DNA of 64,000 nt from NCBI GenBank assembly GCA_934668375.1, contig CAKUNF010000002.1, positions 1-64,000 of the forward strand, read 5' to 3'. This document shows, one piece after another, positions 1 through 64,000 of this stretch. Origin of the DNA: an uncultured Parolsenella sp. (GTDB lineage: Bacteria; Actinomycetota; Coriobacteriia; Coriobacteriales; Atopobiaceae). A program made the translations under genes and the position numbers. Numbering within the stretch: the stretch's first letter is position 1; every line of letters begins with the position of its first letter. The notes beneath the pieces were generated by a model. That model ran no database searches. It saw only the letters and a program-made list of their open reading frames with translations, and was not told the DNA's origin.

Positions 1-2844
1 AGCGACAAGGGCAGACAGCAGGCTCGAGTCCCCGGTTCTGGGAAGCTTCGCCGAGCCGTCAGAACGGCGAGCGACCGCCTGGACGATGTCTCCGCTCGTC
101 TCACGCCCCTCGTCGGTGGCGTTGCCCGGCTTCTCCCCGCCCGTCTCGGATCCCTCCGGGTCCTTCTCGCCAGGGGCGGGCGCAACGCGATCATAGTAGA
201 ACGTGAGCATCGCGGTGGAGCCATCGCCCGAGCAGGAGAGCCAACCGGTGCCGCCGTTGCGCACGGTCCATCCGGGAATGGCCTCTGCGGTGGCATCCTC
301 GAGGACCTCGAAGGAGTCGAACTCATGCGAGCCGATCTCCTCGTCCGTCGCGGCGTCCACATAGCGAATGACGTAGTGGTTGGGCCTCACGCCGAAATAC
401 GTGAAGCGAATGACGTTCGTGAGACCGTCCTCGGCCAGGTCGATCGTGCGAGCGGCGGCATCGCAGAAGCCCAGACCGCTGCGCCGATAGTCATGGGCGC
501 CCAGGGACTTTGCCGTCAGGGTCTGGCCCACGGTACCCACGCCGTACTCCGTCTCCAGCACACGACCATCTGCCGAGACATGCTCGATGCGGTAGGTGGT
601 GTCTTTGCTCAGCGACCTCCAGGCAGCCACGACGTGGGTGTCGCCCTGCAGCGCCAGGTCGAACGGGAAGAGCGCAAGACCACTCCCATCTGAGCCGGCA
701 TAGTACCAGCCCCCAAACTCGAACCCCTCGCGGGTTGGGTCCGCCGGGCGAGCGACCGTTCCGCCCCAGCCAATCGTCTGCGAGCCAACCGACGTACCGC
801 CCGCACTGTCGAAGGAGATCGTCACGTCTGGGCGAATCCACTTGGCGTAGAGGTTTACGCCACCGATGGGAATCTCAGTAACCGTCACGGGACTGCCGCT
901 GCACTCGGGGTTGTCATACCAGCCGGCAAAGACCATTCCGTCCGGAGCAACCAGGCTTATGCCGTCGACGTCAAGCGTGGCGCCCCAGCGCCCCGTCTGC
1001 TCGGAGACAAGCCCGCCTTGGGAGTAGAAGCCAACCGTGTAAGAGATCCTCTCCCATTTGATTTGGACAACGTTGCGCAAATCGGCCCTATAGCTAACTG
1101 AGTATTTTCCGCTGGATTTACTTACTCGCAGCCAACGGTCCCACTCAATCGTTGAGCGATCATTGCCGTCCCACACGTTCTTGGAACGCCGATACTCGCA
1201 CAGTCGGTAACCGTTTTTTTCGACGCTATTTACCCATCGCCGGGAATTTTCCGGACCCACGTCATGGTAAACATCGGGAGAATCGGCGTACGACCCATCG
1301 GCTTGCATGAACATATCGAACGCGTAGCCATCGTACATTCGCCTGGTATCAAAGAGGGCGCTCAGACAAGCATGCAGGGTGCCATCGCTTCCCCACGTGA
1401 AGTAAGAGTCGAACGAAGCGCCCCTTAGGTCAATCCAACCAACGGGATTAAGACCGCTAATGGAATCTTGATTCTTATGAAAACGCCAGCTAAAGAACTC
1501 TCCCTTGCCTCCCGCCGCCTTGTAGGATTGAATGGCTTCGTCGGGGCTCGGGTTTTCATACCGCCTGCCAAACTTGAGGGTAAACGACCCAAGGGAAACA
1601 ACGGGCGAGTCAGCGCTCGATTTTGCGCTTCGAGCGCCGACCTCAAACGTAACCGTCTTGAACTCGTACCACACGTCAATGACCGTGGAGCCATCGGCGG
1701 CAATGACCGTGGGGGCGCTCTCGCGTAGATAGTTGTAGTGACAGTACTTGCTCGTGCTGGTGCTTGTGGACAAGCGATCGGGTGACGTCGTGAGCTCTCC
1801 CGTCACGCCGACAATCGTTCTTGTCTCAAGCAGGCCATAGGAGGGTTCTCCGGCGCCCGTCCCTCCCTCGAGCTCTCCCCAATAACGGACGAGGTACGTG
1901 GTACGGGCGGGCTTCCACACGGCACGAGCCACAATGGTGTCATCGGGCAGGGTCGCTGGTAGCGCGTCCACGGCGCCGTCGCCGTCAATGTCCCAGCCAA
2001 CGAAGGAGTATCCCTGGCGCGTAGGCTTCTCGGGGGAGCCGTACGCCTCTCCCGAATTGCCGAAAACGGACGCGACGTAGGACCCGTTCGTCTCGAAGTA
2101 GATTCCTACCTTGCGGATCGTGTAGTCATAGCGGATGACAATGGTGGCCTTGCCGTCCATGCTCACCGTGCAGGAGCGCTCGGACTCGGGCGTCACGCAC
2201 TCGTAGCCGTCATAGGATTTTGGCGACGCCGTGGCCGTGGAGCCAATGGGGGCCGTGAGGTCTTCCGTCTCGGCAACGTAATACCTCTTGCCGCCCCTCT
2301 CGACCTGGCGCTCATGAATAACGCGGTAGATGGCCTCGGAGCTTTTGTAGGTGACAGACAGCTCGATGTCACGAGCATCGCCGGACACCGTGCCAGACAC
2401 CTGCGCCTGGGAGGAGTCGGCCAGCGTATAGCCACCAACCTCGGGGGACGCTACGTCATAGCAATCGCCGGACGAGAGCACCGAGCGATACGCCGGTGCT
2501 ATCTCGTTGCCCGCAGCGTCAACATAGCGAATGGTGAGGCGGTAGAGCCCCGCCTGCTCCCATGAGCCTGAGTCGGAGGACGACGTCTTGACCGCGCCCG
2601 TCTCGCCCGAGGGCTGCGCCAGCGAAGAACCCTCCCCCTGAGCCGTCGGCGCAAGCTGCTGGTCTGGCGCGTCCGCCGTCTGCGGCTGGAACGCGTCTTG
2701 CTGCTCTTCTGCCAGGGCGACAGATGGCATGAGCGTCCCCGCGCCCAACGCCACGGCCACACCCATCGCTGCCGCAGTTGCCGCACGACGCGACTTCCGA
2801 TGGCGATTGGCGCTGGCAGACGAAGCGTCATAAGAGTTCATCAT
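1..2844 (-). CDS. LPXTG-anchored surface protein with InlB/MucBP-like repeats (partial at C-terminus)
   Basis: The frame is open from an ATG at 2844 to the window edge (948 residues, C-terminus missing). Residues 1-45 form a long Gram-positive signal peptide (SRR, hydrophobic core, likely cut after SVALA). Many beta-type repeats follow: MucBP-like units near residues 98-170, 750 and 820, and InlB B-repeat/Flg_new-like units ending in GWY or AKW near 245-310 and 600-740. Residues 934-938 are LPRTG, preceded by an acidic, Gly-rich linker and followed by a hydrophobic stretch that runs off the window. Sortase would link it to peptidoglycan at LPRTG. The role is probably adhesion or matrix binding, but no binding domain is recognised. 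A GGGGAGG ribosome site precedes the ATG. Only about 20-30 residues (membrane span and basic tail) are probably missing. Confidence 0.88.
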   Translation of the reverse strand, partial: MMNSYDASSASANRHRKSRRAATAAAMGVAVALGAGTLMPSVALAEEQQDAFQPQTADAPDQQLAPTAQGEGSSLAQPSGETGAVKTSSSDSGSWEQAGLYRLTIRYVDAAGNEIAPAYRSVLSSGDCYDVASPEVGGYTLADSSQAQVSGTVSGDARDIELSVTYKSSEAIYRVIHERQVERGGKRYYVAETEDLTAPIGSTATASPKSYDGYECVTPESERSCTVSMDGKATIVIRYDYTIRKVGIYFETNGSYVASVFGNSGEAYGSPEKPTRQGYSFVGWDIDGDGAVDALPATLPDDTIVARAVWKPARTTYLVRYWGELEGGTGAGEPSYGLLETRTIVGVTGELTTSPDRLSTSTSTSKYCHYNYLRESAPTVIAADGSTVIDVWYEFKTVTFEVGARSAKSSADSPVVSLGSFTLKFGRRYENPSPDEAIQSYKAAGGKGEFFSWRFHKNQDSISGLNPVGWIDLRGASFDSYFTWGSDGTLHACLSALFDTRRMYDGYAFDMFMQADGSYADSPDVYHDVGPENSRRWVNSVEKNGYRLCEYRRSKNVWDGNDRSTIEWDRWLRVSKSSGKYSVSYRADLRNVVQIKWERISYTVGFYSQGGLVSEQTGRWGATLDVDGISLVAPDGMVFAGWYDNPECSGSPVTVTEIPIGGVNLYAKWIRPDVTISFDSAGGTSVGSQTIGWGGTVARPADPTREGFEFGGWYYAGSDGSGLALFPFDLALQGDTHVVAAWRSLSKDTTYRIEHVSADGRVLETEYGVGTVGQTLTAKSLGAHDYRRSGLGFCDAAARTIDLAEDGLTNVIRFTYFGVRPNHYVIRYVDAATDEEIGSHEFDSFEVLEDATAEAIPGWTVRNGGTGWLSCSGDGSTAMLTFYYDRVAPAPGEKDPEGSETGGEKPGNATDEGRETSGDIVQAVARRSDGSAKLPRTGDSSLLSALVA

Positions 2845-3009
2845 GGCAAGCCTCCCCTTGTCCATGCATGTCCAGGACCCGAATCACTCGGAAACCCGCA
2901 CATGAGATGACCTAAGACTGAACCCTATGTATAAGCCTTTTCTTAAAGGAGGGGACACTACTTTTCAGCAAGCGACTACAGCGAGCCGATGAACGATGCG
3001 GCGCGAGGG

Positions 3010-4068
3010 CTAGCCAACGAGATGCGTCCAGTCGCTGAATAGGTAACGGCGAAGCTCGCGCTCGTGCCTCAGGTGGGCCGGAGTTGGCGGGCTATACCGC
3101 TGGCCACGAAGCTTCGTGATGTGGTGGACAAGCTGCTCGAATTGGGCCTCGTCGAAGATTTGCGAAAACGTTGCAGGCAAGACCGTCAGCCCGGCCATCT
3201 GAAGCGCCAGGAACCTGTCGGAGTCGCTCAGGGCAGACCCGCTCGCATCATGGATGAGCCGGCTCTGGCACTCGAGGTCGATGTCTGGGCCCCTCTCCCC
3301 CGGAAGGAAGATGTCAGCCACGCAATATGACCTCCCGGCAACCCTGCGCGCTGGAGCCGAAAGGTCGATTCGCTCGTTGACCAGCAAGTTCGTGATTCCC
3401 CTACCACCCAGGCGACGGTCGAGCCCAAGAAGGAGGGCGGTCTGGACCTCAAAGGGCGAGGCCGCTGGCCCGCGAACGGCAGTCGCCGCCCGAACAAGCG
3501 CCCTATGCCCGCGCAGGCCTCCCGTCTGCGCGGCAAACGAGCGAAGGTCGTCCACCGACATCAGGGGCGGACGCCGCCAGAGGTCCGTGTCCGTGCCGTC
3601 CGTAGAGCGAACACGACGCCAAGCCCCGGGCATCGCGACCACAGCGCGATTCCGCGGGCTTGCGAGCGCCTGCTCCAGCTTCCTGGACGGGGCGAAAACG
3701 GCGAAGGTCCCGCACATCTCGTAGGCAGCCATCGCAAGCACGGGGAACGGGACATGCGGGACGAGCGTCAGCAACGTAAGGGCTGGGGAGCAGACGTCGA
3801 AGCCAAGCTCGCTTTCAAAGACAGAACCCGCAGGCAGCTCACCAGAGCACGCGTGGTTTGCAAAATGCTTCGTGGAACTCCTGCGGCCCTCGTCCAGGAA
3901 AAGCCTGTGCAACGGAAGGCCAAGGATGTCCCTTACGACGGGATGCTCCACGAGGCCCTTGCGGCTGGCGGGCATGCTCCCGCTGGGCAGGGGCGGGCAC
4001 AGAGCCAATACCTGCGGCGGAATTCGCCAATATCGAAACGCGCTGGGCCCGCTTACGACTCCGTCCAT
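3010..4068 (-). CDS. Hypothetical protein with DUF559/Vsr-like C-terminal fold (possible AbiEi-type relative)
   Basis: A 352-residue protein. The ATG at 4068 is chosen because GGAGGGGGAG lies just upstream; the frame stays open to 4221 but without a ribosome site. The last 100 residues contain CVADIFLP, then DIDLECQS, a His, and DSDRFLALQMAGLTVLPAT, which follows the pattern of DUF559/Vsr-type PD-(D/E)XK nucleases (D, ExK, H, D..R..L...G..V...T). The usual Lys of ExK reads Gln here (E-C-Q), so catalytic activity is doubtful. The middle part (SPALTLL, then AYEMCGTF) resembles AbiEi-type antitoxin proteins, but weakly. No toxin partner is adjacent. It stands alone between the surface protein and pdxR. 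The function is unknown. Confidence 0.6.
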   Translation of the reverse strand: MDGVVSGPSAFRYWRIPPQVLALCPPLPSGSMPASRKGLVEHPVVRDILGLPLHRLFLDEGRRSSTKHFANHACSGELPAGSVFESELGFDVCSPALTLLTLVPHVPFPVLAMAAYEMCGTFAVFAPSRKLEQALASPRNRAVVAMPGAWRRVRSTDGTDTDLWRRPPLMSVDDLRSFAAQTGGLRGHRALVRAATAVRGPAASPFEVQTALLLGLDRRLGGRGITNLLVNERIDLSAPARRVAGRSYCVADIFLPGERGPDIDLECQSRLIHDASGSALSDSDRFLALQMAGLTVLPATFSQIFDEAQFEQLVHHITKLRGQRYSPPTPAHLRHERELRRYLFSDWTHLVG

Positions 4069-4404
4069 GGCTCCCCCTCCCGAGTTTCGGGACAAGGTAC
4101 CAGGGCACGGTACAAAACGAGGGCACGGCCGCTGATTTTTCGGCAAGCGACGCATTGCGACGCCAAGCCTAATCAAGTATTTCATACCAGATGCCGACAG
4201 GGGCGAATAGACGAGCGCCATCGAACCAGTTTACTTGGGGTTTACCAATCAAAAATGGGCGCTTACTAGGCCGTGAGGCAATTTGGTATGCATAACTTGA
4301 TTAGGCCTGCGCAAGGATGCAACTTGCAACCCACCAGAGAGCGAATTGACCGACATGCGCGGCCGAAACCCACCGCCCCACCGATGGAAAAGCAAGTCGG
4401 TCAT
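4069..4404. other. Intergenic region with a 22-bp imperfect inverted repeat
   Basis: This 336-base gap lies between pdxR and the gene at 3010-4068. Arms at 4167-4188 and 4285-4306 match at 19 of 22 positions as inverted copies; the shared core is GCCTAATCAAGT ending in CATACC. The left arm lies in the 5' extension of the 3010-4068 frame. No gene is seen here. It may be an operator pair or a relic of a duplicated gene start. Confidence 0.55.
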
Positions 4405-5799
4405 CTAATCAATCCGCAAGTCAGCGAAACGCCCGGCCTCCCCGCGCCCGAGAGCGTCATAGGCCACGACAAAACGCGCGGCGCCATCGTCAAAGCCGTT
4501 CGCCTCGTCCCACAGGAAGCGACGCATGGGAACGATGCCTTCCTCGGGTATTCCCAGCTCAGTGGCCCGACGAATGACCGCGTCCACATCGCGGACGCCC
4601 TCGATGGCAAGCACCGCATGCAGACCAGCGTCAGCCTCCTCGATACGGATGCGCTCCGCATCCGCTCGCGAGCGCAGGGCGCTCGCGAGCGCATCGCGCA
4701 CGTCGCGGCAACGCTTTCGCACGCGCGCCACATGACGCTCGTACTCACCACTCTCAAGGATGCGCGCAAGCGTCACCTGCTGTACCGAACTCACCGTGCT
4801 GGAATAAAACCCCAGCTCACGCTCAAAGCGCTCCATCAGCTCCGCGGGCAGCACCATATAGGCGAGGCGCAGTGCGCTGCCCAGGCTCTTTGAGAACGTG
4901 TTCGTGTAGATAACGCTCCCGTCCGCGTCGATGCTCAGCAGCGCGGGAACGGGACGCCCGGACAGCCTGAACTCGCAGTCGTAGTCATCCTCCACAAGCC
5001 AACGACCGTCGCGCGCCGCCGCCCATCCCAGCAACTCATAACGCCTGCTGATGGACGTCACGCGCCCCGTGGGAAACTGATGCGACGGCATGAGGTGGAG
5101 CACGTCCGCATCCCCCAGCGCATCCACGCGAACGCCCTGGTGATCGAGCGGCACGTGACGCACGCGTTGACCGCATGCCTCGTAGATCCTCGTGAGCCTC
5201 ACATATCCCGGGTCCTCAACGGCAAACTCGCGCCCGATGCCCACAAGCTGGGAAATCATCACGTCGAGCATCTGGGCGCCGGCACCAACGACAACGCACG
5301 CGGGGTCCACCGCAAGGCCGCGCGTTGCCCGCAGGTGACTCGCGATGGCACGACGCAGGCGCGGCGAGCCCTGGGCGGGAGCCCGGGCGAACACCTCTTC
5401 CTCCGGCTCGCTCGCAAGCGTCTGGCGCAGCGCCCTTGCCCAGAGGCGCGCCGCATCGCCCGAGAAGGCCGAGGAGCTCGTGAGGTCAGCCCCGTCATCA
5501 ACCGCCGGAGCGGTGGGGCCATCCGCTCCTGCAGCCGCCATCGGCACGATGCCCGCGGGCACCTCGCACGCAAAGTAGCCGCTGCGCGCCCGCGAGAACA
5601 CGTAGCCCTCCGCCACAAGCTGGGCATACGCAGCCTCAACCGTCACGACGCTCACACCAAGATGCTGGGCCAGCGAACGCTTGGAAGGCAGTCGCTGTCC
5701 ACTCGCGATGGCACCGCGAAGGATGTCGTCACGAACTTGCTGGTAGAGATACTCATAGAGCGAGCAGTCCCCACGAGCCTCGAGATTGTAGTCAAGCAT
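4405..5799 (-). CDS. pdxR: MocR-family regulator, PdxR (GntR HTH plus aminotransferase fold)
   Basis: A 464-residue fusion of an N-terminal GntR winged helix (residues 10-80, with LPSKRSLAQHLGVSVVTVEAAY) and a class I aminotransferase-like domain (about 115-460). The PLP lysine is in NTFSKSL near residue 300. MocR proteins sense PLP through this domain; PdxR members control PLP synthesis. It is transcribed divergently from pdxS, the classic PdxR arrangement, with repeated ATCTGGCCTTAT boxes in the shared intergenic region. One box overlaps its own start codon, suggesting autoregulation. The function call rests on domain order and context and is strong. Confidence 0.9.
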   Translation of the reverse strand: MLDYNLEARGDCSLYEYLYQQVRDDILRGAIASGQRLPSKRSLAQHLGVSVVTVEAAYAQLVAEGYVFSRARSGYFACEVPAGIVPMAAAGADGPTAPAVDDGADLTSSSAFSGDAARLWARALRQTLASEPEEEVFARAPAQGSPRLRRAIASHLRATRGLAVDPACVVVGAGAQMLDVMISQLVGIGREFAVEDPGYVRLTRIYEACGQRVRHVPLDHQGVRVDALGDADVLHLMPSHQFPTGRVTSISRRYELLGWAAARDGRWLVEDDYDCEFRLSGRPVPALLSIDADGSVIYTNTFSKSLGSALRLAYMVLPAELMERFERELGFYSSTVSSVQQVTLARILESGEYERHVARVRKRCRDVRDALASALRSRADAERIRIEEADAGLHAVLAIEGVRDVDAVIRRATELGIPEEGIVPMRRFLWDEANGFDDGAARFVVAYDALGRGEAGRFADLRID

Positions 5800-5834
5800 C
5801 TGGCCTTATCCTCTGCGCAATCTGGCCTTATTCT
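5798..5834. promoter_or_regulatory. Candidate PdxR operator: two direct repeats
   Basis: ATCTGGCCTTAT occurs at 5798-5809 and again at 5820-5831, 22 bp apart (about two helical turns), both followed by a CT-containing tail. The first copy overlaps the pdxR start codon. MocR regulators typically bind paired direct repeats, so these are the best candidate PdxR sites. Confidence 0.65.
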
Positions 5835-5870
5835 GACCTGACAAGTTTCTCATCAACTGGATATTTTGCC

Positions 5871-5879
5871 AAGGCCAGA
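5871..5879. promoter_or_regulatory. Candidate third PdxR half-site, inverted
   Basis: AAGGCCAGA at 5871-5879 is the reverse complement of TCTGGCCTT, the core of the two direct repeats at 5798-5834. Direct plus inverted repeats have been described for PdxR promoters. It lies between those boxes and pdxS. Confidence 0.5.
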
Positions 5880-5932
5880 GCACGCGTAGGGTATCGAGCC
5901 ACCAAACGGCACCGCAACCCCAGGAGGCTCCC

Positions 5933-6811
5933 ATGACCGCCAATGACCGCGTCCAACTCAACCGCCAGCTCGCCCAGATGCTCAAGGGCGGCGTCATCAT
6001 GGACGTCACCACGCCCGAGCAGGCTCGCATCGCCGAGGAGGCCGGCGCCTGCGCCGTCATGGCCCTCGAGCGCATCCCGGCAGACATCCGCGCGGCCGGC
6101 GGCGTCTCCCGCATGAGCGATCCGGCCATGATCGCGGGCATCCAGCAGGCCGTCTCCATCCCCGTCATGGCAAAGTGCCGCATCGGCCACATCGTGGAGG
6201 CGCAGGTCCTGCAGGCCATCGAGATCGACTACATCGACGAGTCCGAGGTCCTCACCCCCGCAGACGACACCCACCACATCGACAAGACCCAGTTCGACGT
6301 GCCGTTCGTCTGCGGCGCGCGCGACCTCGGCGAGGCCCTGCGCCGCATGGCCGAGGGTGCCACGATGATCCGCACCAAAGGCGAGCCGGGCACCGGCGAC
6401 GTCGTACAGGCCGTGCGCCACATGCGCAAGATCAACAAGCAGATACGCGACGTCGCGGCCCTGCGAGACGACGAGCTCTTCGAGGCGGCCAAGCAGCTCG
6501 CCGTACCCCTCGACCAGCTGCGTTACGTCCACGAGAACGGCAAGCTCCCCGTGGTGAACTTCGCCGCCGGAGGGGTGGCCACCCCGGCAGACGCCGCTCT
6601 CATGATGCAGCTCGGCGCCGAGGGCGTCTTCGTGGGCTCGGGCATCTTCAAGTCCGGCGACCCCGCCCGCCGCGCCGCGGCTATCGTGAAGGCCGTCGCC
6701 AACTACACGGACGCCAAGCTCATCGCCGAGCTCTCCGCCAACCTCGGCGATGCCATGGTGGGCATCAACGCCGATGAGATCGACATCATCATGGAGGAGC
6801 GTGGTCGCTAG
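5933..6811 (+). CDS. pdxS: Pyridoxal 5'-phosphate synthase, lyase subunit PdxS
   Basis: A 292-residue TIM-barrel enzyme of normal family length. It makes PLP from ribose 5-phosphate, glyceraldehyde 3-phosphate and ammonia supplied by PdxT. Visible motifs are [13 protein letters not shown] near the N-terminus, the ribose-5-phosphate lysine in VMAKCRIGH (about residue 81), the second lysine in [11 protein letters not shown] (about 149) and the phosphate loop [11 protein letters not shown]. An AGGAGG-type ribosome site precedes the ATG. The stop overlaps the GTG start of pdxT by one base. Control is probably by the divergent PdxR. Confidence 0.97.
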
Positions 6812-7377
6812 TGGCAACCGCAGTGCTGGCCGTACAGGGGGCGTTTGCCGAGCATGAGGCTATGCTTGCAAGGCTGGGCGAGCAGTGCGTGGAGCTTCGC
6901 CAGGCCGCAGACCTCGAGCAGGACTTCGACCGGCTCGTGCTGCCCGGTGGCGAGTCAACAACGCAGGGTAAGCTGCTCGCCGAGCTTGGCATGCTCGGTC
7001 CGCTGCGCGAGCGCATCGATGCCGGCATGCCCGTGCTTGCCACCTGCGCCGGCCTCATCCTTCTCGCAAAACGCCTGGACGCGCACGACGACCGCGGCAC
7101 CCCGCGCCTCGCCACGATGGACGCGCTCGTGCGTCGCAATGCCTACGGCCGGCAGCTCGGCAGCTTCCGCACGTCGCTCGAGCTCGACGGCCTGGGCCCT
7201 GTGCCCGCCACGTTCATCCGCGCACCGTTCGTGATGGAGACGGGCACGGGCGTCAAGACGCTTGCCGCCTTAGACGGCAACGTCGTGGCCGTGCGGCAGG
7301 GCAACCAGCTCGGCCTGGCCTTCCACCCCGAGCTCGACGAAGACACCCGCATCCACGAGCTCTTCCTCGGGATGTAG
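6811..7377 (+). CDS. pdxT: Pyridoxal 5'-phosphate synthase, glutaminase subunit PdxT
   Basis: A 188-residue class I glutamine amidotransferase that delivers ammonia to PdxS. The GTG start shares its G with the pdxS stop (TAGTG), giving translational coupling. The oxyanion motif LPGGESTT, the nucleophile Cys near residue 79 (ATCAGLILL) and the His-x-Glu of FHPEL near the C-terminus complete the triad. Length and motifs are standard for the family. Confidence 0.97.
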   Translation: MATAVLAVQGAFAEHEAMLARLGEQCVELRQAADLEQDFDRLVLPGGESTTQGKLLAELGMLGPLRERIDAGMPVLATCAGLILLAKRLDAHDDRGTPRLATMDALVRRNAYGRQLGSFRTSLELDGLGPVPATFIRAPFVMETGTGVKTLAALDGNVVAVRQGNQLGLAFHPELDEDTRIHELFLGM

Positions 7378-7534
7378 ACAAGCAACAGACGAACCTGCGC
7401 GCAACCCCGCGGGGCGGCAGCGATTCCATGGATAGCCAAAGGAGTCGCCGCCGTCCCGCGCCATGCGTTGTAATCTAGGGTGTTGCAATCAAACGGTCGC
7501 ACGCGCGGCATCACAATACGGGGAGCACCACCAC

Positions 7535-7927
7535 ATGGTTCTCAACATGCTCAAGGGCAAGATTCACCGAGCCACGGTCACGCAGGCTGAGGTCGACTAC
7601 ATCGGGTCCATCACCATCGACCAGGACCTCATGGATGCCGCCGGCATCCTGGAGTACGAGAAGGTGCAGGTGGCAGACGTGGAGCGTGGCACGCGACTGG
7701 AGACCTACGTCATCTCCGGCGAGCCGGGCAGCGGCGTGATCTGCCTCAATGGCGCGGCCGCCCACCTCGTGACCCCCGGAGACAAGGTCATCATCATGTG
7801 CTATGCCCAGATGACGCCCGAGGAGGCCCGCGAGAGCAAGCCCCGCGTCGTCTTCGTGGACGAGAGCAACAAGATCGCGCGCCTCACGCGCTACGAGCGC
7901 CACGGCCGCCTCGAGGACCTCGCCTAG
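7535..7927 (+). CDS. panD: Aspartate 1-decarboxylase
   Basis: A 130-residue pyruvoyl enzyme that makes beta-alanine for pantothenate. Self-cleavage occurs at Gly24-Ser25 ([10 protein letters not shown]), exactly where family members carry it when counted from the ATG at 7535; GGGGAG 9 bases upstream supports that start over the longer frame from 7463. The conserved NGAAAHL and [10 protein letters not shown] segments are present. It probably forms a transcription unit with the membrane protein at 7958. No panB or panC is in the window. Confidence 0.95.
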
Positions 7928-7957
7928 CGCGCCGCCCCACCCACGAGAGGACACGTC

Positions 7958-8827
7958 ATGGACGAGAACAGCACGCAGCCCGCACAGCCGCAGCCAAGCC
8001 CCGCGCCCACCGGTGCCCCGCATCCCGCTCCCGCACCGCAGCCGCAGCAGACTCCCGCGCCGCAGCCGGCCGTCATCGAGAGCGCCAGCGCCACCACCTC
8101 GACCGACAACCACTCCGGCGCTGCGCCCTACGTCATCGTCGTGTCCGCGCTCGCAGTGCTCGTCGCCCTCTCGCTCGCCCTCGCAAACATCGTCGCGGCA
8201 GCGGGAGAGGCCATCGGCGACGCGTTTGACGAGGACTACTACGACAGCTTCGACTATGACGACTTCCTCGGCGACCTCGACGACGACCTCGACCCCCAGG
8301 GCAGCGCCGGTCACGACCTCACGGCCGACAACGTCTTTGACGAGGATCTCACCTGCACCGACTACACCGTGGATGACTACGTCTTTGCCTCCGACTACTC
8401 GGGCTCCCAGCAGTCGGTCTCGACCTACGTCAAGTCGCTCGCCAAGACCGACGCCGAGGCATCGGGCCAGGTAGCGGGCCATCTGCGTGCCGCAGCGGCC
8501 GCCACGGACGACGCCACGCGCGCAGACGAGCTCGCCCAGGCAGCCGCCGTCTGCCAGGACGCCACGGCCGCCATCGACGCGCTTGCTCAGCCCGATGCCT
8601 CCGCCATCACCGGAGACGCCGCGGACGACATCCTCGAGGACCTCGCGGAGGGCCGCGACGCCACGAAGCAACGCTGGGACAAGCTGACCCAGCTCGTCGA
8701 GATTCTCGCCTCGCCAGAGGGCCACACCTCCTCCGAGCTCGCAGATCTCGACAATGACGCGGGAAACGTCACCGACCCCGCCATCTACCTCACGCGCGCG
8801 CTGAGCACCTCGGCGGCCCACAAGTAG
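7958..8827 (+). CDS. Hypothetical single-pass membrane protein, Pro/Gln-rich N-terminus
   Basis: A 289-residue protein of unknown function. Residues 1-45 are rich in Pro, Ala and Gln (cytoplasmic, low complexity). One membrane helix follows at about residues 52-80 (VIVVSALAVLVALSLALANI). Then come a very acidic Asp/Tyr-rich stretch (DEDYYDSFDYDDFLGDLDDD) and an Ala-rich helical outer domain that resembles the helical domain of small Gram-positive lipoproteins. GAGAGG precedes the ATG. It sits 30 bases after panD and before thyA, with no obvious link to either. Confidence 0.75.
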   Translation: MDENSTQPAQPQPSPAPTGAPHPAPAPQPQQTPAPQPAVIESASATTSTDNHSGAAPYVIVVSALAVLVALSLALANIVAAAGEAIGDAFDEDYYDSFDYDDFLGDLDDDLDPQGSAGHDLTADNVFDEDLTCTDYTVDDYVFASDYSGSQQSVSTYVKSLAKTDAEASGQVAGHLRAAAAATDDATRADELAQAAAVCQDATAAIDALAQPDASAITGDAADDILEDLAEGRDATKQRWDKLTQLVEILASPEGHTSSELADLDNDAGNVTDPAIYLTRALSTSAAHK

Positions 8828-8908
8828 CGCGCGTCGACCGCAACCGCGCGAGGGTACCCGTGCCAGGCACGCACCCCCTGCCCGCGCCACCTGCAAGAAA
8901 GGAACCCC

Positions 8909-9757
8909 ATGAGCAAGGCAGACGAGCTCTTCTGCGCCATGTGCACGGACATCCTCGAGAACGGCACCACCACGGAGGGTCAGAAGGTGCGCCCCCACTG
9001 GGAGGACGGCACGCCCGCCTACACCATCAAGCAGTTCGGCGTCGTGAACCGCTATGACCTGCGCGAGGAGTTCCCCGCGCTCACGCTGCGCCGCACCGCG
9101 CTCAAGAGCGCCATGGACGAGGTGCTGTGGATCTACCAGAGAAAGTCCAACAACATCCATGACCTCAACTCCCACATCTGGGACGAGTGGGCAGACGAGA
9201 CGGGCTCGATCGGCAAGGCCTACGGCTACCAGATCGGCCAGAAGTCCCACTACCCGCAGGGCGACATGGACCAGATGGACAAGGTGCTCTATGACCTGCG
9301 CGAGACGCCCTTCTCGCGCCGCATCATGACGAACACCTACGTCTTCGCAGACCTCTCCGAGATGAACCTCTACCCATGCGCCTACAGCTGCACGTACAAC
9401 GTCACACAGGCGCCCGGAGACGATCGACTCACGCTCAACATGGTGCTCAACCAGCGCAGCCAGGACGCGCTCGCGGCCAACAACTGGAACGTGTGCCAGT
9501 ACGCCATCCTGCTTATGATGGTGGCGCAGAGCACGGGGATGCGTGCGGGCCAGCTCGTGCACGTCATCGCAGACGCCCACATCTACGACCGCCATGCCGA
9601 CATCATCCGCGAGCTCATCTCGCGCCCGCAGTTCGCCGCCCCGCGCGTCTCGCTCAACCCCGAAGTCACGGACTTCTACGGCTTCACGACCGACGACCTC
9701 ATCGTGGAGGGCTACGAGCACGGCCCGCAGGTCAGAAACATCCCCATCGCCATCTAA
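8909..9757 (+). CDS. thyA: Thymidylate synthase
   Basis: A 282-residue ThyA. It converts dUMP and methylene-tetrahydrofolate to dTMP and dihydrofolate. The catalytic Cys is in YPCAYSCTYNV (about residue 157). The folate and dUMP-binding segments NQRSQDALAANNWNVCQYA and HVIADAHIYDRH are present, and the C-terminus ends NIPIAI as in the family. An AAAGGA ribosome site precedes the ATG. folA, which recycles the dihydrofolate product, follows 24 bases later. Confidence 0.96.
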   Translation: MSKADELFCAMCTDILENGTTTEGQKVRPHWEDGTPAYTIKQFGVVNRYDLREEFPALTLRRTALKSAMDEVLWIYQRKSNNIHDLNSHIWDEWADETGSIGKAYGYQIGQKSHYPQGDMDQMDKVLYDLRETPFSRRIMTNTYVFADLSEMNLYPCAYSCTYNVTQAPGDDRLTLNMVLNQRSQDALAANNWNVCQYAILLMMVAQSTGMRAGQLVHVIADAHIYDRHADIIRELISRPQFAAPRVSLNPEVTDFYGFTTDDLIVEGYEHGPQVRNIPIAI

Positions 9758-9781
9758 CGCACGAGCTCGAGGAGACCAACG

Positions 9782-10330
9782 GTGACAAACGACCCCAGCA
9801 CCATTGCCACGTCCACGGTCATGCCGAACCTGCACGCCATCGTAGCCGTCTGCGACGACTGGGGTATCGGCCGCGCCGGCGGCATGGTCGTGGAGAACCG
9901 CGAGGACATGCGACACTTCGTGGCGTGCACCAAGGGCCACACCGTGCTCATGGGTCGTCGCACGCTCGAGAGCTTCCCGGGTGGCAGACCGCTGCGCAAC
10001 CGCCGCAACATCGTGCTCACGACAGACCCCGCCTTCCGACGCGAGGGGGTCGAGGTTGCCCGCTCGATTGGCGAGGCGATCGCCCTCATCGGGGCCGAGG
10101 AGACGTGGCTCATCGGCGGCGGACAGCTCTACCGCGCGCTCATTGGCCGCTGCGCAAGCGCTGAGGTCACGAAGAACCACTGCGTGAGGACCGCGGACAC
10201 CTTCTTCCCCAACCTTGACGAGGACCCCACGTGGCACCTCAGCCACGCCCGTGCCCACGACGAGAACGGCGACCCCCTCGTCACACCCGAGGGAGTCGCC
10301 TTTGAGTTCGACACGTATGTGAGGGCCTAG
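9782..10330 (+). CDS. folA: Dihydrofolate reductase
   Basis: A 182-residue DHFR with a GTG start preceded by GAGGAGAC. Motifs are IVAVCDDWGIGRAGGM at the N-terminus, HTVLMGRRTLESFPGGRPLRNR (NADPH site) and WLIGGGQLYRAL. It regenerates tetrahydrofolate consumed by ThyA just upstream, forming the usual thyA-folA pair. A hairpin at 10330-10365 ends the unit against the convergent lipoprotein gene. Confidence 0.95.
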   Translation: MTNDPSTIATSTVMPNLHAIVAVCDDWGIGRAGGMVVENREDMRHFVACTKGHTVLMGRRTLESFPGGRPLRNRRNIVLTTDPAFRREGVEVARSIGEAIALIGAEETWLIGGGQLYRALIGRCASAEVTKNHCVRTADTFFPNLDEDPTWHLSHARAHDENGDPLVTPEGVAFEFDTYVRA

Positions 10331-10365
10331 CGCGCCCGAGCCTGCGATCGCACGGGCTGGCGCGC
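10330..10365. terminator. Hairpin between convergent folA and lipoprotein genes
   Basis: GCGCGCC and GGCGCGC form the base of a stem with AGCC/GGCT above and a perfect TGCGATCGCA centre. No strong T-run follows on either strand. It probably ends transcription from both sides. Confidence 0.45.
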
Positions 10366-10389
10366 ATGACGCACCAGCGCACGCAAGCC

Positions 10390-11004
10390 CTACAGGTTGT
10401 CCAGGCTGCTGAGGTCTGCGCCAACGAACACGAGGTTGGAGAGCTGCGAGGCGTCAGAGAGGTCCCAGCCGTCGTCACCCTTCGCAAGGTCAATGGTCAT
10501 GGAGGCGGTCTTGGTGGGGGCATCGGAGGCGCCGATGGCATCGGTGAGGTTCTTGAGCATCTTCTGCATCATGCCGCTCTCGCCCAGGTTGTTGTAGTCG
10601 TCGATGGCCTCCTGCGAGGTCACGTACGCAGTGACGTCGTTGGCCCACGAGGTCATGACCGCCTCGACGTCCACGTTCGTGACGTCGAGCGTGGCCTTGG
10701 CCGTGTCACCGTCCACAGACACGGCAAGGTTGTCATAGGAGAACTGCTTCACGCAGTTGGTGTAGAACTCAAAGACGTCGATGCCGTAGTTCTCCATCTC
10801 GCTCACCGTGCTGTCGCCCATCATAGATTTCACGGTGTCCTCGTCCACCGTCTTGATGGCGTCGAGGTCGGCGGTGAGCGTCTGCTTGATGAGCTCCTCG
10901 TCGCTCGGGCCACCGCAGGCGGTGAGGCCGAGCGCCGGGACGGCCGCAAGCGCAACCGTGCAGACGAGGGCGAGCGCCCTGCGCGCGATGCTCGTGTACT
11001 TCAT
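10390..11004 (-). CDS. Putative lipoprotein, small acidic family
   Basis: A 204-residue protein with a lipoprotein signal: positive start (MKYTSIARR), hydrophobic core and lipobox LTAC near residue 30. AAGGAGGAAGGAG before the ATG at 11004 rules out the longer frame. The mature part is acidic and mostly helical and resembles DUF5105/DUF4854-type lipoproteins of Gram-positive anaerobes, but no function is known. It is expected on the outer face of the membrane. Confidence 0.8.
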   Translation of the reverse strand: MKYTSIARRALALVCTVALAAVPALGLTACGGPSDEELIKQTLTADLDAIKTVDEDTVKSMMGDSTVSEMENYGIDVFEFYTNCVKQFSYDNLAVSVDGDTAKATLDVTNVDVEAVMTSWANDVTAYVTSQEAIDDYNNLGESGMMQKMLKNLTDAIGASDAPTKTASMTIDLAKGDDGWDLSDASQLSNLVFVGADLSSLDNL

Positions 11005-11291
11005 GGTGCTCCTTCCTCCTTGGGCAGGTCTCTCCCGCCCCTGTGCTTCCACCCTATCAGATTGAATCAAACCTGAAAGCATACCCGCGACAGGCGGTGC
11101 CCCAGGCAGCGCAAGATGCACCCCGGTGCAATGGAGCCAGAGCGATCGAGCCCTGCCCTGCTGTCACGAGCAATAGAGCCGATCACCGTTGCCCCACGCC
11201 TCACGTGAACGCGCTACACTAGGACAAGTAAACCGAGACAAACATTTGGCGTCATGCATCCACGCGCATGGCGCAGGGAGGTCGAGCCGTC

Positions 11292-11660
11292 ATGGGCATC
11301 AACATCATCATCGTCGTCGCCGTCGTCGTCGCGGCGGCCCTCGTCATCCGCAGCTACGTCGCCCGCGGCGGCAAGGGAGACTGCTGCGGAGGAGCCGACG
11401 TCGTGCGCGCCAAGGGCCCGGCCGACAAGGACGCTAGCCACTACACCCACGTCTACCAGGTCAAGGTCGATGGCATGAGCTGCGAGAACTGCGCCAAGCG
11501 CATCGCGAACGCCTTCAACGCGCGCCCGGCAACCATGGCCAGCGTCAACCTCGCGGCCGGCATTGCCACCGTGCGCACCAAGGACGCCGCAGACGCGGAC
11601 GAGCTGCGCCGTGTCGTGCGCAACGAGGGCTACGGTGCCGGAGCCGTGAGCGAGCTCTAA
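11292..11660 (+). CDS. Membrane-anchored heavy-metal-associated (HMA) domain protein
   Basis: A 122-residue protein. A membrane helix covers about residues 3-20, then a Cys pair (DCCGG, residues 31-32), then one HMA domain with the metal site GMSCENC (Cys64, Cys67). HMA domains carry Cu(I) or related soft metals. No P-type ATPase is adjacent, so the partner is unknown. The start at 11292 is preferred over 11268 because GGGAGG lies about 10 bases upstream. It resembles the small HMA proteins often found beside FeoB or CopA. Confidence 0.82.
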   Translation: MGINIIIVVAVVVAAALVIRSYVARGGKGDCCGGADVVRAKGPADKDASHYTHVYQVKVDGMSCENCAKRIANAFNARPATMASVNLAAGIATVRTKDAADADELRRVVRNEGYGAGAVSEL

Positions 11661-11746
11661 GAGGCTGGCATCAGGCGGTCGGGACTCACCTACCTCGCAA
11701 AACCTGTAGACTATAAGGGTTATAACCACCACACAATTGAGGTGTT

Positions 11747-13885
11747 ATGGACCTTCGAACCACATTCGAGGGGCTGGCGGGTCGCCTACGCGGCCTGAAT
11801 CCCCTTCTCAAGCCCGCGAGCATCCTCTGGGCGCTCCTCTATGCCGCTCTCGCCATTGCGCTTGCGAGCGTCAGGGCTGCCGGCACACTCGTCATCGATG
11901 ACGACTCGTTCGCGCTCGTCGAGCTCATCCTCGTCGCCGGAACCGTGCTGTCGCTGCTGCGCGAGTACCTGCTTCGACCGCTCGACAGACTCGCAGACAG
12001 CGACGACCTCAAGAAGAAGCTGCTGGGCCGCGCCATCCCCGTGGTGAGGGACGTCGCGATTCTCGCGGGGCTCATCGCCGCCACGACGCTCACGCTCGAG
12101 CTCCCCTGGAACACGAACTTCTCGGAGGTGGACCCGAGCTTCATCGGCCTCGACCGCCTCGTGGTGACCATCGTGCTCGTGGGCGCCTACTTCGTGGGAC
12201 AGCGCCGCGGTGCCGTGCTCGCCGTGGCCCTGGCCGCGCTCGATGCGCTCGGCATCGCCCAGGGCTTCATGCTCGCGCTCAAGGGGACCGCGATCCTGCC
12301 GTCCGACCTCATGGCGCTCGGCACCGCGGCGGCCGTCGGCAGCAGCTTCACCTACGAGGCCACCCCGCAGATCGCCCAAGGCATCGTGGCGCTCGCCGCC
12401 TCTCTCGTGGCCTGCATGCTCATGCGGCCGAGCGGCAAGTCCCCCGTGCGACCGTGGCTGCGCTTTGCGTGCACGGCGCTCGTGGCCGCCCTCTGCGTCA
12501 ACTACGGCGTCAACGCGTACAACACGTGCGACATCCGCGATCAGTACGGCACGAGCATCGACTACTGGTGGCCCATCAACAGCTACTACGAACAGGGCTT
12601 CATGCCCACCTTCCTCACGATGGCCCAGGACATGAAGATCTCCGTGCCCCAGGGCTACACGGACGAGGAGGCCGAGGCCACCGAGTCCTCCCTTGCCCAG
12701 GCATATGACGAGAGCTCAGACCCCGCAACGGCAGCGGCGCGCCAGGAGCAGTTCTCGAGCATGAAGCCCAGCGTCGTCTTTGTGATGAACGAGACGTTCA
12801 GCGACCTCTCGAGCATCTACGGCGACCTGGGCGTTGGCTACGAGGGACCCACCTACTTCAAGTCTATAGACGACGCGCTCGTCCGCGGCAACCTCGCCGT
12901 CTCCGCCTACGGCGGCGGCACCTGCAACTCGGAGTTCGAGACGCTCACGGGCAGCAGCCTCGCCTACATCGGCATGGGCCTGTACCCCTACACCCTCTAC
13001 GACCTCTCGGAGCCCGCTAACCTGGCCCGACAGTTCTCCGAACTGGGGTATGCCACCACGGCCATCCATCCCAACCTCCCCACCAACTGGAACCGCGAGC
13101 AGGTCTACGAGGAGATGGGCTTTGACCAGTTCCTCTCCATCGAGGACTTCGCCGACGCGCCCGTGTTCCACAGTGGCGTAACGGACCAGGCCACCTACGA
13201 GAAGGTCATCGAGCAGCTCTCGAGCAACGAGGACCCGCAGTTCATCCTCGACGTGACGATGCAGAACCACTCGGGATATGAGCAGAACAACATCGACCCA
13301 GAGCTCCTGCGCGGCTACGAGACGGGCTACCTTGGTGAGTCAGTGGATGCCCAGCTCAACGAGTACCTCGCCTGCATCGACGCCTCCGACCGCGACCTGT
13401 CCTGGTTCATCGAGCAGCTCCGAGCGCTCGACCGACCCGTGGTGCTCGTGTTCTTTGGAGACCACCAGCCCAACATCGGCATGAGCATCAACGACGCCCT
13501 CTACCCGGGCGAGGACGACGCCACGCACGCCGCGCGCGCCTACCAGACCAACTACCTGGTCTGGGCCAACTACGACGTGGCCGCCACTGACGGCATGCGC
13601 CAGGAGGAGGCCTCCACGAGCACGCTCGGCGCCATCATGGCGGACGCTGTGGGAGCGCCACTCACGAACTACCAGAAGGCCGCGCTCGGCGCACGCCTCG
13701 AGATGCCGGCGATCAACCTATTCGCTTACCAGGACAACCAGGGCTTCTGGCATAGCAGCCTGAGCAGCGAGGGGCCGGAGTCTCCCCTGCCCTCCGAGGC
13801 CCTCTACGCCTACGAGCGGGCCAACGACGCGTTCGAGAAGCTCGCCCACGTCCAGTACCTCGAGTTCGCCACCAAGGTGCAGTAG
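11747..13885 (+). CDS. LTA synthase family sulfatase-type membrane protein
   Basis: A 712-residue protein with about five membrane helices in residues 20-250 and an extracellular alkaline-phosphatase-superfamily domain. Metal and active-site residues are visible: Glu349 in VMNETFSD, nucleophile Thr392 in GGGTCNSEFE, and Asp572-His573 in FFGDHQP, with ITG-type signatures replaced by LTGSSLAYI. LtaS-family enzymes transfer glycerol phosphate from phosphatidylglycerol to lipoteichoic acid or other wall glycans. The exact polymer cannot be read from sequence. It stands as a single gene followed by a REP-like element. Confidence 0.88.
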   Translation: MDLRTTFEGLAGRLRGLNPLLKPASILWALLYAALAIALASVRAAGTLVIDDDSFALVELILVAGTVLSLLREYLLRPLDRLADSDDLKKKLLGRAIPVVRDVAILAGLIAATTLTLELPWNTNFSEVDPSFIGLDRLVVTIVLVGAYFVGQRRGAVLAVALAALDALGIAQGFMLALKGTAILPSDLMALGTAAAVGSSFTYEATPQIAQGIVALAASLVACMLMRPSGKSPVRPWLRFACTALVAALCVNYGVNAYNTCDIRDQYGTSIDYWWPINSYYEQGFMPTFLTMAQDMKISVPQGYTDEEAEATESSLAQAYDESSDPATAAARQEQFSSMKPSVVFVMNETFSDLSSIYGDLGVGYEGPTYFKSIDDALVRGNLAVSAYGGGTCNSEFETLTGSSLAYIGMGLYPYTLYDLSEPANLARQFSELGYATTAIHPNLPTNWNREQVYEEMGFDQFLSIEDFADAPVFHSGVTDQATYEKVIEQLSSNEDPQFILDVTMQNHSGYEQNNIDPELLRGYETGYLGESVDAQLNEYLACIDASDRDLSWFIEQLRALDRPVVLVFFGDHQPNIGMSINDALYPGEDDATHAARAYQTNYLVWANYDVAATDGMRQEEASTSTLGAIMADAVGAPLTNYQKAALGARLEMPAINLFAYQDNQGFWHSSLSSEGPESPLPSEALYAYERANDAFEKLAHVQYLEFATKVQ

Positions 13886-13898
13886 CCGCAAAGCCAAT

Positions 13899-13963
13899 GG
13901 TGACAGTTTGACCCCGTCCCCAAGTGTCACGGTGACAGTTGGGGACGGGGTCGTTTTGTCACC
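13899..13963. repeat. REP-like element, family A (two head-to-head copies)
   Basis: Two copies of a 32-33-base unit (GGTGACA ... GGGGACGGGGTC ... TGTCACC) lie in inverted orientation at 13899-13930 and 13931-13963, forming a long palindrome between convergent genes. Related copies occur at 44144-44175 and 57552-57609. Confidence 0.75.
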
Positions 13964-13983
13964 GGCTCTGCGGCTTCGGCGCA

Positions 13984-14013
13984 TAAAAAAGGAGACGCCC
14001 GGCGGACGTCTCC
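13984..14013 (-). terminator. Rho-independent terminator of the cold-shock gene
   Basis: A perfect GGAGACG/CGTCTCC stem (13991-13997 with 14007-14013) is followed on the minus strand by six T residues (13985-13990). It lies 26 bases after the csp stop. Confidence 0.85.
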
Positions 14014-14038
14014 CCTTCCACACGTATGTAAGTCGAAC

Positions 14039-14245
14039 TTAGGCGAGCTTACGGACGTTGGAGGCCTGGAGCTTGCCGTTCTGACCAGTGGTGATGTCGA
14101 ACTCGACAGCCTGGCCCTCGTCCAGAGTCTTGAAGCCGTCCATCTGAATCTCAGAGTAGTGGACGAACAGATCGTCGCCACCCTCACGAGAGATGAAGCC
14201 GTAGCCCTTGTCCGGATTGAACCACTTAACAGTACCCTGAGCCAT
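14039..14245 (-). CDS. Cold-shock protein (CspA family)
   Basis: A 68-residue single cold-shock domain protein. RNP1 (KGYGFI) and RNP2 (LFVHYS) are present, and the N-terminus [13 protein letters not shown] is canonical. The ATG at 14245 gives the family length; upstream codons in frame lack a ribosome site. It binds single-stranded RNA and DNA as an RNA chaperone. It has its own terminator. The long leader upstream is typical of csp genes. Confidence 0.95.
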
Positions 14246-14407
14246 GACGTGCCTTTCTTTCGTTTGCCCCTCCGGGGGCAACAAATGCGCTTGCGCGCTG
14301 AACAATACGTGACGCTTAGGCCACGGGTTCTAGTCTACCGCAGGCTCACCCCTCACCACCCGAGAAACCCAAATTAGCCGCGAGCGGAATGACCCTTGCA
14401 ATTCGCA

Positions 14408-14442
14408 AGAAAAAGGGGTCGCGTCTCGTGGACACGACCCCT
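14408..14442 (-). terminator. Rho-independent terminator after ridA
   Basis: An AGGGGTCG/CGACCCCT stem (14414-14421 and 14435-14442) is followed on the minus strand by a T-rich run. It ends the mocA-hydantoinase-ridA unit. Confidence 0.7.
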
Positions 14443-14484
14443 CCGAGTCTGTCGAGCCAAGCGGCCCGAGACGTGCCTGGGAGC

Positions 14485-14865
14485 CTACAGGTAGGCAACG
14501 GCCTTGATCTCGACCTTGGCGCCCTTGGGCAGCGCGGCGACCTCGAAGGCGGCGCGAGCCGGGTACGGGGCGGCGAAGAACTCGGCGTAGACCTCGTTCA
14601 TGGCGCCGAAGTCGGCGATGGAGTCGAGCAGGACGGTCGTCTCGGCAACGTCGGCCATCGTGGCGCCAGCGGCCTCGAGGACGTTCTTGACGTTCGTAAG
14701 GCTCTGGCGGGTCTGGGAGGCGATGTCCTCGCCAGAGAACTCGCCCGTGGCGGGGTCAACCGGAAGCTGACCGGAGACGTGGATGCAGTTGCCGGCCTTG
14801 GTGGCGGCGGAATAGGGACCAACGGCGGCGGGAGCCTTGTCGGTGACGATTGCCTCAATGGCCAT
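14485..14865 (-). CDS. ridA: RidA family enamine/imine deaminase
   Basis: A 126-residue RidA (YjgF) protein. It hydrolyses 2-aminoacrylate and related enamines released by PLP enzymes. It carries GPYSAATKAGNCIHVSGQLPVD at the start and the substrate-binding Arg in YPARAAFEV (about residue 104), as in active RidA. It lies downstream of the hydantoinase gene in the purine region. That is meaningful because DpaL, encoded in the same region, passes through a 2-aminoacrylate intermediate. Assignment as RidA is firm; its pairing with DpaL is inference. Confidence 0.93.
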   Translation of the reverse strand: MAIEAIVTDKAPAAVGPYSAATKAGNCIHVSGQLPVDPATGEFSGEDIASQTRQSLTNVKNVLEAAGATMADVAETTVLLDSIADFGAMNEVYAEFFAAPYPARAAFEVAALPKGAKVEIKAVAYL

Positions 14866-14907
14866 GTGTTACTCCTTCTCTCGTGCCGCAAGTGCGGCGT
14901 ATCTCGT

Positions 14908-14938
14908 ATGAGACAAGGGGACTGTCCCCTTGTCTCAT
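14908..14938. repeat. REP-like palindrome, family B
   Basis: An almost perfect 31-base palindrome of the form ATGAGACAAGGGGAC / GTCCCCTTGTCTCAT lies between the ridA start and the hydantoinase stop. T-runs lie on its plus-strand side. It may also act as a hairpin that trims or ends the hydantoinase mRNA. Confidence 0.7.
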
Positions 14939-14946
14939 TTTGACGG

Positions 14947-16314
14947 CTAGCGGCTGACGTAGCGGCCGGGCTGGGCGCCCGTGGGCTCGCCGTCGCGGGC
15001 GGCAAGGACGCCGTTCACGAACGTGAGGCGAGCACGACCCTTGGCTTCGAAGCCCTCGTAGGGCGTGTGGTCCACGTTCTGGTGCTGCGTTGCCGCCTGG
15101 ATCATCCAGGAGACGCTCGGGTCCCACACGCAGATGTCGGCATCGGCGCCCTCGGCAAGCCGTCCCTTCTCGGGCCACATGCCAAACACCTTGGCGGGGT
15201 TCTCGCTCATGAGCCGGCACAGGTCCATGGGACCAAGGTCGTCGGCGAACGTGGTTGCGATGAGCGCAGGGCGGTGCTCCACGCCGGCACCGCCATTGGG
15301 CACCTTCCGGAAGTCCTCGGCCCCACGGTCCTTCTGACCATGGATGTTGAAGCTGCAGTGGTCTGTGGCGATGGTGTCGATCTCGCCATTCAGGAGCGCC
15401 TCGCGAAGCGCCGCCCGGTCGGCGGGCTTGCGGGGCGGCGGGCTCATAACGTACGCGAGACCGGCGAGGCCATCCTCTCCCTGCTCGAGGAAGCACGTGT
15501 CGTCGAGCAGCAGGTACTGCGGGCACGTCTCCACGAAGATGTTCTTCTGGCCGCGAGTCTTGGCGGCACGAATCGCCTCGAGGCCGAGCTTCGTGGACAG
15601 ATGAACGACGTTCACTCGAGCGTCTCCGGCGAGATGCGCAAGGTACAGCAGACGGCTGATGGCCTCCGCCTCGCACTCGGCCGGGCGGCTCAGAGGGTGT
15701 CCCTCCGGGCCATGGATGCCCGCGTCGTACACGCGCCGTTGCAGCGCGTCCACGAGCGTGCCGTTCTCGCAGTGAACGCACAGCGTTGCGCCCAGGGGCT
15801 TCAGGGCCTCGAGCAGCTCGAGCGTCTCTGCGTCGTCGAGGCGCAGGTGGTCATAGGCAAAGTAGGACTTGAACGAGCAGACGCCACGCTCGCGCATGAC
15901 CGCGAGGTCGGCACGGTTGCGCTCGTTCCACTCGGCGAGCGCCATGTGGAAGGCGTAGTTGGACGTGCACGTGCCGTCGGCGCGCTTGTGCCACTCGTCG
16001 AGGGCATCCGGCATCGTGACGCCGCGGTCTGCCGTGGCGTAGTCCACGATCGTCGTGGTGCCGCCGCACGCCGCCGCGCGGGTGCCCGTCTCGAAGCTGT
16101 CGGCCGTCCAGTCGATGCCCGTCCAGCACTGCATGTGCGTGTGCGCATCGATGAAGCCAGGAAACACCCAGCACCCACGCGCGTCATAGACCTCGTCTCC
16201 CGCGGCGGGCTCGATGGTGCTCGCGATGCGAGCCACCTTGTCGCCCTCGAGGGCCACGTCTGCGCGGCGCAGACCCTCCGGGCACACGAGCGTGCCACCC
16301 TGGATGATGACCAT
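14947..16314 (-). CDS. hyuA: Dihydropyrimidinase/hydantoinase family cyclic amidohydrolase (HyuA type)
   Basis: A 455-residue amidohydrolase. It has the metal ligands HTH near residues 57-60 (FIDAHTHMQ), the carboxylated Lys in CSFKSYFAY (about 148), His in CVHCEN and VHLS, and the catalytic Asp in IATDHCSFN (about 316). The family hydrolyses cyclic imides and ureides such as dihydropyrimidines and hydantoins. The E. coli homologue lies in the ygeW-ygeX-ygeY purine region, so a ring-opened purine intermediate is the likely substrate here. The ATG at 16314 begins one base after the mocA stop; the longer frame overlaps mocA and is rejected. Confidence 0.88.
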   Translation of the reverse strand: MVIIQGGTLVCPEGLRRADVALEGDKVARIASTIEPAAGDEVYDARGCWVFPGFIDAHTHMQCWTGIDWTADSFETGTRAAACGGTTTIVDYATADRGVTMPDALDEWHKRADGTCTSNYAFHMALAEWNERNRADLAVMRERGVCSFKSYFAYDHLRLDDAETLELLEALKPLGATLCVHCENGTLVDALQRRVYDAGIHGPEGHPLSRPAECEAEAISRLLYLAHLAGDARVNVVHLSTKLGLEAIRAAKTRGQKNIFVETCPQYLLLDDTCFLEQGEDGLAGLAYVMSPPPRKPADRAALREALLNGEIDTIATDHCSFNIHGQKDRGAEDFRKVPNGGAGVEHRPALIATTFADDLGPMDLCRLMSENPAKVFGMWPEKGRLAEGADADICVWDPSVSWMIQAATQHQNVDHTPYEGFEAKGRARLTFVNGVLAARDGEPTGAQPGRYVSR

Positions 16315-16315
16315 C

Positions 16316-17293
16316 TTAGTTACTCCCTCCACGACCAAGACCGCATTCGATAATCTCTTGGCATCGCCCGAGGTCATCGGGCGTGTCGATGTCCCAAAGC
16401 TCCCACGGCCAGGACGCCTCCACGCAGATGGTGCGCACGTCCTCGCCAAGGACGGCAGAGCCTCCGGTGTCTCCCGTCACACTGCTGAGGCGCGAGAAAA
16501 GCTCTCGCGGGAACAGCACGGGAGACGCAGCCCGCCCGCGCCAGGAGAGGCGCACGACCGCGTCGGGGTTTGCGGCTGAGGCGGCCAGCATCGTGCGCAG
16601 GCTTCCCCGCTCGATGAGCGGCTGGTCACCCGGCACGAACAGGCAGGCATCCCACCCGGCGTCGCTCGCATACGAGCACAGCGCGCGCATGGAGTCGCTC
16701 TGCTCGAGCGCGCCCGTCGGGCGCACCACGTCAACGCCGCGACGAGCGCAAATGGCGTCAACCTCGTCCGTGGCACTCGCGACCACCATGGGCACACCGA
16801 GCGGCACGCATCCCAGCGTGCGCTCGAGCACGGGCTCGCCCATAAGCGGCTCCGCGAGCTTGTTGGCACCAAAGCGGCGCGCGTGCCCCGCGGCGAGCAC
16901 TGCCACCCCAGCGCGACGGGCGGCCGCATCGGCCTCGTCGTGCGTCGTGACCGCAACACCAGGGGCAAAGGCCGAGGCAAACTGAGCGCCGGCGCTTGCC
17001 TCACACGCGCTCGTCCAACGCTCGTAGGAGGCCAAAAGCTCGTCCGCCTCAGGCGTGGGCGTGGAGCCGCCTCCGCCCGAACCGCCCACGACGCGCGTCG
17101 TGAGAGGTGACCCCAGGCCAGACTCGGCCTTGCGCACAAGTGCGAGTGCCTTCGTGTAGGCCATCCCCATGGAGATGGCCGCCGCACGAAGGCTCCCGTA
17201 CTCGCGAATGCGGCGAAGCAGCTCGGCAGGACCGGGGCCAAAGACGCGTTCCCCGTCCTCGTCTACCAGATATGTCCTGACGCTTGGTCTCAT
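16316..17293 (-). CDS. mocA: ModE-type HTH fused to molybdenum cofactor cytidylyltransferase (MocA-like)
   Basis: A 325-residue two-domain protein. Residues 1-105 match the ModE DNA-binding domain (LLRRIREYGSLRAAAISMGM, then GGSGGGGSTPTPEADELL). Residues 125-325 match the MobA/MocA nucleotidyltransferase fold (VLAAGHARRFGANKL near the start, FVPGDQPLI with the metal Asp, WDIDTPDDL at the end). MocA adds CMP to molybdopterin to form the cofactor of xanthine dehydrogenases, fitting the two molybdenum hydroxylases in this region (E. coli counterpart YgfJ). The HTH suggests DNA binding as well. GGAG precedes the ATG at 17293. It is followed one base later by the hydantoinase gene. Confidence 0.85.
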   Translation of the reverse strand: MRPSVRTYLVDEDGERVFGPGPAELLRRIREYGSLRAAAISMGMAYTKALALVRKAESGLGSPLTTRVVGGSGGGGSTPTPEADELLASYERWTSACEASAGAQFASAFAPGVAVTTHDEADAAARRAGVAVLAAGHARRFGANKLAEPLMGEPVLERTLGCVPLGVPMVVASATDEVDAICARRGVDVVRPTGALEQSDSMRALCSYASDAGWDACLFVPGDQPLIERGSLRTMLAASAANPDAVVRLSWRGRAASPVLFPRELFSRLSSVTGDTGGSAVLGEDVRTICVEASWPWELWDIDTPDDLGRCQEIIECGLGRGGSN

Positions 17294-17360
17294 GGCTCCA
17301 TTATCCCCAACGTTGGCATCCGGATGCACGGCGTTGTTCCCAAGCGAGAACAAAGCCCGC

Positions 17361-17398
17361 GGGCCGGGCCCCAGGCACTATGCCCGAGGTCCCGGCCC
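17361..17398 (-). terminator. Terminator after carbamate kinase
   Basis: A long GC stem (GGGCCGGG and CCCGGCCC with an inner GGCA/TGCC) sits 14 bases past the arcC stop and is followed on the minus strand by CTTTGTTCTC. It separates arcC from the mocA unit. Confidence 0.65.
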
Positions 17399-17411
17399 GA
17401 CTGCGTGTGCT

Positions 17412-18353
17412 CTAGGAGCGAATGGTGGTTCCGGTCTTGCCGTCAATGCCGTCACGCGCCTTCTCGAGCAGCGTGATGAGGGCGGAGCGGCCCGGCTTGC
17501 TCTCGGCGAACGCCGCGGCGGCCAGGACCTTCGGCTCCATGGAGCCCTTGCCGAACTCGCCGGCGTCGGCCAGCTCGTGGGCGCGCTCGGGCGTGAGGGC
17601 GTCGAGCCACTCCTCGTCAGGCTTGCCAAAGCGAACGGCAACCTTCTCCACGGCCGTGAGGATCACGAGGTAGTCCGCATCGAGGGACTCCGCGAGAAGC
17701 TCGGCCGCGAAGTCCTTGTCGATGACGGCCGCGGCGCCCTTGAGGTGGTGGTTGCCCGTGGGCTCGACGGGGATGCCGCCGCCGCCACAGGCGATGACCA
17801 CGTGGTTTGCCGCGACGAGCGAGGAGATCGTGTCGAGCTCGACGATGCGCTTGGGCTTAGGGCTCGCCACGACGCGGCGATAGCCTCGGCCGGAGTCCTC
17901 GACGAAGTCGTAGCCGCGGCTCTCCTTGAGACCCTCGGCCTCCTCCTTGCTCATGAACGAGCCAATGGGCTTCGTGGGGTTCTCGAACGCGGGGTCCGCC
18001 GGGTCGACCTCGACCTGCGTGAGGACGGTGGCGACACCCTTCTCGATGCCGCGGCGCTCCATCTCCTCGCGGAGGGCGTTCTGCAGGTCATAGCCGATGT
18101 AGCCCTGGCTCATGGCACCGCAGACGGACAGCGGGCACGGGATGTACTTCTCGGGGTCGCTGCGCGTCAGCTCGGTCATGGCGTTGGCGATCATGCCAAC
18201 CTGCGGGCCGTTGCCGTGCACGACGACAACCTCGTTTCCCTGCTCGATGAGGTCAACGATGGCCCTAGAGGTCACCTGAACGGCCTGCATCTGCTCGGGA
18301 AGGTTCTTTCCAAGGGCGTTGCCGCCGAGGGCAACGACGATGCGCTTGGACAT
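17412..18353 (-). CDS. arcC: Carbamate kinase
   Basis: A 313-residue ArcC-type kinase. It makes ATP from carbamoyl phosphate and ADP. Motifs are VVALGGNALGKN at the N-terminus, VVVHGNGPQVG, VIACGGGGIPV and the C-terminal GSMEPKVLAA. CGGAG precedes the ATG at 18353. It is placed after ygeW, the carbamoyltransferase that should supply carbamoyl phosphate, as in purine-degrading clusters. The 5' leader (18354-18519) is highly structured. Confidence 0.95.
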   Translation of the reverse strand: MSKRIVVALGGNALGKNLPEQMQAVQVTSRAIVDLIEQGNEVVVVHGNGPQVGMIANAMTELTRSDPEKYIPCPLSVCGAMSQGYIGYDLQNALREEMERRGIEKGVATVLTQVEVDPADPAFENPTKPIGSFMSKEEAEGLKESRGYDFVEDSGRGYRRVVASPKPKRIVELDTISSLVAANHVVIACGGGGIPVEPTGNHHLKGAAAVIDKDFAAELLAESLDADYLVILTAVEKVAVRFGKPDEEWLDALTPERAHELADAGEFGKGSMEPKVLAAAAFAESKPGRSALITLLEKARDGIDGKTGTTIRS

Positions 18354-18391
18354 GGGGGCTCCGATCAAAAAAGTGTAAGAGGTATGGTTCT

Positions 18392-18435
18392 CACTCGGCC
18401 ACCCCATAAAAGGGGGGAAGCAGGGCGGCCGAGTG
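18392..18435. other. Long hairpin in the arcC leader
   Basis: CACTCGGCC (18392-18400) pairs with GGCCGAGTG (18427-18435), with an inner CCCC/GGGG pairing. On the minus strand an alternative weak stem (GTGAGA with TCTTAC) overlaps its end and is followed by six T residues shortly before the arcC ribosome site, an arrangement like an attenuator. On the plus strand the hairpin precedes a strong terminator. Confidence 0.4.
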
Positions 18436-18448
18436 GGTTCCAACTAGC

Positions 18449-18476
18449 GCCGGCCCCCAGTGGGGGCCGGCTTTTT
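18449..18476 (+). terminator. Strong rho-independent terminator facing the plus strand
   Basis: A perfect 10-bp stem GCCGGCCCCC/GGGGGCCGGC with a 3-base loop is followed by five T residues at 18472-18476 on the plus strand. Both flanking genes are on the minus strand, so it would end a plus-strand transcript, possibly a small RNA from 18354-18448. Minus-strand transcription would also meet the stem but without a T-run. Confidence 0.7.
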
Positions 18477-18519
18477 GGGGTGTATCAGGCCTCGAGTCGG
18501 CTATACCGACGCGGGGGCA

Positions 18520-19719
18520 TTAGGCCTGATACCAGCGGGGGGTGCCGGCGTCCTCGAGCGCCTTGAGCGTGGCGACGGGATCGGCAACCTTCTGGAGGAA
18601 CATCATTGCGGCGATGGCGTAGGGCTTGTAGGAGGCCTCCTTGTACATGCCGTCGCGGTGCATGTCGAAGACGTCGGCCATGACCTCGCCATGCTCGCAG
18701 GAGACGCCGGAGATGTCGGCGGGCAGCGGGTGCATGAAGATCGTGTCCTGGCCGTTGGCCGTCTTGGCCATGAGGTCGGTCGTGGAGCACCAGTCCTGGT
18801 GCGTGGCGTTCTGGGCGAGAAGCTCCTTCTCGAGCGCGGCGATGCCGGCGTCGTCACCCTCGGCGTAGAGGTTGGTGCGCTTCTCCATGGCCGCGTACGG
18901 AGCCCAGGACTTCGGGATCACGATGTCGGCGCCCTCGAAGGCCTCGGCCATCGTGTTGACCTGCTTGAACGAGGTGCCGTTCTCGGCGGCATAGCCCTTT
19001 GCGCGCTCGACGACCTCGGGCATGAGGTCGTAGCCCTCGGGGTGGGCCAGGGTGACGTCCATGCCAAAGCGCGGCAGCAGGCTGATGAGCGACTGCGGGC
19101 AGGACAGGGGCTTGCCGTAGGAGGGCGAGTAGGCCCAGGTCACGGCAACCTTCTTGCCCTTGAGGTTCTCGAGGCCGCCGAACTCCTCGATGAGGTAGAG
19201 CATGTCGGCAGAGGACTGCGTGGGGTGATCGGAGTCGGACTGCAGGGAGATGAGCGTGGGACGGTGGTCGAGCACGCCGTCGGCGTAGGCCTGCTGGACG
19301 GACTCGGAGACCTCGGCCATGTAGGCGTCGCCCTTGCCGATGTACATGTCGTCGCGGATGCCGATGACGTCAGCCATGAAGGAGATCATCGTGGCGGTCT
19401 CGCGAACGGTCTCGCCGTGGGCGATCTGGGACTTCTTCTCGTCCAGGTCCTGGAGCTCGAGGCCGAGGAGGTTGGAGGCCTTGGAGAAGGAGAAGCGGGT
19501 GCGCGTAGAGTTGTCGCGGAACAGCGAGACAGCGAGGCCCGAGTCGAAGATCTTGGAGGAGATGTTGCGCTCGCGCAGGTTGCGCAGGGCGGCGGCGGTG
19601 GCGTAGAGGGCGCGCAGCTCGTCGGTGGTCTTGTCCCAGGTGTGCAGGAAGTCGCTGTTGTACATGCCCTTGAAGTCAAGGCCAGACAGGACGTCGAGGT
19701 ACTGCTGGATATCGCTCAT
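18520..19719 (-). CDS. ygeW: Knotted carbamoyltransferase YgeW
   Basis: A 399-residue member of the aspartate/ornithine carbamoyltransferase family. The carbamoyl phosphate loop STRTR (FRDNSTRTRFSF, about residue 70), HPTQ (DHPTQSSADM, about 165) and HPLPAD (about 328) are all intact. It is longer than ornithine transcarbamylase and matches the YgeW subfamily. The natural acceptor is unsettled; in purine-degradation clusters it is thought to release carbamoyl phosphate for carbamate kinase. GGGGAGAGG precedes the ATG. Upstream gene ygeY ends 120 bases away, with a hairpin between. Confidence 0.93.
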   Translation of the reverse strand: MSDIQQYLDVLSGLDFKGMYNSDFLHTWDKTTDELRALYATAAALRNLRERNISSKIFDSGLAVSLFRDNSTRTRFSFSKASNLLGLELQDLDEKKSQIAHGETVRETATMISFMADVIGIRDDMYIGKGDAYMAEVSESVQQAYADGVLDHRPTLISLQSDSDHPTQSSADMLYLIEEFGGLENLKGKKVAVTWAYSPSYGKPLSCPQSLISLLPRFGMDVTLAHPEGYDLMPEVVERAKGYAAENGTSFKQVNTMAEAFEGADIVIPKSWAPYAAMEKRTNLYAEGDDAGIAALEKELLAQNATHQDWCSTTDLMAKTANGQDTIFMHPLPADISGVSCEHGEVMADVFDMHRDGMYKEASYKPYAIAAMMFLQKVADPVATLKALEDAGTPRWYQA

Positions 19720-19771
19720 TGGGTTTCCTCTCCCCTAGTGGTGTGTGAGGCGGGCGCATGCCCGCGTGGTG

Positions 19772-19807
19772 CCTGCCGCCCCAAGCTCCCCGAGCCGGGG
19801 CGGCAGG
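19772..19807. terminator. Hairpin between ygeY and ygeW
   Basis: CCTGCCGCCCC pairs with GGGGCGGCAGG as a perfect 11-bp stem. No T-run follows on the minus strand, so it may stabilise or process mRNA rather than fully stop transcription. Confidence 0.5.
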
Positions 19808-19839
19808 AATGATTCTAAAGCGGCGCGCGAGACGGACGA

Positions 19840-21225
19840 CTACTTGATGTCGTTGTCCGTGAGCTCGGCGCGGTAGGTCGTGGCGTTGCCGTCAGCCTGC
19901 GAGGGGTCATAGAGGTTGAGGGCAGCGACGTAGAGGGCGGCGCAGGTCGGGAGGTCCTGCTTGTAGGTGACCTCGTTGGGCGCGTGGGCCTGGGACTCGG
20001 CGCCGGGGCCAAAGCCAACGCAGGGGATGCCGTAGCGGCCCTGGATGGAGACGCAGTTCGTGGAGAAGGTCCACTTGTCGCACAGCGGGCGGCCGGCGCG
20101 CTTGTCCATAGACTTCTCGCAGCCGATGCGCTCGTCACCGAAGAGCGCCTTGTGGGCGTCGACGAGGGCCTTGACGTGCGGCGCGGACTCCTTGTTGATC
20201 CACGTTGGGAAGTAGGCCTCGGTCTCGTAGACCTCGCCCGTCCAGGACGGACGGTCGTACATGTACATGGAGACCTTGACGTCGTCGCCGTACTTCTTGA
20301 CGGACGGGAGGTTCTCGACCTCGGCCAGGCAGGACTTGTAGGTCTCTCCGGCGGTCATGCGGCGGTCGATGGAGATGGCGCAGGAGTCGGCCACGGCGCA
20401 GCGGGACGGCGAGGTGTAGAAGATCTGGGAGACGGTGCAGGTGCCGCGGCCCAGGAAGCGGGCGTCCTCGTAGTGGTCGGGGTTGTACTTGGGGTCGAGC
20501 ATCTTGACGAGGCCCTTGACGTCCGTGGACTCGTCGCAGCCGTTGTTGTTGAGCTTGCGGACGTCGGCGATGATGTCGGCCATCTTGTAGATGGCGTTGT
20601 CGCCGCGCTCGGGGGCGGAACCGTGGCAGGACGTGCCGTGGACGTCGACGCGAATCTCCATGCGGCCACGGTGACCACGATAGATGCCGCCGTCGGTGGG
20701 CTCGGTGGAGATGACGAACTCAGGCTTGATGCCGTCGACGTTGTAGATGTACTGCCAGCACATACCGTCGCAGTCCTCCTCCTGGACCGTGCCGACGACC
20801 ATGACCTTGTAGCCCTCGGGGATGAGGTCGAGGTCCTTCATCATCTTGGCAGCGTAGGTCGCAGAGGCCATGCCGCCCTCCTGGTCGGAGCCGCCGCGGC
20901 CGCCGATGAGCTGGTCGTCCTCGAAGCCCTCGTAGGGGTCGAAGTCCCAGTTGTCACGGTTGCCGATGCCAACGGTGTCGATGTGGGAGTCGATGGCGAT
21001 GATCTTGTCGCCCTCGCCCATGAAGCCCATGACGTTGCCAAGGCCGTCGACCTTGACCTCGTCGAAGCCGAGCTTCTCCATCTCGGCCTTGATGCAGGCG
21101 ACGACCTCGCCCTCCTCGCAGGACTCGGACGGGTGGGAGATCATGGCGCGCAGGAACGCCGTCATGTCCTTGCCGTAGTCCTGGGCGGTCTTCTTGATGA
21201 GATCGTAGTCGAGCTGCTTAGCCAT
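19840..21225 (-). CDS. ygeY: YgeY family selenium-metabolism-linked hydrolase (M20 type)
   Basis: A 461-residue M20 metallohydrolase. Zinc-site motifs are [12 protein letters not shown] (about residue 79), the Asp in [11 protein letters not shown], the catalytic EED in TVQEEDCDG and the Glu in ISTEPTDGG. The YgeY family is found beside ygeX, ygfK and xanthine dehydrogenase genes. It is expected to cleave an amide or carbamoyl bond of an intermediate leading to 2,3-diaminopropionate; the precise substrate is not shown by sequence. AAAGG precedes the ATG. It follows dpaL by 66 bases and is probably cotranscribed. Confidence 0.93.
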
Positions 21226-21291
21226 GTCGTGAACCTTTCTGTTCGATGGCCTTCGTTACCTAGATGTGGGCCGCATGAGCGGCAGTGGTGC

Positions 21292-22506
21292 CTAGCAGGT
21301 GGGGTACTCGCCCTCCCAGACGATGCGGCGGTACTGCTCGGGGTCGGTGTCGCCCTCGGTGGAGAAGCACAGCACGGAGCTCGTCTTGTCCAGGCCGATG
21401 GCCTCCTTGAGCTCGGCGTACTCCGGGTCGAGCATGAGCGTCTCGACGAGGCCCGTCGTCACGGCACCGGACTCGCCGGAGATGACGCGCGGGTCGCCCT
21501 TCTCGGGGGCGCCGAGGGTACGCATGCCGCGGGCCGTCACCCAGTCGGGGCAGGAGACGAACGCCGTCACGTGGTTGCGCAGGATGTCCCAGCCCAGGAT
21601 GTTGGGCTCACCGCAGCACAGCCCGGCCATGATGGAGGGCATGTCGCCGTCGACGATGCGCGGCTCGCCGTCACCGGCGGCAGCGCCCTTGTAGAGGCAC
21701 GCGGCAGGGGCGCACTCGGCCACGACGAACGTGGGCGGGTTGTCCGGGAACAGGTTCGTGAAGTAGCCCACGACGGCACCGGCGAGCGAGCCCACGCCAG
21801 CCTGGACGAACACGTGCGTCGGGCGGTTGATGGCCATCTCGCGAAGCTGCTCGGCAGCCTCGGAGGCCATGGTGCCATAGCCCTCCATGATCCAGGACGG
21901 GATCTTCTCGTAGCCCTCCCAGGCGGTGTCCTGCACGATGACGCCACGCTCGCAGGCATCGGCCTCGGCGGCAGCCATGCGGACGCACTCGTCGTAGTTG
22001 ACCTCCTCGATGGTCACCTTGGCGCCCTCGGCGGCGATGTTGTCAAAGCGCGGCTTCGTGGAGCCCTTGGGCATGTGCACGACGGCCTTCTGGCCGAGCT
22101 TGTTGGCAGCCCACGCCACGCCGCGGCCGTGGTTGCCGTCCGTGGCCGTGAAGAACGTGGCCTGGCCGAAGTCCTCGGCGAGCTTGTCGGACGTGAGGTA
22201 GTCGAACGTGCACTCGGCAACGTCCTTGCCAGTCTCGTCGGCGATGTAGTTGGCCATGGCAAACGAGCCACCGAGCACCTTGAAGGCGTTGAGGCCGAAG
22301 CGGTAGGACTCGTCCTTGACGCACAGGTTGCCCAGGCCCAGGCGAGCGGCCTGGCCGTCGAGACGGGCAAGCGGCGTCACGGTGTACTGCGGGAAGCTCT
22401 TGTGGAAGGCGCGGGCCTTCTTGACGTTGTCGAGCGACATGATGCCCAGGTGCGCATCATCGCTCTTGGGCATGTGGTTGATGGCCCACTGAATCTTCTC
22501 GCTCAC
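21292..22506 (-). CDS. dpaL: Diaminopropionate ammonia-lyase
   Basis: A 404-residue fold-type II PLP enzyme (YgeX). It converts 2,3-diaminopropionate to pyruvate and two ammonia, through 2-aminoacrylate. The PLP lysine is in GLNAFKVLGGS (about residue 75), with TATDGNHGRG and the Gly-rich phosphate loop QAGVGSLAGAV downstream. The GTG at 22506 is chosen because AAGGAGG lies 10 bases upstream; an in-frame ATG at 22539 lies before that ribosome site and inside the palindrome. It is the first gene of the dpaL-ygeY-ygeW unit. Confidence 0.94.
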   Translation of the reverse strand: MSEKIQWAINHMPKSDDAHLGIMSLDNVKKARAFHKSFPQYTVTPLARLDGQAARLGLGNLCVKDESYRFGLNAFKVLGGSFAMANYIADETGKDVAECTFDYLTSDKLAEDFGQATFFTATDGNHGRGVAWAANKLGQKAVVHMPKGSTKPRFDNIAAEGAKVTIEEVNYDECVRMAAAEADACERGVIVQDTAWEGYEKIPSWIMEGYGTMASEAAEQLREMAINRPTHVFVQAGVGSLAGAVVGYFTNLFPDNPPTFVVAECAPAACLYKGAAAGDGEPRIVDGDMPSIMAGLCCGEPNILGWDILRNHVTAFVSCPDWVTARGMRTLGAPEKGDPRVISGESGAVTTGLVETLMLDPEYAELKEAIGLDKTSSVLCFSTEGDTDPEQYRRIVWEGEYPTC

Positions 22507-22537
22507 GTTACCGAGACCTCCTTGGTTGGTTGCATTC

Positions 22538-22568
22538 AACTATTTGTTTGATAACCAAACAAATAGTT
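22538..22568. promoter_or_regulatory. Perfect 13-bp inverted repeat at the dpaL promoter (candidate operator)
   Basis: AACTATTTGTTTG (22538-22550) and CAAACAAATAGTT (22556-22568) are exact inverted copies with a 5-base spacer. They lie just downstream of a possible -10 (22578-22583) and upstream of the ribosome site. A repressor site or a 5' hairpin would fit. CAAACA-type copies of one arm recur upstream of xdhA and ssnA. Confidence 0.65.
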
Positions 22569-22577
22569 TGTTACTCC

Positions 22578-22607
22578 ATATGAAACCACACTTTGTTTTA
22601 GATTCAA
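22578..22607 (-). promoter_or_regulatory. Candidate dpaL promoter
   Basis: On the minus strand, TTGAAT (22607-22602) and TCATAT (22583-22578) are spaced 18 bases. The spacer carries ACCACACTTTGTTTTAG (22585-22601, plus strand), which recurs nearly intact at 48261-48277 between the two YheO-like regulator genes. Confidence 0.5.
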
Positions 22608-22765
22608 GGCTAGTTTTACGCCGTCTGGTGAGCGTTGCGAAATCGGCCGCGAGCGTTGGGTTGCCACATGAGACGGCGACGGACAAACCCGCATGTCATC
22701 GCCTTGGTTGACATAACGGCACGACCGTGATGAGCGGCCTATCGTCACACGAGCGACACATTAGC

Positions 22766-22794
22766 GCCCCAAAGGTGTCAAAGACTTTTGGGCA
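22766..22794. repeat. REP-like element, family C
   Basis: GCCCCAAAGGTGTC joins an inverted arm ending TTTTGGGCA. Its reverse complement recurs at 35634-35662 with one mismatch over 29 bases. Nothing else in the 22608-22806 stretch looks coding. Confidence 0.65.
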
Positions 22795-22806
22795 CCCAAT
22801 CGGCAG

Positions 22807-22841
22807 CAAAAGAGGGTCGCTCCGCGCGGGAACGACCCTCT
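22807..22841 (-). terminator. Terminator after the NCS2 permease
   Basis: AGAGGGTCG (22811-22819) pairs with CGACCCTCT (22833-22841); the minus strand continues into TTTTGC. It lies 60 bases past the permease stop. Confidence 0.75.
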
Positions 22842-22901
22842 GACACAACGGCGGAACTGCTCGGGGAAGAAGCGTGTCCGCCGGCCGTGTATCGAATGGG
22901 G

Positions 22902-24284
22902 CTACTCCTCGTCCTCCGAGTCGCCGTCGGAGACGCGAAGCTTCTTCTCCTCCTCGACGGGCTCGGGAGGCATGAGCAGGTTGAGCACGATTGCCATGAT
23001 GGCGCACGGCGTGATGGCCGAGGTGCCAAAGATCGTGTTGATCCAGCCAGGCATGCCCACGCCCGTGAGCGAGCCGGAGACCTGCGCGATGCCCAGGCCA
23101 AATGCCACGGACACGCCAAAGATGGTGCAGGTGCGCGGCGTGAGGCCATCCTTCACGAGAATGCGGATGCCGTTGAGCGTGATGGTGCCGAACACGCTGA
23201 TGGTGGCGCCGCCGATGACGGGCTGGGGAATCATGAGAAGGAGCGCCGAGAGCTTGGGGCACAGGCCCGCGGCCATGAACACGATGGCGGCTCCGCCGAA
23301 CACCCAGCGGTTGATGACCTTCGTGCTCACGATGATGCCCACGTTCTGGCCGAACGCCGAGGTGGGAACGCCGCCGAACAGCGAGGAGATGATGGAGACG
23401 AGGCCCTGCGCCATGATGCCGCCAGAGATCTCCCTGCCCTTGGGCATGCGGTCCATGGAGCCGGCCGTGGCGGCGGAGAGGTCGCCGATGAGCTGGATGT
23501 TCACCATGACGTAGATGATGGCGATCGTGATGCAGACGGCAGGGTCGAACGTGAGCTCGAACGGCATGAACTGAGGCAGGGAGAACCAGGCAGCCTCGCC
23601 GATGCCGGACGGGTCAATCATGCCAAACGGGATGGACACGACGCATCCGATGATGATCGCGAAGAAGATGGAGCCGATCTTCGTGATGCCCTTCGTGAAG
23701 TTCGTGAGACCAAACGTCACGGCAAAGGTGATGAGGCCCACGATCCAGTTCATCGCGCTGCCGAAGTTCTCGGTCCCCACGCCACCGGCGATGTACTTGA
23801 TGGCCGTGGGATACAGCGACACGCCGATGGTGAAGATGACCGTGCCAGTGACGAGCGGCGGGAAGATCCACCTGATTTTGTCGTAGAACAGGCTGAACAC
23901 GATGGCGACGATGCCGCCGACCATCTCGGCGCCGAGGATGACGGAGAAGCCAAACTCCCCGCCCACGGCTTGCAGCGCCGGCAGGAACGCGAACGAGGCG
24001 CCCGTGAGGATGGGCAGGCCCGAGCCAATACGACCGAACAGCGGGAACTGCTGGAGCAACGTGTCGATGGCAGAGAGGATGAGCGCCACCTGAATGATGG
24101 CCGTCTCCTGCTCGGCGGAAAATCCGCACGTGGTCGCGATCATCATCGCGGGGGTGATGACGCCGGCGAACGACGCGAGCACGTGCTGCAGCGACGTGGG
24201 GATGAGCGAGCTCAGGGGCGGGAAGCCATCTCGCTTGAACAGCGACTTGTCGAGACCCGCCTCGGTCTGCTGGGTATTGTCCAT
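22902..24284 (-). CDS. NCS2 family purine (xanthine/urate type) permease
   Basis: A 460-residue membrane protein with about 13-14 helices, of the nucleobase-cation symporter-2 family (UraA/XanQ/UacT/PbuX). The family region PTSAFGQNVGIIVSTKVINR is present, as is the GDLSA segment before TM9. It should import xanthine, urate or a related purine. GAGAGGAA precedes the ATG at 24284. The C-terminal tail is acidic (DGDSEDEE). It is a single-gene unit inside the purine region, between dpaL and the unknown plus-strand gene. Substrate choice between xanthine, urate and uracil is inferred from context. Confidence 0.88.
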   Translation of the reverse strand: MDNTQQTEAGLDKSLFKRDGFPPLSSLIPTSLQHVLASFAGVITPAMMIATTCGFSAEQETAIIQVALILSAIDTLLQQFPLFGRIGSGLPILTGASFAFLPALQAVGGEFGFSVILGAEMVGGIVAIVFSLFYDKIRWIFPPLVTGTVIFTIGVSLYPTAIKYIAGGVGTENFGSAMNWIVGLITFAVTFGLTNFTKGITKIGSIFFAIIIGCVVSIPFGMIDPSGIGEAAWFSLPQFMPFELTFDPAVCITIAIIYVMVNIQLIGDLSAATAGSMDRMPKGREISGGIMAQGLVSIISSLFGGVPTSAFGQNVGIIVSTKVINRWVFGGAAIVFMAAGLCPKLSALLLMIPQPVIGGATISVFGTITLNGIRILVKDGLTPRTCTIFGVSVAFGLGIAQVSGSLTGVGMPGWINTIFGTSAITPCAIMAIVLNLLMPPEPVEEEKKLRVSDGDSEDEE

Positions 24285-24552
24285 ACATGTTCCTCTCGTG
24301 AGGGCGCTCTGGTACGCGCCTGTGCGTGCGGCCCGACCATGCCCCGGGGACCGCCCACGCATCATCCCCTGAACGGGGCGAAAAAACATCCTAAAGAATA
24401 TTCAGTTGTGCTTACAATTTGTTAGGAACTCTCCCGCAGCACGCCAACGGCGGGTTTTTGGGCGTGAGCGGTATCGCGATGTCCCAAATGGGTCTGACCC
24501 TACGCGTATACTCGACAGCGAATGCAAAGAAAGAAAGCACAAGGAGGAGCCC

Positions 24553-25032
24553 ATGCTCGACATGATCAAGGCCGAGGAGGCCCGCGCCATCGCCGCGGAG
24601 GCGGACCCCACGAGAGAGACGGCCGCAGCGGACACGCTCTCCAACAACGCCATCAGCTGGGCCATCAGAAACGCCATCCACCGCACGGACACGCGCATCC
24701 GCATGTACGCCAAGTTCGGCCGCACCACGCTGTCCGTGAAGTTCGCCCCGAGCGACGGCGACCGCGACGGCGAGGGCAACTCGTTCTACAACGACCTCGT
24801 GGCCAACAGCAACACGAACGTCGCCGACGCCGTCTGCGACATCATCTACGGGCGCGAGCAGGACCTCATCTCCCCCATCCAGACCGCGCGCATCCTCAAC
24901 ACGTACAGCTCGAGGCTCGCAAAGTTCGTCAACGACCTGCAGCGCCTGGGCTACGAGGTCGAGGTCGGCAACGGAAGCGAGAAGGGCAACGGAAAGATCG
25001 ACAACAACACGATCGTCGTCAAGTGGGCCTAG
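24553..25032 (+). CDS. Hypothetical protein of unknown function inside the purine region
   Basis: A 159-residue soluble protein; no domain is recognised. AAGGAGGAGCCC precedes the ATG at 24553; the frame extends further upstream but without a ribosome site. The N-terminal half is helical and acidic (IKAEEARAIAAEADPTRETA), the middle carries IRMYAKFGRTTLSVKF, and the C-terminus ends as a beta segment (NNTIVVKWA). It is one of few plus-strand genes between 14.5 and 48 kb, has its own terminator and separates the permease from xdhCBA. A link to purine metabolism is only positional. Confidence 0.7.
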   Translation: MLDMIKAEEARAIAAEADPTRETAAADTLSNNAISWAIRNAIHRTDTRIRMYAKFGRTTLSVKFAPSDGDRDGEGNSFYNDLVANSNTNVADAVCDIIYGREQDLISPIQTARILNTYSSRLAKFVNDLQRLGYEVEVGNGSEKGNGKIDNNTIVVKWA

Positions 25033-25066
25033 GCTGGCAAGCCTCGAGCTCTGACGGCTGACACGA

Positions 25067-25105
25067 GGAGGGCCCGGCTCTGAGCGAGTCGGGCCCTCCC
25101 CTTTG
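25067..25105 (+). terminator. Terminator of the unknown plus-strand gene
   Basis: A perfect 10-bp stem GGAGGGCCCG/CGGGCCCTCC (25067-25076, 25090-25099) is followed by CCTTTGTT on the plus strand. Confidence 0.75.
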
Positions 25106-25120
25106 TTACGACGCCTTTGC

Positions 25121-25615
25121 CTACTTGTCGGAGCCGCACTCGCCGTGGACGATCTCGATGGCCTTCTCGACGCCGTCGATGACGTTCTGGTAGCCGGTGC
25201 AGCGGCACAGGTGGCCGGAGAGGTTCTTGCGAATCTCATCACGCGTGTAGGTCTTGCCGGTGTTGATCATCTCCATGGCGCTCATGATGATGCCGGGGAT
25301 GCAGAAGCCGCACTGCACGGCAAACTGGTCAATAAACGCCTGCTGAACGGGGTTGAGCGTGCCGTCCGGAGCCTGCAGACCCTCCACGGTGAGGATATCC
25401 TTGCCCTGGGCCCAGTCGGTGAGGTAGAGGCAGGTGTCCGTTGCCACGCCATCGATGAGGACGGTGCAGGCACCACACTCGCCCACCTCGCAGCCACGTT
25501 TGACGCTCGTGAGGCCAAGGCGGTTGCGCAGCGTGTCAAGCAGAGACTCGCGCGGGTCGTAGCCCACCTGGACCTCCTTGCCGTTCACCGTGCACTTCAA
25601 GATCTTCATGTCCAT
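25121..25615 (-). CDS. xdhC: Xanthine dehydrogenase-type 2Fe-2S subunit
   Basis: A 164-residue iron-sulfur subunit of a molybdenum hydroxylase. The plant-type cluster is bound by GCEVGECGACTV plus a Cys near residue 63, and the second cluster by CGFC and CRC (QCGFCIPG and HLCRCTGY). It passes electrons from the molybdenum subunit to the FAD subunit. The ATG at 25615 shares its A with the TGA of the FAD-subunit gene; a GTG one codon earlier is equally possible. It is the last gene of the xdhA-xdhB-xdhC unit. Confidence 0.92.
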   Translation of the reverse strand: MDMKILKCTVNGKEVQVGYDPRESLLDTLRNRLGLTSVKRGCEVGECGACTVLIDGVATDTCLYLTDWAQGKDILTVEGLQAPDGTLNPVQQAFIDQFAVQCGFCIPGIIMSAMEMINTGKTYTRDEIRKNLSGHLCRCTGYQNVIDGVEKAIEIVHGECGSDK

Positions 25616-26496
25616 CACAGATCAGCTCCTCCCCTGCGCGCCGCATAGATGAGGGAGCGCTTCGACATCTCCTTGATGAGCTGGAGGCGGAAGTCCTTGG
25701 ACGCACGCCAGCTGTCGCGCGGGTTCGTGCACTCGGCCGCGAGCTCCCCGATGCGCTCGACGGCATCATGGACGTCGGTGCCGCGGACGGCGTCCTCGGC
25801 CTCAATGGCGCGCATGGGCGTGGGGCCCGCGACTCCGAACGCGAGGCGGATGTCGTCGATCGTGCGCTTGTCAGGCCCGAGCTTCACGAGGCAGCAGCAG
25901 CCCATCGTCGTGATCTCGAGGGCGTTGCGCTTGCCGTACTTGAAGTAGTAGCCCGTGAAGCCCTCGTAGTGGTCCTTGGGGATGCGGATCTTGACGAGTA
26001 CCTCGTCGCGCTCCTTGTGGGAGCGTCCGGGACCGGCGTACCACTCCTCGATGGGGATGGTGCGGGTGCCGCGAACGCTCTGGACGTCGAGAAGGGCGCC
26101 ATAGGCAAAGAGCGTGGAGGCGGAGTCTGCCGAGGTGGCAGCCGTGCAGACGTTGCCGCCAATCGTGCCCGAGACGCGCAGCTGCGGACCGCCCGGGGTG
26201 TCGCAGGCCTCGCCGAGCGTGGGCACGGTGGCCTGGATCACGGGGCTTGTCGTGACGTGATGGAACCAGGTGATGGGGCCAATCTCGACGGTTCCGTCGT
26301 CGGCGAGCGTCACGCCGTCGAGCTCGTCGGCAAGGCCGTGGATTGAGACGAGGTGGGCCGGCGCCCCCTTGCCCTCGCGCAGCTTCACGAGCACGTCCGT
26401 ACCACCGGCGATGACCTCGGCGGCGGGGTCTGCCGCAAGTGCCTCGCAGGCATCGGCCACACTCGTGGCCTCGTAGAGCGATTCGATGTCATACAT
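25615..26496 (-). CDS. xdhB: Xanthine dehydrogenase-type FAD subunit
   Basis: A 293-residue FAD-binding subunit of the CO-dehydrogenase/xanthine dehydrogenase medium-chain family. FAD motifs are AEVIAGGTDVLVKLREG (residues 25-45) and TIGGNVCTAATSADS (about 110-125). The strong ribosome site GGAGGGG sits inside the end of xdhA, and there is no gap between the xdhA stop and this ATG. It overlaps xdhC by one base, so the three subunits are translationally coupled. Confidence 0.93.
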   Translation of the reverse strand: MYDIESLYEATSVADACEALAADPAAEVIAGGTDVLVKLREGKGAPAHLVSIHGLADELDGVTLADDGTVEIGPITWFHHVTTSPVIQATVPTLGEACDTPGGPQLRVSGTIGGNVCTAATSADSASTLFAYGALLDVQSVRGTRTIPIEEWYAGPGRSHKERDEVLVKIRIPKDHYEGFTGYYFKYGKRNALEITTMGCCCLVKLGPDKRTIDDIRLAFGVAGPTPMRAIEAEDAVRGTDVHDAVERIGELAAECTNPRDSWRASKDFRLQLIKEMSKRSLIYAARRGGADL

Positions 26497-28839
26497 CTAG
26501 ATCAGCCCCTCCTTCTTGAATCCCTCGAAGAGACGCTGCGGCGTCATGGGCTCAACGTAGAACTTGCAGCCCGTGGCGTCGAGGATGGCGTCACGGATGG
26601 CAGCGGCCGGCGAGATGGCAGGCGTCTCGCCCACGGCCTTGTTGCCATAGGGGCCCGTGGGGTCGGGCTTCTCCACGAAGTCCGCCTTGAGGTCGGGCAG
26701 GTCCATCGTCGTGGGGATCTTGTAGTCGAGAAGCGTGGGGTTGAGCACGCGAGCCGTCTTGGGGTCCACCTGCAGCTCCTCGAACAGGCCATAGCCAATG
26801 CCCTGCGCCATACCGCCGTGAATCTGCTGCTCCACGAGCTTGGGGTTGATGAGCCTACCGGAGTCCTGGACGTTGATGATCTTGTTCACCGTGACCTTGC
26901 CGAGCGGCATGTCCACCGTAACGTCAGCGAACGTGCAGCCGCCGGCGATCGAGTTCGTGTGGACGTTGATCGTCTCGTGCGCATGGAGCTGGTCGGCCGC
27001 GTCCAGGTTGTAGTAGGCCTCGAGCGCGAGCTCGGGCAGGGTGCACACGACGTTTCCAACGACGTCAAAGATCTTGTGATCGCGCAGCGTGAGCTGCCCC
27101 TGCGCGCTCGGGTGCAGGTAGTGAGCGTAGTCGAGGATCTTCTTGCGCAGCGTCTCTCCAGCCTTCTTGACCGCGGTGCCAGAGACGTAGGTCTGTCGGG
27201 ACGCATAGGCGCCCGAGTCATAGGGTGTGACGTCGGTGTCCTGGAACGAGACGATATGGACGTCCTCGGTGTCCACGCCGATGGCCTCGGCAGCCATCTG
27301 CGAGAAGACGGTGTCCGCACCCTGGCCAATCTCGGTGGCGCCCATCTGGAGCTGCACGGAGCCGTCCTGGTTGAGCGTCACGGCAGCCGTGGCCGTCTCG
27401 AGCGCGAACGGGGCGACGGCCGTCTTGTACACGAAGAACGAGACGCCCACGCCGTGGCGGATGGGGCCGGTCTCATTGGCATACTCGGCCTTCTTCTTGT
27501 CCCACTCGATGTACTCCTTGCCCTTGGCAACGCACTCGGGAATGCCGCAGGTGTGCGCCGCGATGACGCCACCGGGCGTGAACTCGTCCACGAACTTGTC
27601 CGTGTAGACGTTCTTGAGGCGGAACTCGACGCCGTCCCAGCCCATGTCGTAGGCGATGTCTCCCATGAGGCACTCGGCCGCCCAGTTGCCCTCGGGCACG
27701 CCATAGGCGCGCATGGCGCCCGTGTGCGGGCCATTCGTGTGGATGGTATAGGCCTCGGAGTGCGTGGCGACCTCCTGGGTGTGGTACAGCCAGCGGAACG
27801 AGTTCACGGAGTTGAGCACGAGGGCGTGGCCGTGGTGGATGTAGCCGCCCGTGTTGGAGTAGGCCACGATCTTGCGAGCGTGGAGATTCATGTCATCGTC
27901 GTAGGAGCACTCGATGTCAAACGTCTTAGGCTGGCGTCCCGACGTGTCCCAGAACAGTTCCTCACGGGAAAGCTCGAGCTTGACGCAGCGACCGCCGATC
28001 TGCTTGCAGATCCAGGCGTTGAGAGGCTCGTAGTGAACGTCTTGCTTCGTGCCAAAGCCGCCGCCGATGTAGGGCTTGATGACGCGGACGTCTCCCCAGG
28101 GGATGCCGAGCGCCTGGCCTATGACGCGACGCACCACGTGGGGAATCTGCGTCGAGGAGACACAGACGATCTTGCCGCCCTCCATGTAGCAGTACGAGAC
28201 GCACGTCTCGATGTGAACCTGGGACTGCTCACGAGACTCGGCGTGAATCTTGACGTGGTGGTACTTGGGATCCTCGAGCGCCTCCTCGACCGTCTTGTAG
28301 CCGGCCTTGGCAAGGTTCTCCTCGGAGGTGCGGGCCAACGAGTGGGCCACGATGTTGTCGGGCTTGCGGTCCTGGACGGGCGGGGTCGTGCCCTTCATGG
28401 ACTCGAGCGCGTCATAGACGACGGGGTACTCCTCGTACTCGACGTGAATCTTCTTGAGGGCACGATCACATGCCACCGTGTCCTCACCCACCACGACGGC
28501 GATGTTGTCGCCGTAGATGCGCACGCGGTCATCAAGCAGCTTGCGGTCTGCCTGGTCACGCTTGGCGGCGGCGGAGTCCGCATACCAGGGATGTCCCGCA
28601 ACCGGGTAACAGATGTCGGGCACGTCAAAGCACGTGAACACGGCCACGATGCCCGGGACCTTCTCGGCCTCGGTCGTGTCGATGGACAAGACGCGGCCGT
28701 TGCCGATCGTGGCGTGGTAGATCTTTGCCTCGAGGCAGGGCTTGGGGCACAGGTCATCCGTGAACTTGGCGCGACCCGTCACCTTGTCATACGCGTCGAC
28801 GCGCGGGATGGGACGGCCAACCTCCCTGAGCTTTTCCAT
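26497..28839 (-). CDS. xdhA: Xanthine dehydrogenase-type molybdopterin-binding subunit
   Basis: A 780-residue large subunit. Cofactor loops are GGGFGTKQD, the substrate-orienting Arg in GAMRAYGVPEG (about residue 375), MGATEIGQGADTVF and the catalytic Glu in VGETPAISPAAAI (about 740). In XDH these last two positions match the Arg and Glu that bind and activate the purine ring. With XdhB and XdhC it should oxidise hypoxanthine or xanthine; another N-heterocycle cannot be excluded. It heads the xdhABC unit; a CAAACAAAATTTT box lies 32 bases upstream of the ATG. Confidence 0.92.
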   Translation of the reverse strand: MEKLREVGRPIPRVDAYDKVTGRAKFTDDLCPKPCLEAKIYHATIGNGRVLSIDTTEAEKVPGIVAVFTCFDVPDICYPVAGHPWYADSAAAKRDQADRKLLDDRVRIYGDNIAVVVGEDTVACDRALKKIHVEYEEYPVVYDALESMKGTTPPVQDRKPDNIVAHSLARTSEENLAKAGYKTVEEALEDPKYHHVKIHAESREQSQVHIETCVSYCYMEGGKIVCVSSTQIPHVVRRVIGQALGIPWGDVRVIKPYIGGGFGTKQDVHYEPLNAWICKQIGGRCVKLELSREELFWDTSGRQPKTFDIECSYDDDMNLHARKIVAYSNTGGYIHHGHALVLNSVNSFRWLYHTQEVATHSEAYTIHTNGPHTGAMRAYGVPEGNWAAECLMGDIAYDMGWDGVEFRLKNVYTDKFVDEFTPGGVIAAHTCGIPECVAKGKEYIEWDKKKAEYANETGPIRHGVGVSFFVYKTAVAPFALETATAAVTLNQDGSVQLQMGATEIGQGADTVFSQMAAEAIGVDTEDVHIVSFQDTDVTPYDSGAYASRQTYVSGTAVKKAGETLRKKILDYAHYLHPSAQGQLTLRDHKIFDVVGNVVCTLPELALEAYYNLDAADQLHAHETINVHTNSIAGGCTFADVTVDMPLGKVTVNKIINVQDSGRLINPKLVEQQIHGGMAQGIGYGLFEELQVDPKTARVLNPTLLDYKIPTTMDLPDLKADFVEKPDPTGPYGNKAVGETPAISPAAAIRDAILDATGCKFYVEPMTPQRLFEGFKKEGLI

Positions 28840-28870
28840 GACGCCTCACTCTCAAAAGTTGTCTTGCTTG

Positions 28871-28883
28871 CAAACAAAATTTT
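28871..28883. promoter_or_regulatory. Candidate shared operator half-site upstream of xdhA
   Basis: CAAACAAAATTTT lies between the xdhA start and an AT-rich -10-like TAATAAAAT on the minus strand. It resembles one arm of the dpaL palindrome (CAAACAAATAGTT) and a copy upstream of ssnA (CAAACAGAATGTT). Confidence 0.4.
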
Positions 28884-29022
28884 ATTACCGCGAGAATCGA
28901 GGACGCATGCATAACGGCGAGCGGGCTGTTTGAGCGCGCAGACGGGTGACGTGGAGCGGCAAACACCGTCTCTGAGCTGGGCGTTGTTTGCGTATGACTC
29001 CAACGTGCGGCACGATAACGAT

Positions 29023-29060
29023 AAAAAAGGACGCCCCTCACCATACGGAAAGGGACGTCC
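29023..29060 (-). terminator. Terminator after the BMP lipoprotein gene
   Basis: GGACG and CGTCC with CCCT/AGGG form a stem (29029-29038, 29051-29060), followed on the minus strand by six T residues. Confidence 0.8.
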
Positions 29061-29103
29061 CACAAGCGTCTGGGAGCGCAAGGCATTCAGGCGCGAGAAG
29101 ACC

Positions 29104-30207
29104 TTACAGGCCGGACTTGATGGTCTCGATCTCGTCGTCGGTCAGGAAGGTGTCGGCCTTGATCTGCTCGGTGTACTCGGCAACCTTGTCCTGGACGTCC
29201 TGGGCCACGGCGTCGGAGTACTTGCCAAGGGATACGCCGCCGTTCTCGATGTTGGCCTCGATAACCTTGCCGCCGCCGAAGGAGCCGTCCTCGATGGCGC
29301 TCATGGCCTCGCCCATCTTCCAGTCGGTGACAGTGGAGGTGATCACGCAGGGGTGGTCGGAGCCCACGAGGTCGATCGGCTGGGCGATGTTAAAGTGCGT
29401 GTCGGCGCCGGCGCTCTCGAGGGCCTGGCGCACGCCGCCGTCAACGGCGGAGGCGTCGCACCACATGACGTCGACGTTGTCCGTGCCGATCCAGGACTCG
29501 GTGAGCTTCACGCCGGCAGAGGCATCGGAGAAGCCCGCCTCGAAGTTATAGACGCCCTTGACGCCAGCGTTGACCTTCTGGGCGGCAGCGAGATAGGCGG
29601 AGTACTTGGTGAGCGTCGTGGGGATGCGCATGCCCCCAACGAAACCGATGCAGTTGGACTTGGTCATGAGACCGGCGACGACGCCCGCGAGCGAACCGGC
29701 CTGCTTGAGGTTGACCTGGACGGTCTCGAGGTTGTCGAGCGTCTCGTAGTCGGCGAGGTCGGTCGTGGGATCGGTGTTGGTCATGAGGAAGTGCACATTG
29801 GGGTGAGACTCGGCGGCCTCGGCGACGACCTCGGCCCAGTCGGAGCAGAACTCGTTACCAGCGGCGATGATGAGGTCGACGTCCTGGTCAACGTAGGACT
29901 GAGCGGCCGTAGCGGCGTCGGCGGAAGCGGTGTTCTCCTTGGGCTCGAGCATCTCCCACTTGGAGTTCTCCTCGCAGGCCTTCTGCAGGCTCTCGTAGTG
30001 GCCCTGGCCCCAGCCGCCATCAAGAGCCGGGCCGGAGATGACGAGAGCGACCTTGTAGCTGTCCTTGGCCTCGCCAGTGGCGGCATCAGAGCCGCCGTTG
30101 TCGGACGAGCCACCGCAGCCGACGAGGGACAGGGCGGCGGCAGCCGTGGCGGCGCCGGCACCGAGCTTGATGGCGTCGCGACGGCTGACGAGCTTGTGGT
30201 TCTTCAT
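29104..30207 (-). CDS. BMP family nucleoside-binding lipoprotein (copy 1)
   Basis: A 367-residue substrate-binding lipoprotein of the BMP/PnrA family. The signal has twin arginines (SRRDAIKLG) and a lipobox LVGC near residue 31, so Tat export is possible. The domain opens with YKVALVISGPALDGGWGQG and contains DLIIAAGNEFCSDWAEV. The family binds purine nucleosides for an ABC transporter. It is strongly similar to the next gene upstream, a tandem duplication. It is likely fed by the same ABC unit at 31591-35160. Confidence 0.9.
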   Translation of the reverse strand: MKNHKLVSRRDAIKLGAGAATAAAALSLVGCGGSSDNGGSDAATGEAKDSYKVALVISGPALDGGWGQGHYESLQKACEENSKWEMLEPKENTASADAATAAQSYVDQDVDLIIAAGNEFCSDWAEVVAEAAESHPNVHFLMTNTDPTTDLADYETLDNLETVQVNLKQAGSLAGVVAGLMTKSNCIGFVGGMRIPTTLTKYSAYLAAAQKVNAGVKGVYNFEAGFSDASAGVKLTESWIGTDNVDVMWCDASAVDGGVRQALESAGADTHFNIAQPIDLVGSDHPCVITSTVTDWKMGEAMSAIEDGSFGGGKVIEANIENGGVSLGKYSDAVAQDVQDKVAEYTEQIKADTFLTDDEIETIKSGL

Positions 30208-30256
30208 GGACTTCCCCTTCCTTTAATATGTCCGCACATAATAACGGACACAGACG

Positions 30257-30294
30257 AAAAGGGGACCGAGCCGAAGCAAGCCCGACTCGGTCCC
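30257..30294 (-). terminator. Hairpin between the two BMP genes
   Basis: GGGACCGAG (30262-30270) pairs with CTCGGTCCC (30286-30294), and the minus strand continues as CCTTTTCG. It may reduce readthrough from copy 2 into copy 1. Confidence 0.7.
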
Positions 30295-30323
30295 TTGCTA
30301 CCTAAACGCTATGTCGAGAAGGC

Positions 30324-31439
30324 TTAGAGGCCCTTCTCGATGGCCTCCACATCGGAGTCGCTGATGAACGAACCGGCCTTGATCTGATCGGAGTACTCGG
30401 CGATCTTGTCCTGGACGTCCTGCGGGACCTTGTCGGAGAACTTGCCGAGCGAGATGCCGCCGTTGTCCATGTTGCCGGTGATGGCGACGCCGCCGCCGAA
30501 CTTGCCAGACTCAATCTCGTCCATGGCCTGGCCAATCATCCAGTCGGTGATCGTGGAGGTGATGACGGTGGGCTGGTCATCGCCCACGGCATCGATGGGC
30601 TGGGCGATGTCATAGTGCGTGTCCGCACCGGCAGACTGCAGGGCCTGGCGCACGCCGTTGTCGACCGCGGAGGCGTCGCCCCACATGACGTCGACGTTGT
30701 AGGTGTTGATCCACTGCTCGGCGAGCTTGGTGCCCAGGGAGGCGTCGGTGAAGCCGGCCTCGAAGTTGTACTGACCCGCGATGGACGGGTCGATCTTCTG
30801 CGCGGCAGCGAGGAACGCGGAGTACTTCTTGGTGGTGGACGGGAGCTTCATGCCACCGATGAAGCCGATGTTCTTCGTCTTGGTCATGAGACCGGCGACG
30901 ACGCCGGCGAGGGCGCCCGTCTGGACGAAGTCAGGCAGCACGGTCTCGACGTGGTCGAGGTTCTCGTAGTCGCCCATCTCGGCCTCGGGGTCGGTGTTGG
31001 TGATGAGGAAGTTGACACTGGGGTGCTCGTCTGCGGCACTGGCAACGACCTCGGACCAGTCGGAGGCAAACTGGTTGCCGTTGCCGATGATGAGGTCGAC
31101 GTCCTGGTCGACGTAGGTCTGGGCGGCCGTGGCGGCGTCCGCGTCCGCCGTGTTCTCCTTGGGCTCGAGCATCTCCCAGTTGGGGTGCGAGTCGATGGCG
31201 CGCTTGAGGGACTCGTAGTGGCCCTGGTCCCAGCCGCCGTCGGTCGTGATGCCGCTCATGATCATGGCAACCTTGTACTTCTTGTCGCCAGAGTCGCCAG
31301 TGGAGGCGCTCGACGAGTCGCTGGAGCCGGAGCCGCCGCAGCCGGCGAGCGCAACCGTCAGGGCTGCGGCACCGCCAAGGCCGAGGGCCTGGCGCCTGTT
31401 GAGCATGACTCGAGACTGGGACTTCTTGGACTCACTCAT
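30324..31439 (-). CDS. BMP family nucleoside-binding lipoprotein (copy 2)
   Basis: A 371-residue paralogue of the downstream gene, with the same architecture: twin-Arg-like signal (LNRRQALGLGG), lipobox ALAGC near residue 34, Ser-rich linker and a BMP domain opening YKVAMIMSGITTDGGWDQG. Conserved DLIIGNGNQFASDWSEV and GFIGGMKLPSTT segments line the nucleoside pocket in this family. GGGAAGGGAAAG precedes the ATG. Two binding proteins for one permease set suggest different purine nucleosides or different affinities. Confidence 0.9.
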   Translation of the reverse strand: MSESKKSQSRVMLNRRQALGLGGAAALTVALAGCGGSGSSDSSSASTGDSGDKKYKVAMIMSGITTDGGWDQGHYESLKRAIDSHPNWEMLEPKENTADADAATAAQTYVDQDVDLIIGNGNQFASDWSEVVASAADEHPSVNFLITNTDPEAEMGDYENLDHVETVLPDFVQTGALAGVVAGLMTKTKNIGFIGGMKLPSTTKKYSAFLAAAQKIDPSIAGQYNFEAGFTDASLGTKLAEQWINTYNVDVMWGDASAVDNGVRQALQSAGADTHYDIAQPIDAVGDDQPTVITSTITDWMIGQAMDEIESGKFGGGVAITGNMDNGGISLGKFSDKVPQDVQDKIAEYSDQIKAGSFISDSDVEAIEKGL

Positions 31440-31553
31440 GATGGTCTTTCCCTTCCCACTCGCGTGGGCGCACCCTATGCGCCCACCCTGCCGTGCAAAA
31501 CAAACCTACAAGTACCTGATACCCAGCTTTAAGGAAGCTGACACCTCAAATCA

Positions 31554-31583
31554 CGCCGGGGCGCACAAATTGCCGCCCCGGCG
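31554..31583. terminator. Hairpin between the ABC permease and BMP copy 2
   Basis: A perfect 10-bp stem CGCCGGGGCG/CGCCCCGGCG. No T-run follows on the minus strand; it may cut transcription so that the binding proteins and permeases are produced at different levels. Confidence 0.5.
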
Positions 31584-31590
31584 AGAAAAG

Positions 31591-32523
31591 CTAGCGGGAC
31601 TCGCGGAAGTACGGCTGGCCGCTCGACTTGGGGCCGGCGTGCTTGGAGCCAAAGAAGATGAGCGCGATGATCGTGAAGATGTACGGGATCATCTTGAAGA
31701 ACATGACCGGCGCGGCCTGGAACTGGGCCTGAAGGGCCACGTTGAGGCCATCGAAGAAGCCGAACAGCAGGCTGGCGCCCATGACGCCCACCGCGCTCCA
31801 GCGGCCGAAGATGACGGTGGCCAGCGCGATGAAGCCACGGCCCATCACGATGCCGTCCGTGTAGATCGGCGTGTAGCACAGCGTGAGGAACGCGCCGCCG
31901 GCAGCGGCGAGTGCTCCGCACACGACGCAGGCGATGTACTTGGTGCGCACGACGTTGATGCCGAGCGTCTCGGCGGCCTGCGGGTTCTCGCCCACGGAGC
32001 GCCAGGACAGGCCGGCGCGGCAGCGCTTGAAGAAGAACGAGACAACCGGCACGAGGAGAAACGCCAGATAGGCAAGGAGCGTCTGGTTGAACAGGCCGTT
32101 GCCGATGACGGGAATGCTCGAGAGGCCCGGGATGGCCAGGCTCGGCATCTGGCTGCCCGTGGCGTTGGCGGGGTTGGCGCCAACGAACAGGTTGTAGCCA
32201 AACAGGGCCACGGCGGGCGCCAGGATGTTGATGGCCATGCTCGTGACCGTCTGGTCAGAGCAGAGCTTGACCGTGCAGAAGGCGTAGATCATGTTGATGA
32301 CAACGCCGGCGAGCATGCCCACGAGCAGACCGATCCAGAGGTTGCCCGTGACCTTGCCAACCGCGAACGCCACGAACGCGCCAACGGCCATGATGCCCTC
32401 GAGGCCGATGTTGACGAGACCGGCACGCTCGGAGAAGACCTCGCCGAGAGCCGCGAGCAGGATGGGCACGGCGCCCATCGCCATCGCCTTGACGATGGTG
32501 GGAAGCGCAACCATGAAGTCCAT
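31591..32523 (-). CDS. ABC nucleoside transporter permease (NupQ/YufQ type)
   Basis: A 310-residue membrane protein of the branched-chain-amino-acid/ribose permease family. About nine helices are present, with ALGEVFSERAGLVNIGLEGIMAVGA near the N-terminus, the signature of nucleoside-type BMP permeases, and RSVGENPQAAETLGI as the ATPase-contacting loop. Its ATG overlaps the stop of the partner permease (TAATG). It completes the transporter with the ATPase, the second permease and the BMP lipoproteins. Confidence 0.92.
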   Translation of the reverse strand: MDFMVALPTIVKAMAMGAVPILLAALGEVFSERAGLVNIGLEGIMAVGAFVAFAVGKVTGNLWIGLLVGMLAGVVINMIYAFCTVKLCSDQTVTSMAINILAPAVALFGYNLFVGANPANATGSQMPSLAIPGLSSIPVIGNGLFNQTLLAYLAFLLVPVVSFFFKRCRAGLSWRSVGENPQAAETLGINVVRTKYIACVVCGALAAAGGAFLTLCYTPIYTDGIVMGRGFIALATVIFGRWSAVGVMGASLLFGFFDGLNVALQAQFQAAPVMFFKMIPYIFTIIALIFFGSKHAGPKSSGQPYFRESR

Positions 32524-33635
32524 TACGCGTTCACCTCAGCTTTCTTGTTCTTGCCAAGGTTGGCGATGATCGCCTTGACCTTGGGCAGCTTCACCATGGC
32601 GAGACCCGCGACGGCGAAGATGATGATCAGGCCGCGGACGATGTCGACGATGGCCGTGGGCACGCCGATGACGGACTGCATCATCGTGCCGCCCGTGGAC
32701 AGGACGCCGAACAGCAGGGCGACGAAGATGGCCGCGATGGGGTTGAGCTGTGCGATGAGCGCGATGGCCACGCCGTCGAAGCCAAAGCCGGAGCCAAAGC
32801 CGTCGGCGAGGCGGAACGGGGTCTTGCCGAGCAGCTCAACGGCACCGCCGAGGCCGGCGATGGCGCCGGAGATCACGAAGGCGAGCAGCACGAGCGCACG
32901 CACGGGGAAGCCGTTGACCTTGGAGGCGGTGGGGCTCAGGCCCACGGCGCGAATCTTGAAGCCGAAGGATGTGCGGAAGATCACGTACCACAGGAAGACG
33001 CCGAGAAGGATGGCGATGATGACGCCGCAGTGCGCGGTGCCCACGTCGATGAGGTGCGTGGACTTGGGCATGGCGAGCGTCTTGGGCAGGCCCTGGTCAG
33101 AGAAGACGTTCTTGAAGATGTACTCCATGAAGTACATGGCGATGTAGTTGAGCATGATCGTGGTGATCATCTCGTTGAGGCCACGCGTGATCTTCATGAT
33201 GCCCGGGAGCAGCGCCCAGATGCCGCCCACCACGATGCCGGCGATGATGCCGAGCAGAAGGCCCATCGGACCGGTGAGGTTGAGGCCCAGGATGACGGTC
33301 GCGGTTGCGCAGCCGCCCATGATGAACTGGCCCTCGCCGCCGAGGTTGAACACGCCGCACTTGTAGGCAAAGACGGCGGCCAGGCCCGTGAAGATGAGCG
33401 GGCACGCGCGCTCGAGGGTCTTGCCGATCTTGCCGGCGTCACCAAGCGAGCCCTGCAGCATGGCCGCGTAGCCCTGGATGGGGTTCTTGCCCAGACACGC
33501 GATCACGATGGCGCCCACAATGAGGGCGAGCAGCACCGAGACGACGGGCGTCAGCAGCGCGATCCTCTTCTCGCGCAGCTGCTCGGGGGTCGCCGCGGGC
33601 TTCTTGGCCTTCGTCTGCTTCTTGTTGTCAGCCAC
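32523..33635 (-). CDS. ABC nucleoside transporter permease (NupP/YufP type)
   Basis: A 370-residue membrane protein, partner of the permease downstream. The N-terminus is basic (KKQTKAKKPAATPEQLREKR), followed by about ten helices; the conserved KCGVFNLGGEGQFIMGG and RAVGLSPTASKVNGFPV segments match BMP-type permeases. The start is GTG at 33635, with AGGAGGGGAGG just upstream, 13 bases after the ATPase stop. The stop overlaps the next ATG by one base. Confidence 0.92.
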   Translation of the reverse strand: MADNKKQTKAKKPAATPEQLREKRIALLTPVVSVLLALIVGAIVIACLGKNPIQGYAAMLQGSLGDAGKIGKTLERACPLIFTGLAAVFAYKCGVFNLGGEGQFIMGGCATATVILGLNLTGPMGLLLGIIAGIVVGGIWALLPGIMKITRGLNEMITTIMLNYIAMYFMEYIFKNVFSDQGLPKTLAMPKSTHLIDVGTAHCGVIIAILLGVFLWYVIFRTSFGFKIRAVGLSPTASKVNGFPVRALVLLAFVISGAIAGLGGAVELLGKTPFRLADGFGSGFGFDGVAIALIAQLNPIAAIFVALLFGVLSTGGTMMQSVIGVPTAIVDIVRGLIIIFAVAGLAMVKLPKVKAIIANLGKNKKAEVNA

Positions 33636-33648
33636 TGTTCCTCCCCTC

Positions 33649-35160
33649 CTACTTTCCTGCCATGGCGAGCGAGATCTCCTTGATGGGAGGATTCGCGCCA
33701 GGATACGTTCCCATGATCTCTCCCTCGAACAGGACCGTGATCCTGTCGGAGAGCTTCAGCACCTCGTCGAAGTCGGCCGAGATGAGCAGCACCGCGCAAC
33801 CCGCATCGCGCTGGGCGATGATCTGGTTGTGGATGAACTCGGTGGCCCCGATGTCCAGGCCACGCGTGGGATAGACGGCCACGAGCAGCTTGGGGTGAGA
33901 GTCGAGCTCACGGGCGAGAATGACCTTCTGCTGGTTGCCGCCGGACAGCGAGCGGGCCGTCTGGTTGACGGACGTGCAGCGGATGTCGTTCTCGTCCTTG
34001 AGCTGCTCGGCGTACTCATGGATGGCGTCGAGCTTGAGCCACGCGCCGTGACCGGCCGAGAAGCGGTCGGAATTCGTCTGCTTGAGCACGAGGTTCTCGG
34101 CGATCGTCATGTCGCCAACGAGACCCATCTTGTTGCGGTCCTCGGGGATGTTGCCCAGGCCCGTCTCGATGAAGGCGCTCGGGCTGAACAGCGCGATCTG
34201 CTTGCCGTCCGGGCCGATGACCTCGCCGCCCTCGGGCTTGAGCATGCCCGTGACGAGCGCGGCGAGCTCGGACTGGCCGTTGCCGTCGATGCCGGCCACG
34301 CCCAGGACCTCGCCCTTGTGGATCTGCATCGAGATGTTCTTGAGGCCGCCGTGCTTGACATCGGGGTGATAGGAGACGCCCTTGAGCTCGAAGGCGACGT
34401 CACCGGGCGTCGTGACCTTCTCGTAGGTGTTCTCGGTAAACTTCTGGCCGATCATGAGGTCGGCGAGCTCCTGCTCGGTGGTGTCTGCCACGCGCAGGGT
34501 GTCGATCATCTCGCCACGGCGAAGCACCGTGACGCGGTCGGAGATGTGCATGACCTCGCGCATCTTGTGGGAGATGAAGATGATGGACTTACCCTCGGCC
34601 GTGAGCGAGTGCATGATGTCGAACAGGCCCTCGACCTCGAGGTCCGTGAGCACCGCGGTGGGCTCGTCGAGAATGACGAGGTCGGCGCCGCGGAACAGGA
34701 CCTTCATGATCTCGACGCGCTGCTGCATGCCGATGGACATGTCGCCGACCTTCTCGTCGAGGTCGATCTCCATGCCGTAGCGATCCATGAGCTCCTCGAT
34801 CGTCTTGCGATCGTCTGCGATCTGGAGCAGCGGGCTGTTGTGGCGCTTGTCGCCCAGGATGATGTTCTCGAGGCCCGTCATGTCCTCGATGAGCATGAAG
34901 TGCTGGTGAACCATGCCGATGCCGTGCTCGACGGCCACGCCGGGGCTGGAGATGTTCACCTCCTGGCCGCGGATGTAGATCTTGCCCTCCGTTGGCGTGT
35001 AGAGACCAATGAGGACGTTCATGAGCGTGGACTTGCCAGCTCCGTTCTCGCCCAGGAGCGTGTGGACCTCGCCTTGCTCGATCGTGAGGTTCACGTTCTT
35101 GTTAGCGTAGAACGAACCGAAGCACTTGCTGACGTTCTCCATCCTCAGCAACTCGGCCAT
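33649..35160 (-). CDS. ABC nucleoside transporter ATP-binding protein (NupO/YufO type)
   Basis: A 503-residue protein with two ABC domains, as in sugar/nucleoside importers. Domain 1 has Walker A GENGAGKST, signature SIGMQQRVEI and Walker B LVILDEPTAVL. Domain 2 has a degenerate Walker A (GIDGNGQSEL) and signature LSGGNQQKVILARE, typical of this subfamily. The ATG at 35160 is preferred over an upstream GTG at 35169, which would overlap the AAAGGTGG ribosome site. It is first in the ABC unit. Confidence 0.93.
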   Translation of the reverse strand: MAELLRMENVSKCFGSFYANKNVNLTIEQGEVHTLLGENGAGKSTLMNVLIGLYTPTEGKIYIRGQEVNISSPGVAVEHGIGMVHQHFMLIEDMTGLENIILGDKRHNSPLLQIADDRKTIEELMDRYGMEIDLDEKVGDMSIGMQQRVEIMKVLFRGADLVILDEPTAVLTDLEVEGLFDIMHSLTAEGKSIIFISHKMREVMHISDRVTVLRRGEMIDTLRVADTTEQELADLMIGQKFTENTYEKVTTPGDVAFELKGVSYHPDVKHGGLKNISMQIHKGEVLGVAGIDGNGQSELAALVTGMLKPEGGEVIGPDGKQIALFSPSAFIETGLGNIPEDRNKMGLVGDMTIAENLVLKQTNSDRFSAGHGAWLKLDAIHEYAEQLKDENDIRCTSVNQTARSLSGGNQQKVILARELDSHPKLLVAVYPTRGLDIGATEFIHNQIIAQRDAGCAVLLISADFDEVLKLSDRITVLFEGEIMGTYPGANPPIKEISLAMAGK

Positions 35161-35633
35161 ACGTACCACCTTTCGATGTTCCCCGCCTGCACCGCGCTCG
35201 CGGTGCCCTCCCCTCTCCTACCCGTGCGGTCAAGCGGGCTCGATCGTTGCCTCTGCCGCACGAGTCAGAACAGCCAAACTCCAAGTAGCTTACGCGCTCG
35301 GTGCCGCCGAGAGGCGACGGCGCCGGAATCTCTCGTTCTCAGAGTAACCCGACATGCATGACGGGTTGGTTAACTGTCTGGTGAGAAAAAGTTACTACAA
35401 AATTACAGGTAGGCTTACATTCTTTAAGTTTCCGCCGCTCATACGGCCTGTTTTGTCCGGTGGACGGTTAACCGTTTTGCGCTCTCCTTTTTCGAAATAA
35501 CGTCTAGCTCGGAGAGCTTCGCCGGGCCATATTTTTACCTGACAATAAACGTTTTTCGGTATAAGGACTTTTTATCGAAGCCAAAGTGTGTACCAAGCGG
35601 CCAGCCGGCATACGCGAGCGTCGCACAAAAGGA
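35161..35633. promoter_or_regulatory. Long AT-rich leader/promoter region of the nucleoside ABC unit
   Basis: No gene is seen in this stretch. AT-rich sequence at 35380-35440 and 35530-35580 is promoter-like. ACGGTTAACCGT at 35464-35475 is a perfect 12-base palindrome, and a partial copy, GGTTAACTGT, lies at 35368-35377; they are candidate operator sites. I looked for a purine riboswitch fold on the minus strand and did not find one. Confidence 0.4.
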
Positions 35634-35662
35634 TGCCCAAAGGTCTTTGACACCTTTGGGGC
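35634..35662. repeat. REP-like element, family C (second copy)
   Basis: The reverse complement of the 22766-22794 element with a single mismatch (TGCCCAAAGGTCTTTGACAC core). It lies 20 bases beyond the xdhD terminator. Confidence 0.65.
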
Positions 35663-35681
35663 GGTGGGGCGGGAACAGAAA

Positions 35682-35711
35682 CAGGGGCCCGGACTTGTGT
35701 CCAGGCCCCTG
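35682..35711 (-). terminator. Terminator after xdhD
   Basis: CAGGGGCC-GGAC and GTCC-GGCCCCTG form a long stem with a short loop; the minus strand continues TTTCTGTTCC. It lies 26 bases past the xdhD stop. Confidence 0.75.
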
Positions 35712-35736
35712 CGAGATGCCGCGTGGGTGTCAGCCG

Positions 35737-38514
35737 CTAGTCGCGGCCGAGCCTGTGGCTGTAGTAGGTGTCCGCCATGGGCAGGTTGGGACGCAGCTTG
35801 CCGGAGAGCGCGTGATAGGCGTTCTGGACGGCGGGAGCGGTCGGAATCGTGGCGATCTCCCCGATGCCCTTGCCGCCATAGGCAACAGGCAGCTGCTCGT
35901 CCTTCTCCACGTAGATGGCATGGATCTCGGGGATGTCGCAGGAGCGCAGAAGCCCGAGCGTTCCGTACTTGACCTGCGGCACGCAGTCCTTGAGCGGCCA
36001 CTGTTCCGTGAGCGCGTAGCCCATGCCCATGAGCACGCCGCCCTCGATCTGGCCCTGGATGGCGATGGGGTTGATGACGCGGCCCGAGTCGTGTGCCGCG
36101 TAGACCTGCGTGACCTTGCCCTCGTCGTCGAGGATGACGACGTGCGTGGCAAAGCCGTAGCAGATGTGGCTCTTGGGGTTGGGCACGTCCGCGCCGAGCT
36201 TGTCGGTCTTCTCGAGGTACTCGTAGTAGAACTCGTGGCCCTCGAGGGCGCGCAGGGCGTCGGTGGGGTGCCTGGGGTGCACGGCATGGCCCGGCACGAG
36301 CTGCTCGGCGGGCACCTCGAAGGTGGTGCCGTCGGCAAACTGGTGGGTGATGCCGTCTCCCTTGGCGCTCACGCGCTCGTCTGGCACGGCCTCGCCGCGC
36401 TCCACGGCGAGCATGGCGTCGCGCAGCAGGAAGGCGGCGCCGCGCACGGCCTCGCCGGTGACGACCGTCTGGCGCGAGCCCGACGTGGTGCCCGAGTCCG
36501 GCGCAGCCTCCGTGGAGCACTCGCCGTTGGCGATGCGCGAGAGGGGCAGGCCGCACGCCTCTGCGACGTCCTGGAGAAACACGGTGTTGCAGCCCTGGCC
36601 GATGTCGGACGTTGCGGCGTAGATGACGGCACGTCCGTCCTCCACGCGGATGTTGCAGCGGCCCGCGTCCGGAAGGCCCACGCCCACGCCGGCGTTCTTC
36701 ATGGAGCAGGCGATGCCCGCGTGCCCGGGGTTTGCGTAGTAGACGTCCTTCACGGCCTCAAGCGTCTCCTTGAGGGCCGTGGAGCAGTCTGCGATCTGGC
36801 CGTTGGGCAGGACCTCGCCCGGCTCGATGGCGTTCTTGTAGCGGATCTCCCACGGGTCGATGCCGGCCTTCTCGGCCAGAAGGTCGATGAGGCTCTCCAG
36901 GGCAAACTCGGACTGGCACACGCCGAAGCCGCGAAACGCCCCCGCGGGCGGGTTGTTGGTGTAGTAGCCATAGCCGCGGATATCGGTGTTCTGGTACTTG
37001 TAGGGGCCCACGGAGTGCGTGCAGGCGCGCTCGAGGACCGGTCCGCACAGCGACGCGTAGGCACCCGTGTCGAAGTTGATCTCGCAGTCGAGGCCGGTGA
37101 AATTGCCGTCCTTGTCGCACCCGAGCGTGAACGTGCCGTCCATGGCATGGCGCTTGGGGTGGAAGTACAGCGACTCCTGGCGCGAGAAGCGGCACTTGAC
37201 GGGGCGACCGAGCTTGTAGGCGGCGAGTGCGGCCAGGTGCTGGCAGGAGACGTCCTCCTTGCCGCCAAAGCCTCCGCCCACGAGCATCGTCTCGACGACG
37301 ACGCGCTCGGGCGTGGCGTCCCAGCCGAACATGTGCGCGCACTCCTTACGCGTGTCGTAGGCGCCCTGGTCCGTGGACCAGATCTTGACCCCGTCCTTGT
37401 ACGGGGCGGCCACGGCACACTCCGGCTCGAGGAACGCGTGCTCGGTGAACGGCGTGGTGAAGCGCTGGGTCACGGTGTAGGCGGACTCGGCGAGTGCCTT
37501 CGCGGCGTCACCGCGCGTGACGTGGCGGCTCTGGCAGACGTTGTCCTTGAGCTCGACGGTGTTGCCGAACGCGAAGAAGCTGTCGTGGATGCGCGGGGCG
37601 CCGGGGGCCTTGGCCTCCTCGATGGAGCGGACGGGCTCGAGCCGCTCGTAGTCGACCTTCACGAGCTTCTTGGCACGCTCGAGCGTCTTGGCGTCCTCGG
37701 CCACGACGAGGGCGATGGCATCTCCCAGGCAGCGGGTGACATCGCCCTCCGCGATCATGACGTCCCAGTCCTGGATGAGGTGGCCCACCTGGTTGTGCGG
37801 AACGTCTGCGGCCGTGAGCACGCCCACGACGCCGGGCAGCGCCTCGGCCTTGCTCGCGTCGATGGACACAACGCGGGCGCGGGGATACTTGGAGCGCACG
37901 GCAGAGGCGTAGCACAGGTCGGGGAAGTCGCGCTCGTCCATGTCGTCGGGGTACTTGCCAAAGCCCAGCACCTTGCGGCGGACGTCCACGCGGAAGATCT
38001 GCTCGCCCACGGCGTAGTTGTCGCCCCGTTCGGCGGACGGGTCGATCTGCTCCTCGCCGCGAAGGATCGCGGCCGCGCGCCTGATGCCCACGAGGATGCG
38101 CTTGTAGCCGGTGCAGCGGCAGACGTTGCCCTTGATGGCCTGGGAGACCTCAAGGTCCGTGGGGTCTGGCGTGCGCCGGCACAGGGCGGCGCCGGCCATG
38201 ACCATGCCGGGGATGCAGAAGCCGCACTGGACGGCACCAGCCGCGCCGAAGGCGTAGACGAACGCCTCCTGCTCGCGCTCCGTGAGGCCCTCGATGGTCA
38301 CGATGTCGTGGCCCTGGGCGAGCTTGGTCGTGAGGACGCACGACTTCACGGCCTGGTTGTCCACCATGATCGTGCACGTTCCGCACGCACCCTCGGAGCA
38401 GCCATCCTTGACGCTCGTGAGGTGGAGGTCGTCGCGCAGGTAGCGGAGGAGTGACTTGTTCTCGGACGTTACGTAGTCCTGGCCGTTGACGTGCAGCGTG
38501 TACTCGGTAGCCAT
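35737..38514 (-). CDS. xdhD: Selenium-dependent-type xanthine dehydrogenase (XdhD)
   Basis: A 925-residue molybdenum hydroxylase with its 2Fe-2S domain fused to the molybdenum domain. Residues 1-160 bind two clusters (GCSEGACGTCT and CGFC with CRC). Residues 180-925 bind molybdopterin: VGGGFGGKEDV (about 411), AGAFRGFGVCQSEF (about 525, substrate Arg) and GIGEIATIPTAPAV with the catalytic Glu (about 889). This layout matches XdhD and the selenium-dependent xanthine dehydrogenase group, where selenium is a labile cofactor atom and not selenocysteine. No FAD domain is present, so electrons probably go to the adjacent ferredoxin or YgfK. GGGGAGG precedes the ATG. Confidence 0.9.
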   Translation of the reverse strand: MATEYTLHVNGQDYVTSENKSLLRYLRDDLHLTSVKDGCSEGACGTCTIMVDNQAVKSCVLTTKLAQGHDIVTIEGLTEREQEAFVYAFGAAGAVQCGFCIPGMVMAGAALCRRTPDPTDLEVSQAIKGNVCRCTGYKRILVGIRRAAAILRGEEQIDPSAERGDNYAVGEQIFRVDVRRKVLGFGKYPDDMDERDFPDLCYASAVRSKYPRARVVSIDASKAEALPGVVGVLTAADVPHNQVGHLIQDWDVMIAEGDVTRCLGDAIALVVAEDAKTLERAKKLVKVDYERLEPVRSIEEAKAPGAPRIHDSFFAFGNTVELKDNVCQSRHVTRGDAAKALAESAYTVTQRFTTPFTEHAFLEPECAVAAPYKDGVKIWSTDQGAYDTRKECAHMFGWDATPERVVVETMLVGGGFGGKEDVSCQHLAALAAYKLGRPVKCRFSRQESLYFHPKRHAMDGTFTLGCDKDGNFTGLDCEINFDTGAYASLCGPVLERACTHSVGPYKYQNTDIRGYGYYTNNPPAGAFRGFGVCQSEFALESLIDLLAEKAGIDPWEIRYKNAIEPGEVLPNGQIADCSTALKETLEAVKDVYYANPGHAGIACSMKNAGVGVGLPDAGRCNIRVEDGRAVIYAATSDIGQGCNTVFLQDVAEACGLPLSRIANGECSTEAAPDSGTTSGSRQTVVTGEAVRGAAFLLRDAMLAVERGEAVPDERVSAKGDGITHQFADGTTFEVPAEQLVPGHAVHPRHPTDALRALEGHEFYYEYLEKTDKLGADVPNPKSHICYGFATHVVILDDEGKVTQVYAAHDSGRVINPIAIQGQIEGGVLMGMGYALTEQWPLKDCVPQVKYGTLGLLRSCDIPEIHAIYVEKDEQLPVAYGGKGIGEIATIPTAPAVQNAYHALSGKLRPNLPMADTYYSHRLGRD

Positions 38515-38526
38515 GTCTTGCCTCCC

Positions 38527-39042
38527 CTACCCCTCTGCCACGATGCCGAACGCATCGCGGATGACGTTTCTCGGACACTTCGTGGCGCACATGCCGCAGG
38601 AGATGCAGCGCGCCCAGTCGATGACGGCGTGGTTGTCGATCACGTGGATGGCACCGGCCGGGCAGGCGCGCTCGCACGCGCCGCAGGCCACGCAGCTGTT
38701 GTCGCACTCGAGCTTGGCGTCTGAGCCCTTCTCGGTGTTGGAACAGCGCGCCGTGATGGTGAACTCGCGCTCAACGAGTTGGATGACGCCTTGCTCGCAT
38801 GAGCGCGCGCACAGGCCACAGCCAATGCAGGCGTCGCGGTCCACCACGGCCACGCCACGCTCGTTGATATGGATGGCGTTCTTGCGGCACACGCCCACGC
38901 ATGTGGCGCAGCCGATGCAGCCCTGCTTGCAGCCTTGCAGGTCGCAGCCACCGTTGCACATGACGACGGCGACGGGCCGGGGCTTTCTCGGACGCTTGGC
39001 CGCAGGTCTCGCGGGCTTGTCCTTGTTGTTGTCGTAGGCCAT
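38527..39042 (-). CDS. Polyferredoxin with 4Fe-4S clusters (RnfB-like)
   Basis: A 171-residue electron carrier. After a basic N-terminus, CNGGCDLQGCKQGCIGC resembles RnfB-type cluster loops. Two or three further CxxCxxCxxxC motifs follow (CIGCGLCARSC, CVACGACERAC, CISCGMCATKC), giving roughly four clusters. The ATG at 39042 follows AAAGG. It sits between ygfK and xdhD, so it is the natural electron link between them. E. coli has similar ferredoxin genes (ygfS, ygfT region) in its purine cluster. Confidence 0.88.
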   Translation of the reverse strand: MAYDNNKDKPARPAAKRPRKPRPVAVVMCNGGCDLQGCKQGCIGCATCVGVCRKNAIHINERGVAVVDRDACIGCGLCARSCEQGVIQLVEREFTITARCSNTEKGSDAKLECDNSCVACGACERACPAGAIHVIDNHAVIDWARCISCGMCATKCPRNVIRDAFGIVAEG

Positions 39043-39183
39043 GTCTCGGCCTTTCGTTTCTCGCGGGGCGCCTGCGAGGCCGGGCGCGGGGCCCAGGCCC
39101 CGCAGGCGCCCGAATGACATAGGGGACCTCCCAACGCAAAGATCGGGCGGGCGCGGGAGGAACGCCCGCCCGGAGTAGCTCAC

Positions 39184-42171
39184 CTACTTGGCGAGCAGAT
39201 AGGCGTAGGAGTCACGCACGGTGCGAATCGTGAGGCGCACGTCCTCGGGAAGGCCGCAGTTGGGGTCGTCGACGTCATAGGCACCCGTGCCAGAGGCGAG
39301 GCGGACGATAAACGAGCCATCGGCCTGGGGCAGGAAGCCGCGGTTCTCGGAGGCGCCCATGTCCTCGGCGCTCCAGAACAGGGTGAGCTTGTCCTTGAAC
39401 GGACGGCCCTCCCACGGGCAGAACACGGCGCAGTTACCACACTCGTTGCACATGCCGTCCACGTGGATGACCTGGTGCTGGGCCAGGCCCGCAACGTCGA
39501 TGGCGACGTTGGCTCGGTTGGGGCAGACGTCGCAGCACGCCTCGCAGACCTTGGCGCAGCCCAGGCAGCGGCTGTGCGCGAGCAGGGCGGTCTCGGTGGA
39601 GAGGGTGCCCTTGCGCTCGTAGCACTGCTCGACCGTCGCGGCGGCATTGGCCTCGGCATAGGCGTTGAAGTCGGCGCCGAGCATGTCACGGGCAACGGCC
39701 TGGGCGTCGGCGATGGCCTCGACGAACGTCGCGGGGCCACGACGGCAGTCGCCGGCGGCCCAGACGCCCGCCACGCCCGTGGCGGTGCCTGCCGGGCGAC
39801 CCTTGCGGTCCACCTCGACGCCGGCGGAGGCGTAGACGTCACCCTCGATGTGCTCGCCCACGGCGCAGATGACGGCAGTGGCCGGGACCTCGACGGTCTG
39901 ACCGGTGGCGACGGGACGCTGACGGCCGGACTCGTCGGCCTCGCCGAGCCTCATGACGTCGCAGGTGAGCTTGCCGTCTGCCACGCCCTTGGGCGCGAGA
40001 AGCTCGCAGAACTCGACGCCGTCGGCCAGGGCCTCCTGGAGCTCGTCCTCGTCAGCAGGCATGAAGCGCTTCGTGCGGCGGTAGACGATGCGGACGTTCT
40101 CGACGCCCGGGAGGCGCTTGGCGACGCGCGCGGCGTCCATGGCCGTGTTGCCGGCGCCCACGATGACGATGTCGGTGCCGAGCGCGGAGAGGTCCTCGCC
40201 GGCCTTGGCGGCACGCAGGAAGTCGAGGACGTCGTGCTCCTCGCCGTACTCGAGGCCCACGTGGCCCGGTGCCCAGGCGCCCACGCAGACCACGACGTCC
40301 GTGTAGCCCTCGGCCTTGAGCTCCTCGATGCTTCTGACCTCGCGCCCCAGCTCGACCTTGGCGCCAAAGGCGAGGCAGAGCTGCTCGTCGGCGTCGATGT
40401 CGTTGTGGGAGATGCGGAACTCGGGGATGACGTGACGGGCGACGCCACCGAGCCTGTCCGTGCGCTCGATGATCGTGACGTCGGCGCCGGCGCGCGTGAG
40501 GAAGAACGCGGTGGCGAGGCCGGCCGGACCGCCGCCGACGACGGCGACGCGCTTGTCGGAGCCATGCGCGGGCTTGGTGTCCTTGAGCTCGGCCAGGACC
40601 TCGTCGAAGCCACCGCGGGCGGCCTTGAGCTTGCTGGCACGGATCTGGGCACCCTCGGCCTCGTAGAACGCGCGCTCGCACTTGGCGCCGCAGGGGTGCG
40701 GGCAGAGGTTGCCCGTGATGTGGGGCAGCGCGTTGCGGCTCACGATGATGCGCAGGGCCTCGGCGAGGTTGCCCTCGTCAACGGCGTGCAGGTAGGCGGG
40801 GATGTCCTGCTGGATGGGGCAGCCGGAGCGGCACGGGGCCGTGAAGCAGCTCGTGAGCGGCAGCGGGGCGCTCACCTTGTGCGGCTTGGCCGGCTTGATG
40901 GGCTTGTGGTACAGCGGGCTTGCCGTGGCCCTCTCGCCCAGGGCGGTAACTGCCGCGACGTCGACGTCCTCGCGACGCTCCATGCCCTCGAGGATGTGCG
41001 CGATCTGGCTGAAGCGCTCGTAGCCGCCGGGCTTGAGCACCGTCGTGGCCATCGTGATGGGCCAGATGCCTGCGGCATACAGGTCGTGGATGTTGCGAGC
41101 ATCGGCGCCGCCGGAGTAGCTGATGCGCAGCTTGCCGTCGAACTCGGCGGAGATGCGGCGCGCCACCTCGACCGTGAGCGGGAACAGCGAGCGGCCGGAC
41201 ATGTACATCTCCTCGCTCGGCAGCTCGCCGCGCGTGACGTCCACGGGGAAGGTGTTCGTGAGCTTCACGCCAAAGGCAAGGCCATGGCTCGCGGCAAGGT
41301 CGATGAGGCGACGCATCATCGGCACGGCGTCTTCCCACTGCAGGTCCTCGACGAAGTGCTTGTCGTCAAAGGCGATGTAGTCAAAGCCGAGCTCGTTCAG
41401 GCGCGTGCGTGCGTAGTCATAGCCGAGCAGCGTGGGGTTGCACTTGATGTAGGTGTTGAGGCCCTTCTCGACAATGAGGTAAGTGGCGATGCGCTCAATC
41501 TCTGCGGGCGGGCAGCCGTGCAGCGTGGACTCGGTGACCGAGGTGGAGACGTGCGGGCTCACGGAGTTCACGAACTCGGCGTCGACGCGCTCGAAGCGGT
41601 CGAGGTTGGCAAGTGCCCAGTCGCGGCACTCGGCCCACACTGCGGTGTTGCTCGCGTCCTTCATGGACTCGATGTAGTTGTCGACCTTGGCGCTCTTGAT
41701 GCCCTCGAGGTCATAGCCCACGCTCATGTTGAAGACGAAGCCGTCCGCGTCCCCCAGCCCCAGCTCGCGGGACAGCAGCTTGCAGGCCCACCAGGCCTTC
41801 ACGTACTCGTTGAGCGCCTGCGGAACCTCGAGCTCGGTGGACCACTCGCAGTTGTAGCACTCATCCTCGGCCACGATGCAGGGCTTGTTGACGCACGCGG
41901 AAAGCTCGGCGCCGTCCATGACCTGCACGGTCTTGACCTCGAAGAAGCGAGATCCCGCCACGTAGGACGCAACGATGTTCTGCGCGAGCTGGCTGTTGGG
42001 ACCGGCGGCCGGGCCAAACGGCGACTCGATCTTCTCGTTGAAGATGGGGTCGGCGCCACCCTCGTGGCGCACGATCTTGCGCACGCCGAAGACGCTGCCG
42101 AGGTTGGCGTGCTCGGTGAGGATCCAGTCCATCATCTGTGCGAACGGGATCGGCCTCATGATGTCGCTCAT
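39184..42171 (-). CDS. ygfK: YgfK family putative reductase (selenate reductase subunit-like)
   Basis: A 995-residue iron-sulfur flavoprotein. Residues 1-440 form a dihydroorotate-dehydrogenase-like barrel (SPFGPAAGPNSQLAQNI). Residues 445-535 are the Fer4_20 domain (CRSGCPIQQDIPAYLHA, CPHPCGAKCERAF). Residues 535-830 are a GltD-like FAD/NAD(P)H domain (VAVVGGGPAGLATAF; VIVGAGNTAMDAARVAKR). Residues 865-930 carry Cys clusters CLGCAKVCEACCDVCP and CNECGNCAVFCP. The parts are those of dihydropyrimidine dehydrogenase in a different order, so reduction of a purine or pyrimidine-like ring is plausible. The old name, selenate reductase subunit, reflects an E. coli phenotype. The ATG at 42171 follows GAGAGGAG. 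Confidence 0.92.
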   Translation of the reverse strand: MSDIMRPIPFAQMMDWILTEHANLGSVFGVRKIVRHEGGADPIFNEKIESPFGPAAGPNSQLAQNIVASYVAGSRFFEVKTVQVMDGAELSACVNKPCIVAEDECYNCEWSTELEVPQALNEYVKAWWACKLLSRELGLGDADGFVFNMSVGYDLEGIKSAKVDNYIESMKDASNTAVWAECRDWALANLDRFERVDAEFVNSVSPHVSTSVTESTLHGCPPAEIERIATYLIVEKGLNTYIKCNPTLLGYDYARTRLNELGFDYIAFDDKHFVEDLQWEDAVPMMRRLIDLAASHGLAFGVKLTNTFPVDVTRGELPSEEMYMSGRSLFPLTVEVARRISAEFDGKLRISYSGGADARNIHDLYAAGIWPITMATTVLKPGGYERFSQIAHILEGMERREDVDVAAVTALGERATASPLYHKPIKPAKPHKVSAPLPLTSCFTAPCRSGCPIQQDIPAYLHAVDEGNLAEALRIIVSRNALPHITGNLCPHPCGAKCERAFYEAEGAQIRASKLKAARGGFDEVLAELKDTKPAHGSDKRVAVVGGGPAGLATAFFLTRAGADVTIIERTDRLGGVARHVIPEFRISHNDIDADEQLCLAFGAKVELGREVRSIEELKAEGYTDVVVCVGAWAPGHVGLEYGEEHDVLDFLRAAKAGEDLSALGTDIVIVGAGNTAMDAARVAKRLPGVENVRIVYRRTKRFMPADEDELQEALADGVEFCELLAPKGVADGKLTCDVMRLGEADESGRQRPVATGQTVEVPATAVICAVGEHIEGDVYASAGVEVDRKGRPAGTATGVAGVWAAGDCRRGPATFVEAIADAQAVARDMLGADFNAYAEANAAATVEQCYERKGTLSTETALLAHSRCLGCAKVCEACCDVCPNRANVAIDVAGLAQHQVIHVDGMCNECGNCAVFCPWEGRPFKDKLTLFWSAEDMGASENRGFLPQADGSFIVRLASGTGAYDVDDPNCGLPEDVRLTIRTVRDSYAYLLAK

Positions 42172-42343
42172 GTCTGAGCTCCTCTCCTGCCCCGTCGAGA
42201 CCGCGCGACGAGGGCGAGATGTGTTACGCGCAGGGCAGGGCGCCCCGTGCGCGACGGCCCCGCGGAGGCCGTCTGCCACGCCCGCGCTCCCCGGCGCGAA
42301 CGTGGGTGCGGCGCCGCCGGGCGCGAGTCCCGGCACCGCCTAC

Positions 42344-42361
42344 GGGGACGCGGACGTCCCC
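42344..42361. terminator. Short hairpin after ssnA
   Basis: GGGGACG/CGTCCCC with a 4-base loop, 8 bases past the ssnA stop; no T-run. The remainder of the 42172-42368 gap is GC-rich with no gene; it carries the ygfK ribosome site at its end. Confidence 0.4.
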
Positions 42362-42368
42362 GGGTTTG

Positions 42369-43724
42369 CTAGTACGTGCGGTGGTTCAGCGTGCCCCACA
42401 GCTTCTTGGACTGCTCGAGCGTCCAGGCGTTGATGCGCTCCTCGTCAAAGGCCACGAACTCGCGGTCCTTGTACAGGACCTTGCCGTTCACGATCGTGGT
42501 GCGGCAGTTCTTGCCCATCATGCCAAAGAGCATGTGGCCGTCGATGTTGTCGCCGGAGAAGGGCGTGAACACCGGGTAGTCCATCACGATGACGTCTGCG
42601 GCGGCGCCGGGGGCGAGCTTGCCGAACGTGCGACCGAAGTACTTGGAGGCCATCGCGTAGTTGTTCTTGAACAGCATCGTCATGGCCTCGCCCCAGCCCA
42701 CGTTGGGCATGGCGGCGTTGTGGCGCTGGATGACGAGGAAGACCTTGAGGCTCTCGAGCATGTCGTGGGTGTAGGCGTCCGTGCCCATGCACACCGGGAT
42801 GCCGCGGCGCATGAACTCGAGCACGGGGGCGCAGCCCACGGCGTTGCCCATGTTGGACTCGGGGTTGTTGACGAGCCAGGTGCCGGAGTCCTTGATGATG
42901 TCCATCTCGGCGGGCGTCACGTGGATGCAGTGGCCGAGCATCGTGTCGGGCCCGAGCAGGTTATGCTGCAGCAGGCGCTCGACGGGTGGGATGCCGCCGC
43001 GGTTCTTTCGGGAGTCCCAGACGTCGTTCATGCCCTCGCAGACGTGGATGTGGAAGCCCGTGAGACCGTCGTTGGCCTCGGCCATCTTGTCCATCGTCTC
43101 GTCGGAGAGCGTGAAGGTGGCGTGCCCGCCGAACATGGCGGCGATCATCGTGTCGTCGTCCTTCTCGCGCGCGTCGTGGGCCCAGCGGGCGAACTCGGCG
43201 TTCTCGTTGATTGCCTGGTCGCACTTCTCCTGGCCGCGGCGGTCGGAGACCTCGTAGCACAGGCAGGAGCGCATGCCGAGCTCCTTGGCGACGTCCTTGA
43301 TGGCAAAGAGCGAGCCGGGAATCTCGCAGAAGCTCGCGTGATGGTCAAAGATCGTGGTGACGCCGTCGCGCAGCGAGTCGAGGATCGTGGCGTAGGCGCT
43401 GGCGCGCGTGCCGTCGAGCGTGAGGTTGTCGTCGATCTTCCACCACTGCTGCTCGAGGTTCTCGAGGAAGTTCGTGGGGTTGCAGCCGTCGATGGCAAGG
43501 CCGCGCGCGAGGCCCGAGTAGATGTGCGTGTGGCAGTTCACGAGTCCCGGCATGATGACGCCGCCGTGGGCGTCCACGTACTCGTAGCCGGGGTTTGCGG
43601 CCTTGAGCTCGGCCTCGTCGCCTATGGCAACGATGGTGTCACCGTCGATGGCAACCGCGCCGTGCTCGAGGTAGGGCTTCTCGTCATCGCGGGTGATGAC
43701 GCGACCATTACCGACAATAAGCAT
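42369..43724 (-). CDS. ssnA: SsnA family aminohydrolase
   Basis: A 451-residue member of the amidohydrolase superfamily (chlorohydrolase/deaminase type). Metal ligands are HTH (LVNCHTHIYSG, about residue 62), His in HIHVCEG, His in LGHCIHV and the Asp in GTDAYTHDM. SsnA is always linked with YgfK and the selenium-type hydroxylases and is needed for purine breakdown in gut bacteria; the bond it hydrolyses is not established by sequence. GAAGGGAG precedes the ATG. It lies upstream of ygfK and is probably cotranscribed with it. Confidence 0.9.
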   Translation of the reverse strand: MLIVGNGRVITRDDEKPYLEHGAVAIDGDTIVAIGDEAELKAANPGYEYVDAHGGVIMPGLVNCHTHIYSGLARGLAIDGCNPTNFLENLEQQWWKIDDNLTLDGTRASAYATILDSLRDGVTTIFDHHASFCEIPGSLFAIKDVAKELGMRSCLCYEVSDRRGQEKCDQAINENAEFARWAHDAREKDDDTMIAAMFGGHATFTLSDETMDKMAEANDGLTGFHIHVCEGMNDVWDSRKNRGGIPPVERLLQHNLLGPDTMLGHCIHVTPAEMDIIKDSGTWLVNNPESNMGNAVGCAPVLEFMRRGIPVCMGTDAYTHDMLESLKVFLVIQRHNAAMPNVGWGEAMTMLFKNNYAMASKYFGRTFGKLAPGAAADVIVMDYPVFTPFSGDNIDGHMLFGMMGKNCRTTIVNGKVLYKDREFVAFDEERINAWTLEQSKKLWGTLNHRTY

Positions 43725-44100
43725 GGTGCTCCCTTCATCGTCGCAGGCGGGGGTTAACGCCTTCGACAGCTGTCATTTGAGCTCGCGCGCCGCATCTCTC
43801 GGTGGCGGGTCCTCCCCCGCTCTCGCGCGTGCGGCCACGTGACTCGACCGCCTATGCCAATTGTCTCCACAGCCGAGCGAATCGGCTTGACTTCTCAGCT
43901 TAACGGCAATCGACAAACAGAATGTTATAGAACCTAACTATTTGTAATAACTGCATGTTTATGGCTAAAAACGGGCGTGCTACGAATTTATTACCAATCG
44001 GTGAACGGTAGTTTGGGCGCGACGCGTGCAGCACGAGTTAGCTGCGGTTTCGTTGCGTAGACACGAGAACAACGCCGCGTGGCGACGGGAACCCGCCCAA
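43725..44100. promoter_or_regulatory. AT-rich promoter region upstream of ssnA
   Basis: No gene is seen. On the minus strand, TATAAC next to AACATTCTGTTTG (43914-43926) looks like a -10 with a downstream operator half-site. AACTATTTGT (43936-43945) repeats ten bases of the dpaL palindrome. Nothing recognisable lies at 43727-43860, which is GC-rich. Confidence 0.45.
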
Positions 44101-44133
44101 AACGAGAAACGGGCCCCGCCAAGGCGAGGCCCG
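44101..44133 (-). terminator. Terminator after guanine deaminase
   Basis: CGGGCC (44110-44115) pairs with GGCCCG (44128-44133), and the minus strand continues TTTCTCGTTTTG. It lies just beyond the REP-like element that follows guaD. Confidence 0.65.
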
Positions 44134-44143
44134 CAAGACAGAC

Positions 44144-44175
44144 GGTGACAGTTTGACCCCGTCCCCAAGTGTCAC
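44144..44175. repeat. REP-like element, family A (single copy)
   Basis: A 32-base copy of the unit seen at 13899-13930, identical as read, ending one base from the guaD stop codon. Confidence 0.75.
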
Positions 44176-44176
44176 G

Positions 44177-45454
44177 CTACGAGAGGTCGATCTCGCGGCC
44201 CGAGACGAACTTGCGCGCGACGCGACCGCCCTCCTCGGCCAGGTAGACGTAGCGCTCGACGCGCTCCCAGACGCCGAGCTCGCGCGGCGTGCGGATCTTG
44301 GAGTCGTCGAGCACGAGGGCATCGAACTCGTAGCCGGCCGCGAGCGAGCCCACCTTGCCAAAGAACGAGCCGCCGCCGGCCGTGGCGAGCCACAGGGCCT
44401 CCTGCGTGGTGAGCGCGGGAAGGCTCTCGTCGACAAGGCGCCAGCGCAGCTTGGAGACGGCCACGGCATCTGCCATGCAACGGAACATCGACAGGTTGGC
44501 CCCACCGGCGACGTCGGTGCCCAGGCCCACGTTCATGCCGAGCTCCATATAGCGACGGATGGGCGCGATGCCGCTCGAGAGCTGGGCGTTGCTCTGCGGG
44601 CAGTGGGCAACGTAGGTGCCCGTACGACGCAGAAGCTCGGTCTCGGTCTCGTCCGAGTAGATGCAGTGGGCCATGACCGTGCGGCTGCCAAGAAGGCCGA
44701 AGTGGTCGTAGGCGTCCCCATAGCAGCTTGACCACGGGCAGAGCTCCTTGACCCAGCCGCACTCAGACGGGTTCTCGGACAGGTGGCTTTGGACGGGAAG
44801 GCCCTGCTCGTGAGCGATGTCGGCGAGCTGGGCCATGAGCTCGTCGGTGACGCTCGGGGTAAAGCGCGGCGTGATGATCGGGGCGGTGTGGTCATAGCGG
44901 CCGGCGACGTCCGCGAGCCAGCGACGGGTGTCTGCCGCGGACTGGGCGGTGTCCTCCTCGAGGTTCTCGCCGCCGTTGCGATCCATGTTCACCTTGCCCA
45001 CGTACGTGGCAAGCCCCGTGGCCTCGAGCTTGTCCATGAGAAGCTCAGTGGCGTCGACGTGCATCGTGCCAAAGACGACGGCGCGCGTCGTGGCGCTGCG
45101 GCGCAGGTCGCCGGCAAAGATGTCATAGGCCCGCTCGGCGTAGGACGGGTCCGCGTAGTGGGCCTCCTCGGGGAACGTGTGGGTGTTGAGCCAGTCGAGC
45201 AGCTCCAGGTCCATGCCCAGCCCGCGGAAGGCGTACTGCGGCGCGTGGATGTGGATGTCGCTCATACCGGGGATGATGAGGCTGTCGCCGCAGTCGACGA
45301 GCGGAAGCGCGGCATACCTCTCGGGCAGCTCGGAGAACACGCCGGCGGAGACGCCGTCCACGCACACGGCATAGCCGCCCTCGGTGCAGCTCACCTCCTG
45401 GGGGCTCGTGTTGTAGCAGACGTTGCCCTTTAGGACGAAGGACCTGGTATCCAT
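44177..45454 (-). CDS. guaD: Guanine deaminase
   Basis: A 425-residue amidohydrolase that deaminates guanine to xanthine. Ligands are HIH in SDIHIHAPQYAFRG (the HxHxPQ form typical of guanine deaminases), His in VQSHLSEN, His in VMAHCIYSDE and Asp in GLGTDVAGG. GGAG before the ATG at 45454 fixes the start. It follows the AzgA-type permease by 98 bases, so guanine import and deamination are coupled. Its product feeds the Xdh enzymes of the region. Confidence 0.92.
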   Translation of the reverse strand: MDTRSFVLKGNVCYNTSPQEVSCTEGGYAVCVDGVSAGVFSELPERYAALPLVDCGDSLIIPGMSDIHIHAPQYAFRGLGMDLELLDWLNTHTFPEEAHYADPSYAERAYDIFAGDLRRSATTRAVVFGTMHVDATELLMDKLEATGLATYVGKVNMDRNGGENLEEDTAQSAADTRRWLADVAGRYDHTAPIITPRFTPSVTDELMAQLADIAHEQGLPVQSHLSENPSECGWVKELCPWSSCYGDAYDHFGLLGSRTVMAHCIYSDETETELLRRTGTYVAHCPQSNAQLSSGIAPIRRYMELGMNVGLGTDVAGGANLSMFRCMADAVAVSKLRWRLVDESLPALTTQEALWLATAGGGSFFGKVGSLAAGYEFDALVLDDSKIRTPRELGVWERVERYVYLAEEGGRVARKFVSGREIDLS

Positions 45455-45552
45455 GGTTGTCTCCAGTCTGACGGGCGCCGAGGCGCCGGGTGATACGCGA
45501 GGGATGGGGGCGAGAAGCCCCGGACGCGGCACGCCTCGCCCAAACGAACGAG

Positions 45553-46929
45553 TTAGATAAGCACGTACTTAAGGACGAACACAACCGCCAGCACGTACAT
45601 CATGGGGCTGATCTTGTCGTGCTTGCCGCACAAAAGGTTGATGCCCACGTAGGAGATGACGCCAAGGGAGATGCCCTCGACGATGCTGTAGCAGAACGGC
45701 ATGCCCACGAAGCACAGGAACGCGGGGATGGACTCGGTGGGGTCGTCGAAGTTGACGCTCAGCACGGAGCTGGCCATGAGCGAGCCCACGATGACGAGGG
45801 CGGGCGCCGTGGCAAACGACGGGATGGCGAGGAAGATCGGCGAGAGGAACATTGAGAGCAGGAACAGCACGCCCGTCGTGAGGGCCATGAGGCCCGTGCG
45901 GCCGCCCTCGGCGATGCCCGCGGCGCACTCGACCGAGCAGCACGTCGCGGAGTTGCCCAGGACGCCGGCGATCATCGTGGCCACGGACTCGGCCCCCATC
46001 GCCTTGCCCACGCCGGGCATGTTGCCCTCGTCGTCCAGCAGCTTCGCCTTGGCGCCCAGGCCGATGAGCGAGCCCACGGTGTCGAACATGCTCGTGAGCA
46101 AAAAGGCAAAGGACACCACGAGAAAGCCCAGGTCAGCGACGTGCGAGAAGTCCATCTTCATGAATGTGGGCGCAAGTGAGGGAACGGCGAGGCCGTTTGA
46201 GAAGTCCGGAAGCAGGCTCGCATAGCCGGCGGCGGCATCGGGCACGTACAGGCCGCAGAGCTCGCAGGCGATGCCGAGCAGCCAGGTGACGAGGATGCCG
46301 AGCAGGATATTGCCCTTGACGTTTCTGGCCATGAGCACGCCGGTGACGACGAGGCCGACGCAGAACAGCACGACGCTGATGCCCGCCGTGTTGAACGTGC
46401 CGTCTGCCATGCTTCCCGAGAACGAGAAGACCGAGACGAGCGTGGAGCTGCTGCTCACGACAAGACCGGAGTTCTTGAGGCCGATGATCGTGATGAACAG
46501 GCCGATGCCCGCCGAGATGGCGTACTTGAGGTTCAGGGGTATCGCGTTGAAGATCTTGTCGCGCAGGCTCGTGAGCGAGATGAGCGCGAACACGACGCCC
46601 TCGACGAAGATCGCGGCGAGCGCGACCTCCCAGGAATAGCCCATGCCCAGCACCACGGTGTAGGCAAAGTAGGCGTTGAGGCCCATGCTGGGCACGAGCA
46701 CGAACGGGTAGTTGGTGAGCAGCGCCATGACGAGCGTGCCGAGAAAGCACACGAGCGCCGTGGCCGTGAAGACGGCGCCCGAGTCCATGCCCGTGGCGCT
46801 CATGACCGAGGGGTTGACGGCGAGCACGTAGGCCGCCGTGACGAACGTGGTGAGGCCGGCGAGCACCTCGGTCCTCACCGTGGTGCCGCGCTCCTTGAGG
46901 TGGAACAGCCTGTCGAGCTTCTCTTCCAT
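45553..46929 (-). CDS. AzgA/PbuG-type guanine-hypoxanthine permease
   Basis: A 458-residue membrane protein with about 12-14 helices, of the AzgA branch of nucleobase-cation symporters. Family motifs are GLTTFVTAAYVLAVNPSVMS near the N-terminus, PSMGLNAYFAYTV, and the substrate region TSMFDTVGSLIGLG, then NSATCCSVECAAGIAEGGRTG. The ATG at 46929 follows GGGAG. It is upstream of guaD on the same strand and likely imports guanine or hypoxanthine. It belongs to a different family from the permease at 22902. Confidence 0.93.
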   Translation of the reverse strand: MEEKLDRLFHLKERGTTVRTEVLAGLTTFVTAAYVLAVNPSVMSATGMDSGAVFTATALVCFLGTLVMALLTNYPFVLVPSMGLNAYFAYTVVLGMGYSWEVALAAIFVEGVVFALISLTSLRDKIFNAIPLNLKYAISAGIGLFITIIGLKNSGLVVSSSSTLVSVFSFSGSMADGTFNTAGISVVLFCVGLVVTGVLMARNVKGNILLGILVTWLLGIACELCGLYVPDAAAGYASLLPDFSNGLAVPSLAPTFMKMDFSHVADLGFLVVSFAFLLTSMFDTVGSLIGLGAKAKLLDDEGNMPGVGKAMGAESVATMIAGVLGNSATCCSVECAAGIAEGGRTGLMALTTGVLFLLSMFLSPIFLAIPSFATAPALVIVGSLMASSVLSVNFDDPTESIPAFLCFVGMPFCYSIVEGISLGVISYVGINLLCGKHDKISPMMYVLAVVFVLKYVLI

Positions 46930-47499
46930 GGGAATCTCCCTAAAGACCGCTGCGGGCCCGGTAGCCCGCATGCCGACGCGAGCAAATTCGCTCGCTTCCC
47001 GTCGCGGACGGGCCGCGACGCTCAGCCCCGGCACCGCGAGCGCACCCCACCGTACGAATGGACGTGACGCCCCCTGTGCGTGCCGTTGGTCACGGCCCGG
47101 CGCCGCATCCCTCGCGAAAGGGCGGTCCGGGCCGCATCGGGTTAACTCGATTATTAATTATTACTATCGCGTGATAATAATTTCTTGTTGTAGACGGTAG
47201 CTTTTGCGTCGCGAACGGCGGAATGGCCCCAAAAGTACCCCGCTAGCTGGAGCGTTGTAGTTCTCGACGCAATACGCGGCGGTGGCCCGCATTGGCAAGA
47301 ACGAGAGGACCGCAAGACGGCGGGCGGCAAGTCCATTTGTACAAAACGAGCTCAGAATGTCGCGAATTCTCGGCGTTCCTCGGACCAGCTAAACCGAAAC
47401 CAGCGATTTTGCCGCGTCACAAGTACACATGGCGAAAAAAACGACCATTTGAGCCCGAATAGTACATCCGGGTCGAAGACCCCCGGCCGCCTTCGGCTC
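46930..47499. other. Long intergenic region upstream of the AzgA-type permease
   Basis: A 570-base gap without a gene. An AT-rich island at 47148-47190 is the likely promoter of the permease-guaD unit; within it ATTATTA (47157-47163) and TAATAAT (47175-47181) flank TATCGCGTGATA, a dyad that could be an operator. The remaining sequence shows no RNA gene. Confidence 0.4.
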
Positions 47500-48192
47500 C
47501 TACCCCTGGCGACGGACCTGCTGCAGATAGCGATACACGCTCGGCACGGAGACGTGCAGCTCGCTGGCCACGTCTGCCGCGGCGCCCTTGATGAGGAAGG
47601 TGCCCGCCGCCTCGAGCCTGCGAATGATGTCGATGCGGCCGGCCTGGTCGAGCTCGCTCGACGTCTTGCCCAGCGCCCCGAGAAGCGAGCGAACCTGCTC
47701 GGCCACGCCCGTCTCGGCACCGCCGATGGAGAGCGTCTCGACGCTCGAGGCGCGGTAGGCGGCCCGCACGGCCTCGAGGTTCGTGTCACGGAACTCCTCG
47801 GAGCCGCCGTGGCGGTATGCCTCCATGAACGCCTTGATTCCGTCCTCGAGCGTACGGAACGGCTGCGGGTCGATGTTGACGCACAGGATGCCCACGATCT
47901 TGGCACCGTCGCGGATGAAGTACGACGAGCTCTGCAGCGGCCTGCCGTCGACCGTCGTGGAGACGTAGTCGCTCACGAAGCAGTCCTCGGAGCGCTCGAG
48001 CTGCTCGGCCATCTTGAGCGAGAACGCCGTGGCGGGCGCCCCCACCGCACGCCCCGAGACGTGCCCGTTCACGATCTTCACGATGGAGCGGGAGGGGTCG
48101 GTGAGGTCATGGAGGGCGACCTCGGTCGAGGACCCGAGCGCGGCGCCCAGGAAGTCCACGAACGGGACGAACGCGGCAACCTTCTCGTTCAT
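47500..48192 (-). CDS. YheO/DauR-like PAS-HTH transcriptional regulator (copy 1)
   Basis: A 230-residue regulator. The N-terminal YheO-like PAS domain contains EVALHDLTDPSRSIVKIVNGHVSGR and SSYFIRDGAKIVGILCVNID; the C-terminal HTH_22 domain contains VASELHVSVPSVYRYLQQVR. DauR and YheO members sense small amino acid or nitrogen compounds. It is divergent from a paralogue at 48360 and ends the purine region, so control of purine genes is a reasonable guess. GAGAGGAAGAGG precedes the ATG. Confidence 0.88.
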   Translation of the reverse strand: MNEKVAAFVPFVDFLGAALGSSTEVALHDLTDPSRSIVKIVNGHVSGRAVGAPATAFSLKMAEQLERSEDCFVSDYVSTTVDGRPLQSSSYFIRDGAKIVGILCVNIDPQPFRTLEDGIKAFMEAYRHGGSEEFRDTNLEAVRAAYRASSVETLSIGGAETGVAEQVRSLLGALGKTSSELDQAGRIDIIRRLEAAGTFLIKGAAADVASELHVSVPSVYRYLQQVRRQG

Positions 48193-48260
48193 GTGCGGGT
48201 CCTCTTCCTCTCGACTGGCTTCCCGAATGGCTCACTCGTTAGATTATATATTGTAGAAAA

Positions 48261-48277
48261 ACCATACTTTGTGTTAG
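48261..48277. promoter_or_regulatory. Motif shared with the dpaL promoter
   Basis: ACCATACTTTGTGTTAG lies between the two divergent regulator genes. It differs at only two positions from ACCACACTTTGTTTTAG at 22585-22601 in the dpaL promoter. A TATAAT-like -10 for the minus-strand regulator is at about 48243-48250, so the motif overlaps its -35 region. Confidence 0.5.
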
Positions 48278-48359
48278 TTTTTGCAGGTAGAACCGATTGT
48301 ACTCGACGCGCCTTCCCACAGGGTTCACAGCGCGCTCCGAGAATCGCGAAAGGCCGCAC

Positions 48360-49016
48360 ATGGACGCCGCCCAGACTGACTTCTACGCTCGACTCGCTCA
48401 TGCCATCGCCGTGCAGTTTGGCTCAAACTGCGAGGTCGTCGTGCACGACCTCGAGACCGAGGACCCCGAGCGCTCCATCGTGGCCATCGAGAACGGGCAC
48501 GTCACCGGCCGCTCCGTGGGAGACGGACCGAGCCACATCGTGCTCGACGCCGTGAAGGCCGGCAAGGTCCACAAGCTCTCCGACCGCCTCGCCTACCTCA
48601 CGAAAACCGCCGACGGCCGCATCCTGCGCTCGTCGACCGTCTTCATTCGCAACGAGGACAACGTGCCCGTGGGCATCCTGGGCATCAACTACGACATCAC
48701 GGTGCTCGCCGCCGCCGCCGACACCCTGAACGGCATGACAGGCACGGGTCCGAACGACGACCCCACCGGCGACCCCGAGCCCATCGTCCGCAGCGTGGCC
48801 GACCTGCTCGACGACCTCATCGAGCAGAGCGTGGCGCTCGTGGGCAAGCCCGCGGCCCTCATGAGCAAGGACGAGCGCGTTCGCGCCATCCGCTACCTCA
48901 ACGACGCGGGCGCGTTTCTCATCACGAAGTCCGGCCCCAAGGTCTGCAAGTACTTCGGCATCTCCAAGTACACGCTCTACAGCTACCTGGACGAGGCCAA
49001 GAGCGATCAGGACTAG
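48360..49016 (+). CDS. YheO/DauR-like PAS-HTH transcriptional regulator (copy 2)
   Basis: A 218-residue paralogue of copy 1, with the same order: PAS-like domain (EVVVHDLETEDPERSIVAIE, then TVFIRNEDNVPVGILGINYD) and a C-terminal HTH (CKYFGISKYTLYSYLDEAKS). The segment FLITKSGPKVCKYFGIS matches YheO-type recognition helices. The start at 48360 follows GAAAGG; an earlier in-frame ATG lacks a ribosome site. Copies 1 and 2 share a 167-base promoter region. Confidence 0.88.
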   Translation: MDAAQTDFYARLAHAIAVQFGSNCEVVVHDLETEDPERSIVAIENGHVTGRSVGDGPSHIVLDAVKAGKVHKLSDRLAYLTKTADGRILRSSTVFIRNEDNVPVGILGINYDITVLAAAADTLNGMTGTGPNDDPTGDPEPIVRSVADLLDDLIEQSVALVGKPAALMSKDERVRAIRYLNDAGAFLITKSGPKVCKYFGISKYTLYSYLDEAKSDQD

Positions 49017-49175
49017 CCGGCACGCAGCCGCATTTCCCACCGAGGGCGCCACGGGCACGCTGCCGCGTGGCGCCCTCACGTTACGAGAGCGTAACCATCA
49101 CATGACAGGCTGAGGGTATCCTTATATGAATTGCCTCGGCCGCACGGGCTGGGGCGCAATCGGCAAGGAGGATGT

Positions 49176-50273
49176 ATGGCTCGAGTCTTCAACTTCGCGG
49201 CAGGCCCGTCTGCGCTGCCCGAGAGCGTGCTCGCCGAGTGCGCGGCCGAGATGCTCGACTACCACGGCTGTGGCATGAGCGTGCTGGAGATGAGCCACCG
49301 ATCTAGCTCCTACCAGCAGATCTTCGATGACGCCGAGGCGACGCTGCGTCGCATCGCCGACATCCCGAGCAACTACAAGGTGCTGTTCCTCCAGGGCGGC
49401 GCCACGCTGCAGTTCGCTGGCATCCCCATGAACCTCATGGAGAGTGGCCGCGCCGGCTACCTCGTGACGGGCAACTTTGCCGCCAAGGCCGAGCGCGAGG
49501 CCCGCAAGTACGGTGAGGTGGACGTGCTCGCCACGAGCGAGTACACGGGATACGACCGCATCCCGAGCGTCGCGGGCGTGGGCGAGCTGGCCGAGGCCAC
49601 GGGCTACGACTACGTCTACATCTGCCAGAACAACACGATCTTTGGCACGCAGTACCACGAGCTGCCCCAGACGGGCGAGGTGCCGCTCGTCTCGGACGTC
49701 TCGAGCTGCTTTCTGGCCGAGCCCATCGACGTCAGCCGCTATGGCCTGGTCTACGCGGGCGCCCAGAAGAACGCCGGGTGCGCCGGCGTCACCGTGGTCA
49801 TCGTGCGAGACGACCTCATCGAGAACGGCCCGGCCCTGCCGATCTGCCCCACCTACCTCGACTATCGCGAGCAGGCCAAGAAGGGCTCGATGCTGAACAC
49901 CCCCAACACGTTTGGCATCTACCTGTGCGGCAAGGTCTACCACTGGATCGAGGCTGCCGGCGGCCTTGAGGCCATGGAGCGCATGAACCGCGAGAAGAGC
50001 GGCCTGCTCTACGACTACCTCGACCAGTCGCGCCTGTTCCACGGCCACGCCCAGCCGGACAGCCGTTCCATCGCCAACGTGACGTTCCGCACGGGCGACG
50101 AGCGCCTTGACGCCGCCTTCGTCGAGGGCGCCACGCAGCGCGGCCTCGTAGGCGTCAAGGGCCATCGCCTCGTGGGCGGCATGCGCGCGAGCGTCTACAA
50201 CGCCGTGCCCGTCGAGGGCGTCCGCGCACTGGTTGACTACATGGCCGAGTTCGAGACCGAGCACACCAAATAG
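49176..50273 (+). CDS. serC: Phosphoserine aminotransferase
   Basis: A 365-residue class V aminotransferase of SerC type. It converts 3-phosphohydroxypyruvate and glutamate to phosphoserine. Motifs are FNFAAGPSALPESVLAE at the start, FLQGGATLQF, and the PLP lysine in AGAQKNAGCAG (about residue 198). CAAGGAGG precedes the ATG at 49176. serA follows 72 bases later, forming a serine biosynthesis unit; no serB is in the window. Confidence 0.96.
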   Translation: MARVFNFAAGPSALPESVLAECAAEMLDYHGCGMSVLEMSHRSSSYQQIFDDAEATLRRIADIPSNYKVLFLQGGATLQFAGIPMNLMESGRAGYLVTGNFAAKAEREARKYGEVDVLATSEYTGYDRIPSVAGVGELAEATGYDYVYICQNNTIFGTQYHELPQTGEVPLVSDVSSCFLAEPIDVSRYGLVYAGAQKNAGCAGVTVVIVRDDLIENGPALPICPTYLDYREQAKKGSMLNTPNTFGIYLCGKVYHWIEAAGGLEAMERMNREKSGLLYDYLDQSRLFHGHAQPDSRSIANVTFRTGDERLDAAFVEGATQRGLVGVKGHRLVGGMRASVYNAVPVEGVRALVDYMAEFETEHTK

Positions 50274-50345
50274 ACCACAGCGGTCACGCGCTTCCCTACG
50301 AGGCTGCACGCGGCCCTTCCCATAACGACACTCAAGGAGCATCCC

Positions 50346-51509
50346 ATGCGCCACATCAAGACGATCGACGACATCACCAAGGACGGCAAGGTCGAGTTCG
50401 GCGACGGCTACGACTTCGTGGAGAACACCGAGGACGCGGACGCCATCCTCATGCGCTCCACCGACCTCCACGGCTACGAGCTGCCCTCCTCCATCCGCGC
50501 CATCGCCCGCTGCGGCGCCGGCGTGAACAACATCCCCATCGACGAGTACGCCAAGCGCGGCGTCGTCGTGTTCAACTCGCCGGGCGCCAACTCCAACGCC
50601 GTCAAGGAGCTCGTCATCGCCATGCTCATCCTCTCGAGCCGCGGCGTCGTACAGTCCATGAAGTGGGTGCGCGCCCACGCAGACGACCCCAACATCCTCG
50701 TGGATGCCGAGAAGGCCAAGAAGGCGTTCGTGGGACGTGAGCTCAAGGGCAAGCGCATTGGCGTCGTTGGCCTGGGCAACGTTGGCTCCAAGGTGGCGAA
50801 CGCATGCGTTGACCTGGGCATGCAGGTCTATGGCTATGACCCGTTCATCTCCGTTGAGCACGCGTGGGTCCTCAGCCGCGACGTCCAGCGCGTGGGCACG
50901 CTCGAGGACCTGTGCCGCGGCTGCGACTACCTCACCGTCCACGTGCCGAGCAAGGCCGACACCATCGGTATGATCGACGCCGACGTCCTGGGGCTGCTCA
51001 ACCCCGGGGCCGTCCTCATCAACTACGCGCGCGAGACGATCGTGGACGAGGACGCGGTGGACGCCGCGCTGCAGGGCGGACGCCTCTCGTGGTTCGCCAC
51101 CGACTTCGCCACGCCCAAGACCGTGGCCATGCCCAACACGTTCATCACGACGCACTCGGGCGCCGGCACGGGCGAGGCCGAGGCCAACTGCGCCGACATG
51201 GCGATCTCCGAGCTCAAGGACTACCTCGAGAACGGCAACATCGCCAACTCGGTGAACTACCCCGCCTGCTCCATGGGCAAGGCACGCGCTGCGAGCCGCG
51301 TGGCGTGCCTGCACGCCAACGTGCCCAACATGATCGGCCAGATCACGGCCATCCTCGCCAAGGACAACGCCAACGTTCAGCGCATGGTCAACGAAAGCGC
51401 CGGCGAGAACGCCTACACGATGTTCGACACCGACGAGCACCTCGAGGACTCCACGATCGACGCCCTCAAGGCGATTCCGGCCGTGTACCGCGTGCGCGTC
51501 ATCAAGTAG
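50346..51509 (+). CDS. serA: D-3-phosphoglycerate dehydrogenase
   Basis: A 387-residue short-form SerA. The substrate and NAD motifs are RCGAGVNNIPIDEYAKRG, GVVGLGNVGSKVANAC (Rossmann loop), NYARETIVDEDAV with the catalytic Arg, and TTHSGAGTGEAEANC with the catalytic His. A C-terminal ACT domain (NVPNMIGQITAILAKDNANV) suggests feedback control by serine. CAAGGAG precedes the ATG. It forms an operon with serC and the DUF1015-like gene. Confidence 0.96.
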   Translation: MRHIKTIDDITKDGKVEFGDGYDFVENTEDADAILMRSTDLHGYELPSSIRAIARCGAGVNNIPIDEYAKRGVVVFNSPGANSNAVKELVIAMLILSSRGVVQSMKWVRAHADDPNILVDAEKAKKAFVGRELKGKRIGVVGLGNVGSKVANACVDLGMQVYGYDPFISVEHAWVLSRDVQRVGTLEDLCRGCDYLTVHVPSKADTIGMIDADVLGLLNPGAVLINYARETIVDEDAVDAALQGGRLSWFATDFATPKTVAMPNTFITTHSGAGTGEAEANCADMAISELKDYLENGNIANSVNYPACSMGKARAASRVACLHANVPNMIGQITAILAKDNANVQRMVNESAGENAYTMFDTDEHLEDSTIDALKAIPAVYRVRVIK

Positions 51510-51580
51510 CATCTACGGCATACGCAAGCGTGCGGCCGGCGCCCCTCCCAGGCGGCCGGCCGCTTCATTTTGGAGGGACC

Positions 51581-52243
51581 ATGCAGATCCAGGGCTTCTC
51601 GTGCACAAGGCCGCAACCGGAGCACATCGGCGAGATGCGGGCGTGCGCCACGGCAGCCGAGCTCGATGCACTCGTGGCCTCGGGCGCCTACACGACAGAC
51701 GTGTCGCGCGCGCTCTACCTCGTGGCGCGAAAGCGCGGGGGCGTCGTGACGACGGGCGTGACATGCTGCTGCTCGGCCGACGAGCTTGGCGAGATGATTG
51801 GCGACAGGGACGTCGATGGCGCGGCCGCCGAGGAGCGCGCACGAGAGATCGAGGCGCTCGGCGCCCACGCCCGTCCCGTCGCGATCGCCTACGAGGGCAA
51901 CATGGCCCTCGACCTCATACTGGGTGCGGCGCGCTCGGCAACGCCGCTCTACAACCTGTCGAACGGCAGCGAGCAGGTCGTGGTGTGGCGCATGAGCCGA
52001 CCGGAGGCCATCGAGGCCGTAACCGCGACGTTTGCCACGATGGGCGGGCGCGTTGCGGCGGGCAGCCTTGAGGCCGCGGCCACGTGTCTCGTTGCTCGGC
52101 GCGCCCGCGAGGCACGCCCCACGATGGACCCGCGCTCCGCCGCGCTCCACCCGCTTGCGATGCTCGTCTCCGAGGCCGAGCTCGCTCGCGGCGCGGCCGA
52201 CCTGCTGCCCGGCGAGGGCTTGCTCGTGCACAGGTTTGCGTAA
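51581..52243 (+). CDS. Short DUF1015-like protein (SerA-associated)
   Basis: A 220-residue protein about half the usual DUF1015 length (around 400). Segments resembling that family are ALYLVARKRGGVVTTGVTCC, then AREIEALGAHARPVAIAYEG and PLYNLSNGSEQVVVWRMS; the central GHHRY-type part is missing. DUF1015 genes often lie after serCA, as here, and may take part in serine metabolism, but no activity is assigned. TGGAGGG precedes the ATG at 51581. A longer frame overlapping serA is a shadow. Confidence 0.65.
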   Translation: MQIQGFSCTRPQPEHIGEMRACATAAELDALVASGAYTTDVSRALYLVARKRGGVVTTGVTCCCSADELGEMIGDRDVDGAAAEERAREIEALGAHARPVAIAYEGNMALDLILGAARSATPLYNLSNGSEQVVVWRMSRPEAIEAVTATFATMGGRVAAGSLEAAATCLVARRAREARPTMDPRSAALHPLAMLVSEAELARGAADLLPGEGLLVHRFA

Positions 52244-52284
52244 AGCATTCCTGCCATAAAGAGCGATTCGAACCTTGCCGCCCC

Positions 52285-52668
52285 CTATCTGCCGCCAAAC
52301 AGGCCGCCCAGAAGGCCGCCCAAGCCGCTCGAACCAAGCATCTTGCCCGCGATGGCGGCCATGTCGACCTTCGACACGTCCACGTTGAGCTTGGCGGCAA
52401 GGCCCAGCAGCTCGTCCGGGTTGAGCCTAGACACGTCGATTGCATCGAGGTCGAGCCTGGAGAGGTCCACGCAAGACAGGTCGACGTCCGCCTGTGCAAG
52501 CCTTGCGAGGCAGAGGCGGAACAGCTCGGTGAGGTCATAGCCTCCGGAGACCCCCGCAATGCGTTCAACGGTCGCAACCGGGTCGCTCACAAGCTCCTGG
52601 GCAAGCTCCGGCGCCAGCTCGACCGCTCCGGCGACCTTTGCTGCAAGCTCGTTGATCTCGATGGCCAT
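52285..52668 (-). CDS. Hypothetical protein with Asp/Leu repeats and Gly-rich tail
   Basis: A 127-residue protein of unknown function. A helical N-terminus (INELAAKVAGAVELAPELAQ) leads to a short repeat region with pattern D-x-S/D-x-L/V-D (VDLSCVDLSRLDLDAIDVS), which could form a small beta or leucine-type solenoid, and a Gly-rich tail (LGGLLGGLFGGR). GGGGAGG precedes the ATG. It is divergent from the TPR protein at 52781, and their promoters share about 110 bases. Confidence 0.7.
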   Translation of the reverse strand: MAIEINELAAKVAGAVELAPELAQELVSDPVATVERIAGVSGGYDLTELFRLCLARLAQADVDLSCVDLSRLDLDAIDVSRLNPDELLGLAAKLNVDVSKVDMAAIAGKMLGSSGLGGLLGGLFGGR

Positions 52669-52780
52669 GGAAGCCTCCCCTATCGTCCGTTGTTACATGG
52701 GCTTTGCGTCTCAGAGCATCATACCCGTGGCTGGGTATAGTAGATAAGTATCATCGACGCGCATGCACGGAGGAATCACC

Positions 52781-55231
52781 ATGTCGGCCCCAAGCCTCAA
52801 CCTCATAGCCCTCGTCCTCGGGGGAGCCGCTGGGGCCGTGGCCGCGGGGCTCGGCGTTCGCCTGGCGCGACGTCATGCGCGCGAGAAGTCTCCCGAGCAC
52901 GATGGCCATGGGGCGCCGGTGCCGCCAAGCGGCTATGCGGAACATGCCAGAGCGGCAGCCCAATCTCTTGAAGGCGATGACGCCGCAGCGGCCCAGGCAT
53001 CCGCCCGGGCGCACGAGTCGCCTGCGGACGCACGTCCTCATGGGGACCCGTTCACACACGATATCGAGGAGTCGCATCCTGCCGAGGAGTCCGTGCCCGC
53101 GCTCGAGCCTGCCCCGGAGCCCGTCGACATGGAGGGCCTTGCCCGCGAGCTTCGCGAGGCAAGCGACCCCATAGCCCGGCTCAAGAGCCTCACGAGGAAG
53201 ATCGGGCATGCAGAGAGGCGCGCCGACGAGGGCCATGCCGCTCCTCCCGACGCCATCACGAGCTACCTCGCGCGCGGCCTTCGCGAGGCGGGCATCCTCG
53301 ACAACGGCGCACGCTGGCCCGAGGTCGTCGTGGTCTATACCAGCCGCAGCCACACGTTCTACCTGCGCGTCTCAGACCACTCCGTTGCCTGGGGAGACAT
53401 GCTGCGCATCCTGGCCGTCGAGGGGGCGCTCAACCGCGCGCTGTTCGCCTGGGAGCACTTCCGCAAACACGCGGACGACGCCATGCCTGCCGAGGACCTC
53501 ACCGTCGAGGACTGCTACCGCTTCAACCAGGCGCTCGCGAGCTCCATCACCGCCCAGCTGGGACCTGAGCCCATCCCCCACGCGAGCATGTCCGACATGC
53601 TCGGCGAGTGGGGCGTCCGCCAGACGATCGCGGCGGGCATCGAGACGTTCCGCCTGCCCCTGCGCCTCTCCGCGCGATTCCGCGTGAACCTCATGGGCGG
53701 GGACGCCGCCATCGTGGCCTCGTTCGTACCGGCCGGCGCCCAACCGTCCTCGGTATGGTCACCCGAGCTGGGACGCATCGTGCCGGCCTCGCACCAGATG
53801 CGCGAGCGCATGGCGACAGACTACGCCCTGCGCTGCTCGCTTCTGCTTGCGGCCCACGCATTCCGCAGCTCCCGACGCCTGTGCCACGTCTTCGTGGCCG
53901 TCTGTCTGGAGACACCCTCTCGCCACGCCTGCCTCGTCTCGGGAGACGTCTCCCGAGAGCAGCTTCGCGAGCACGACCTGTCCGAGGACTTCGACGCCCG
54001 CAGGCTCGCCCGTGAGCTGGGCATTCGCTACTCTACGGAGAACGAGGCCCTCGTACCCGTCGAGCAGGGCTTCGAGCTCGACTCCGAGCGCTTCTGCCCG
54101 CGCGGCCGCTACGAGTCGGTCGACCTCTCGGGCAGGATCCTGCCGAGCTTCGAGGCAAGCCTGCTCGGGGCCAAGAGCGTCTGCGACCTCTCCATCAACG
54201 AGAGCGCCCGCCGTGCCACGAAGGCCCAGGAGGTGGCCCGCGAGCTCGGCGGCTCCACCGAGCGCTCCGTCCGCCGCATCCTGCGCCTCACCGAGAACGA
54301 CCCCGACCTCACGGTGCGCGAGGCTGGCCGCCGTACGGCGAGCAGGCTCATTGACGGCTCGCTCTCCGGAGACGACGCGATCGCCTTCGTGGACGACTTC
54401 GTGGAGGGAGACGACCTCTCCCGTTCCTGCGACCGGGCCATGGACCTGCTCCAGCAGGACAAGAGCGACGAGGCCATCGACGTGCTCACGGACATGCTCG
54501 CGCCCATTGATGCGCTCGACGTGTACACCGACGACGGAGACGACACCTGGCGCCAGTTCATGAGCTATGTGTCGCGCACGCTCTACAACCGCCTGCTCGC
54601 CCGCCCTGGCGAGCGCACGCACCTCGTGCCGGATGCCTACTACGGAGCGCAGCTGCTCATGTCGAGTGCCCTTCTCGCACAGGGGCGCGTGACCGAGGCA
54701 CTCGGCTTTGCCCGCCGAGCCCAGGACCTCGACCCGCTCGACATGGCCGGCATGCTGCGAATCGTTCGCTGCCATGAGCTCGCCGGAGACCTCGACGCCG
54801 CGGCCACCGAGCTCAGGCACTGGCTCGACATCGCCTTTGACCCGCAGGGAATCGGCGTGGGCTACTACCGCCTCGGCTTCATCGAGTGGAAGCGCGGCAA
54901 CGCCGACGTCGCAGACGCCTGTTACCAGAAGGCAGCCGTGAGCCGCGCCTCGTGCTCGCCGGCGGCCACCTTCGAGCTTCACACGCTGCGCGCGCTCAGC
55001 GGCACGGAGCCCCTCGAGCCCGCAAGCGTCGACGAGACGCTCGAGGCCGCAGACGTCCCGCTTGCGCCCACGGAGCGCGTCATCGGCGTACTCGTGGAGG
55101 CGGCGCAGGCATCGACGGACGCCGAGGTCTTCCCCGTCGCGCGCAGCTTCGCGACGCTGCTCGGTGCCCTCACGGGAGACGACGTCATGAACGGCGTCGT
55201 TGAGTCCATCGAGCACGAGCCAGACCGCTAG
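52781..55231 (+). CDS. Large membrane-anchored TPR protein of unknown function
   Basis: An 816-residue protein. One N-terminal helix (IALVLGGAAGAVAAGLGVRLARR, residues 8-30) anchors it, followed by an acidic Pro/Glu linker to about residue 125. A long central region has no recognised domain. TPR-like repeats appear at about residues 625-745 (LAQGRVTEALGFARRAQDLD, then YRLGFIEWKRGNADVADACY). CGGAGGAATCACC places the start at 52781 rather than 52763. Possibly a scaffold for envelope or stress proteins; the family is not recognised. Confidence 0.75.
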   Translation: MSAPSLNLIALVLGGAAGAVAAGLGVRLARRHAREKSPEHDGHGAPVPPSGYAEHARAAAQSLEGDDAAAAQASARAHESPADARPHGDPFTHDIEESHPAEESVPALEPAPEPVDMEGLARELREASDPIARLKSLTRKIGHAERRADEGHAAPPDAITSYLARGLREAGILDNGARWPEVVVVYTSRSHTFYLRVSDHSVAWGDMLRILAVEGALNRALFAWEHFRKHADDAMPAEDLTVEDCYRFNQALASSITAQLGPEPIPHASMSDMLGEWGVRQTIAAGIETFRLPLRLSARFRVNLMGGDAAIVASFVPAGAQPSSVWSPELGRIVPASHQMRERMATDYALRCSLLLAAHAFRSSRRLCHVFVAVCLETPSRHACLVSGDVSREQLREHDLSEDFDARRLARELGIRYSTENEALVPVEQGFELDSERFCPRGRYESVDLSGRILPSFEASLLGAKSVCDLSINESARRATKAQEVARELGGSTERSVRRILRLTENDPDLTVREAGRRTASRLIDGSLSGDDAIAFVDDFVEGDDLSRSCDRAMDLLQQDKSDEAIDVLTDMLAPIDALDVYTDDGDDTWRQFMSYVSRTLYNRLLARPGERTHLVPDAYYGAQLLMSSALLAQGRVTEALGFARRAQDLDPLDMAGMLRIVRCHELAGDLDAAATELRHWLDIAFDPQGIGVGYYRLGFIEWKRGNADVADACYQKAAVSRASCSPAATFELHTLRALSGTEPLEPASVDETLEAADVPLAPTERVIGVLVEAAQASTDAEVFPVARSFATLLGALTGDDVMNGVVESIEHEPDR

Positions 55232-55274
55232 AGTGCCTCATGGGGTTGCGTCCTTTGGGATAAGCCTCCAATCA

Positions 55275-55315
55275 GCGAGGGCGCCGGGAGCCCATGCCCC
55301 CGACGCCCTCGTCGC
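55275..55315. terminator. Bidirectional hairpin terminator
   Basis: GCGAGGGCG-CGGG pairs with CCCG-CGCCCTCG around a small loop between the convergent TPR gene and the YoaK gene. Confidence 0.6.
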
Positions 55316-55334
55316 TTGCAACTGACAGCCACGC

Positions 55335-56018
55335 CTAGCCCAGGCGCCGCACGCCCTTGGTCTTGCCCTCGCGATCGATGAACATGATGAGGAAGCATGC
55401 CGCAAGCAGCACCGACGCCACGGCGATCGCATGCAGCCCAATCCAGCCGATGCAGAGGTTGCCCAAGACCGCCCCGCACACGAACGTGAGGATGACGCCA
55501 AAGTAGAGCAGGCCATTCTCGAGAAAGCCCTTGTTGTGCGTGATGATGTAGTCGTCAACGCTCTGCAGGGCGCTGCGGAGGTTTCCGATGCACATGGTCG
55601 TGGCGATGCCGTGCCCGTGGATCTTGCGGAAGCTCTCCACCTGCATGCCGCACGCAAACGACGTGAGGCAGTTCGCCACGAGGTTGGCCGTGCCGGGAAT
55701 GAAGCTCACGCCCAAAAGGATCGCCGCCTCGAGAAACACCGTGAGCTGTCGCCAATGGAACAGGCTCGAGAAGCGCTCGTGGATGAGGTCCGCAAGCATG
55801 ATTCCCAAGGCAAACGCAAGCACGGGGAAGAAGTATCGGCCCGCGCGCATGAGATCTCCCTCGGAGAGGTTGACGCCCACGAGCAGGATGTTGCCTGTCT
55901 GCGCGTTGGCAAACACGCCGTCACGGGCGATGTAGGAGTAGGCGTCCATGAAGCCGCCGGCCAGCGCGAGCAGCACGCCCAGCTCGATGGACTCGGATAT
56001 CTGCTTGGCACGCTCCAA
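55335..56018 (-). CDS. YoaK family (DUF1275) membrane protein
   Basis: A 227-residue protein with six predicted helices. The family N-terminus LLALAGGFMDAYSYI and FANAQTGNILLVGV is present. DUF1275/YoaK proteins are small membrane proteins of unknown transport function. The start is a TTG at 56018 with AGGAGGG 8 bases upstream; no ATG in frame lies nearby. It follows the M20 dipeptidase by 13 bases, so the two are cotranscribed. Confidence 0.9.
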   Translation of the reverse strand: MERAKQISESIELGVLLALAGGFMDAYSYIARDGVFANAQTGNILLVGVNLSEGDLMRAGRYFFPVLAFALGIMLADLIHERFSSLFHWRQLTVFLEAAILLGVSFIPGTANLVANCLTSFACGMQVESFRKIHGHGIATTMCIGNLRSALQSVDDYIITHNKGFLENGLLYFGVILTFVCGAVLGNLCIGWIGLHAIAVASVLLAACFLIMFIDREGKTKGVRRLG

Positions 56019-56031
56019 AACGAGAGCCCTC

Positions 56032-57468
56032 CTAGAACTCGAGCTTCATGAGCTCGTTGATGGCGTAGATGTAGATCTTGAGCGCCTCGCGCAGCTGGTC
56101 CTCGCTCGCACCCTCGTCCGGGCCGTGCATGGACCCCACCCAGTCGGGGCACATCATCGCGGGCTCCTCGGGGCCAAAGCTCGCGGCGTTGGCGAAGTGG
56201 CGGGCGTAGGTGCCGCCGCCGATGGTGAAGGGCTTCGTGTCCTTGCCCGTGTACTCGTTGTAGCAGCGCACGAGCGTCTGGATCTGGGGCGAGTCGGGGC
56301 TCACGTAGAACGGCACGACAGCACGGCCCGCCTCGAGCGTGCAGCCATGGGTAGCGGCAACCTCGGAGAGACGCGCCGTGATGGCGTCTGCCGTCGTCGA
56401 CTTGGGGAAGCGTGCGTCCACGGTCTGGGCGATGCGACCGTCCTCGCGAAGCTCGACGGTGCCGCCGATGCACGTGAGCGGCTCGAAGACGTCGTCCGTG
56501 GCGTCGATGCCAAGCGAGCTGCCATCCGTCGAGGCGTGGATGGTGCGCTCAAGCTCGAGGAACGCGCGCTCATCATCCGAGCACAGGCCGTGGTCGAGCA
56601 GGTAGGCGCACAGCATGCCGATGGCGTTTCTCGTGCCCTCGGGCATCGACGCGTGACCGCCGATGCCGTGAGCGGTCACGCGCGTGAGGCCTTCGCCCGC
56701 CACCTCGAACTCGATGCCGTCCGCAGGCACAAGCGACGCGGCGTCCGCGCGCACGACGGCCGACGCAAGGCTCGGGATGGCGTTCGTGGCGCTGCCGCCC
56801 TCGATGGAGGCGATGACGGAGCCGGGCACGTCGCCAGAGACGGGCGCGGAGACGAACGTGGCGCCGTACAGGCCCTTCTCGCCGCAGCAGACCGGGAACT
56901 CGGCATCGGGCGTGAAGAGGAAGTCGGGCTCGGGATAGTGGGCGAGGTAGTGCTCGACGTCGCCCATGTTCGTCTCCTCGTTGGCGCCCAGGATCACGCG
57001 CAGGGTGTAGGGCAGGCGCTCGCCCGTAGCCTCGACGCGCTCGGCAAAGAAGCGGCCGGCGTACAGGGAGAGCACGGCAGGGCCCTTGTCGTCGATGACG
57101 CCGCGGCCGAGAAGCCAGCCGTCGCGGCGGACCATCTGATAGGGGTCCGTGTGCCAGCCCGGACCCTCGGGCACCACGTCAACGTGGGCGATTGTGGCGA
57201 TCTGCTTGTCGGAGGCGCCGGGAAGGTCGGCAAAGCCGAGGTAGCCCTCGCAGTCGTGGGCCTCCAGGCCGCAGACGTTGGCGATGCAGAGAGCCTCGTC
57301 GAGTGCCTCGCGCGGACCGGGGCCCCACGGGGCGTTCTCCTCGGCGGCATCGAGGTCCTCGACGCTGCGGTGACTCACGAGGGACTCGATGTCGTCGAGC
57401 ACCTCAGGCCACACGCGGTCAACGTACTCGTCAATCTCTGCCTTGAGCCGGGCGTTGTTCTCGGTCAT
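56032..57468 (-). CDS. M20 family dipeptidase (PepV/Sapep type)
   Basis: A 478-residue zinc aminopeptidase. Motifs are IATIAHVDVVPEGPGW (metal His and Asp), LGRGVIDDKGPA, the catalytic Glu pair in GANEETNMGD, the Asp in FTPDAEFPV, and a C-terminal His in GGGTYARHF. PepV-type enzymes cleave dipeptides and beta-Ala peptides. Length fits the Sapep family. The ATG at 57468 follows GGGAG. It heads a unit with the YoaK gene. Confidence 0.92.
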   Translation of the reverse strand: MTENNARLKAEIDEYVDRVWPEVLDDIESLVSHRSVEDLDAAEENAPWGPGPREALDEALCIANVCGLEAHDCEGYLGFADLPGASDKQIATIAHVDVVPEGPGWHTDPYQMVRRDGWLLGRGVIDDKGPAVLSLYAGRFFAERVEATGERLPYTLRVILGANEETNMGDVEHYLAHYPEPDFLFTPDAEFPVCCGEKGLYGATFVSAPVSGDVPGSVIASIEGGSATNAIPSLASAVVRADAASLVPADGIEFEVAGEGLTRVTAHGIGGHASMPEGTRNAIGMLCAYLLDHGLCSDDERAFLELERTIHASTDGSSLGIDATDDVFEPLTCIGGTVELREDGRIAQTVDARFPKSTTADAITARLSEVAATHGCTLEAGRAVVPFYVSPDSPQIQTLVRCYNEYTGKDTKPFTIGGGTYARHFANAASFGPEEPAMMCPDWVGSMHGPDEGASEDQLREALKIYIYAINELMKLEF

Positions 57469-57551
57469 GGTCGCTCCCATCAAAGCGCGTCGCAAATTTC
57501 CGTCCTCAATGATACGACCGATTGTTCCAGCGCCCAAACTTGGGTATGAGA

Positions 57552-57609
57552 GGTGACAATTGGGGACGGGGTCGATCTGTCACCGTGGGGACGGGGTCGA
57601 TCTGTCACC
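57552..57609. repeat. REP-like element, family A (tandem, overlapping copies)
   Basis: A full copy (57552-57584) and a second partial copy of the GGGGACGGGGTC-(GAT)-CTGTCACC unit lie in the same orientation between the divergent dipeptidase and antiporter genes. Confidence 0.75.
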
Positions 57610-57654
57610 GCGACCGCTCGTCTCCCAGGCACAAGGGTTCCGAGGAGGACATGC

Positions 57655-59103
57655 ATGGCAGAACAGCTCGCGATACTCGCCATAATGCTCGCGCTCGTGG
57701 CGGGCTCGTCGTTCCTGGCGAGTCTCATCCCGGGCAGGCCCATCCCGGAGGTCGTCTTCTTCGTGGCAGCAGGTGCCGTCATGGGACCCAACTGCCTGGG
57801 CGTCATACACGAGACGGCCGGCCTTGCGCTGCTCAGCCGCCTGGGCATGGGCATCCTGTTCCTCATCGCCGGCTACGAGCTTGACCTGCGCGAGCTCACG
57901 GGGCGCGCGGGACGTCACGGGGCCATCTGCTGGGTCGTCTGCATGGCGCTGGCCACGGTTGCCACGCTTGCGCTTGGCCTGGGCCTCTCGAGCGCGGGCA
58001 CGGCGGCGTTCGCCATCGCCCTCACCACGACGGCCTACGGCACGCTCGTCCCCATCATGAGGGACCGCAAGCTCGCGGGCACGGCCGTGGGCGGCGTCAT
58101 CGAGTCCTACGGCGCCATGGGCGAGCTGCTGCCCGTGGTTGCCATGTCCGTCATGCTCTCCCCTCAGCGCTCCATGGGCGCAAACATTGCCGTCTTGCTC
58201 GGCTTTCTTGCCCTGTGCGTCTTCGTGGCCGTCCAGGGACAGCGTGCGAGGGACTGGGGCGGCAAGCTCGTCCGCTGGATTGCGGACAACGCCGAGACAA
58301 GCTCGCAGGCCACGCTCAGGACCACGCTCGTTCTTCTCGTGGGGCTTCTCGCGCTTGCCGCCGCGCTCGACCTCGACGCCGTGCTCGCGGCCTTTGCCGC
58401 CGGCTTCATCCTGCGTCATGTGCTGCCCGCCGAGGGAGGCAAGCGCCTCGTCGAGAAGGTCGAGGTCATGGGCAACGGGCTGTTCGTACCGGTGTTCTTC
58501 GTGTACTCGGCCATGGGGATCGACTTTGCGTCCGTGGGAGCGAACCCGGCGCTTCTCGCGACCTTCGTGGCGCTGCTCCTGCTCGTACGCGCGCTGCCCG
58601 TGGGCGCGTGCCTGCACGTATTTGCCGAGACGCGCGCCATGCCCGTGGGCGAGAAGGTCGCCGCGAGCCTGTACTGCACCATGGCGCTGCCGCTCATCGT
58701 GGCGCTCACGGAGGCGGCGACGAGCGCAGGCGCCATGAGCGCTTCCATGGCGAGCGTGCTCGTGACGGCCGGCGCGCTCACGGTGCTCGTGATCCCCGTG
58801 ATCACGAACGTCTCGCGCGTGGCCATCGCGGCCCATCCCGTTCACGCCGTGCACGAGATCGCCGAGCATCCCGAGACGGCGCGCGACGTCATCCGCGAGC
58901 ACCGCGAGCTCGTGCGAGAGGCCGCCGAGCTCTTCCACGACGAGCGCGCCCAGTTGCGCGAGCAGGGCGTGCGCCTCTCCGCGGCGGACTTTCTCGCCCA
59001 GGCTGAGCAGATTCGCCGTGACCACCGCGCTGACCTGCACGCCATCAACGAGCACAGCCGCGAGGAGCTCGAGGAGATTCGCAGGCGCCGCAGCGGCTCG
59101 TAG
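57655..59103 (+). CDS. CPA2 family cation/proton antiporter (Kef type, no TrkA domain)
   Basis: A 482-residue transporter with about 12 helices in residues 1-400 and a charged helical cytoplasmic tail (REHRELVREAAELFHDERAQ) to 482. The family segments FFVAAGAVMGPNCLGV, LFLIAGYELDLREL and VFFVYSAMGIDFASV are present. It lacks TrkA-N or TrkA-C domains. The ATG at 57655 follows GAGGAGG. Ion specificity (K+ or Na+ for H+) cannot be told from sequence. A REP-like palindrome follows the gene at 59119. Confidence 0.9.
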   Translation: MAEQLAILAIMLALVAGSSFLASLIPGRPIPEVVFFVAAGAVMGPNCLGVIHETAGLALLSRLGMGILFLIAGYELDLRELTGRAGRHGAICWVVCMALATVATLALGLGLSSAGTAAFAIALTTTAYGTLVPIMRDRKLAGTAVGGVIESYGAMGELLPVVAMSVMLSPQRSMGANIAVLLGFLALCVFVAVQGQRARDWGGKLVRWIADNAETSSQATLRTTLVLLVGLLALAAALDLDAVLAAFAAGFILRHVLPAEGGKRLVEKVEVMGNGLFVPVFFVYSAMGIDFASVGANPALLATFVALLLLVRALPVGACLHVFAETRAMPVGEKVAASLYCTMALPLIVALTEAATSAGAMSASMASVLVTAGALTVLVIPVITNVSRVAIAAHPVHAVHEIAEHPETARDVIREHRELVREAAELFHDERAQLREQGVRLSAADFLAQAEQIRRDHRADLHAINEHSREELEEIRRRRSGS

Positions 59104-59118
59104 GCGCCTTGCCCCGCG

Positions 59119-59149
59119 GTGCCCAAGGGGCTACGTCCCCTTTGGGCAT
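59119..59149. repeat. REP-like palindrome, family D
   Basis: A near-perfect dyad GTGCCCAAGGGG / CCCCTTTGGGCA between convergent antiporter and Rrf2 genes. A closely related copy is at 62608-62638. Confidence 0.7.
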
Positions 59150-59176
59150 CGCCCCCTGTGGGCACCCCTGGGCGCC

Positions 59177-59602
59177 CTAGATCACGTAGTCGTTGCCCGC
59201 AAGCGACGTCACGCACAGGTCGGACACACGGATGCCGTCGAGGTAGTCGTCGATGATCGAGCCCAGGCGCTCCCACATCTCGTGACAGCGAGGCTCCTCG
59301 GAGCGGAAGCGCGCAAGGTCGTCCATGCCGCTCGCGGGCGAAAGCCGGCCCTCCGTGGCGCGCAGGACCTCGCCCACCGTGTAGTCGCCGGCCGGACGCG
59401 CCAGCTTGTAGCCGCCGTTCTTGCCGCGGAGGCTCAGGACAAGGTGGTCGCGAACGAGCGCCTTCAGGATGCTCTCCAGGTACTTGTCCGAGATGGACTG
59501 ACGCGTCGCGATGTCGCGCAGCGGCAGGTAGCCGTCTCCCTCGTGCTCCGCGAGGTCGATCATGACGCGCAGGGCATAGCGGCCCTTCGTGGAAACGAGC
59601 AT
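59177..59602 (-). CDS. Rrf2 family transcriptional regulator
   Basis: A 141-residue winged-helix regulator (Rrf2: IscR/CymR group). It has MLVSTKGRYALRVMIDLA at the start, the HTH helix ISDKYLESILKALV and the wing LRGKNGGYKLAR. Only one Cys lies in the cluster loop region (EEPRCHE), whereas IscR has three, so an iron-sulfur cluster is unlikely and a CymR-like cysteine-sensing role is more likely. GGAGG before the ATG at 59602 sets the start. It is divergent from the HD-desulfurase-mnmA unit. Confidence 0.92.
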   Translation of the reverse strand: MLVSTKGRYALRVMIDLAEHEGDGYLPLRDIATRQSISDKYLESILKALVRDHLVLSLRGKNGGYKLARPAGDYTVGEVLRATEGRLSPASGMDDLARFRSEEPRCHEMWERLGSIIDDYLDGIRVSDLCVTSLAGNDYVI

Positions 59603-59679
59603 GGCATCCTCCATCGGCCCGCAGGCACGGCTGCCGCAGAGTCGGCGTACCATGTCTCTTGTTGCAGGCATTTCAATTT

Positions 59680-59696
59680 CCTATCTCTATCATAGG
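59680..59696. promoter_or_regulatory. Candidate Rrf2 operator
   Basis: CCTAT-(7 bases)-ATAGG at 59680-59696 is a 5-7-5 dyad. A wider pairing of ATTTCC with GGAAAT (59676 and 59708 ends) surrounds it. It lies in the short promoter region between the Rrf2 gene and the HD-hydrolase gene. Confidence 0.5.
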
Positions 59697-59764
59697 ATAT
59701 AGGGAAATCGGCGCGATAACAACGAGGGCGGACAAATGGGCCGCCCAGACGCCAAGGAGGTAGC

Positions 59765-60349
59765 ATGATCCCCACGCCACAGGAGGCCTACGAGCTCCTC
59801 GAGCAGTACAACGAAGACCCCTTCCACCTCAGTCACGGCCGCATCGTGGGCGAGACGCTTCGCTGGTTTGCCGCCGACATGGGGCATGCGGACGAGGCGG
59901 ACCTGTGGCAGACGGTGGGCACCCTGCACGACCTCGACTTCGAGCGCTGGCCCGAGGAACACTGCGTTCGCGAGGAGGCCATCATGCGCGAGGCGGGCAT
60001 AGACGAGGTCGTCGTGCGCGCGTGCGCAAGCCACGGCTGGGGACTCACGGGCACGCCCTACGAGCCCGAGAGCGACCTCGAGCGCGTGCTGTTTGCCGTC
60101 GACGAGCTCACAGGGCTCATTGGCGCTGCCGTGCTCATGCGCCCCTCCAAGAGCGTGGACGACCTCACGGTGAAGTCGCTCAAGAAGAAGTTCAAGGACA
60201 AGCACTTTGCCGCCGGCTGCTCGCGCGACGTCATCGAGCAGGGCGCGGCGCGCCTTGGCTGGGAGCTTCCCGAGCTCATGGAAAAGACGATCCTCGCCAT
60301 GCGCGAGGCCCCGAGCGCCCCGCACGGGCCTGCAGACGAGGCGGAGTAG
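59765..60349 (+). CDS. HD domain hydrolase
   Basis: A 194-residue protein of the HD phosphohydrolase superfamily. Metal ligands are His near 23 (FHLSHGRIV), His-Asp at about 59-60 (GTLHDLDF), and a distal His near 99 (ASHGWGL). It follows the YfbR/HDIG-type small hydrolases. The substrate is unknown. CAAGGAGG precedes the ATG. It is cotranscribed with the cysteine desulfurase 5 bases downstream. Confidence 0.85.
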   Translation: MIPTPQEAYELLEQYNEDPFHLSHGRIVGETLRWFAADMGHADEADLWQTVGTLHDLDFERWPEEHCVREEAIMREAGIDEVVVRACASHGWGLTGTPYEPESDLERVLFAVDELTGLIGAAVLMRPSKSVDDLTVKSLKKKFKDKHFAAGCSRDVIEQGAARLGWELPELMEKTILAMREAPSAPHGPADEAE

Positions 60350-60354
60350 CGCAT

Positions 60355-61527
60355 ATGGTCTACCTCGACAACGCCGCGACGACGCGCACGAGCGGCATCG
60401 CCATGGACGCCATGCGAAGGGTCATGACGGGAGAGGCCTTCGCCAACCCCGCGAGCCAGCACGCCGCGGGGGACGCCGCCCTGCGAGCGCTCGAGGGGGC
60501 GCGCCGCGAGCTGGCCGCGTGCCTGCACGCGCGTCCCAGCGAGGTCGAGTGGGTCTCCTGCGGAACCGAGGCAAACAACCAGGCCCTGCTCACGGGGGCC
60601 GCATATGGAGCGCGTAAGGGCCGCCGGCACATCGTGGCCTCCGCCATCGAGCACCCGAGCGTGCTGCGGATGCTCGAGCGCCTCGAAGGCGACGACGGCC
60701 CTTGCGGCGGCGGCTTTGACGTGACGCTCGTGCAGCCAGACGAGACGGGCGTGGTGGGCGTGGCAGCCATCAAGGCGGCGCTTCGCGAGGACACGTGCCT
60801 CGTCTCGCTCATGTACGCAAACAACGAGGTGGGTGCCATCCAGCCCGTGCGCGACGTCTGCCGCATGTGCCGCAAGCGAGGCATCCTGTTTCACACCGAC
60901 GCCGTGCAGGCGGCCGGGCACCTGCCGATCGACTTCACGCGCGATGGCTTTGACCTGCTGTCCGTCTCGGCCCACAAGTTCCATGGTCCGCGCGGCGCAG
61001 GTGCACTCTTGTGCTCGCACCGCGTGGTGCCGGCGTCTCTTCTGCTGGGAGGCGCCCAGGAGCGCGGGCATCGCGCCGGCACGTCAAACGTCGCGGGTGC
61101 GGCGGGCACGGCCGCGGCGCTTCGCGAGGCAAGCGACGCGCTCGATGCCAATAAATCGCAGGTAGAGGCTATGCGCTCGCGGCTCATCGCACAGCTCTCC
61201 CCCATCGATGGCATGCATGTCCTCGGCCCACGTGACCCGGGGCTTTGCCTGCCGGGCATCGTGGCGCTCACGCTCGACGGTGTTGACCACGAGTCGGCAC
61301 TCGTGCTTCTCGACGAAGCGGGAGTGTGCGTGAGCGCGGGATCGGCGTGCGCCGCCGGTGCCGTAGAGAGCAGCCACGTGCTTGCGGCCATGGGCATGCC
61401 AACCGAGGTTGCGCGCACGTACCTGCGAGTCTCCATCGATGCGGCCGAGAACGGCAATCGCGACATCGACGAGGCGGCGGCCGCGATTCGCCACGTGGCC
61501 GAGCGTCTGCGCGGAGGCGCGCGATGA
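60355..61527 (+). CDS. Cysteine desulfurase (NifS/IscS type)
   Basis: A 390-residue PLP enzyme that removes sulfur from cysteine. The N-terminus MVYLDNAATTRT is canonical; the PLP lysine is in VSAHKFHGPRG (about residue 207) and the sulfur-carrying Cys in SAGSACAAG (about 331). The start at 60355 follows GCGGAGT 8 bases upstream. Its last four bases overlap the mnmA start (ATGA), so it is probably the dedicated sulfur donor for MnmA. Confidence 0.95.
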   Translation: MVYLDNAATTRTSGIAMDAMRRVMTGEAFANPASQHAAGDAALRALEGARRELAACLHARPSEVEWVSCGTEANNQALLTGAAYGARKGRRHIVASAIEHPSVLRMLERLEGDDGPCGGGFDVTLVQPDETGVVGVAAIKAALREDTCLVSLMYANNEVGAIQPVRDVCRMCRKRGILFHTDAVQAAGHLPIDFTRDGFDLLSVSAHKFHGPRGAGALLCSHRVVPASLLLGGAQERGHRAGTSNVAGAAGTAAALREASDALDANKSQVEAMRSRLIAQLSPIDGMHVLGPRDPGLCLPGIVALTLDGVDHESALVLLDEAGVCVSAGSACAAGAVESSHVLAAMGMPTEVARTYLRVSIDAAENGNRDIDEAAAAIRHVAERLRGGAR

Positions 61528-62603
61528 GCCGCGGGCGCGTGCTCGTGGCCATGAGCGGCGGCGTTGACTCGAGCGTGGTCGCGAGCCTGCTCGTGGAGCA
61601 GGGCTACGAGTGCATGGGCGCCACGATGCGCCTAGCCACAAACGAGGACGACCGTCCCGGCGAGCGCACCTGCTGCAGCACCGACGACGTCGCGGACGCG
61701 CGCCAGGCCTGCTGGGACGCAGGCATCCGCCATCACGTGTTCGACTACACGGGCGAGTTCGAGCGAGACGTCATCGACCCGTTCGTGGCCGCCTACGAGG
61801 CAGGACTCACCCCAAACCCATGCGTGGCGTGCAACCGCCACCTCAAGTTCGGCGCACTTCTCGACCGCGCCCTCGAGCTGGGGTGCGACTGGCTCGCCAC
61901 GGGTCACTACGCCCGCGTGACGCATGACGACCGAGGTTATCACCTGCTCAAGGGGGTGGACGGCTCAAAGGACCAGAGCTACTTCCTCTTTGGTCTCACG
62001 CAGGAGCGTCTCGCGCACGTGCTGTTTCCGCTGGGCGAGATGCACAAGGCCACCGAGGTGCGCGCCCTGGCAGATCGCCTGGGCCTCTCGAGCGCGCACA
62101 AGAAGGACTCGGAGGGCATCTGCTTCGTGCCTGGCGGCGACCATCTGCGCTTCGTTGAGGGGCGCACGGGGCGCGTGGCGCCGCCGGGAGACATCCTCGA
62201 CACGGACGGCAACGTCATCGGACGCCACGAGGGGGCGCTTCGCTACACGCTCGGCCAGCGCAAGGGACTGGGCGTGGCCGCGGCGCACCCCATCTACGTG
62301 TGCGCAATCGACACCGTGAAAAACACCGTGACGCTCGGGGATCCCGACCGCCTCATGGCACACGCGCTCGTCGCGGGCGACTGGAACTGGGTGGCAGGCA
62401 CCAGCCCCGCGGCTCCGGTGCGGGCGGCCGCCAAGGTTCGCTACCGCCAGCCCGACCAGCCCTGCACGGCCACGCCACTCGCAGACGGCCGTGTGCGTCT
62501 TACGTTCGATGACCCCCAGCGCGCCATCACGCCGGGGCAGGCGACCGTCCTCTACGACGGCGAAGAGGTTCTCGGCGGCGGCACGATTCTGAGCGTGGAA
62601 TAG
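61524..62603 (+). CDS. mnmA: tRNA-specific 2-thiouridylase
   Basis: A 359-residue PP-loop enzyme that puts sulfur on U34 of Lys, Glu and Gln tRNAs. The PP-loop is SGGVDSSVVASLL (about residues 11-23). Catalytic cysteines are in NPCVACNRHLKFG (about residue 99) and EGICFVPGG (about 199). tRNA contacts include GLTQERLAHVLFPLG. It overlaps the cysteine desulfurase by four bases. Confidence 0.96.
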   Translation: MSRGRVLVAMSGGVDSSVVASLLVEQGYECMGATMRLATNEDDRPGERTCCSTDDVADARQACWDAGIRHHVFDYTGEFERDVIDPFVAAYEAGLTPNPCVACNRHLKFGALLDRALELGCDWLATGHYARVTHDDRGYHLLKGVDGSKDQSYFLFGLTQERLAHVLFPLGEMHKATEVRALADRLGLSSAHKKDSEGICFVPGGDHLRFVEGRTGRVAPPGDILDTDGNVIGRHEGALRYTLGQRKGLGVAAAHPIYVCAIDTVKNTVTLGDPDRLMAHALVAGDWNWVAGTSPAAPVRAAAKVRYRQPDQPCTATPLADGRVRLTFDDPQRAITPGQATVLYDGEEVLGGGTILSVE

Positions 62604-62607
62604 CAGC

Positions 62608-62638
62608 GTGCCCAAAGGGGTCAGACCCCTTTGGGCAC
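62608..62638. repeat. REP-like palindrome, family D (second copy)
   Basis: A perfect 31-base palindrome, GTGCCCAAAGGGGTC / GACCCCTTTGGGCAC around a single A, between convergent mnmA and the C69 dipeptidase. Confidence 0.8.
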
Positions 62639-62660
62639 ACCGGGCATTTGCGAGGCTCCG

Positions 62661-64000
62661 CTAGTGATCGGAGAGCGAGAAGCCGTTCCTCATGAGCATG
62701 CTCGAGGTGTAGAGGACCTTCGAGAGGAGCTTGTCGGTCTCGTCGCGCAGCTCGGAGGCGACGCGCTCGTTTGCCGCCTCGAGGACGAGCGTCACGTCGT
62801 CGCCCTCGGGAAGCGCCGCCACCTCGGCGTCCGTCTCGCGCAGCACGCGGTGACCGTAGGCCATCGTGCGCTCGCGGTAGTTGTCGATCGTGTTGACGTT
62901 GTCGCCAAAGTGGGGGTCGGCAATGGCCGCCACGAGGCGGTTTGCCCAGTAGAAACTGTCCGTGGTCACGTGGTCCGTAGTGTCACGCAGGTAGGCGGGC
63001 ATGTCGCCCACGAGGCCAAAGAAGGGCACGAGCGTGTTGAACGCGTTGGAGCCCATGGCCATCCACTGCACGCAGCGGCACGCCAGCGGCGCGTACGGGC
63101 GAATCTGCAGCACAGCGAGCTGGCAGTTGCGGTTGATGCCGATGGGGCGGAAGCGGTGGGCGTCTGCCGTGGAGCCCTTGGTGCCGTAGGGGTCATACGG
63201 GGTGCCCTCGTAGTGGTTGGAGAGCACGTCCTTGACGTCCTCGATCGTGAGCTTGCGCTCGGGCACGCGGCACCAGGGGATGTCATCGCTCTCGGGCGTG
63301 TAGTCGGCATCCGGGCCGTCCCAGAAGTCGGACGGGTTGAGCGTGCGCTGCATGGCCCAGGCGCGGCACGTGTTGTAGACGTGGTCGCGCTCGGAGTGAG
63401 AGCCAAACGCCTCGCGCGGGTTGAAGCACACGTGCACGCCATCCGCCGCTGCGGCCGCGGTCTCGCAGGTGTCCAGGCCCAGGTCGGCGTCGGAGAGCGT
63501 GAGGTCGAGGTAGTTGGCCGCCATCCACTCGCGCAGGTCCGCCGAGCACATGCAGTCGTGCTGCTCGCCGAGGGCGTCGTCGAGGTCGAACTCATCGATG
63601 CCCAGCTGGTTGGGCATCGTGACGTAGGCCTCGTCGGGCACGCGGCGGGCAATCCAGTGATGGCCACCCACCGTCTCCATCCACCAGATCTCATCGGCGT
63701 CCGAGAAGGCCGTGCCGTTCATCTCGTACGTGCCGTAGCGCTCGAGAAGCTCGCCCAAGCGCCGCACGCCCTCGCGCGCCGTGTGGATGTAGGGCAGAAC
63801 GATGGTGAGGAAGTCCTCCTCGCCGATACCGCCAGGGACCTCGGGCTCATAGCCCTCCTGTCCCTCGACGCCACGGGCAGGCACGCGCTCGACGAGCGGG
63901 TCTGCGCCGAGGACGCGCTCGTTGGTGGTGAGCGTCTCGGTGGCGCTCATCGCGACCTGGCTCTCGTTGAAGCCGGCCTCGCCCCAGATGCCCTGGGAGA
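62661..64000 (-). CDS. C69 family dipeptidase (PepD type), partial at N-terminus
   Basis: The frame stays open to the right edge; the first in-window residues read SQGIWGEAGFNE, followed by MSATETLTTNERV, so the start and nucleophile Cys (near residue 1-5 in the family) lie outside. The visible 446 residues carry the family signatures GGHHWIARRVPDEAYVTMPNQ, then MPAYLRDTT and the C-terminal VASELRDE region. PepD-type C69 enzymes are Ntn hydrolases that cleave dipeptides. The ATG at 63950 is internal. Length fits if about 50-80 residues are missing. Confidence 0.9.
   Translation of the reverse strand, partial: SQGIWGEAGFNESQVAMSATETLTTNERVLGADPLVERVPARGVEGQEGYEPEVPGGIGEEDFLTIVLPYIHTAREGVRRLGELLERYGTYEMNGTAFSDADEIWWMETVGGHHWIARRVPDEAYVTMPNQLGIDEFDLDDALGEQHDCMCSADLREWMAANYLDLTLSDADLGLDTCETAAAAADGVHVCFNPREAFGSHSERDHVYNTCRAWAMQRTLNPSDFWDGPDADYTPESDDIPWCRVPERKLTIEDVKDVLSNHYEGTPYDPYGTKGSTADAHRFRPIGINRNCQLAVLQIRPYAPLACRCVQWMAMGSNAFNTLVPFFGLVGDMPAYLRDTTDHVTTDSFYWANRLVAAIADPHFGDNVNTIDNYRERTMAYGHRVLRETDAEVAALPEGDDVTLVLEAANERVASELRDETDKLLSKVLYTSSMLMRNGFSLSDH

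What the first reader, a model, noticed from the sequence alone, without database searches (positions are those of the whole stretch)
14485..49016. A nearly complete uricase-independent purine/urate degradation region of about 34 kb
The window shows, together, ygeX/dpaL, ygeY, ygeW, arcC, hyuA, ygfK, ssnA, two molybdenum hydroxylases (xdhABC and xdhD), mocA, guaD, two unrelated purine permeases, a BMP-ABC nucleoside importer, ridA and two YheO-like regulators. Homologues of this set are established parts of anaerobic purine breakdown in gut bacteria. The combination with a complete nucleoside importer and guaD in one block suggests a self-contained salvage-to-energy island. The order of steps is inference.
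Basis: partly seen in the sequence, partly recalled or inferred. Interest (0 to 1): 0.75.

Follow-up and report, generated by a model that had tools for sequence, protein, structure and literature searches.

The report
Urate-breakdown gene block with its ferredoxin
This 34-kb stretch of a gut Coriobacteriia genome carries the recently described oxygen-free pathway that turns urate and other purines into pyruvate and ammonia, and next to the enzyme that starts it lies a small iron-sulphur protein that may be its missing electron donor.

Summary
It is a Coriobacteriia version of the reductive urate pathway published in 2025 (PMC12507026); E. coli MG1655 has a comparable 33-kb island, so the composition is known. 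"Self-contained" is too strong: in relatives, nucleoside phosphorylase and PFOR lie elsewhere.

A [4Fe-4S] gene adjoins xdhAC in 55 of 76 loci with ygfK upstream (33 of 49 after collapsing near-copies) and in 0 of 36 without. One lineage fuses it to XdhAC. In 64 of 80 XdhAC-bearing Coriobacteriia genomes a relative lies 27-91 nt upstream of xdhAC.

I propose it is the dedicated electron carrier of the urate-reducing step, whose physiological donor is named as open in print (PMC12990295). The link is comparative, confounded by phylogeny, and untested biochemically.

The parts
14485..14865 (-). ridA, enamine/imine deaminase (probably for the 2-aminoacrylate released by YgeX; inference)
   Evidence: TIGR00004 158.8 bits
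14947..16449 (-). hyuA, hydantoinase; true start probably near 16311
   Evidence: TIGR02033 487.6 bits from residue 47
16316..17353 (-). ModE-type winged helix fused to MocA (molybdenum cofactor cytidylyltransferase)
   Evidence: TIGR03310 and TIGR00637 matches, both below cut-off; PF12804; same fusion in 6 of 13 MocA ORFs seen, window included
17412..18443 (-). arcC/yqeA, carbamate kinase
   Evidence: TIGR00746 over cut-off; 63% to E. coli YqeA
18520..19719 (-). ygeW, carbamoyltransferase
   Evidence: TIGR03316 714.5 bits
19840..21225 (-). ygeY, M20-type hydrolase
   Evidence: NF009555 617.9 bits
21292..22539 (-). ygeX/dpaL, 2,3-diaminopropionate ammonia-lyase
   Evidence: TIGR03528 609.7 bits
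22902..24389 (-). ncs2a, UacT/XanQ-like purine permease
   Evidence: TIGR00801 309 bits, over cut-off; nearest E. coli UacT 28%
25121..25618 (-). xdhC, [2Fe-2S] subunit
   Evidence: NF043084 over cut-off
25615..26496 (-). xdhB, FAD subunit
   Evidence: NF043083 over cut-off
26497..28839 (-). xdhA, molybdenum subunit of xanthine dehydrogenase
   Evidence: NF043082 1091.7 bits
29104..30207 (-). bmp1, BMP/PnrA-type substrate-binding lipoprotein
   Evidence: PF02608 114 bits
30324..31439 (-). bmp2, BMP/PnrA-type substrate-binding lipoprotein (62-66% to bmp1)
   Evidence: PF02608 110 bits
31591..32523 (-). ABC permease 1
   Evidence: NF047928 184 bits, below cut-off
32523..33635 (-). ABC permease 2
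   Evidence: NF047929 188 bits, below cut-off
33649..35169 (-). ABC ATPase of the BMP importer
   Evidence: NF047930 431 bits, below cut-off
35681..35712 (-). terminator-like hairpin directly after xdhAC (14 pairs), suggesting ssnA-ygfK-fdx-xdhAC is one transcription unit
   Evidence: pattern scan; 14 such patterns in the region against 7.8 (sd 3.4) in shuffles, so weak on its own
35737..38514 (-). xdhAC, FAD-less fused [2Fe-2S]/molybdenum hydroxylase, proposed urate reductase
   Evidence: TIGR03311 1149 bits; domains
38527..39042 (-). fdx, 171-aa RnfB-like polyferredoxin with four [4Fe-4S] motifs; proposed electron carrier of XdhAC
   Evidence: Fer4 families; RnfB 9eri_B E 1.6e-29; start set by comparison with G099 and G139
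39184..42180 (-). ygfK, flavin/Fe-S yanthine reductase (ORF open to 42336)
   Evidence: TIGR03315 1274 bits from residue 57 of the ORF
42369..43724 (-). ssnA, aminohydrolase
   Evidence: NF005540 620 bits
44177..45532 (-). guaD-like guanine deaminase
   Evidence: TIGR02967 335.6 bits, cut-off 375.4
45553..47034 (-). ncs2b, GhxQ-like purine permease
   Evidence: PF00860 139.8 bits; 34% to E. coli GhxQ
47500..48192 (-). YheO-like regulator 1 (PAS_6 + HTH_22)
   Evidence: Pfam
48297..49016 (+). YheO-like regulator 2, divergent; a divergent YheO-like gene lies within 5 kb upstream of ygfK in 36 of 56 loci with that much flank
   Evidence: Pfam

Best explanation
The block encodes the reductive urate pathway of anaerobic bacteria plus feeder steps. 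Guanine is deaminated (GuaD) to xanthine and oxidised by XdhABC to urate. Urate is reductively dehydroxylated by XdhAC to 2,8-dioxopurine (yanthine); YgfK reduces and dearomatises it; SsnA, HyuA, YgeW/ArcC, YgeY and YgeX take it to pyruvate and ammonia with an ATP from carbamoyl phosphate, and RidA clears 2-aminoacrylate. These steps are published for homologues (the RidA role is my inference) and carried over here by homology. The new part: XdhAC of this type has no FAD subunit, and the RnfB-like polyferredoxin encoded between ygfK and xdhAC is its dedicated electron carrier, docking through its C-terminal dicluster on the [2Fe-2S] side of XdhAC. It draws electrons either from YgfK's NAD(P)H-reducible flavin/Fe-S chain or from the cell's ferredoxin pool (PFOR). 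Which of the two, the docking and the direction are inferred.
For: Family matches. Same gene order in G099 and G139. A [4Fe-4S] ORF with at least two motifs adjoins xdhAC, same strand, in 55 of 76 loci (window included) with ygfK just upstream: 50 on the 5' side, 4 on the 3' side, 1 fused in frame; 33 of 49 after collapsing near-copies. In the 80 ygfK loci (1.44 Mb) all 39 such ORFs other than ygfK lie at xdhAC, none elsewhere. In 292 Coriobacteriia genomes the 42 strongest relatives of the protein all lie just upstream of xdhAC; 64 of 80 XdhAC genomes have it there. Fusion in L068, with a protein cluster of 5 member sequences of that form. Among 59 relatives picked by similarity the eight C-terminal dicluster cysteines are invariant, while 20 have lost the N-terminal clusters. 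No FAD-subunit gene adjoins any of the ygfK-linked xdhAC tested, against 5 of 36 xdhAC without ygfK. Nearest fold of the XdhAC part is the FAD-less Desulfovibrio aldehyde oxidoreductase, which passes electrons to a separate carrier, flavodoxin (passages of PMC6274584). RnfC is over cut-off in only 1 of 12 relatives, so the protein is not an Rnf subunit in most.
Against: 21 of 76 ygfK-xdhAC loci have no such gene, so it is not indispensable at the locus; of 80 XdhAC genomes 16 lack an adjacent hit at 1e-15. The restriction to ygfK-linked xdhAC follows XdhAC phylogeny: only 3 independent contrasts, sign-test median p 0.5. Flanks searched for xdhAC without ygfK were short (mostly 0.9-1.5 kb up, about 1 kb down). 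No YgfK-ferredoxin fusion was found. The structure job could not test docking: no relative aligned to the ferredoxin part, which has pLDDT below 50. The E. coli XdhD Glu606 proposed to orient urate aligns with a gap in every XdhAC compared, and XdhAC is slightly closer to E. coli XdhA (31%) than to XdhD (26%), so urate-to-yanthine specificity is carried over from clostridial XdhAC work that I could read only in a commentary.
Confidence: 0.65

Rival explanations
1. The block is the known pathway and the ferredoxin is an accessory of YgfK rather than of XdhAC, for example delivering electrons to yanthine reduction.
For: It lies between ygfK and xdhAC in 50 of 76 loci (in some Clostridia loci another gene also lies between) and was seen only where ygfK is next to xdhAC.
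Against: In 4 loci it lies on the far side of xdhAC, in 1 it is fused to XdhAC. None with two motifs lies next to ygfK in the 22 ygfK loci without an adjacent xdhAC (15 of them with at least 2.8 kb downstream); one, L009, has a ferredoxin match cut off by its contig end. YgfK of E. coli works with NAD(P)H (PMC12507026).
Confidence: 0.15
2. XdhAC runs oxidatively in this host (xanthine or hypoxanthine to urate) and hands electrons to the ferredoxin, so the ferredoxin is an acceptor.
For: TIGR03311 is named selenium-dependent xanthine dehydrogenase; molybdenum hydroxylases can run both ways (recalled).
Against: A second, FAD-containing xanthine dehydrogenase (XdhABC) is in the same block; XdhAC of C. 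sporogenes is reported to reduce urate with an artificial donor (PMC12990295, read in full).
Confidence: 0.12
3. The ferredoxin gene is a passenger or an iron store with no part in electron transfer to XdhAC.
For: One paper reports a shared Fer4 gene in urate clusters of three species and calls it iron storage (passages of PMC12542679).
Against: Position is kept within 27-91 nt of xdhAC in 64 of 80 genomes; the C-terminal cluster cysteines are invariant in 59 of 59 relatives compared; a natural fusion exists.
Confidence: 0.05

Closest known systems
Reductive uric acid degradation gene cluster of E. coli (ygeW-ygfK-ssnA-ygfM-xdhD; PMC12507026)
   Same: Same enzyme set, with xdhABC, guaD, UacT/XanQ- and GhxQ-type permeases in one island of similar length.
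   Different: E. coli uses XdhD with FAD subunit YgfM and NADH; here a TIGR03311 XdhAC without FAD subunit and a polyferredoxin. BMP-ABC importer and YheO-like regulators instead of sigma-54 YgeV; YqeB/YqeC, YgfS and YgfT counterparts were not found among the window ORFs searched.
Clostridial variant (C. sporogenes XdhAC; C. difficile XdhD-UacX-UacY)
   Same: FAD-less urate reductase; Li et al. already suggest reduced ferredoxin as donor for the C. difficile enzymes (PMC12507026).
   Different: Here YgfK, YgeW and ArcC are present instead of the C. difficile UacX and UacY, and the carrier has its own gene beside xdhAC.
4-hydroxybenzoyl-CoA reductase (Thauera)
   Same: Xanthine-oxidase-family enzyme run as a reductive dehydroxylase with ferredoxin as donor (passages of PMC12771579); XdhAC matches its alpha and gamma chains (1rm6).
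   Different: Has a FAD subunit (recalled) and an additional [4Fe-4S] cluster (seen only in a cited title); different substrate; no fused ferredoxin that I know of.
Desulfovibrio aldehyde oxidoreductase (MOP)
   Same: Nearest solved fold to XdhAC; FAD-less single chain passing electrons through a separate carrier.
   Different: Oxidative enzyme, flavodoxin partner.
RnfB polyferredoxin
   Same: Closest solved relative of the fdx protein by sequence (9eri_B, 1.6e-29).
   Different: RnfC over cut-off in only 1 of 12 relatives; 171 aa against 274-333 aa for the two RnfB chains matched.

Membership tests
Reductive urate degradation cluster | YgfK or UacX next to SsnA | tested here: met
Reductive urate degradation cluster | HyuA, YgeW (or UacY), YgeY and YgeX | tested here: met
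Reductive urate degradation cluster | XdhA/XdhD-type molybdenum enzyme (PF01315) in the cluster | tested here: met
Reductive urate degradation cluster | Urate consumed, yanthine formed | not testable with these tools
   needs culture or enzyme assay
E. coli-type XdhD-YgfM urate reductase | YgfM-type FAD subunit beside xdhD | tested here: not met
   xdhAC of the window is flanked by fdx and the ABC ATPase gene; no FAD-subunit gene adjoins any ygfK-linked xdhAC tested
E. coli-type XdhD-YgfM urate reductase | Glu606 proposed for urate orientation | tested here: not met
   aligns with a gap in all XdhAC rows; alignment across about 26% identity, so weak
TIGR03311 selenium-dependent xanthine dehydrogenase | score over curated cut-off | tested here: met
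   1149.4 against 830.45 bits
TIGR03311 selenium-dependent xanthine dehydrogenase | genome has SelD and YqeB (selenium cofactor trait) | tested here: inconclusive
   own genome not held; SelD in 12 of 12 and YqeB in 9 of 9 relatives, YqeB in 16 of 19 in an earlier set
Rnf complex subunit B | genome encodes Rnf (RnfC) | tested here: inconclusive
   over cut-off in 1 of 12 relatives, not over it in the two nearest; own genome not held

The most novel reading that the evidence does not exclude
YgfK, the polyferredoxin and XdhAC form one enzyme complex that carries out both reductions of urate. YgfK's flavin module, whose best sequence matches among solved proteins include NfnA and NfnI, the latter from a bifurcating family as I recall, splits NAD(P)H electron pairs: one electron goes through the polyferredoxin to the low-potential urate reduction on XdhAC, the other to yanthine reduction. 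The same module also resembles glutamate synthase and dihydropyrimidine dehydrogenase, which do not bifurcate as far as I recall.
Probability: 0.1. Interest if true: 0.8.

Novelty: new variant of a known kind. Interest (0 to 1): 0.5.

Why it matters
Gut bacterial urate breakdown can lower host urate, and an engineered E. coli carrying the pathway has been tested in mice (PMC12507026). The first enzyme of the non-E. coli type was assayed with an artificial donor, and its physiological donor and possible accessory protein are named as open (PMC12990295). A conserved, in one lineage fused, ferredoxin gene beside xdhAC gives a concrete candidate that can be tested by adding one small protein to an assay, and that may be needed to make the Coriobacteriia or Lachnospiraceae version work in another host.

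Tried and rejected
YgfK-ferredoxin natural fusions: one search of the large protein collection, none at E 1e-10 among 154 candidates. A second fusion hit (P0003) proved to be an HdrA-like protein, unrelated. Structure job on the natural fusion: XdhAC part confident (pTM 0.86), ferredoxin part unmodelled because my alignment left it at depth 1; docking not tested, and the second job was not used. E. coli YgfS as a counterpart of fdx: 27% over a motif-rich stretch, not convincing. Promoter scan: no more sites than in shuffles. Rfam at gathering scores and tRNA scan: nothing. BMP ligand by nearest solved structure: too distant to say (bmp2 only). The idea that restriction to ygfK-linked loci is independent evidence: not upheld on the tree. 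Literature: in an open-access library only. The Nature Microbiology 2025, Cell 2023 and Cell Host Microbe 2023 papers are not held, so I cannot say the idea is absent from print. A ferredoxin donor is suggested in general terms in PMC12507026, and a Fer4 gene is noted in PMC12542679.


Full report
What is there. The window is 65.5% G+C and comes from a member of the class Coriobacteriia. Its YgfK is closest, among named genomes, to Olsenella, Thermophilibacter and related Atopobiaceae at up to 78%; in the XdhAC tree, after near-copies were removed, its nearest row is Collinsella aerofaciens at 81%, so the family is not settled. The window's own genome is not held. The block genes from 14485 to 48192 run on the minus strand except ORF 24406-25032 (+). 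Family searches put ridA, hyuA, arcC, ygeW, ygeY, ygeX, xdhC, xdhB, xdhA, ygfK, ssnA and a TIGR03311 molybdenum hydroxylase over curated cut-offs; guaD and mocA are recognisable but under theirs. A BMP-type ABC importer with two binding proteins, two NCS2-type permeases and two PAS_6/HTH_22 (YheO-like) regulators complete the block.

Is it more than chance? The same order of block genes occurs in G099 and G139, with the same serC, cold-shock and further neighbours where fetched. Only ncs2b differs (a 59-aa remnant in G099, no hit in G139). In seven further Coriobacteriia genomes with at least 37 kb fetched, subsets of the same modules are present in varying order; counting G099 and G139, the BMP importer follows xdhAC in 6 of 9 (two genomes with shorter stretches, G109 and G187, not counted). 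Among 40 loci with about 10 kb on both sides of ygfK, 3 hold a BMP gene, 6 guaD and 11 xdhA plus FAD subunit.

What the pathway is. I read main-text parts 1-4 of 7 of PMC12507026 and the whole of PMC12990295. They describe urate reduction to 2,8-dioxopurine (yanthine) by XdhD or XdhAC, reductive dearomatisation by YgfK, ring opening by SsnA and HyuA, removal of the two ureido groups by YgeW and YgeY, and pyruvate release by YgeX. E. coli MG1655 has a comparable island, 3000345-3032815. Bookkeeping shows that xanthine or guanine to acetate, 3 CO2 and ammonia needs no external electrons, whereas urate needs two. That would explain why xdhABC and guaD sit beside a four-electron reductive pathway (inference).

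Where "self-contained" fails. In relatives the nucleoside phosphorylase-like gene (9 of 9, 4 over cut-off) and PFOR (12 of 12, 11 over cut-off) lie outside the block. SelD (12 of 12) and YqeB (9 of 9) are far away in G099 and G139 but within about 14-30 kb of xdhAC in G202 and G288. None of the four was found among the window ORFs searched.

The overlooked gene. The ORF 38527-39183 lies between ygfK and xdhAC. Comparison with G099 and G139 places its start at 39042, giving 171 aa. It has four CxxCxxCxxxC motifs and is closest by sequence, among solved proteins, to RnfB (9eri_B, E 1.6e-29). XdhAC itself carries the [2Fe-2S] and molybdenum domains but no FAD domain; its nearest solved fold is the FAD-less Desulfovibrio aldehyde oxidoreductase. 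E. coli XdhD works with FAD subunit YgfM and NADH (PMC12507026).

Association tests. (a) holds 113 rows: 111 XdhAC loci, the window and E. coli XdhD, after leaving out 13 repeat loci, L081, L154, L155 and rows under 750 aa. With ygfK just upstream: 76 (window included), of which 55 have a [4Fe-4S] ORF at xdhAC (50 5', 4 3', 1 fused) and 21 none. Without ygfK: 36, of which 0. Near-copies remain in these numbers; collapsed at 93% identity they are 33 of 49 and 0 of 33. (b) In the 80 ygfK loci, 1,436,044 bases, 39 ORFs other than ygfK have two or more such motifs; 39 of 39 lie at xdhAC. (c) Of 22 ygfK loci without adjacent xdhAC, 0 have such an ORF near ygfK; 15 have at least 2.8 kb downstream, and L009 has a ferredoxin match cut off by its contig end. 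(d) Class-wide, 80 of 296 genomes have XdhAC over cut-off; a search of 292 genomes with the protein puts a relative 27-91 nt upstream of the aligned start of xdhAC in 64 of these 80. Three have their hit elsewhere (one, G232, has xdhAC at a contig start) and 13 none at 1e-15; one of the 13, G001, has a two-cluster form there by motif. The two samples differ slightly, so a few of the 13 may not have been searched. The 42 strongest hits of the whole search are all at xdhAC; the others are two-cluster forms or, mostly, frames of about 270-430 aa that look like RnfB. (e) The tree of 83 XdhAC shows 10 changes of ferredoxin state and 3 of ygfK linkage; the association gives only 3 independent contrasts, median p 0.5. 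So (a) is strong on position but not independent of ancestry. (f) L068, a Lachnospiraceae MAG, fuses a two-cluster ferredoxin to the XdhAC N-terminus; the protein collection holds a cluster of 5 member sequences of this form. (g) In 59 relatives, picked by similarity, the C-terminal dicluster averages 63% identity to the window with all eight cysteines invariant; the N-terminal half is aligned in 39.

Mechanism proposed. Electrons enter the ferredoxin's N-terminal clusters, pass to the C-terminal dicluster, then to the [2Fe-2S] clusters of XdhAC and the molybdenum centre, where urate loses its 6-oxygen. Shown: gene order, family membership, fusion. Inferred: docking, direction, donor. The closest working precedent is 4-hydroxybenzoyl-CoA reductase, a xanthine-oxidase-family dehydroxylase that takes electrons from ferredoxin (passages of PMC12771579). 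In the 21 of 76 loci without the gene another carrier must do the job, or YgfK itself.

Prior art. PMC12507026 suggests ferredoxin as donor for the C. difficile enzymes without naming a gene in the parts I read. PMC12542679 notes a shared Fer4 gene in the urate clusters of three species and calls it iron storage (passages). PMC11448449 (passages) reports that growth on xanthine and urate depends on selD and yqeB in C. difficile, in line with a selenium-dependent enzyme. Three key papers could not be read.

Verdict. Observation confirmed; interpretation partly supported; pathway already known; the dedicated polyferredoxin is a variant feature that makes a stated open question testable.

Noticed in passing
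window 16316-17353 (-): ModE-type winged-helix domain fused to MocA; seen in 6 of 13 MocA ORFs, all six in Coriobacteriia. It may let the cofactor enzyme regulate its own operon.
   Followed up: partly
window 24406-25032 (+): ORF without Pfam or NCBIfam match, opposite to the block, conserved at 90-91% in G099 and G139.
   Followed up: partly
window 45553-47034 (-): GhxQ-like permease gene is a 59-aa remnant in G099 and gave no hit in G139, so recently gained or lost.
   Followed up: partly
L025, L031, L035, L040, L042, L044, L052, L056, L078: In these Clostridia loci about 0.8 kb lies between ygfK and fdx or xdhAC; where I read it in full (L025, L040, L056) it is a protein I recognise by eye as YqeB-like.
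   Followed up: partly
G035:C65, G038:C12, G060:C4, G132:C8, G171:C51, G232:C44: A second, more distant molybdenum hydroxylase frame in these Coriobacteriia genomes carries one in-frame stop each: decay, recoding or assembly error.
   Followed up: no
window 4405-7377: PdxR-like MocR regulator divergent from pdxS-pdxT, a PLP synthesis pair near the PLP-dependent ygeX block.
   Followed up: no
window 29104-31439: Two tandem BMP binding proteins, 62-66% identical, with a terminator-like hairpin between them: perhaps two ligand specificities sharing one permease.
   Followed up: no
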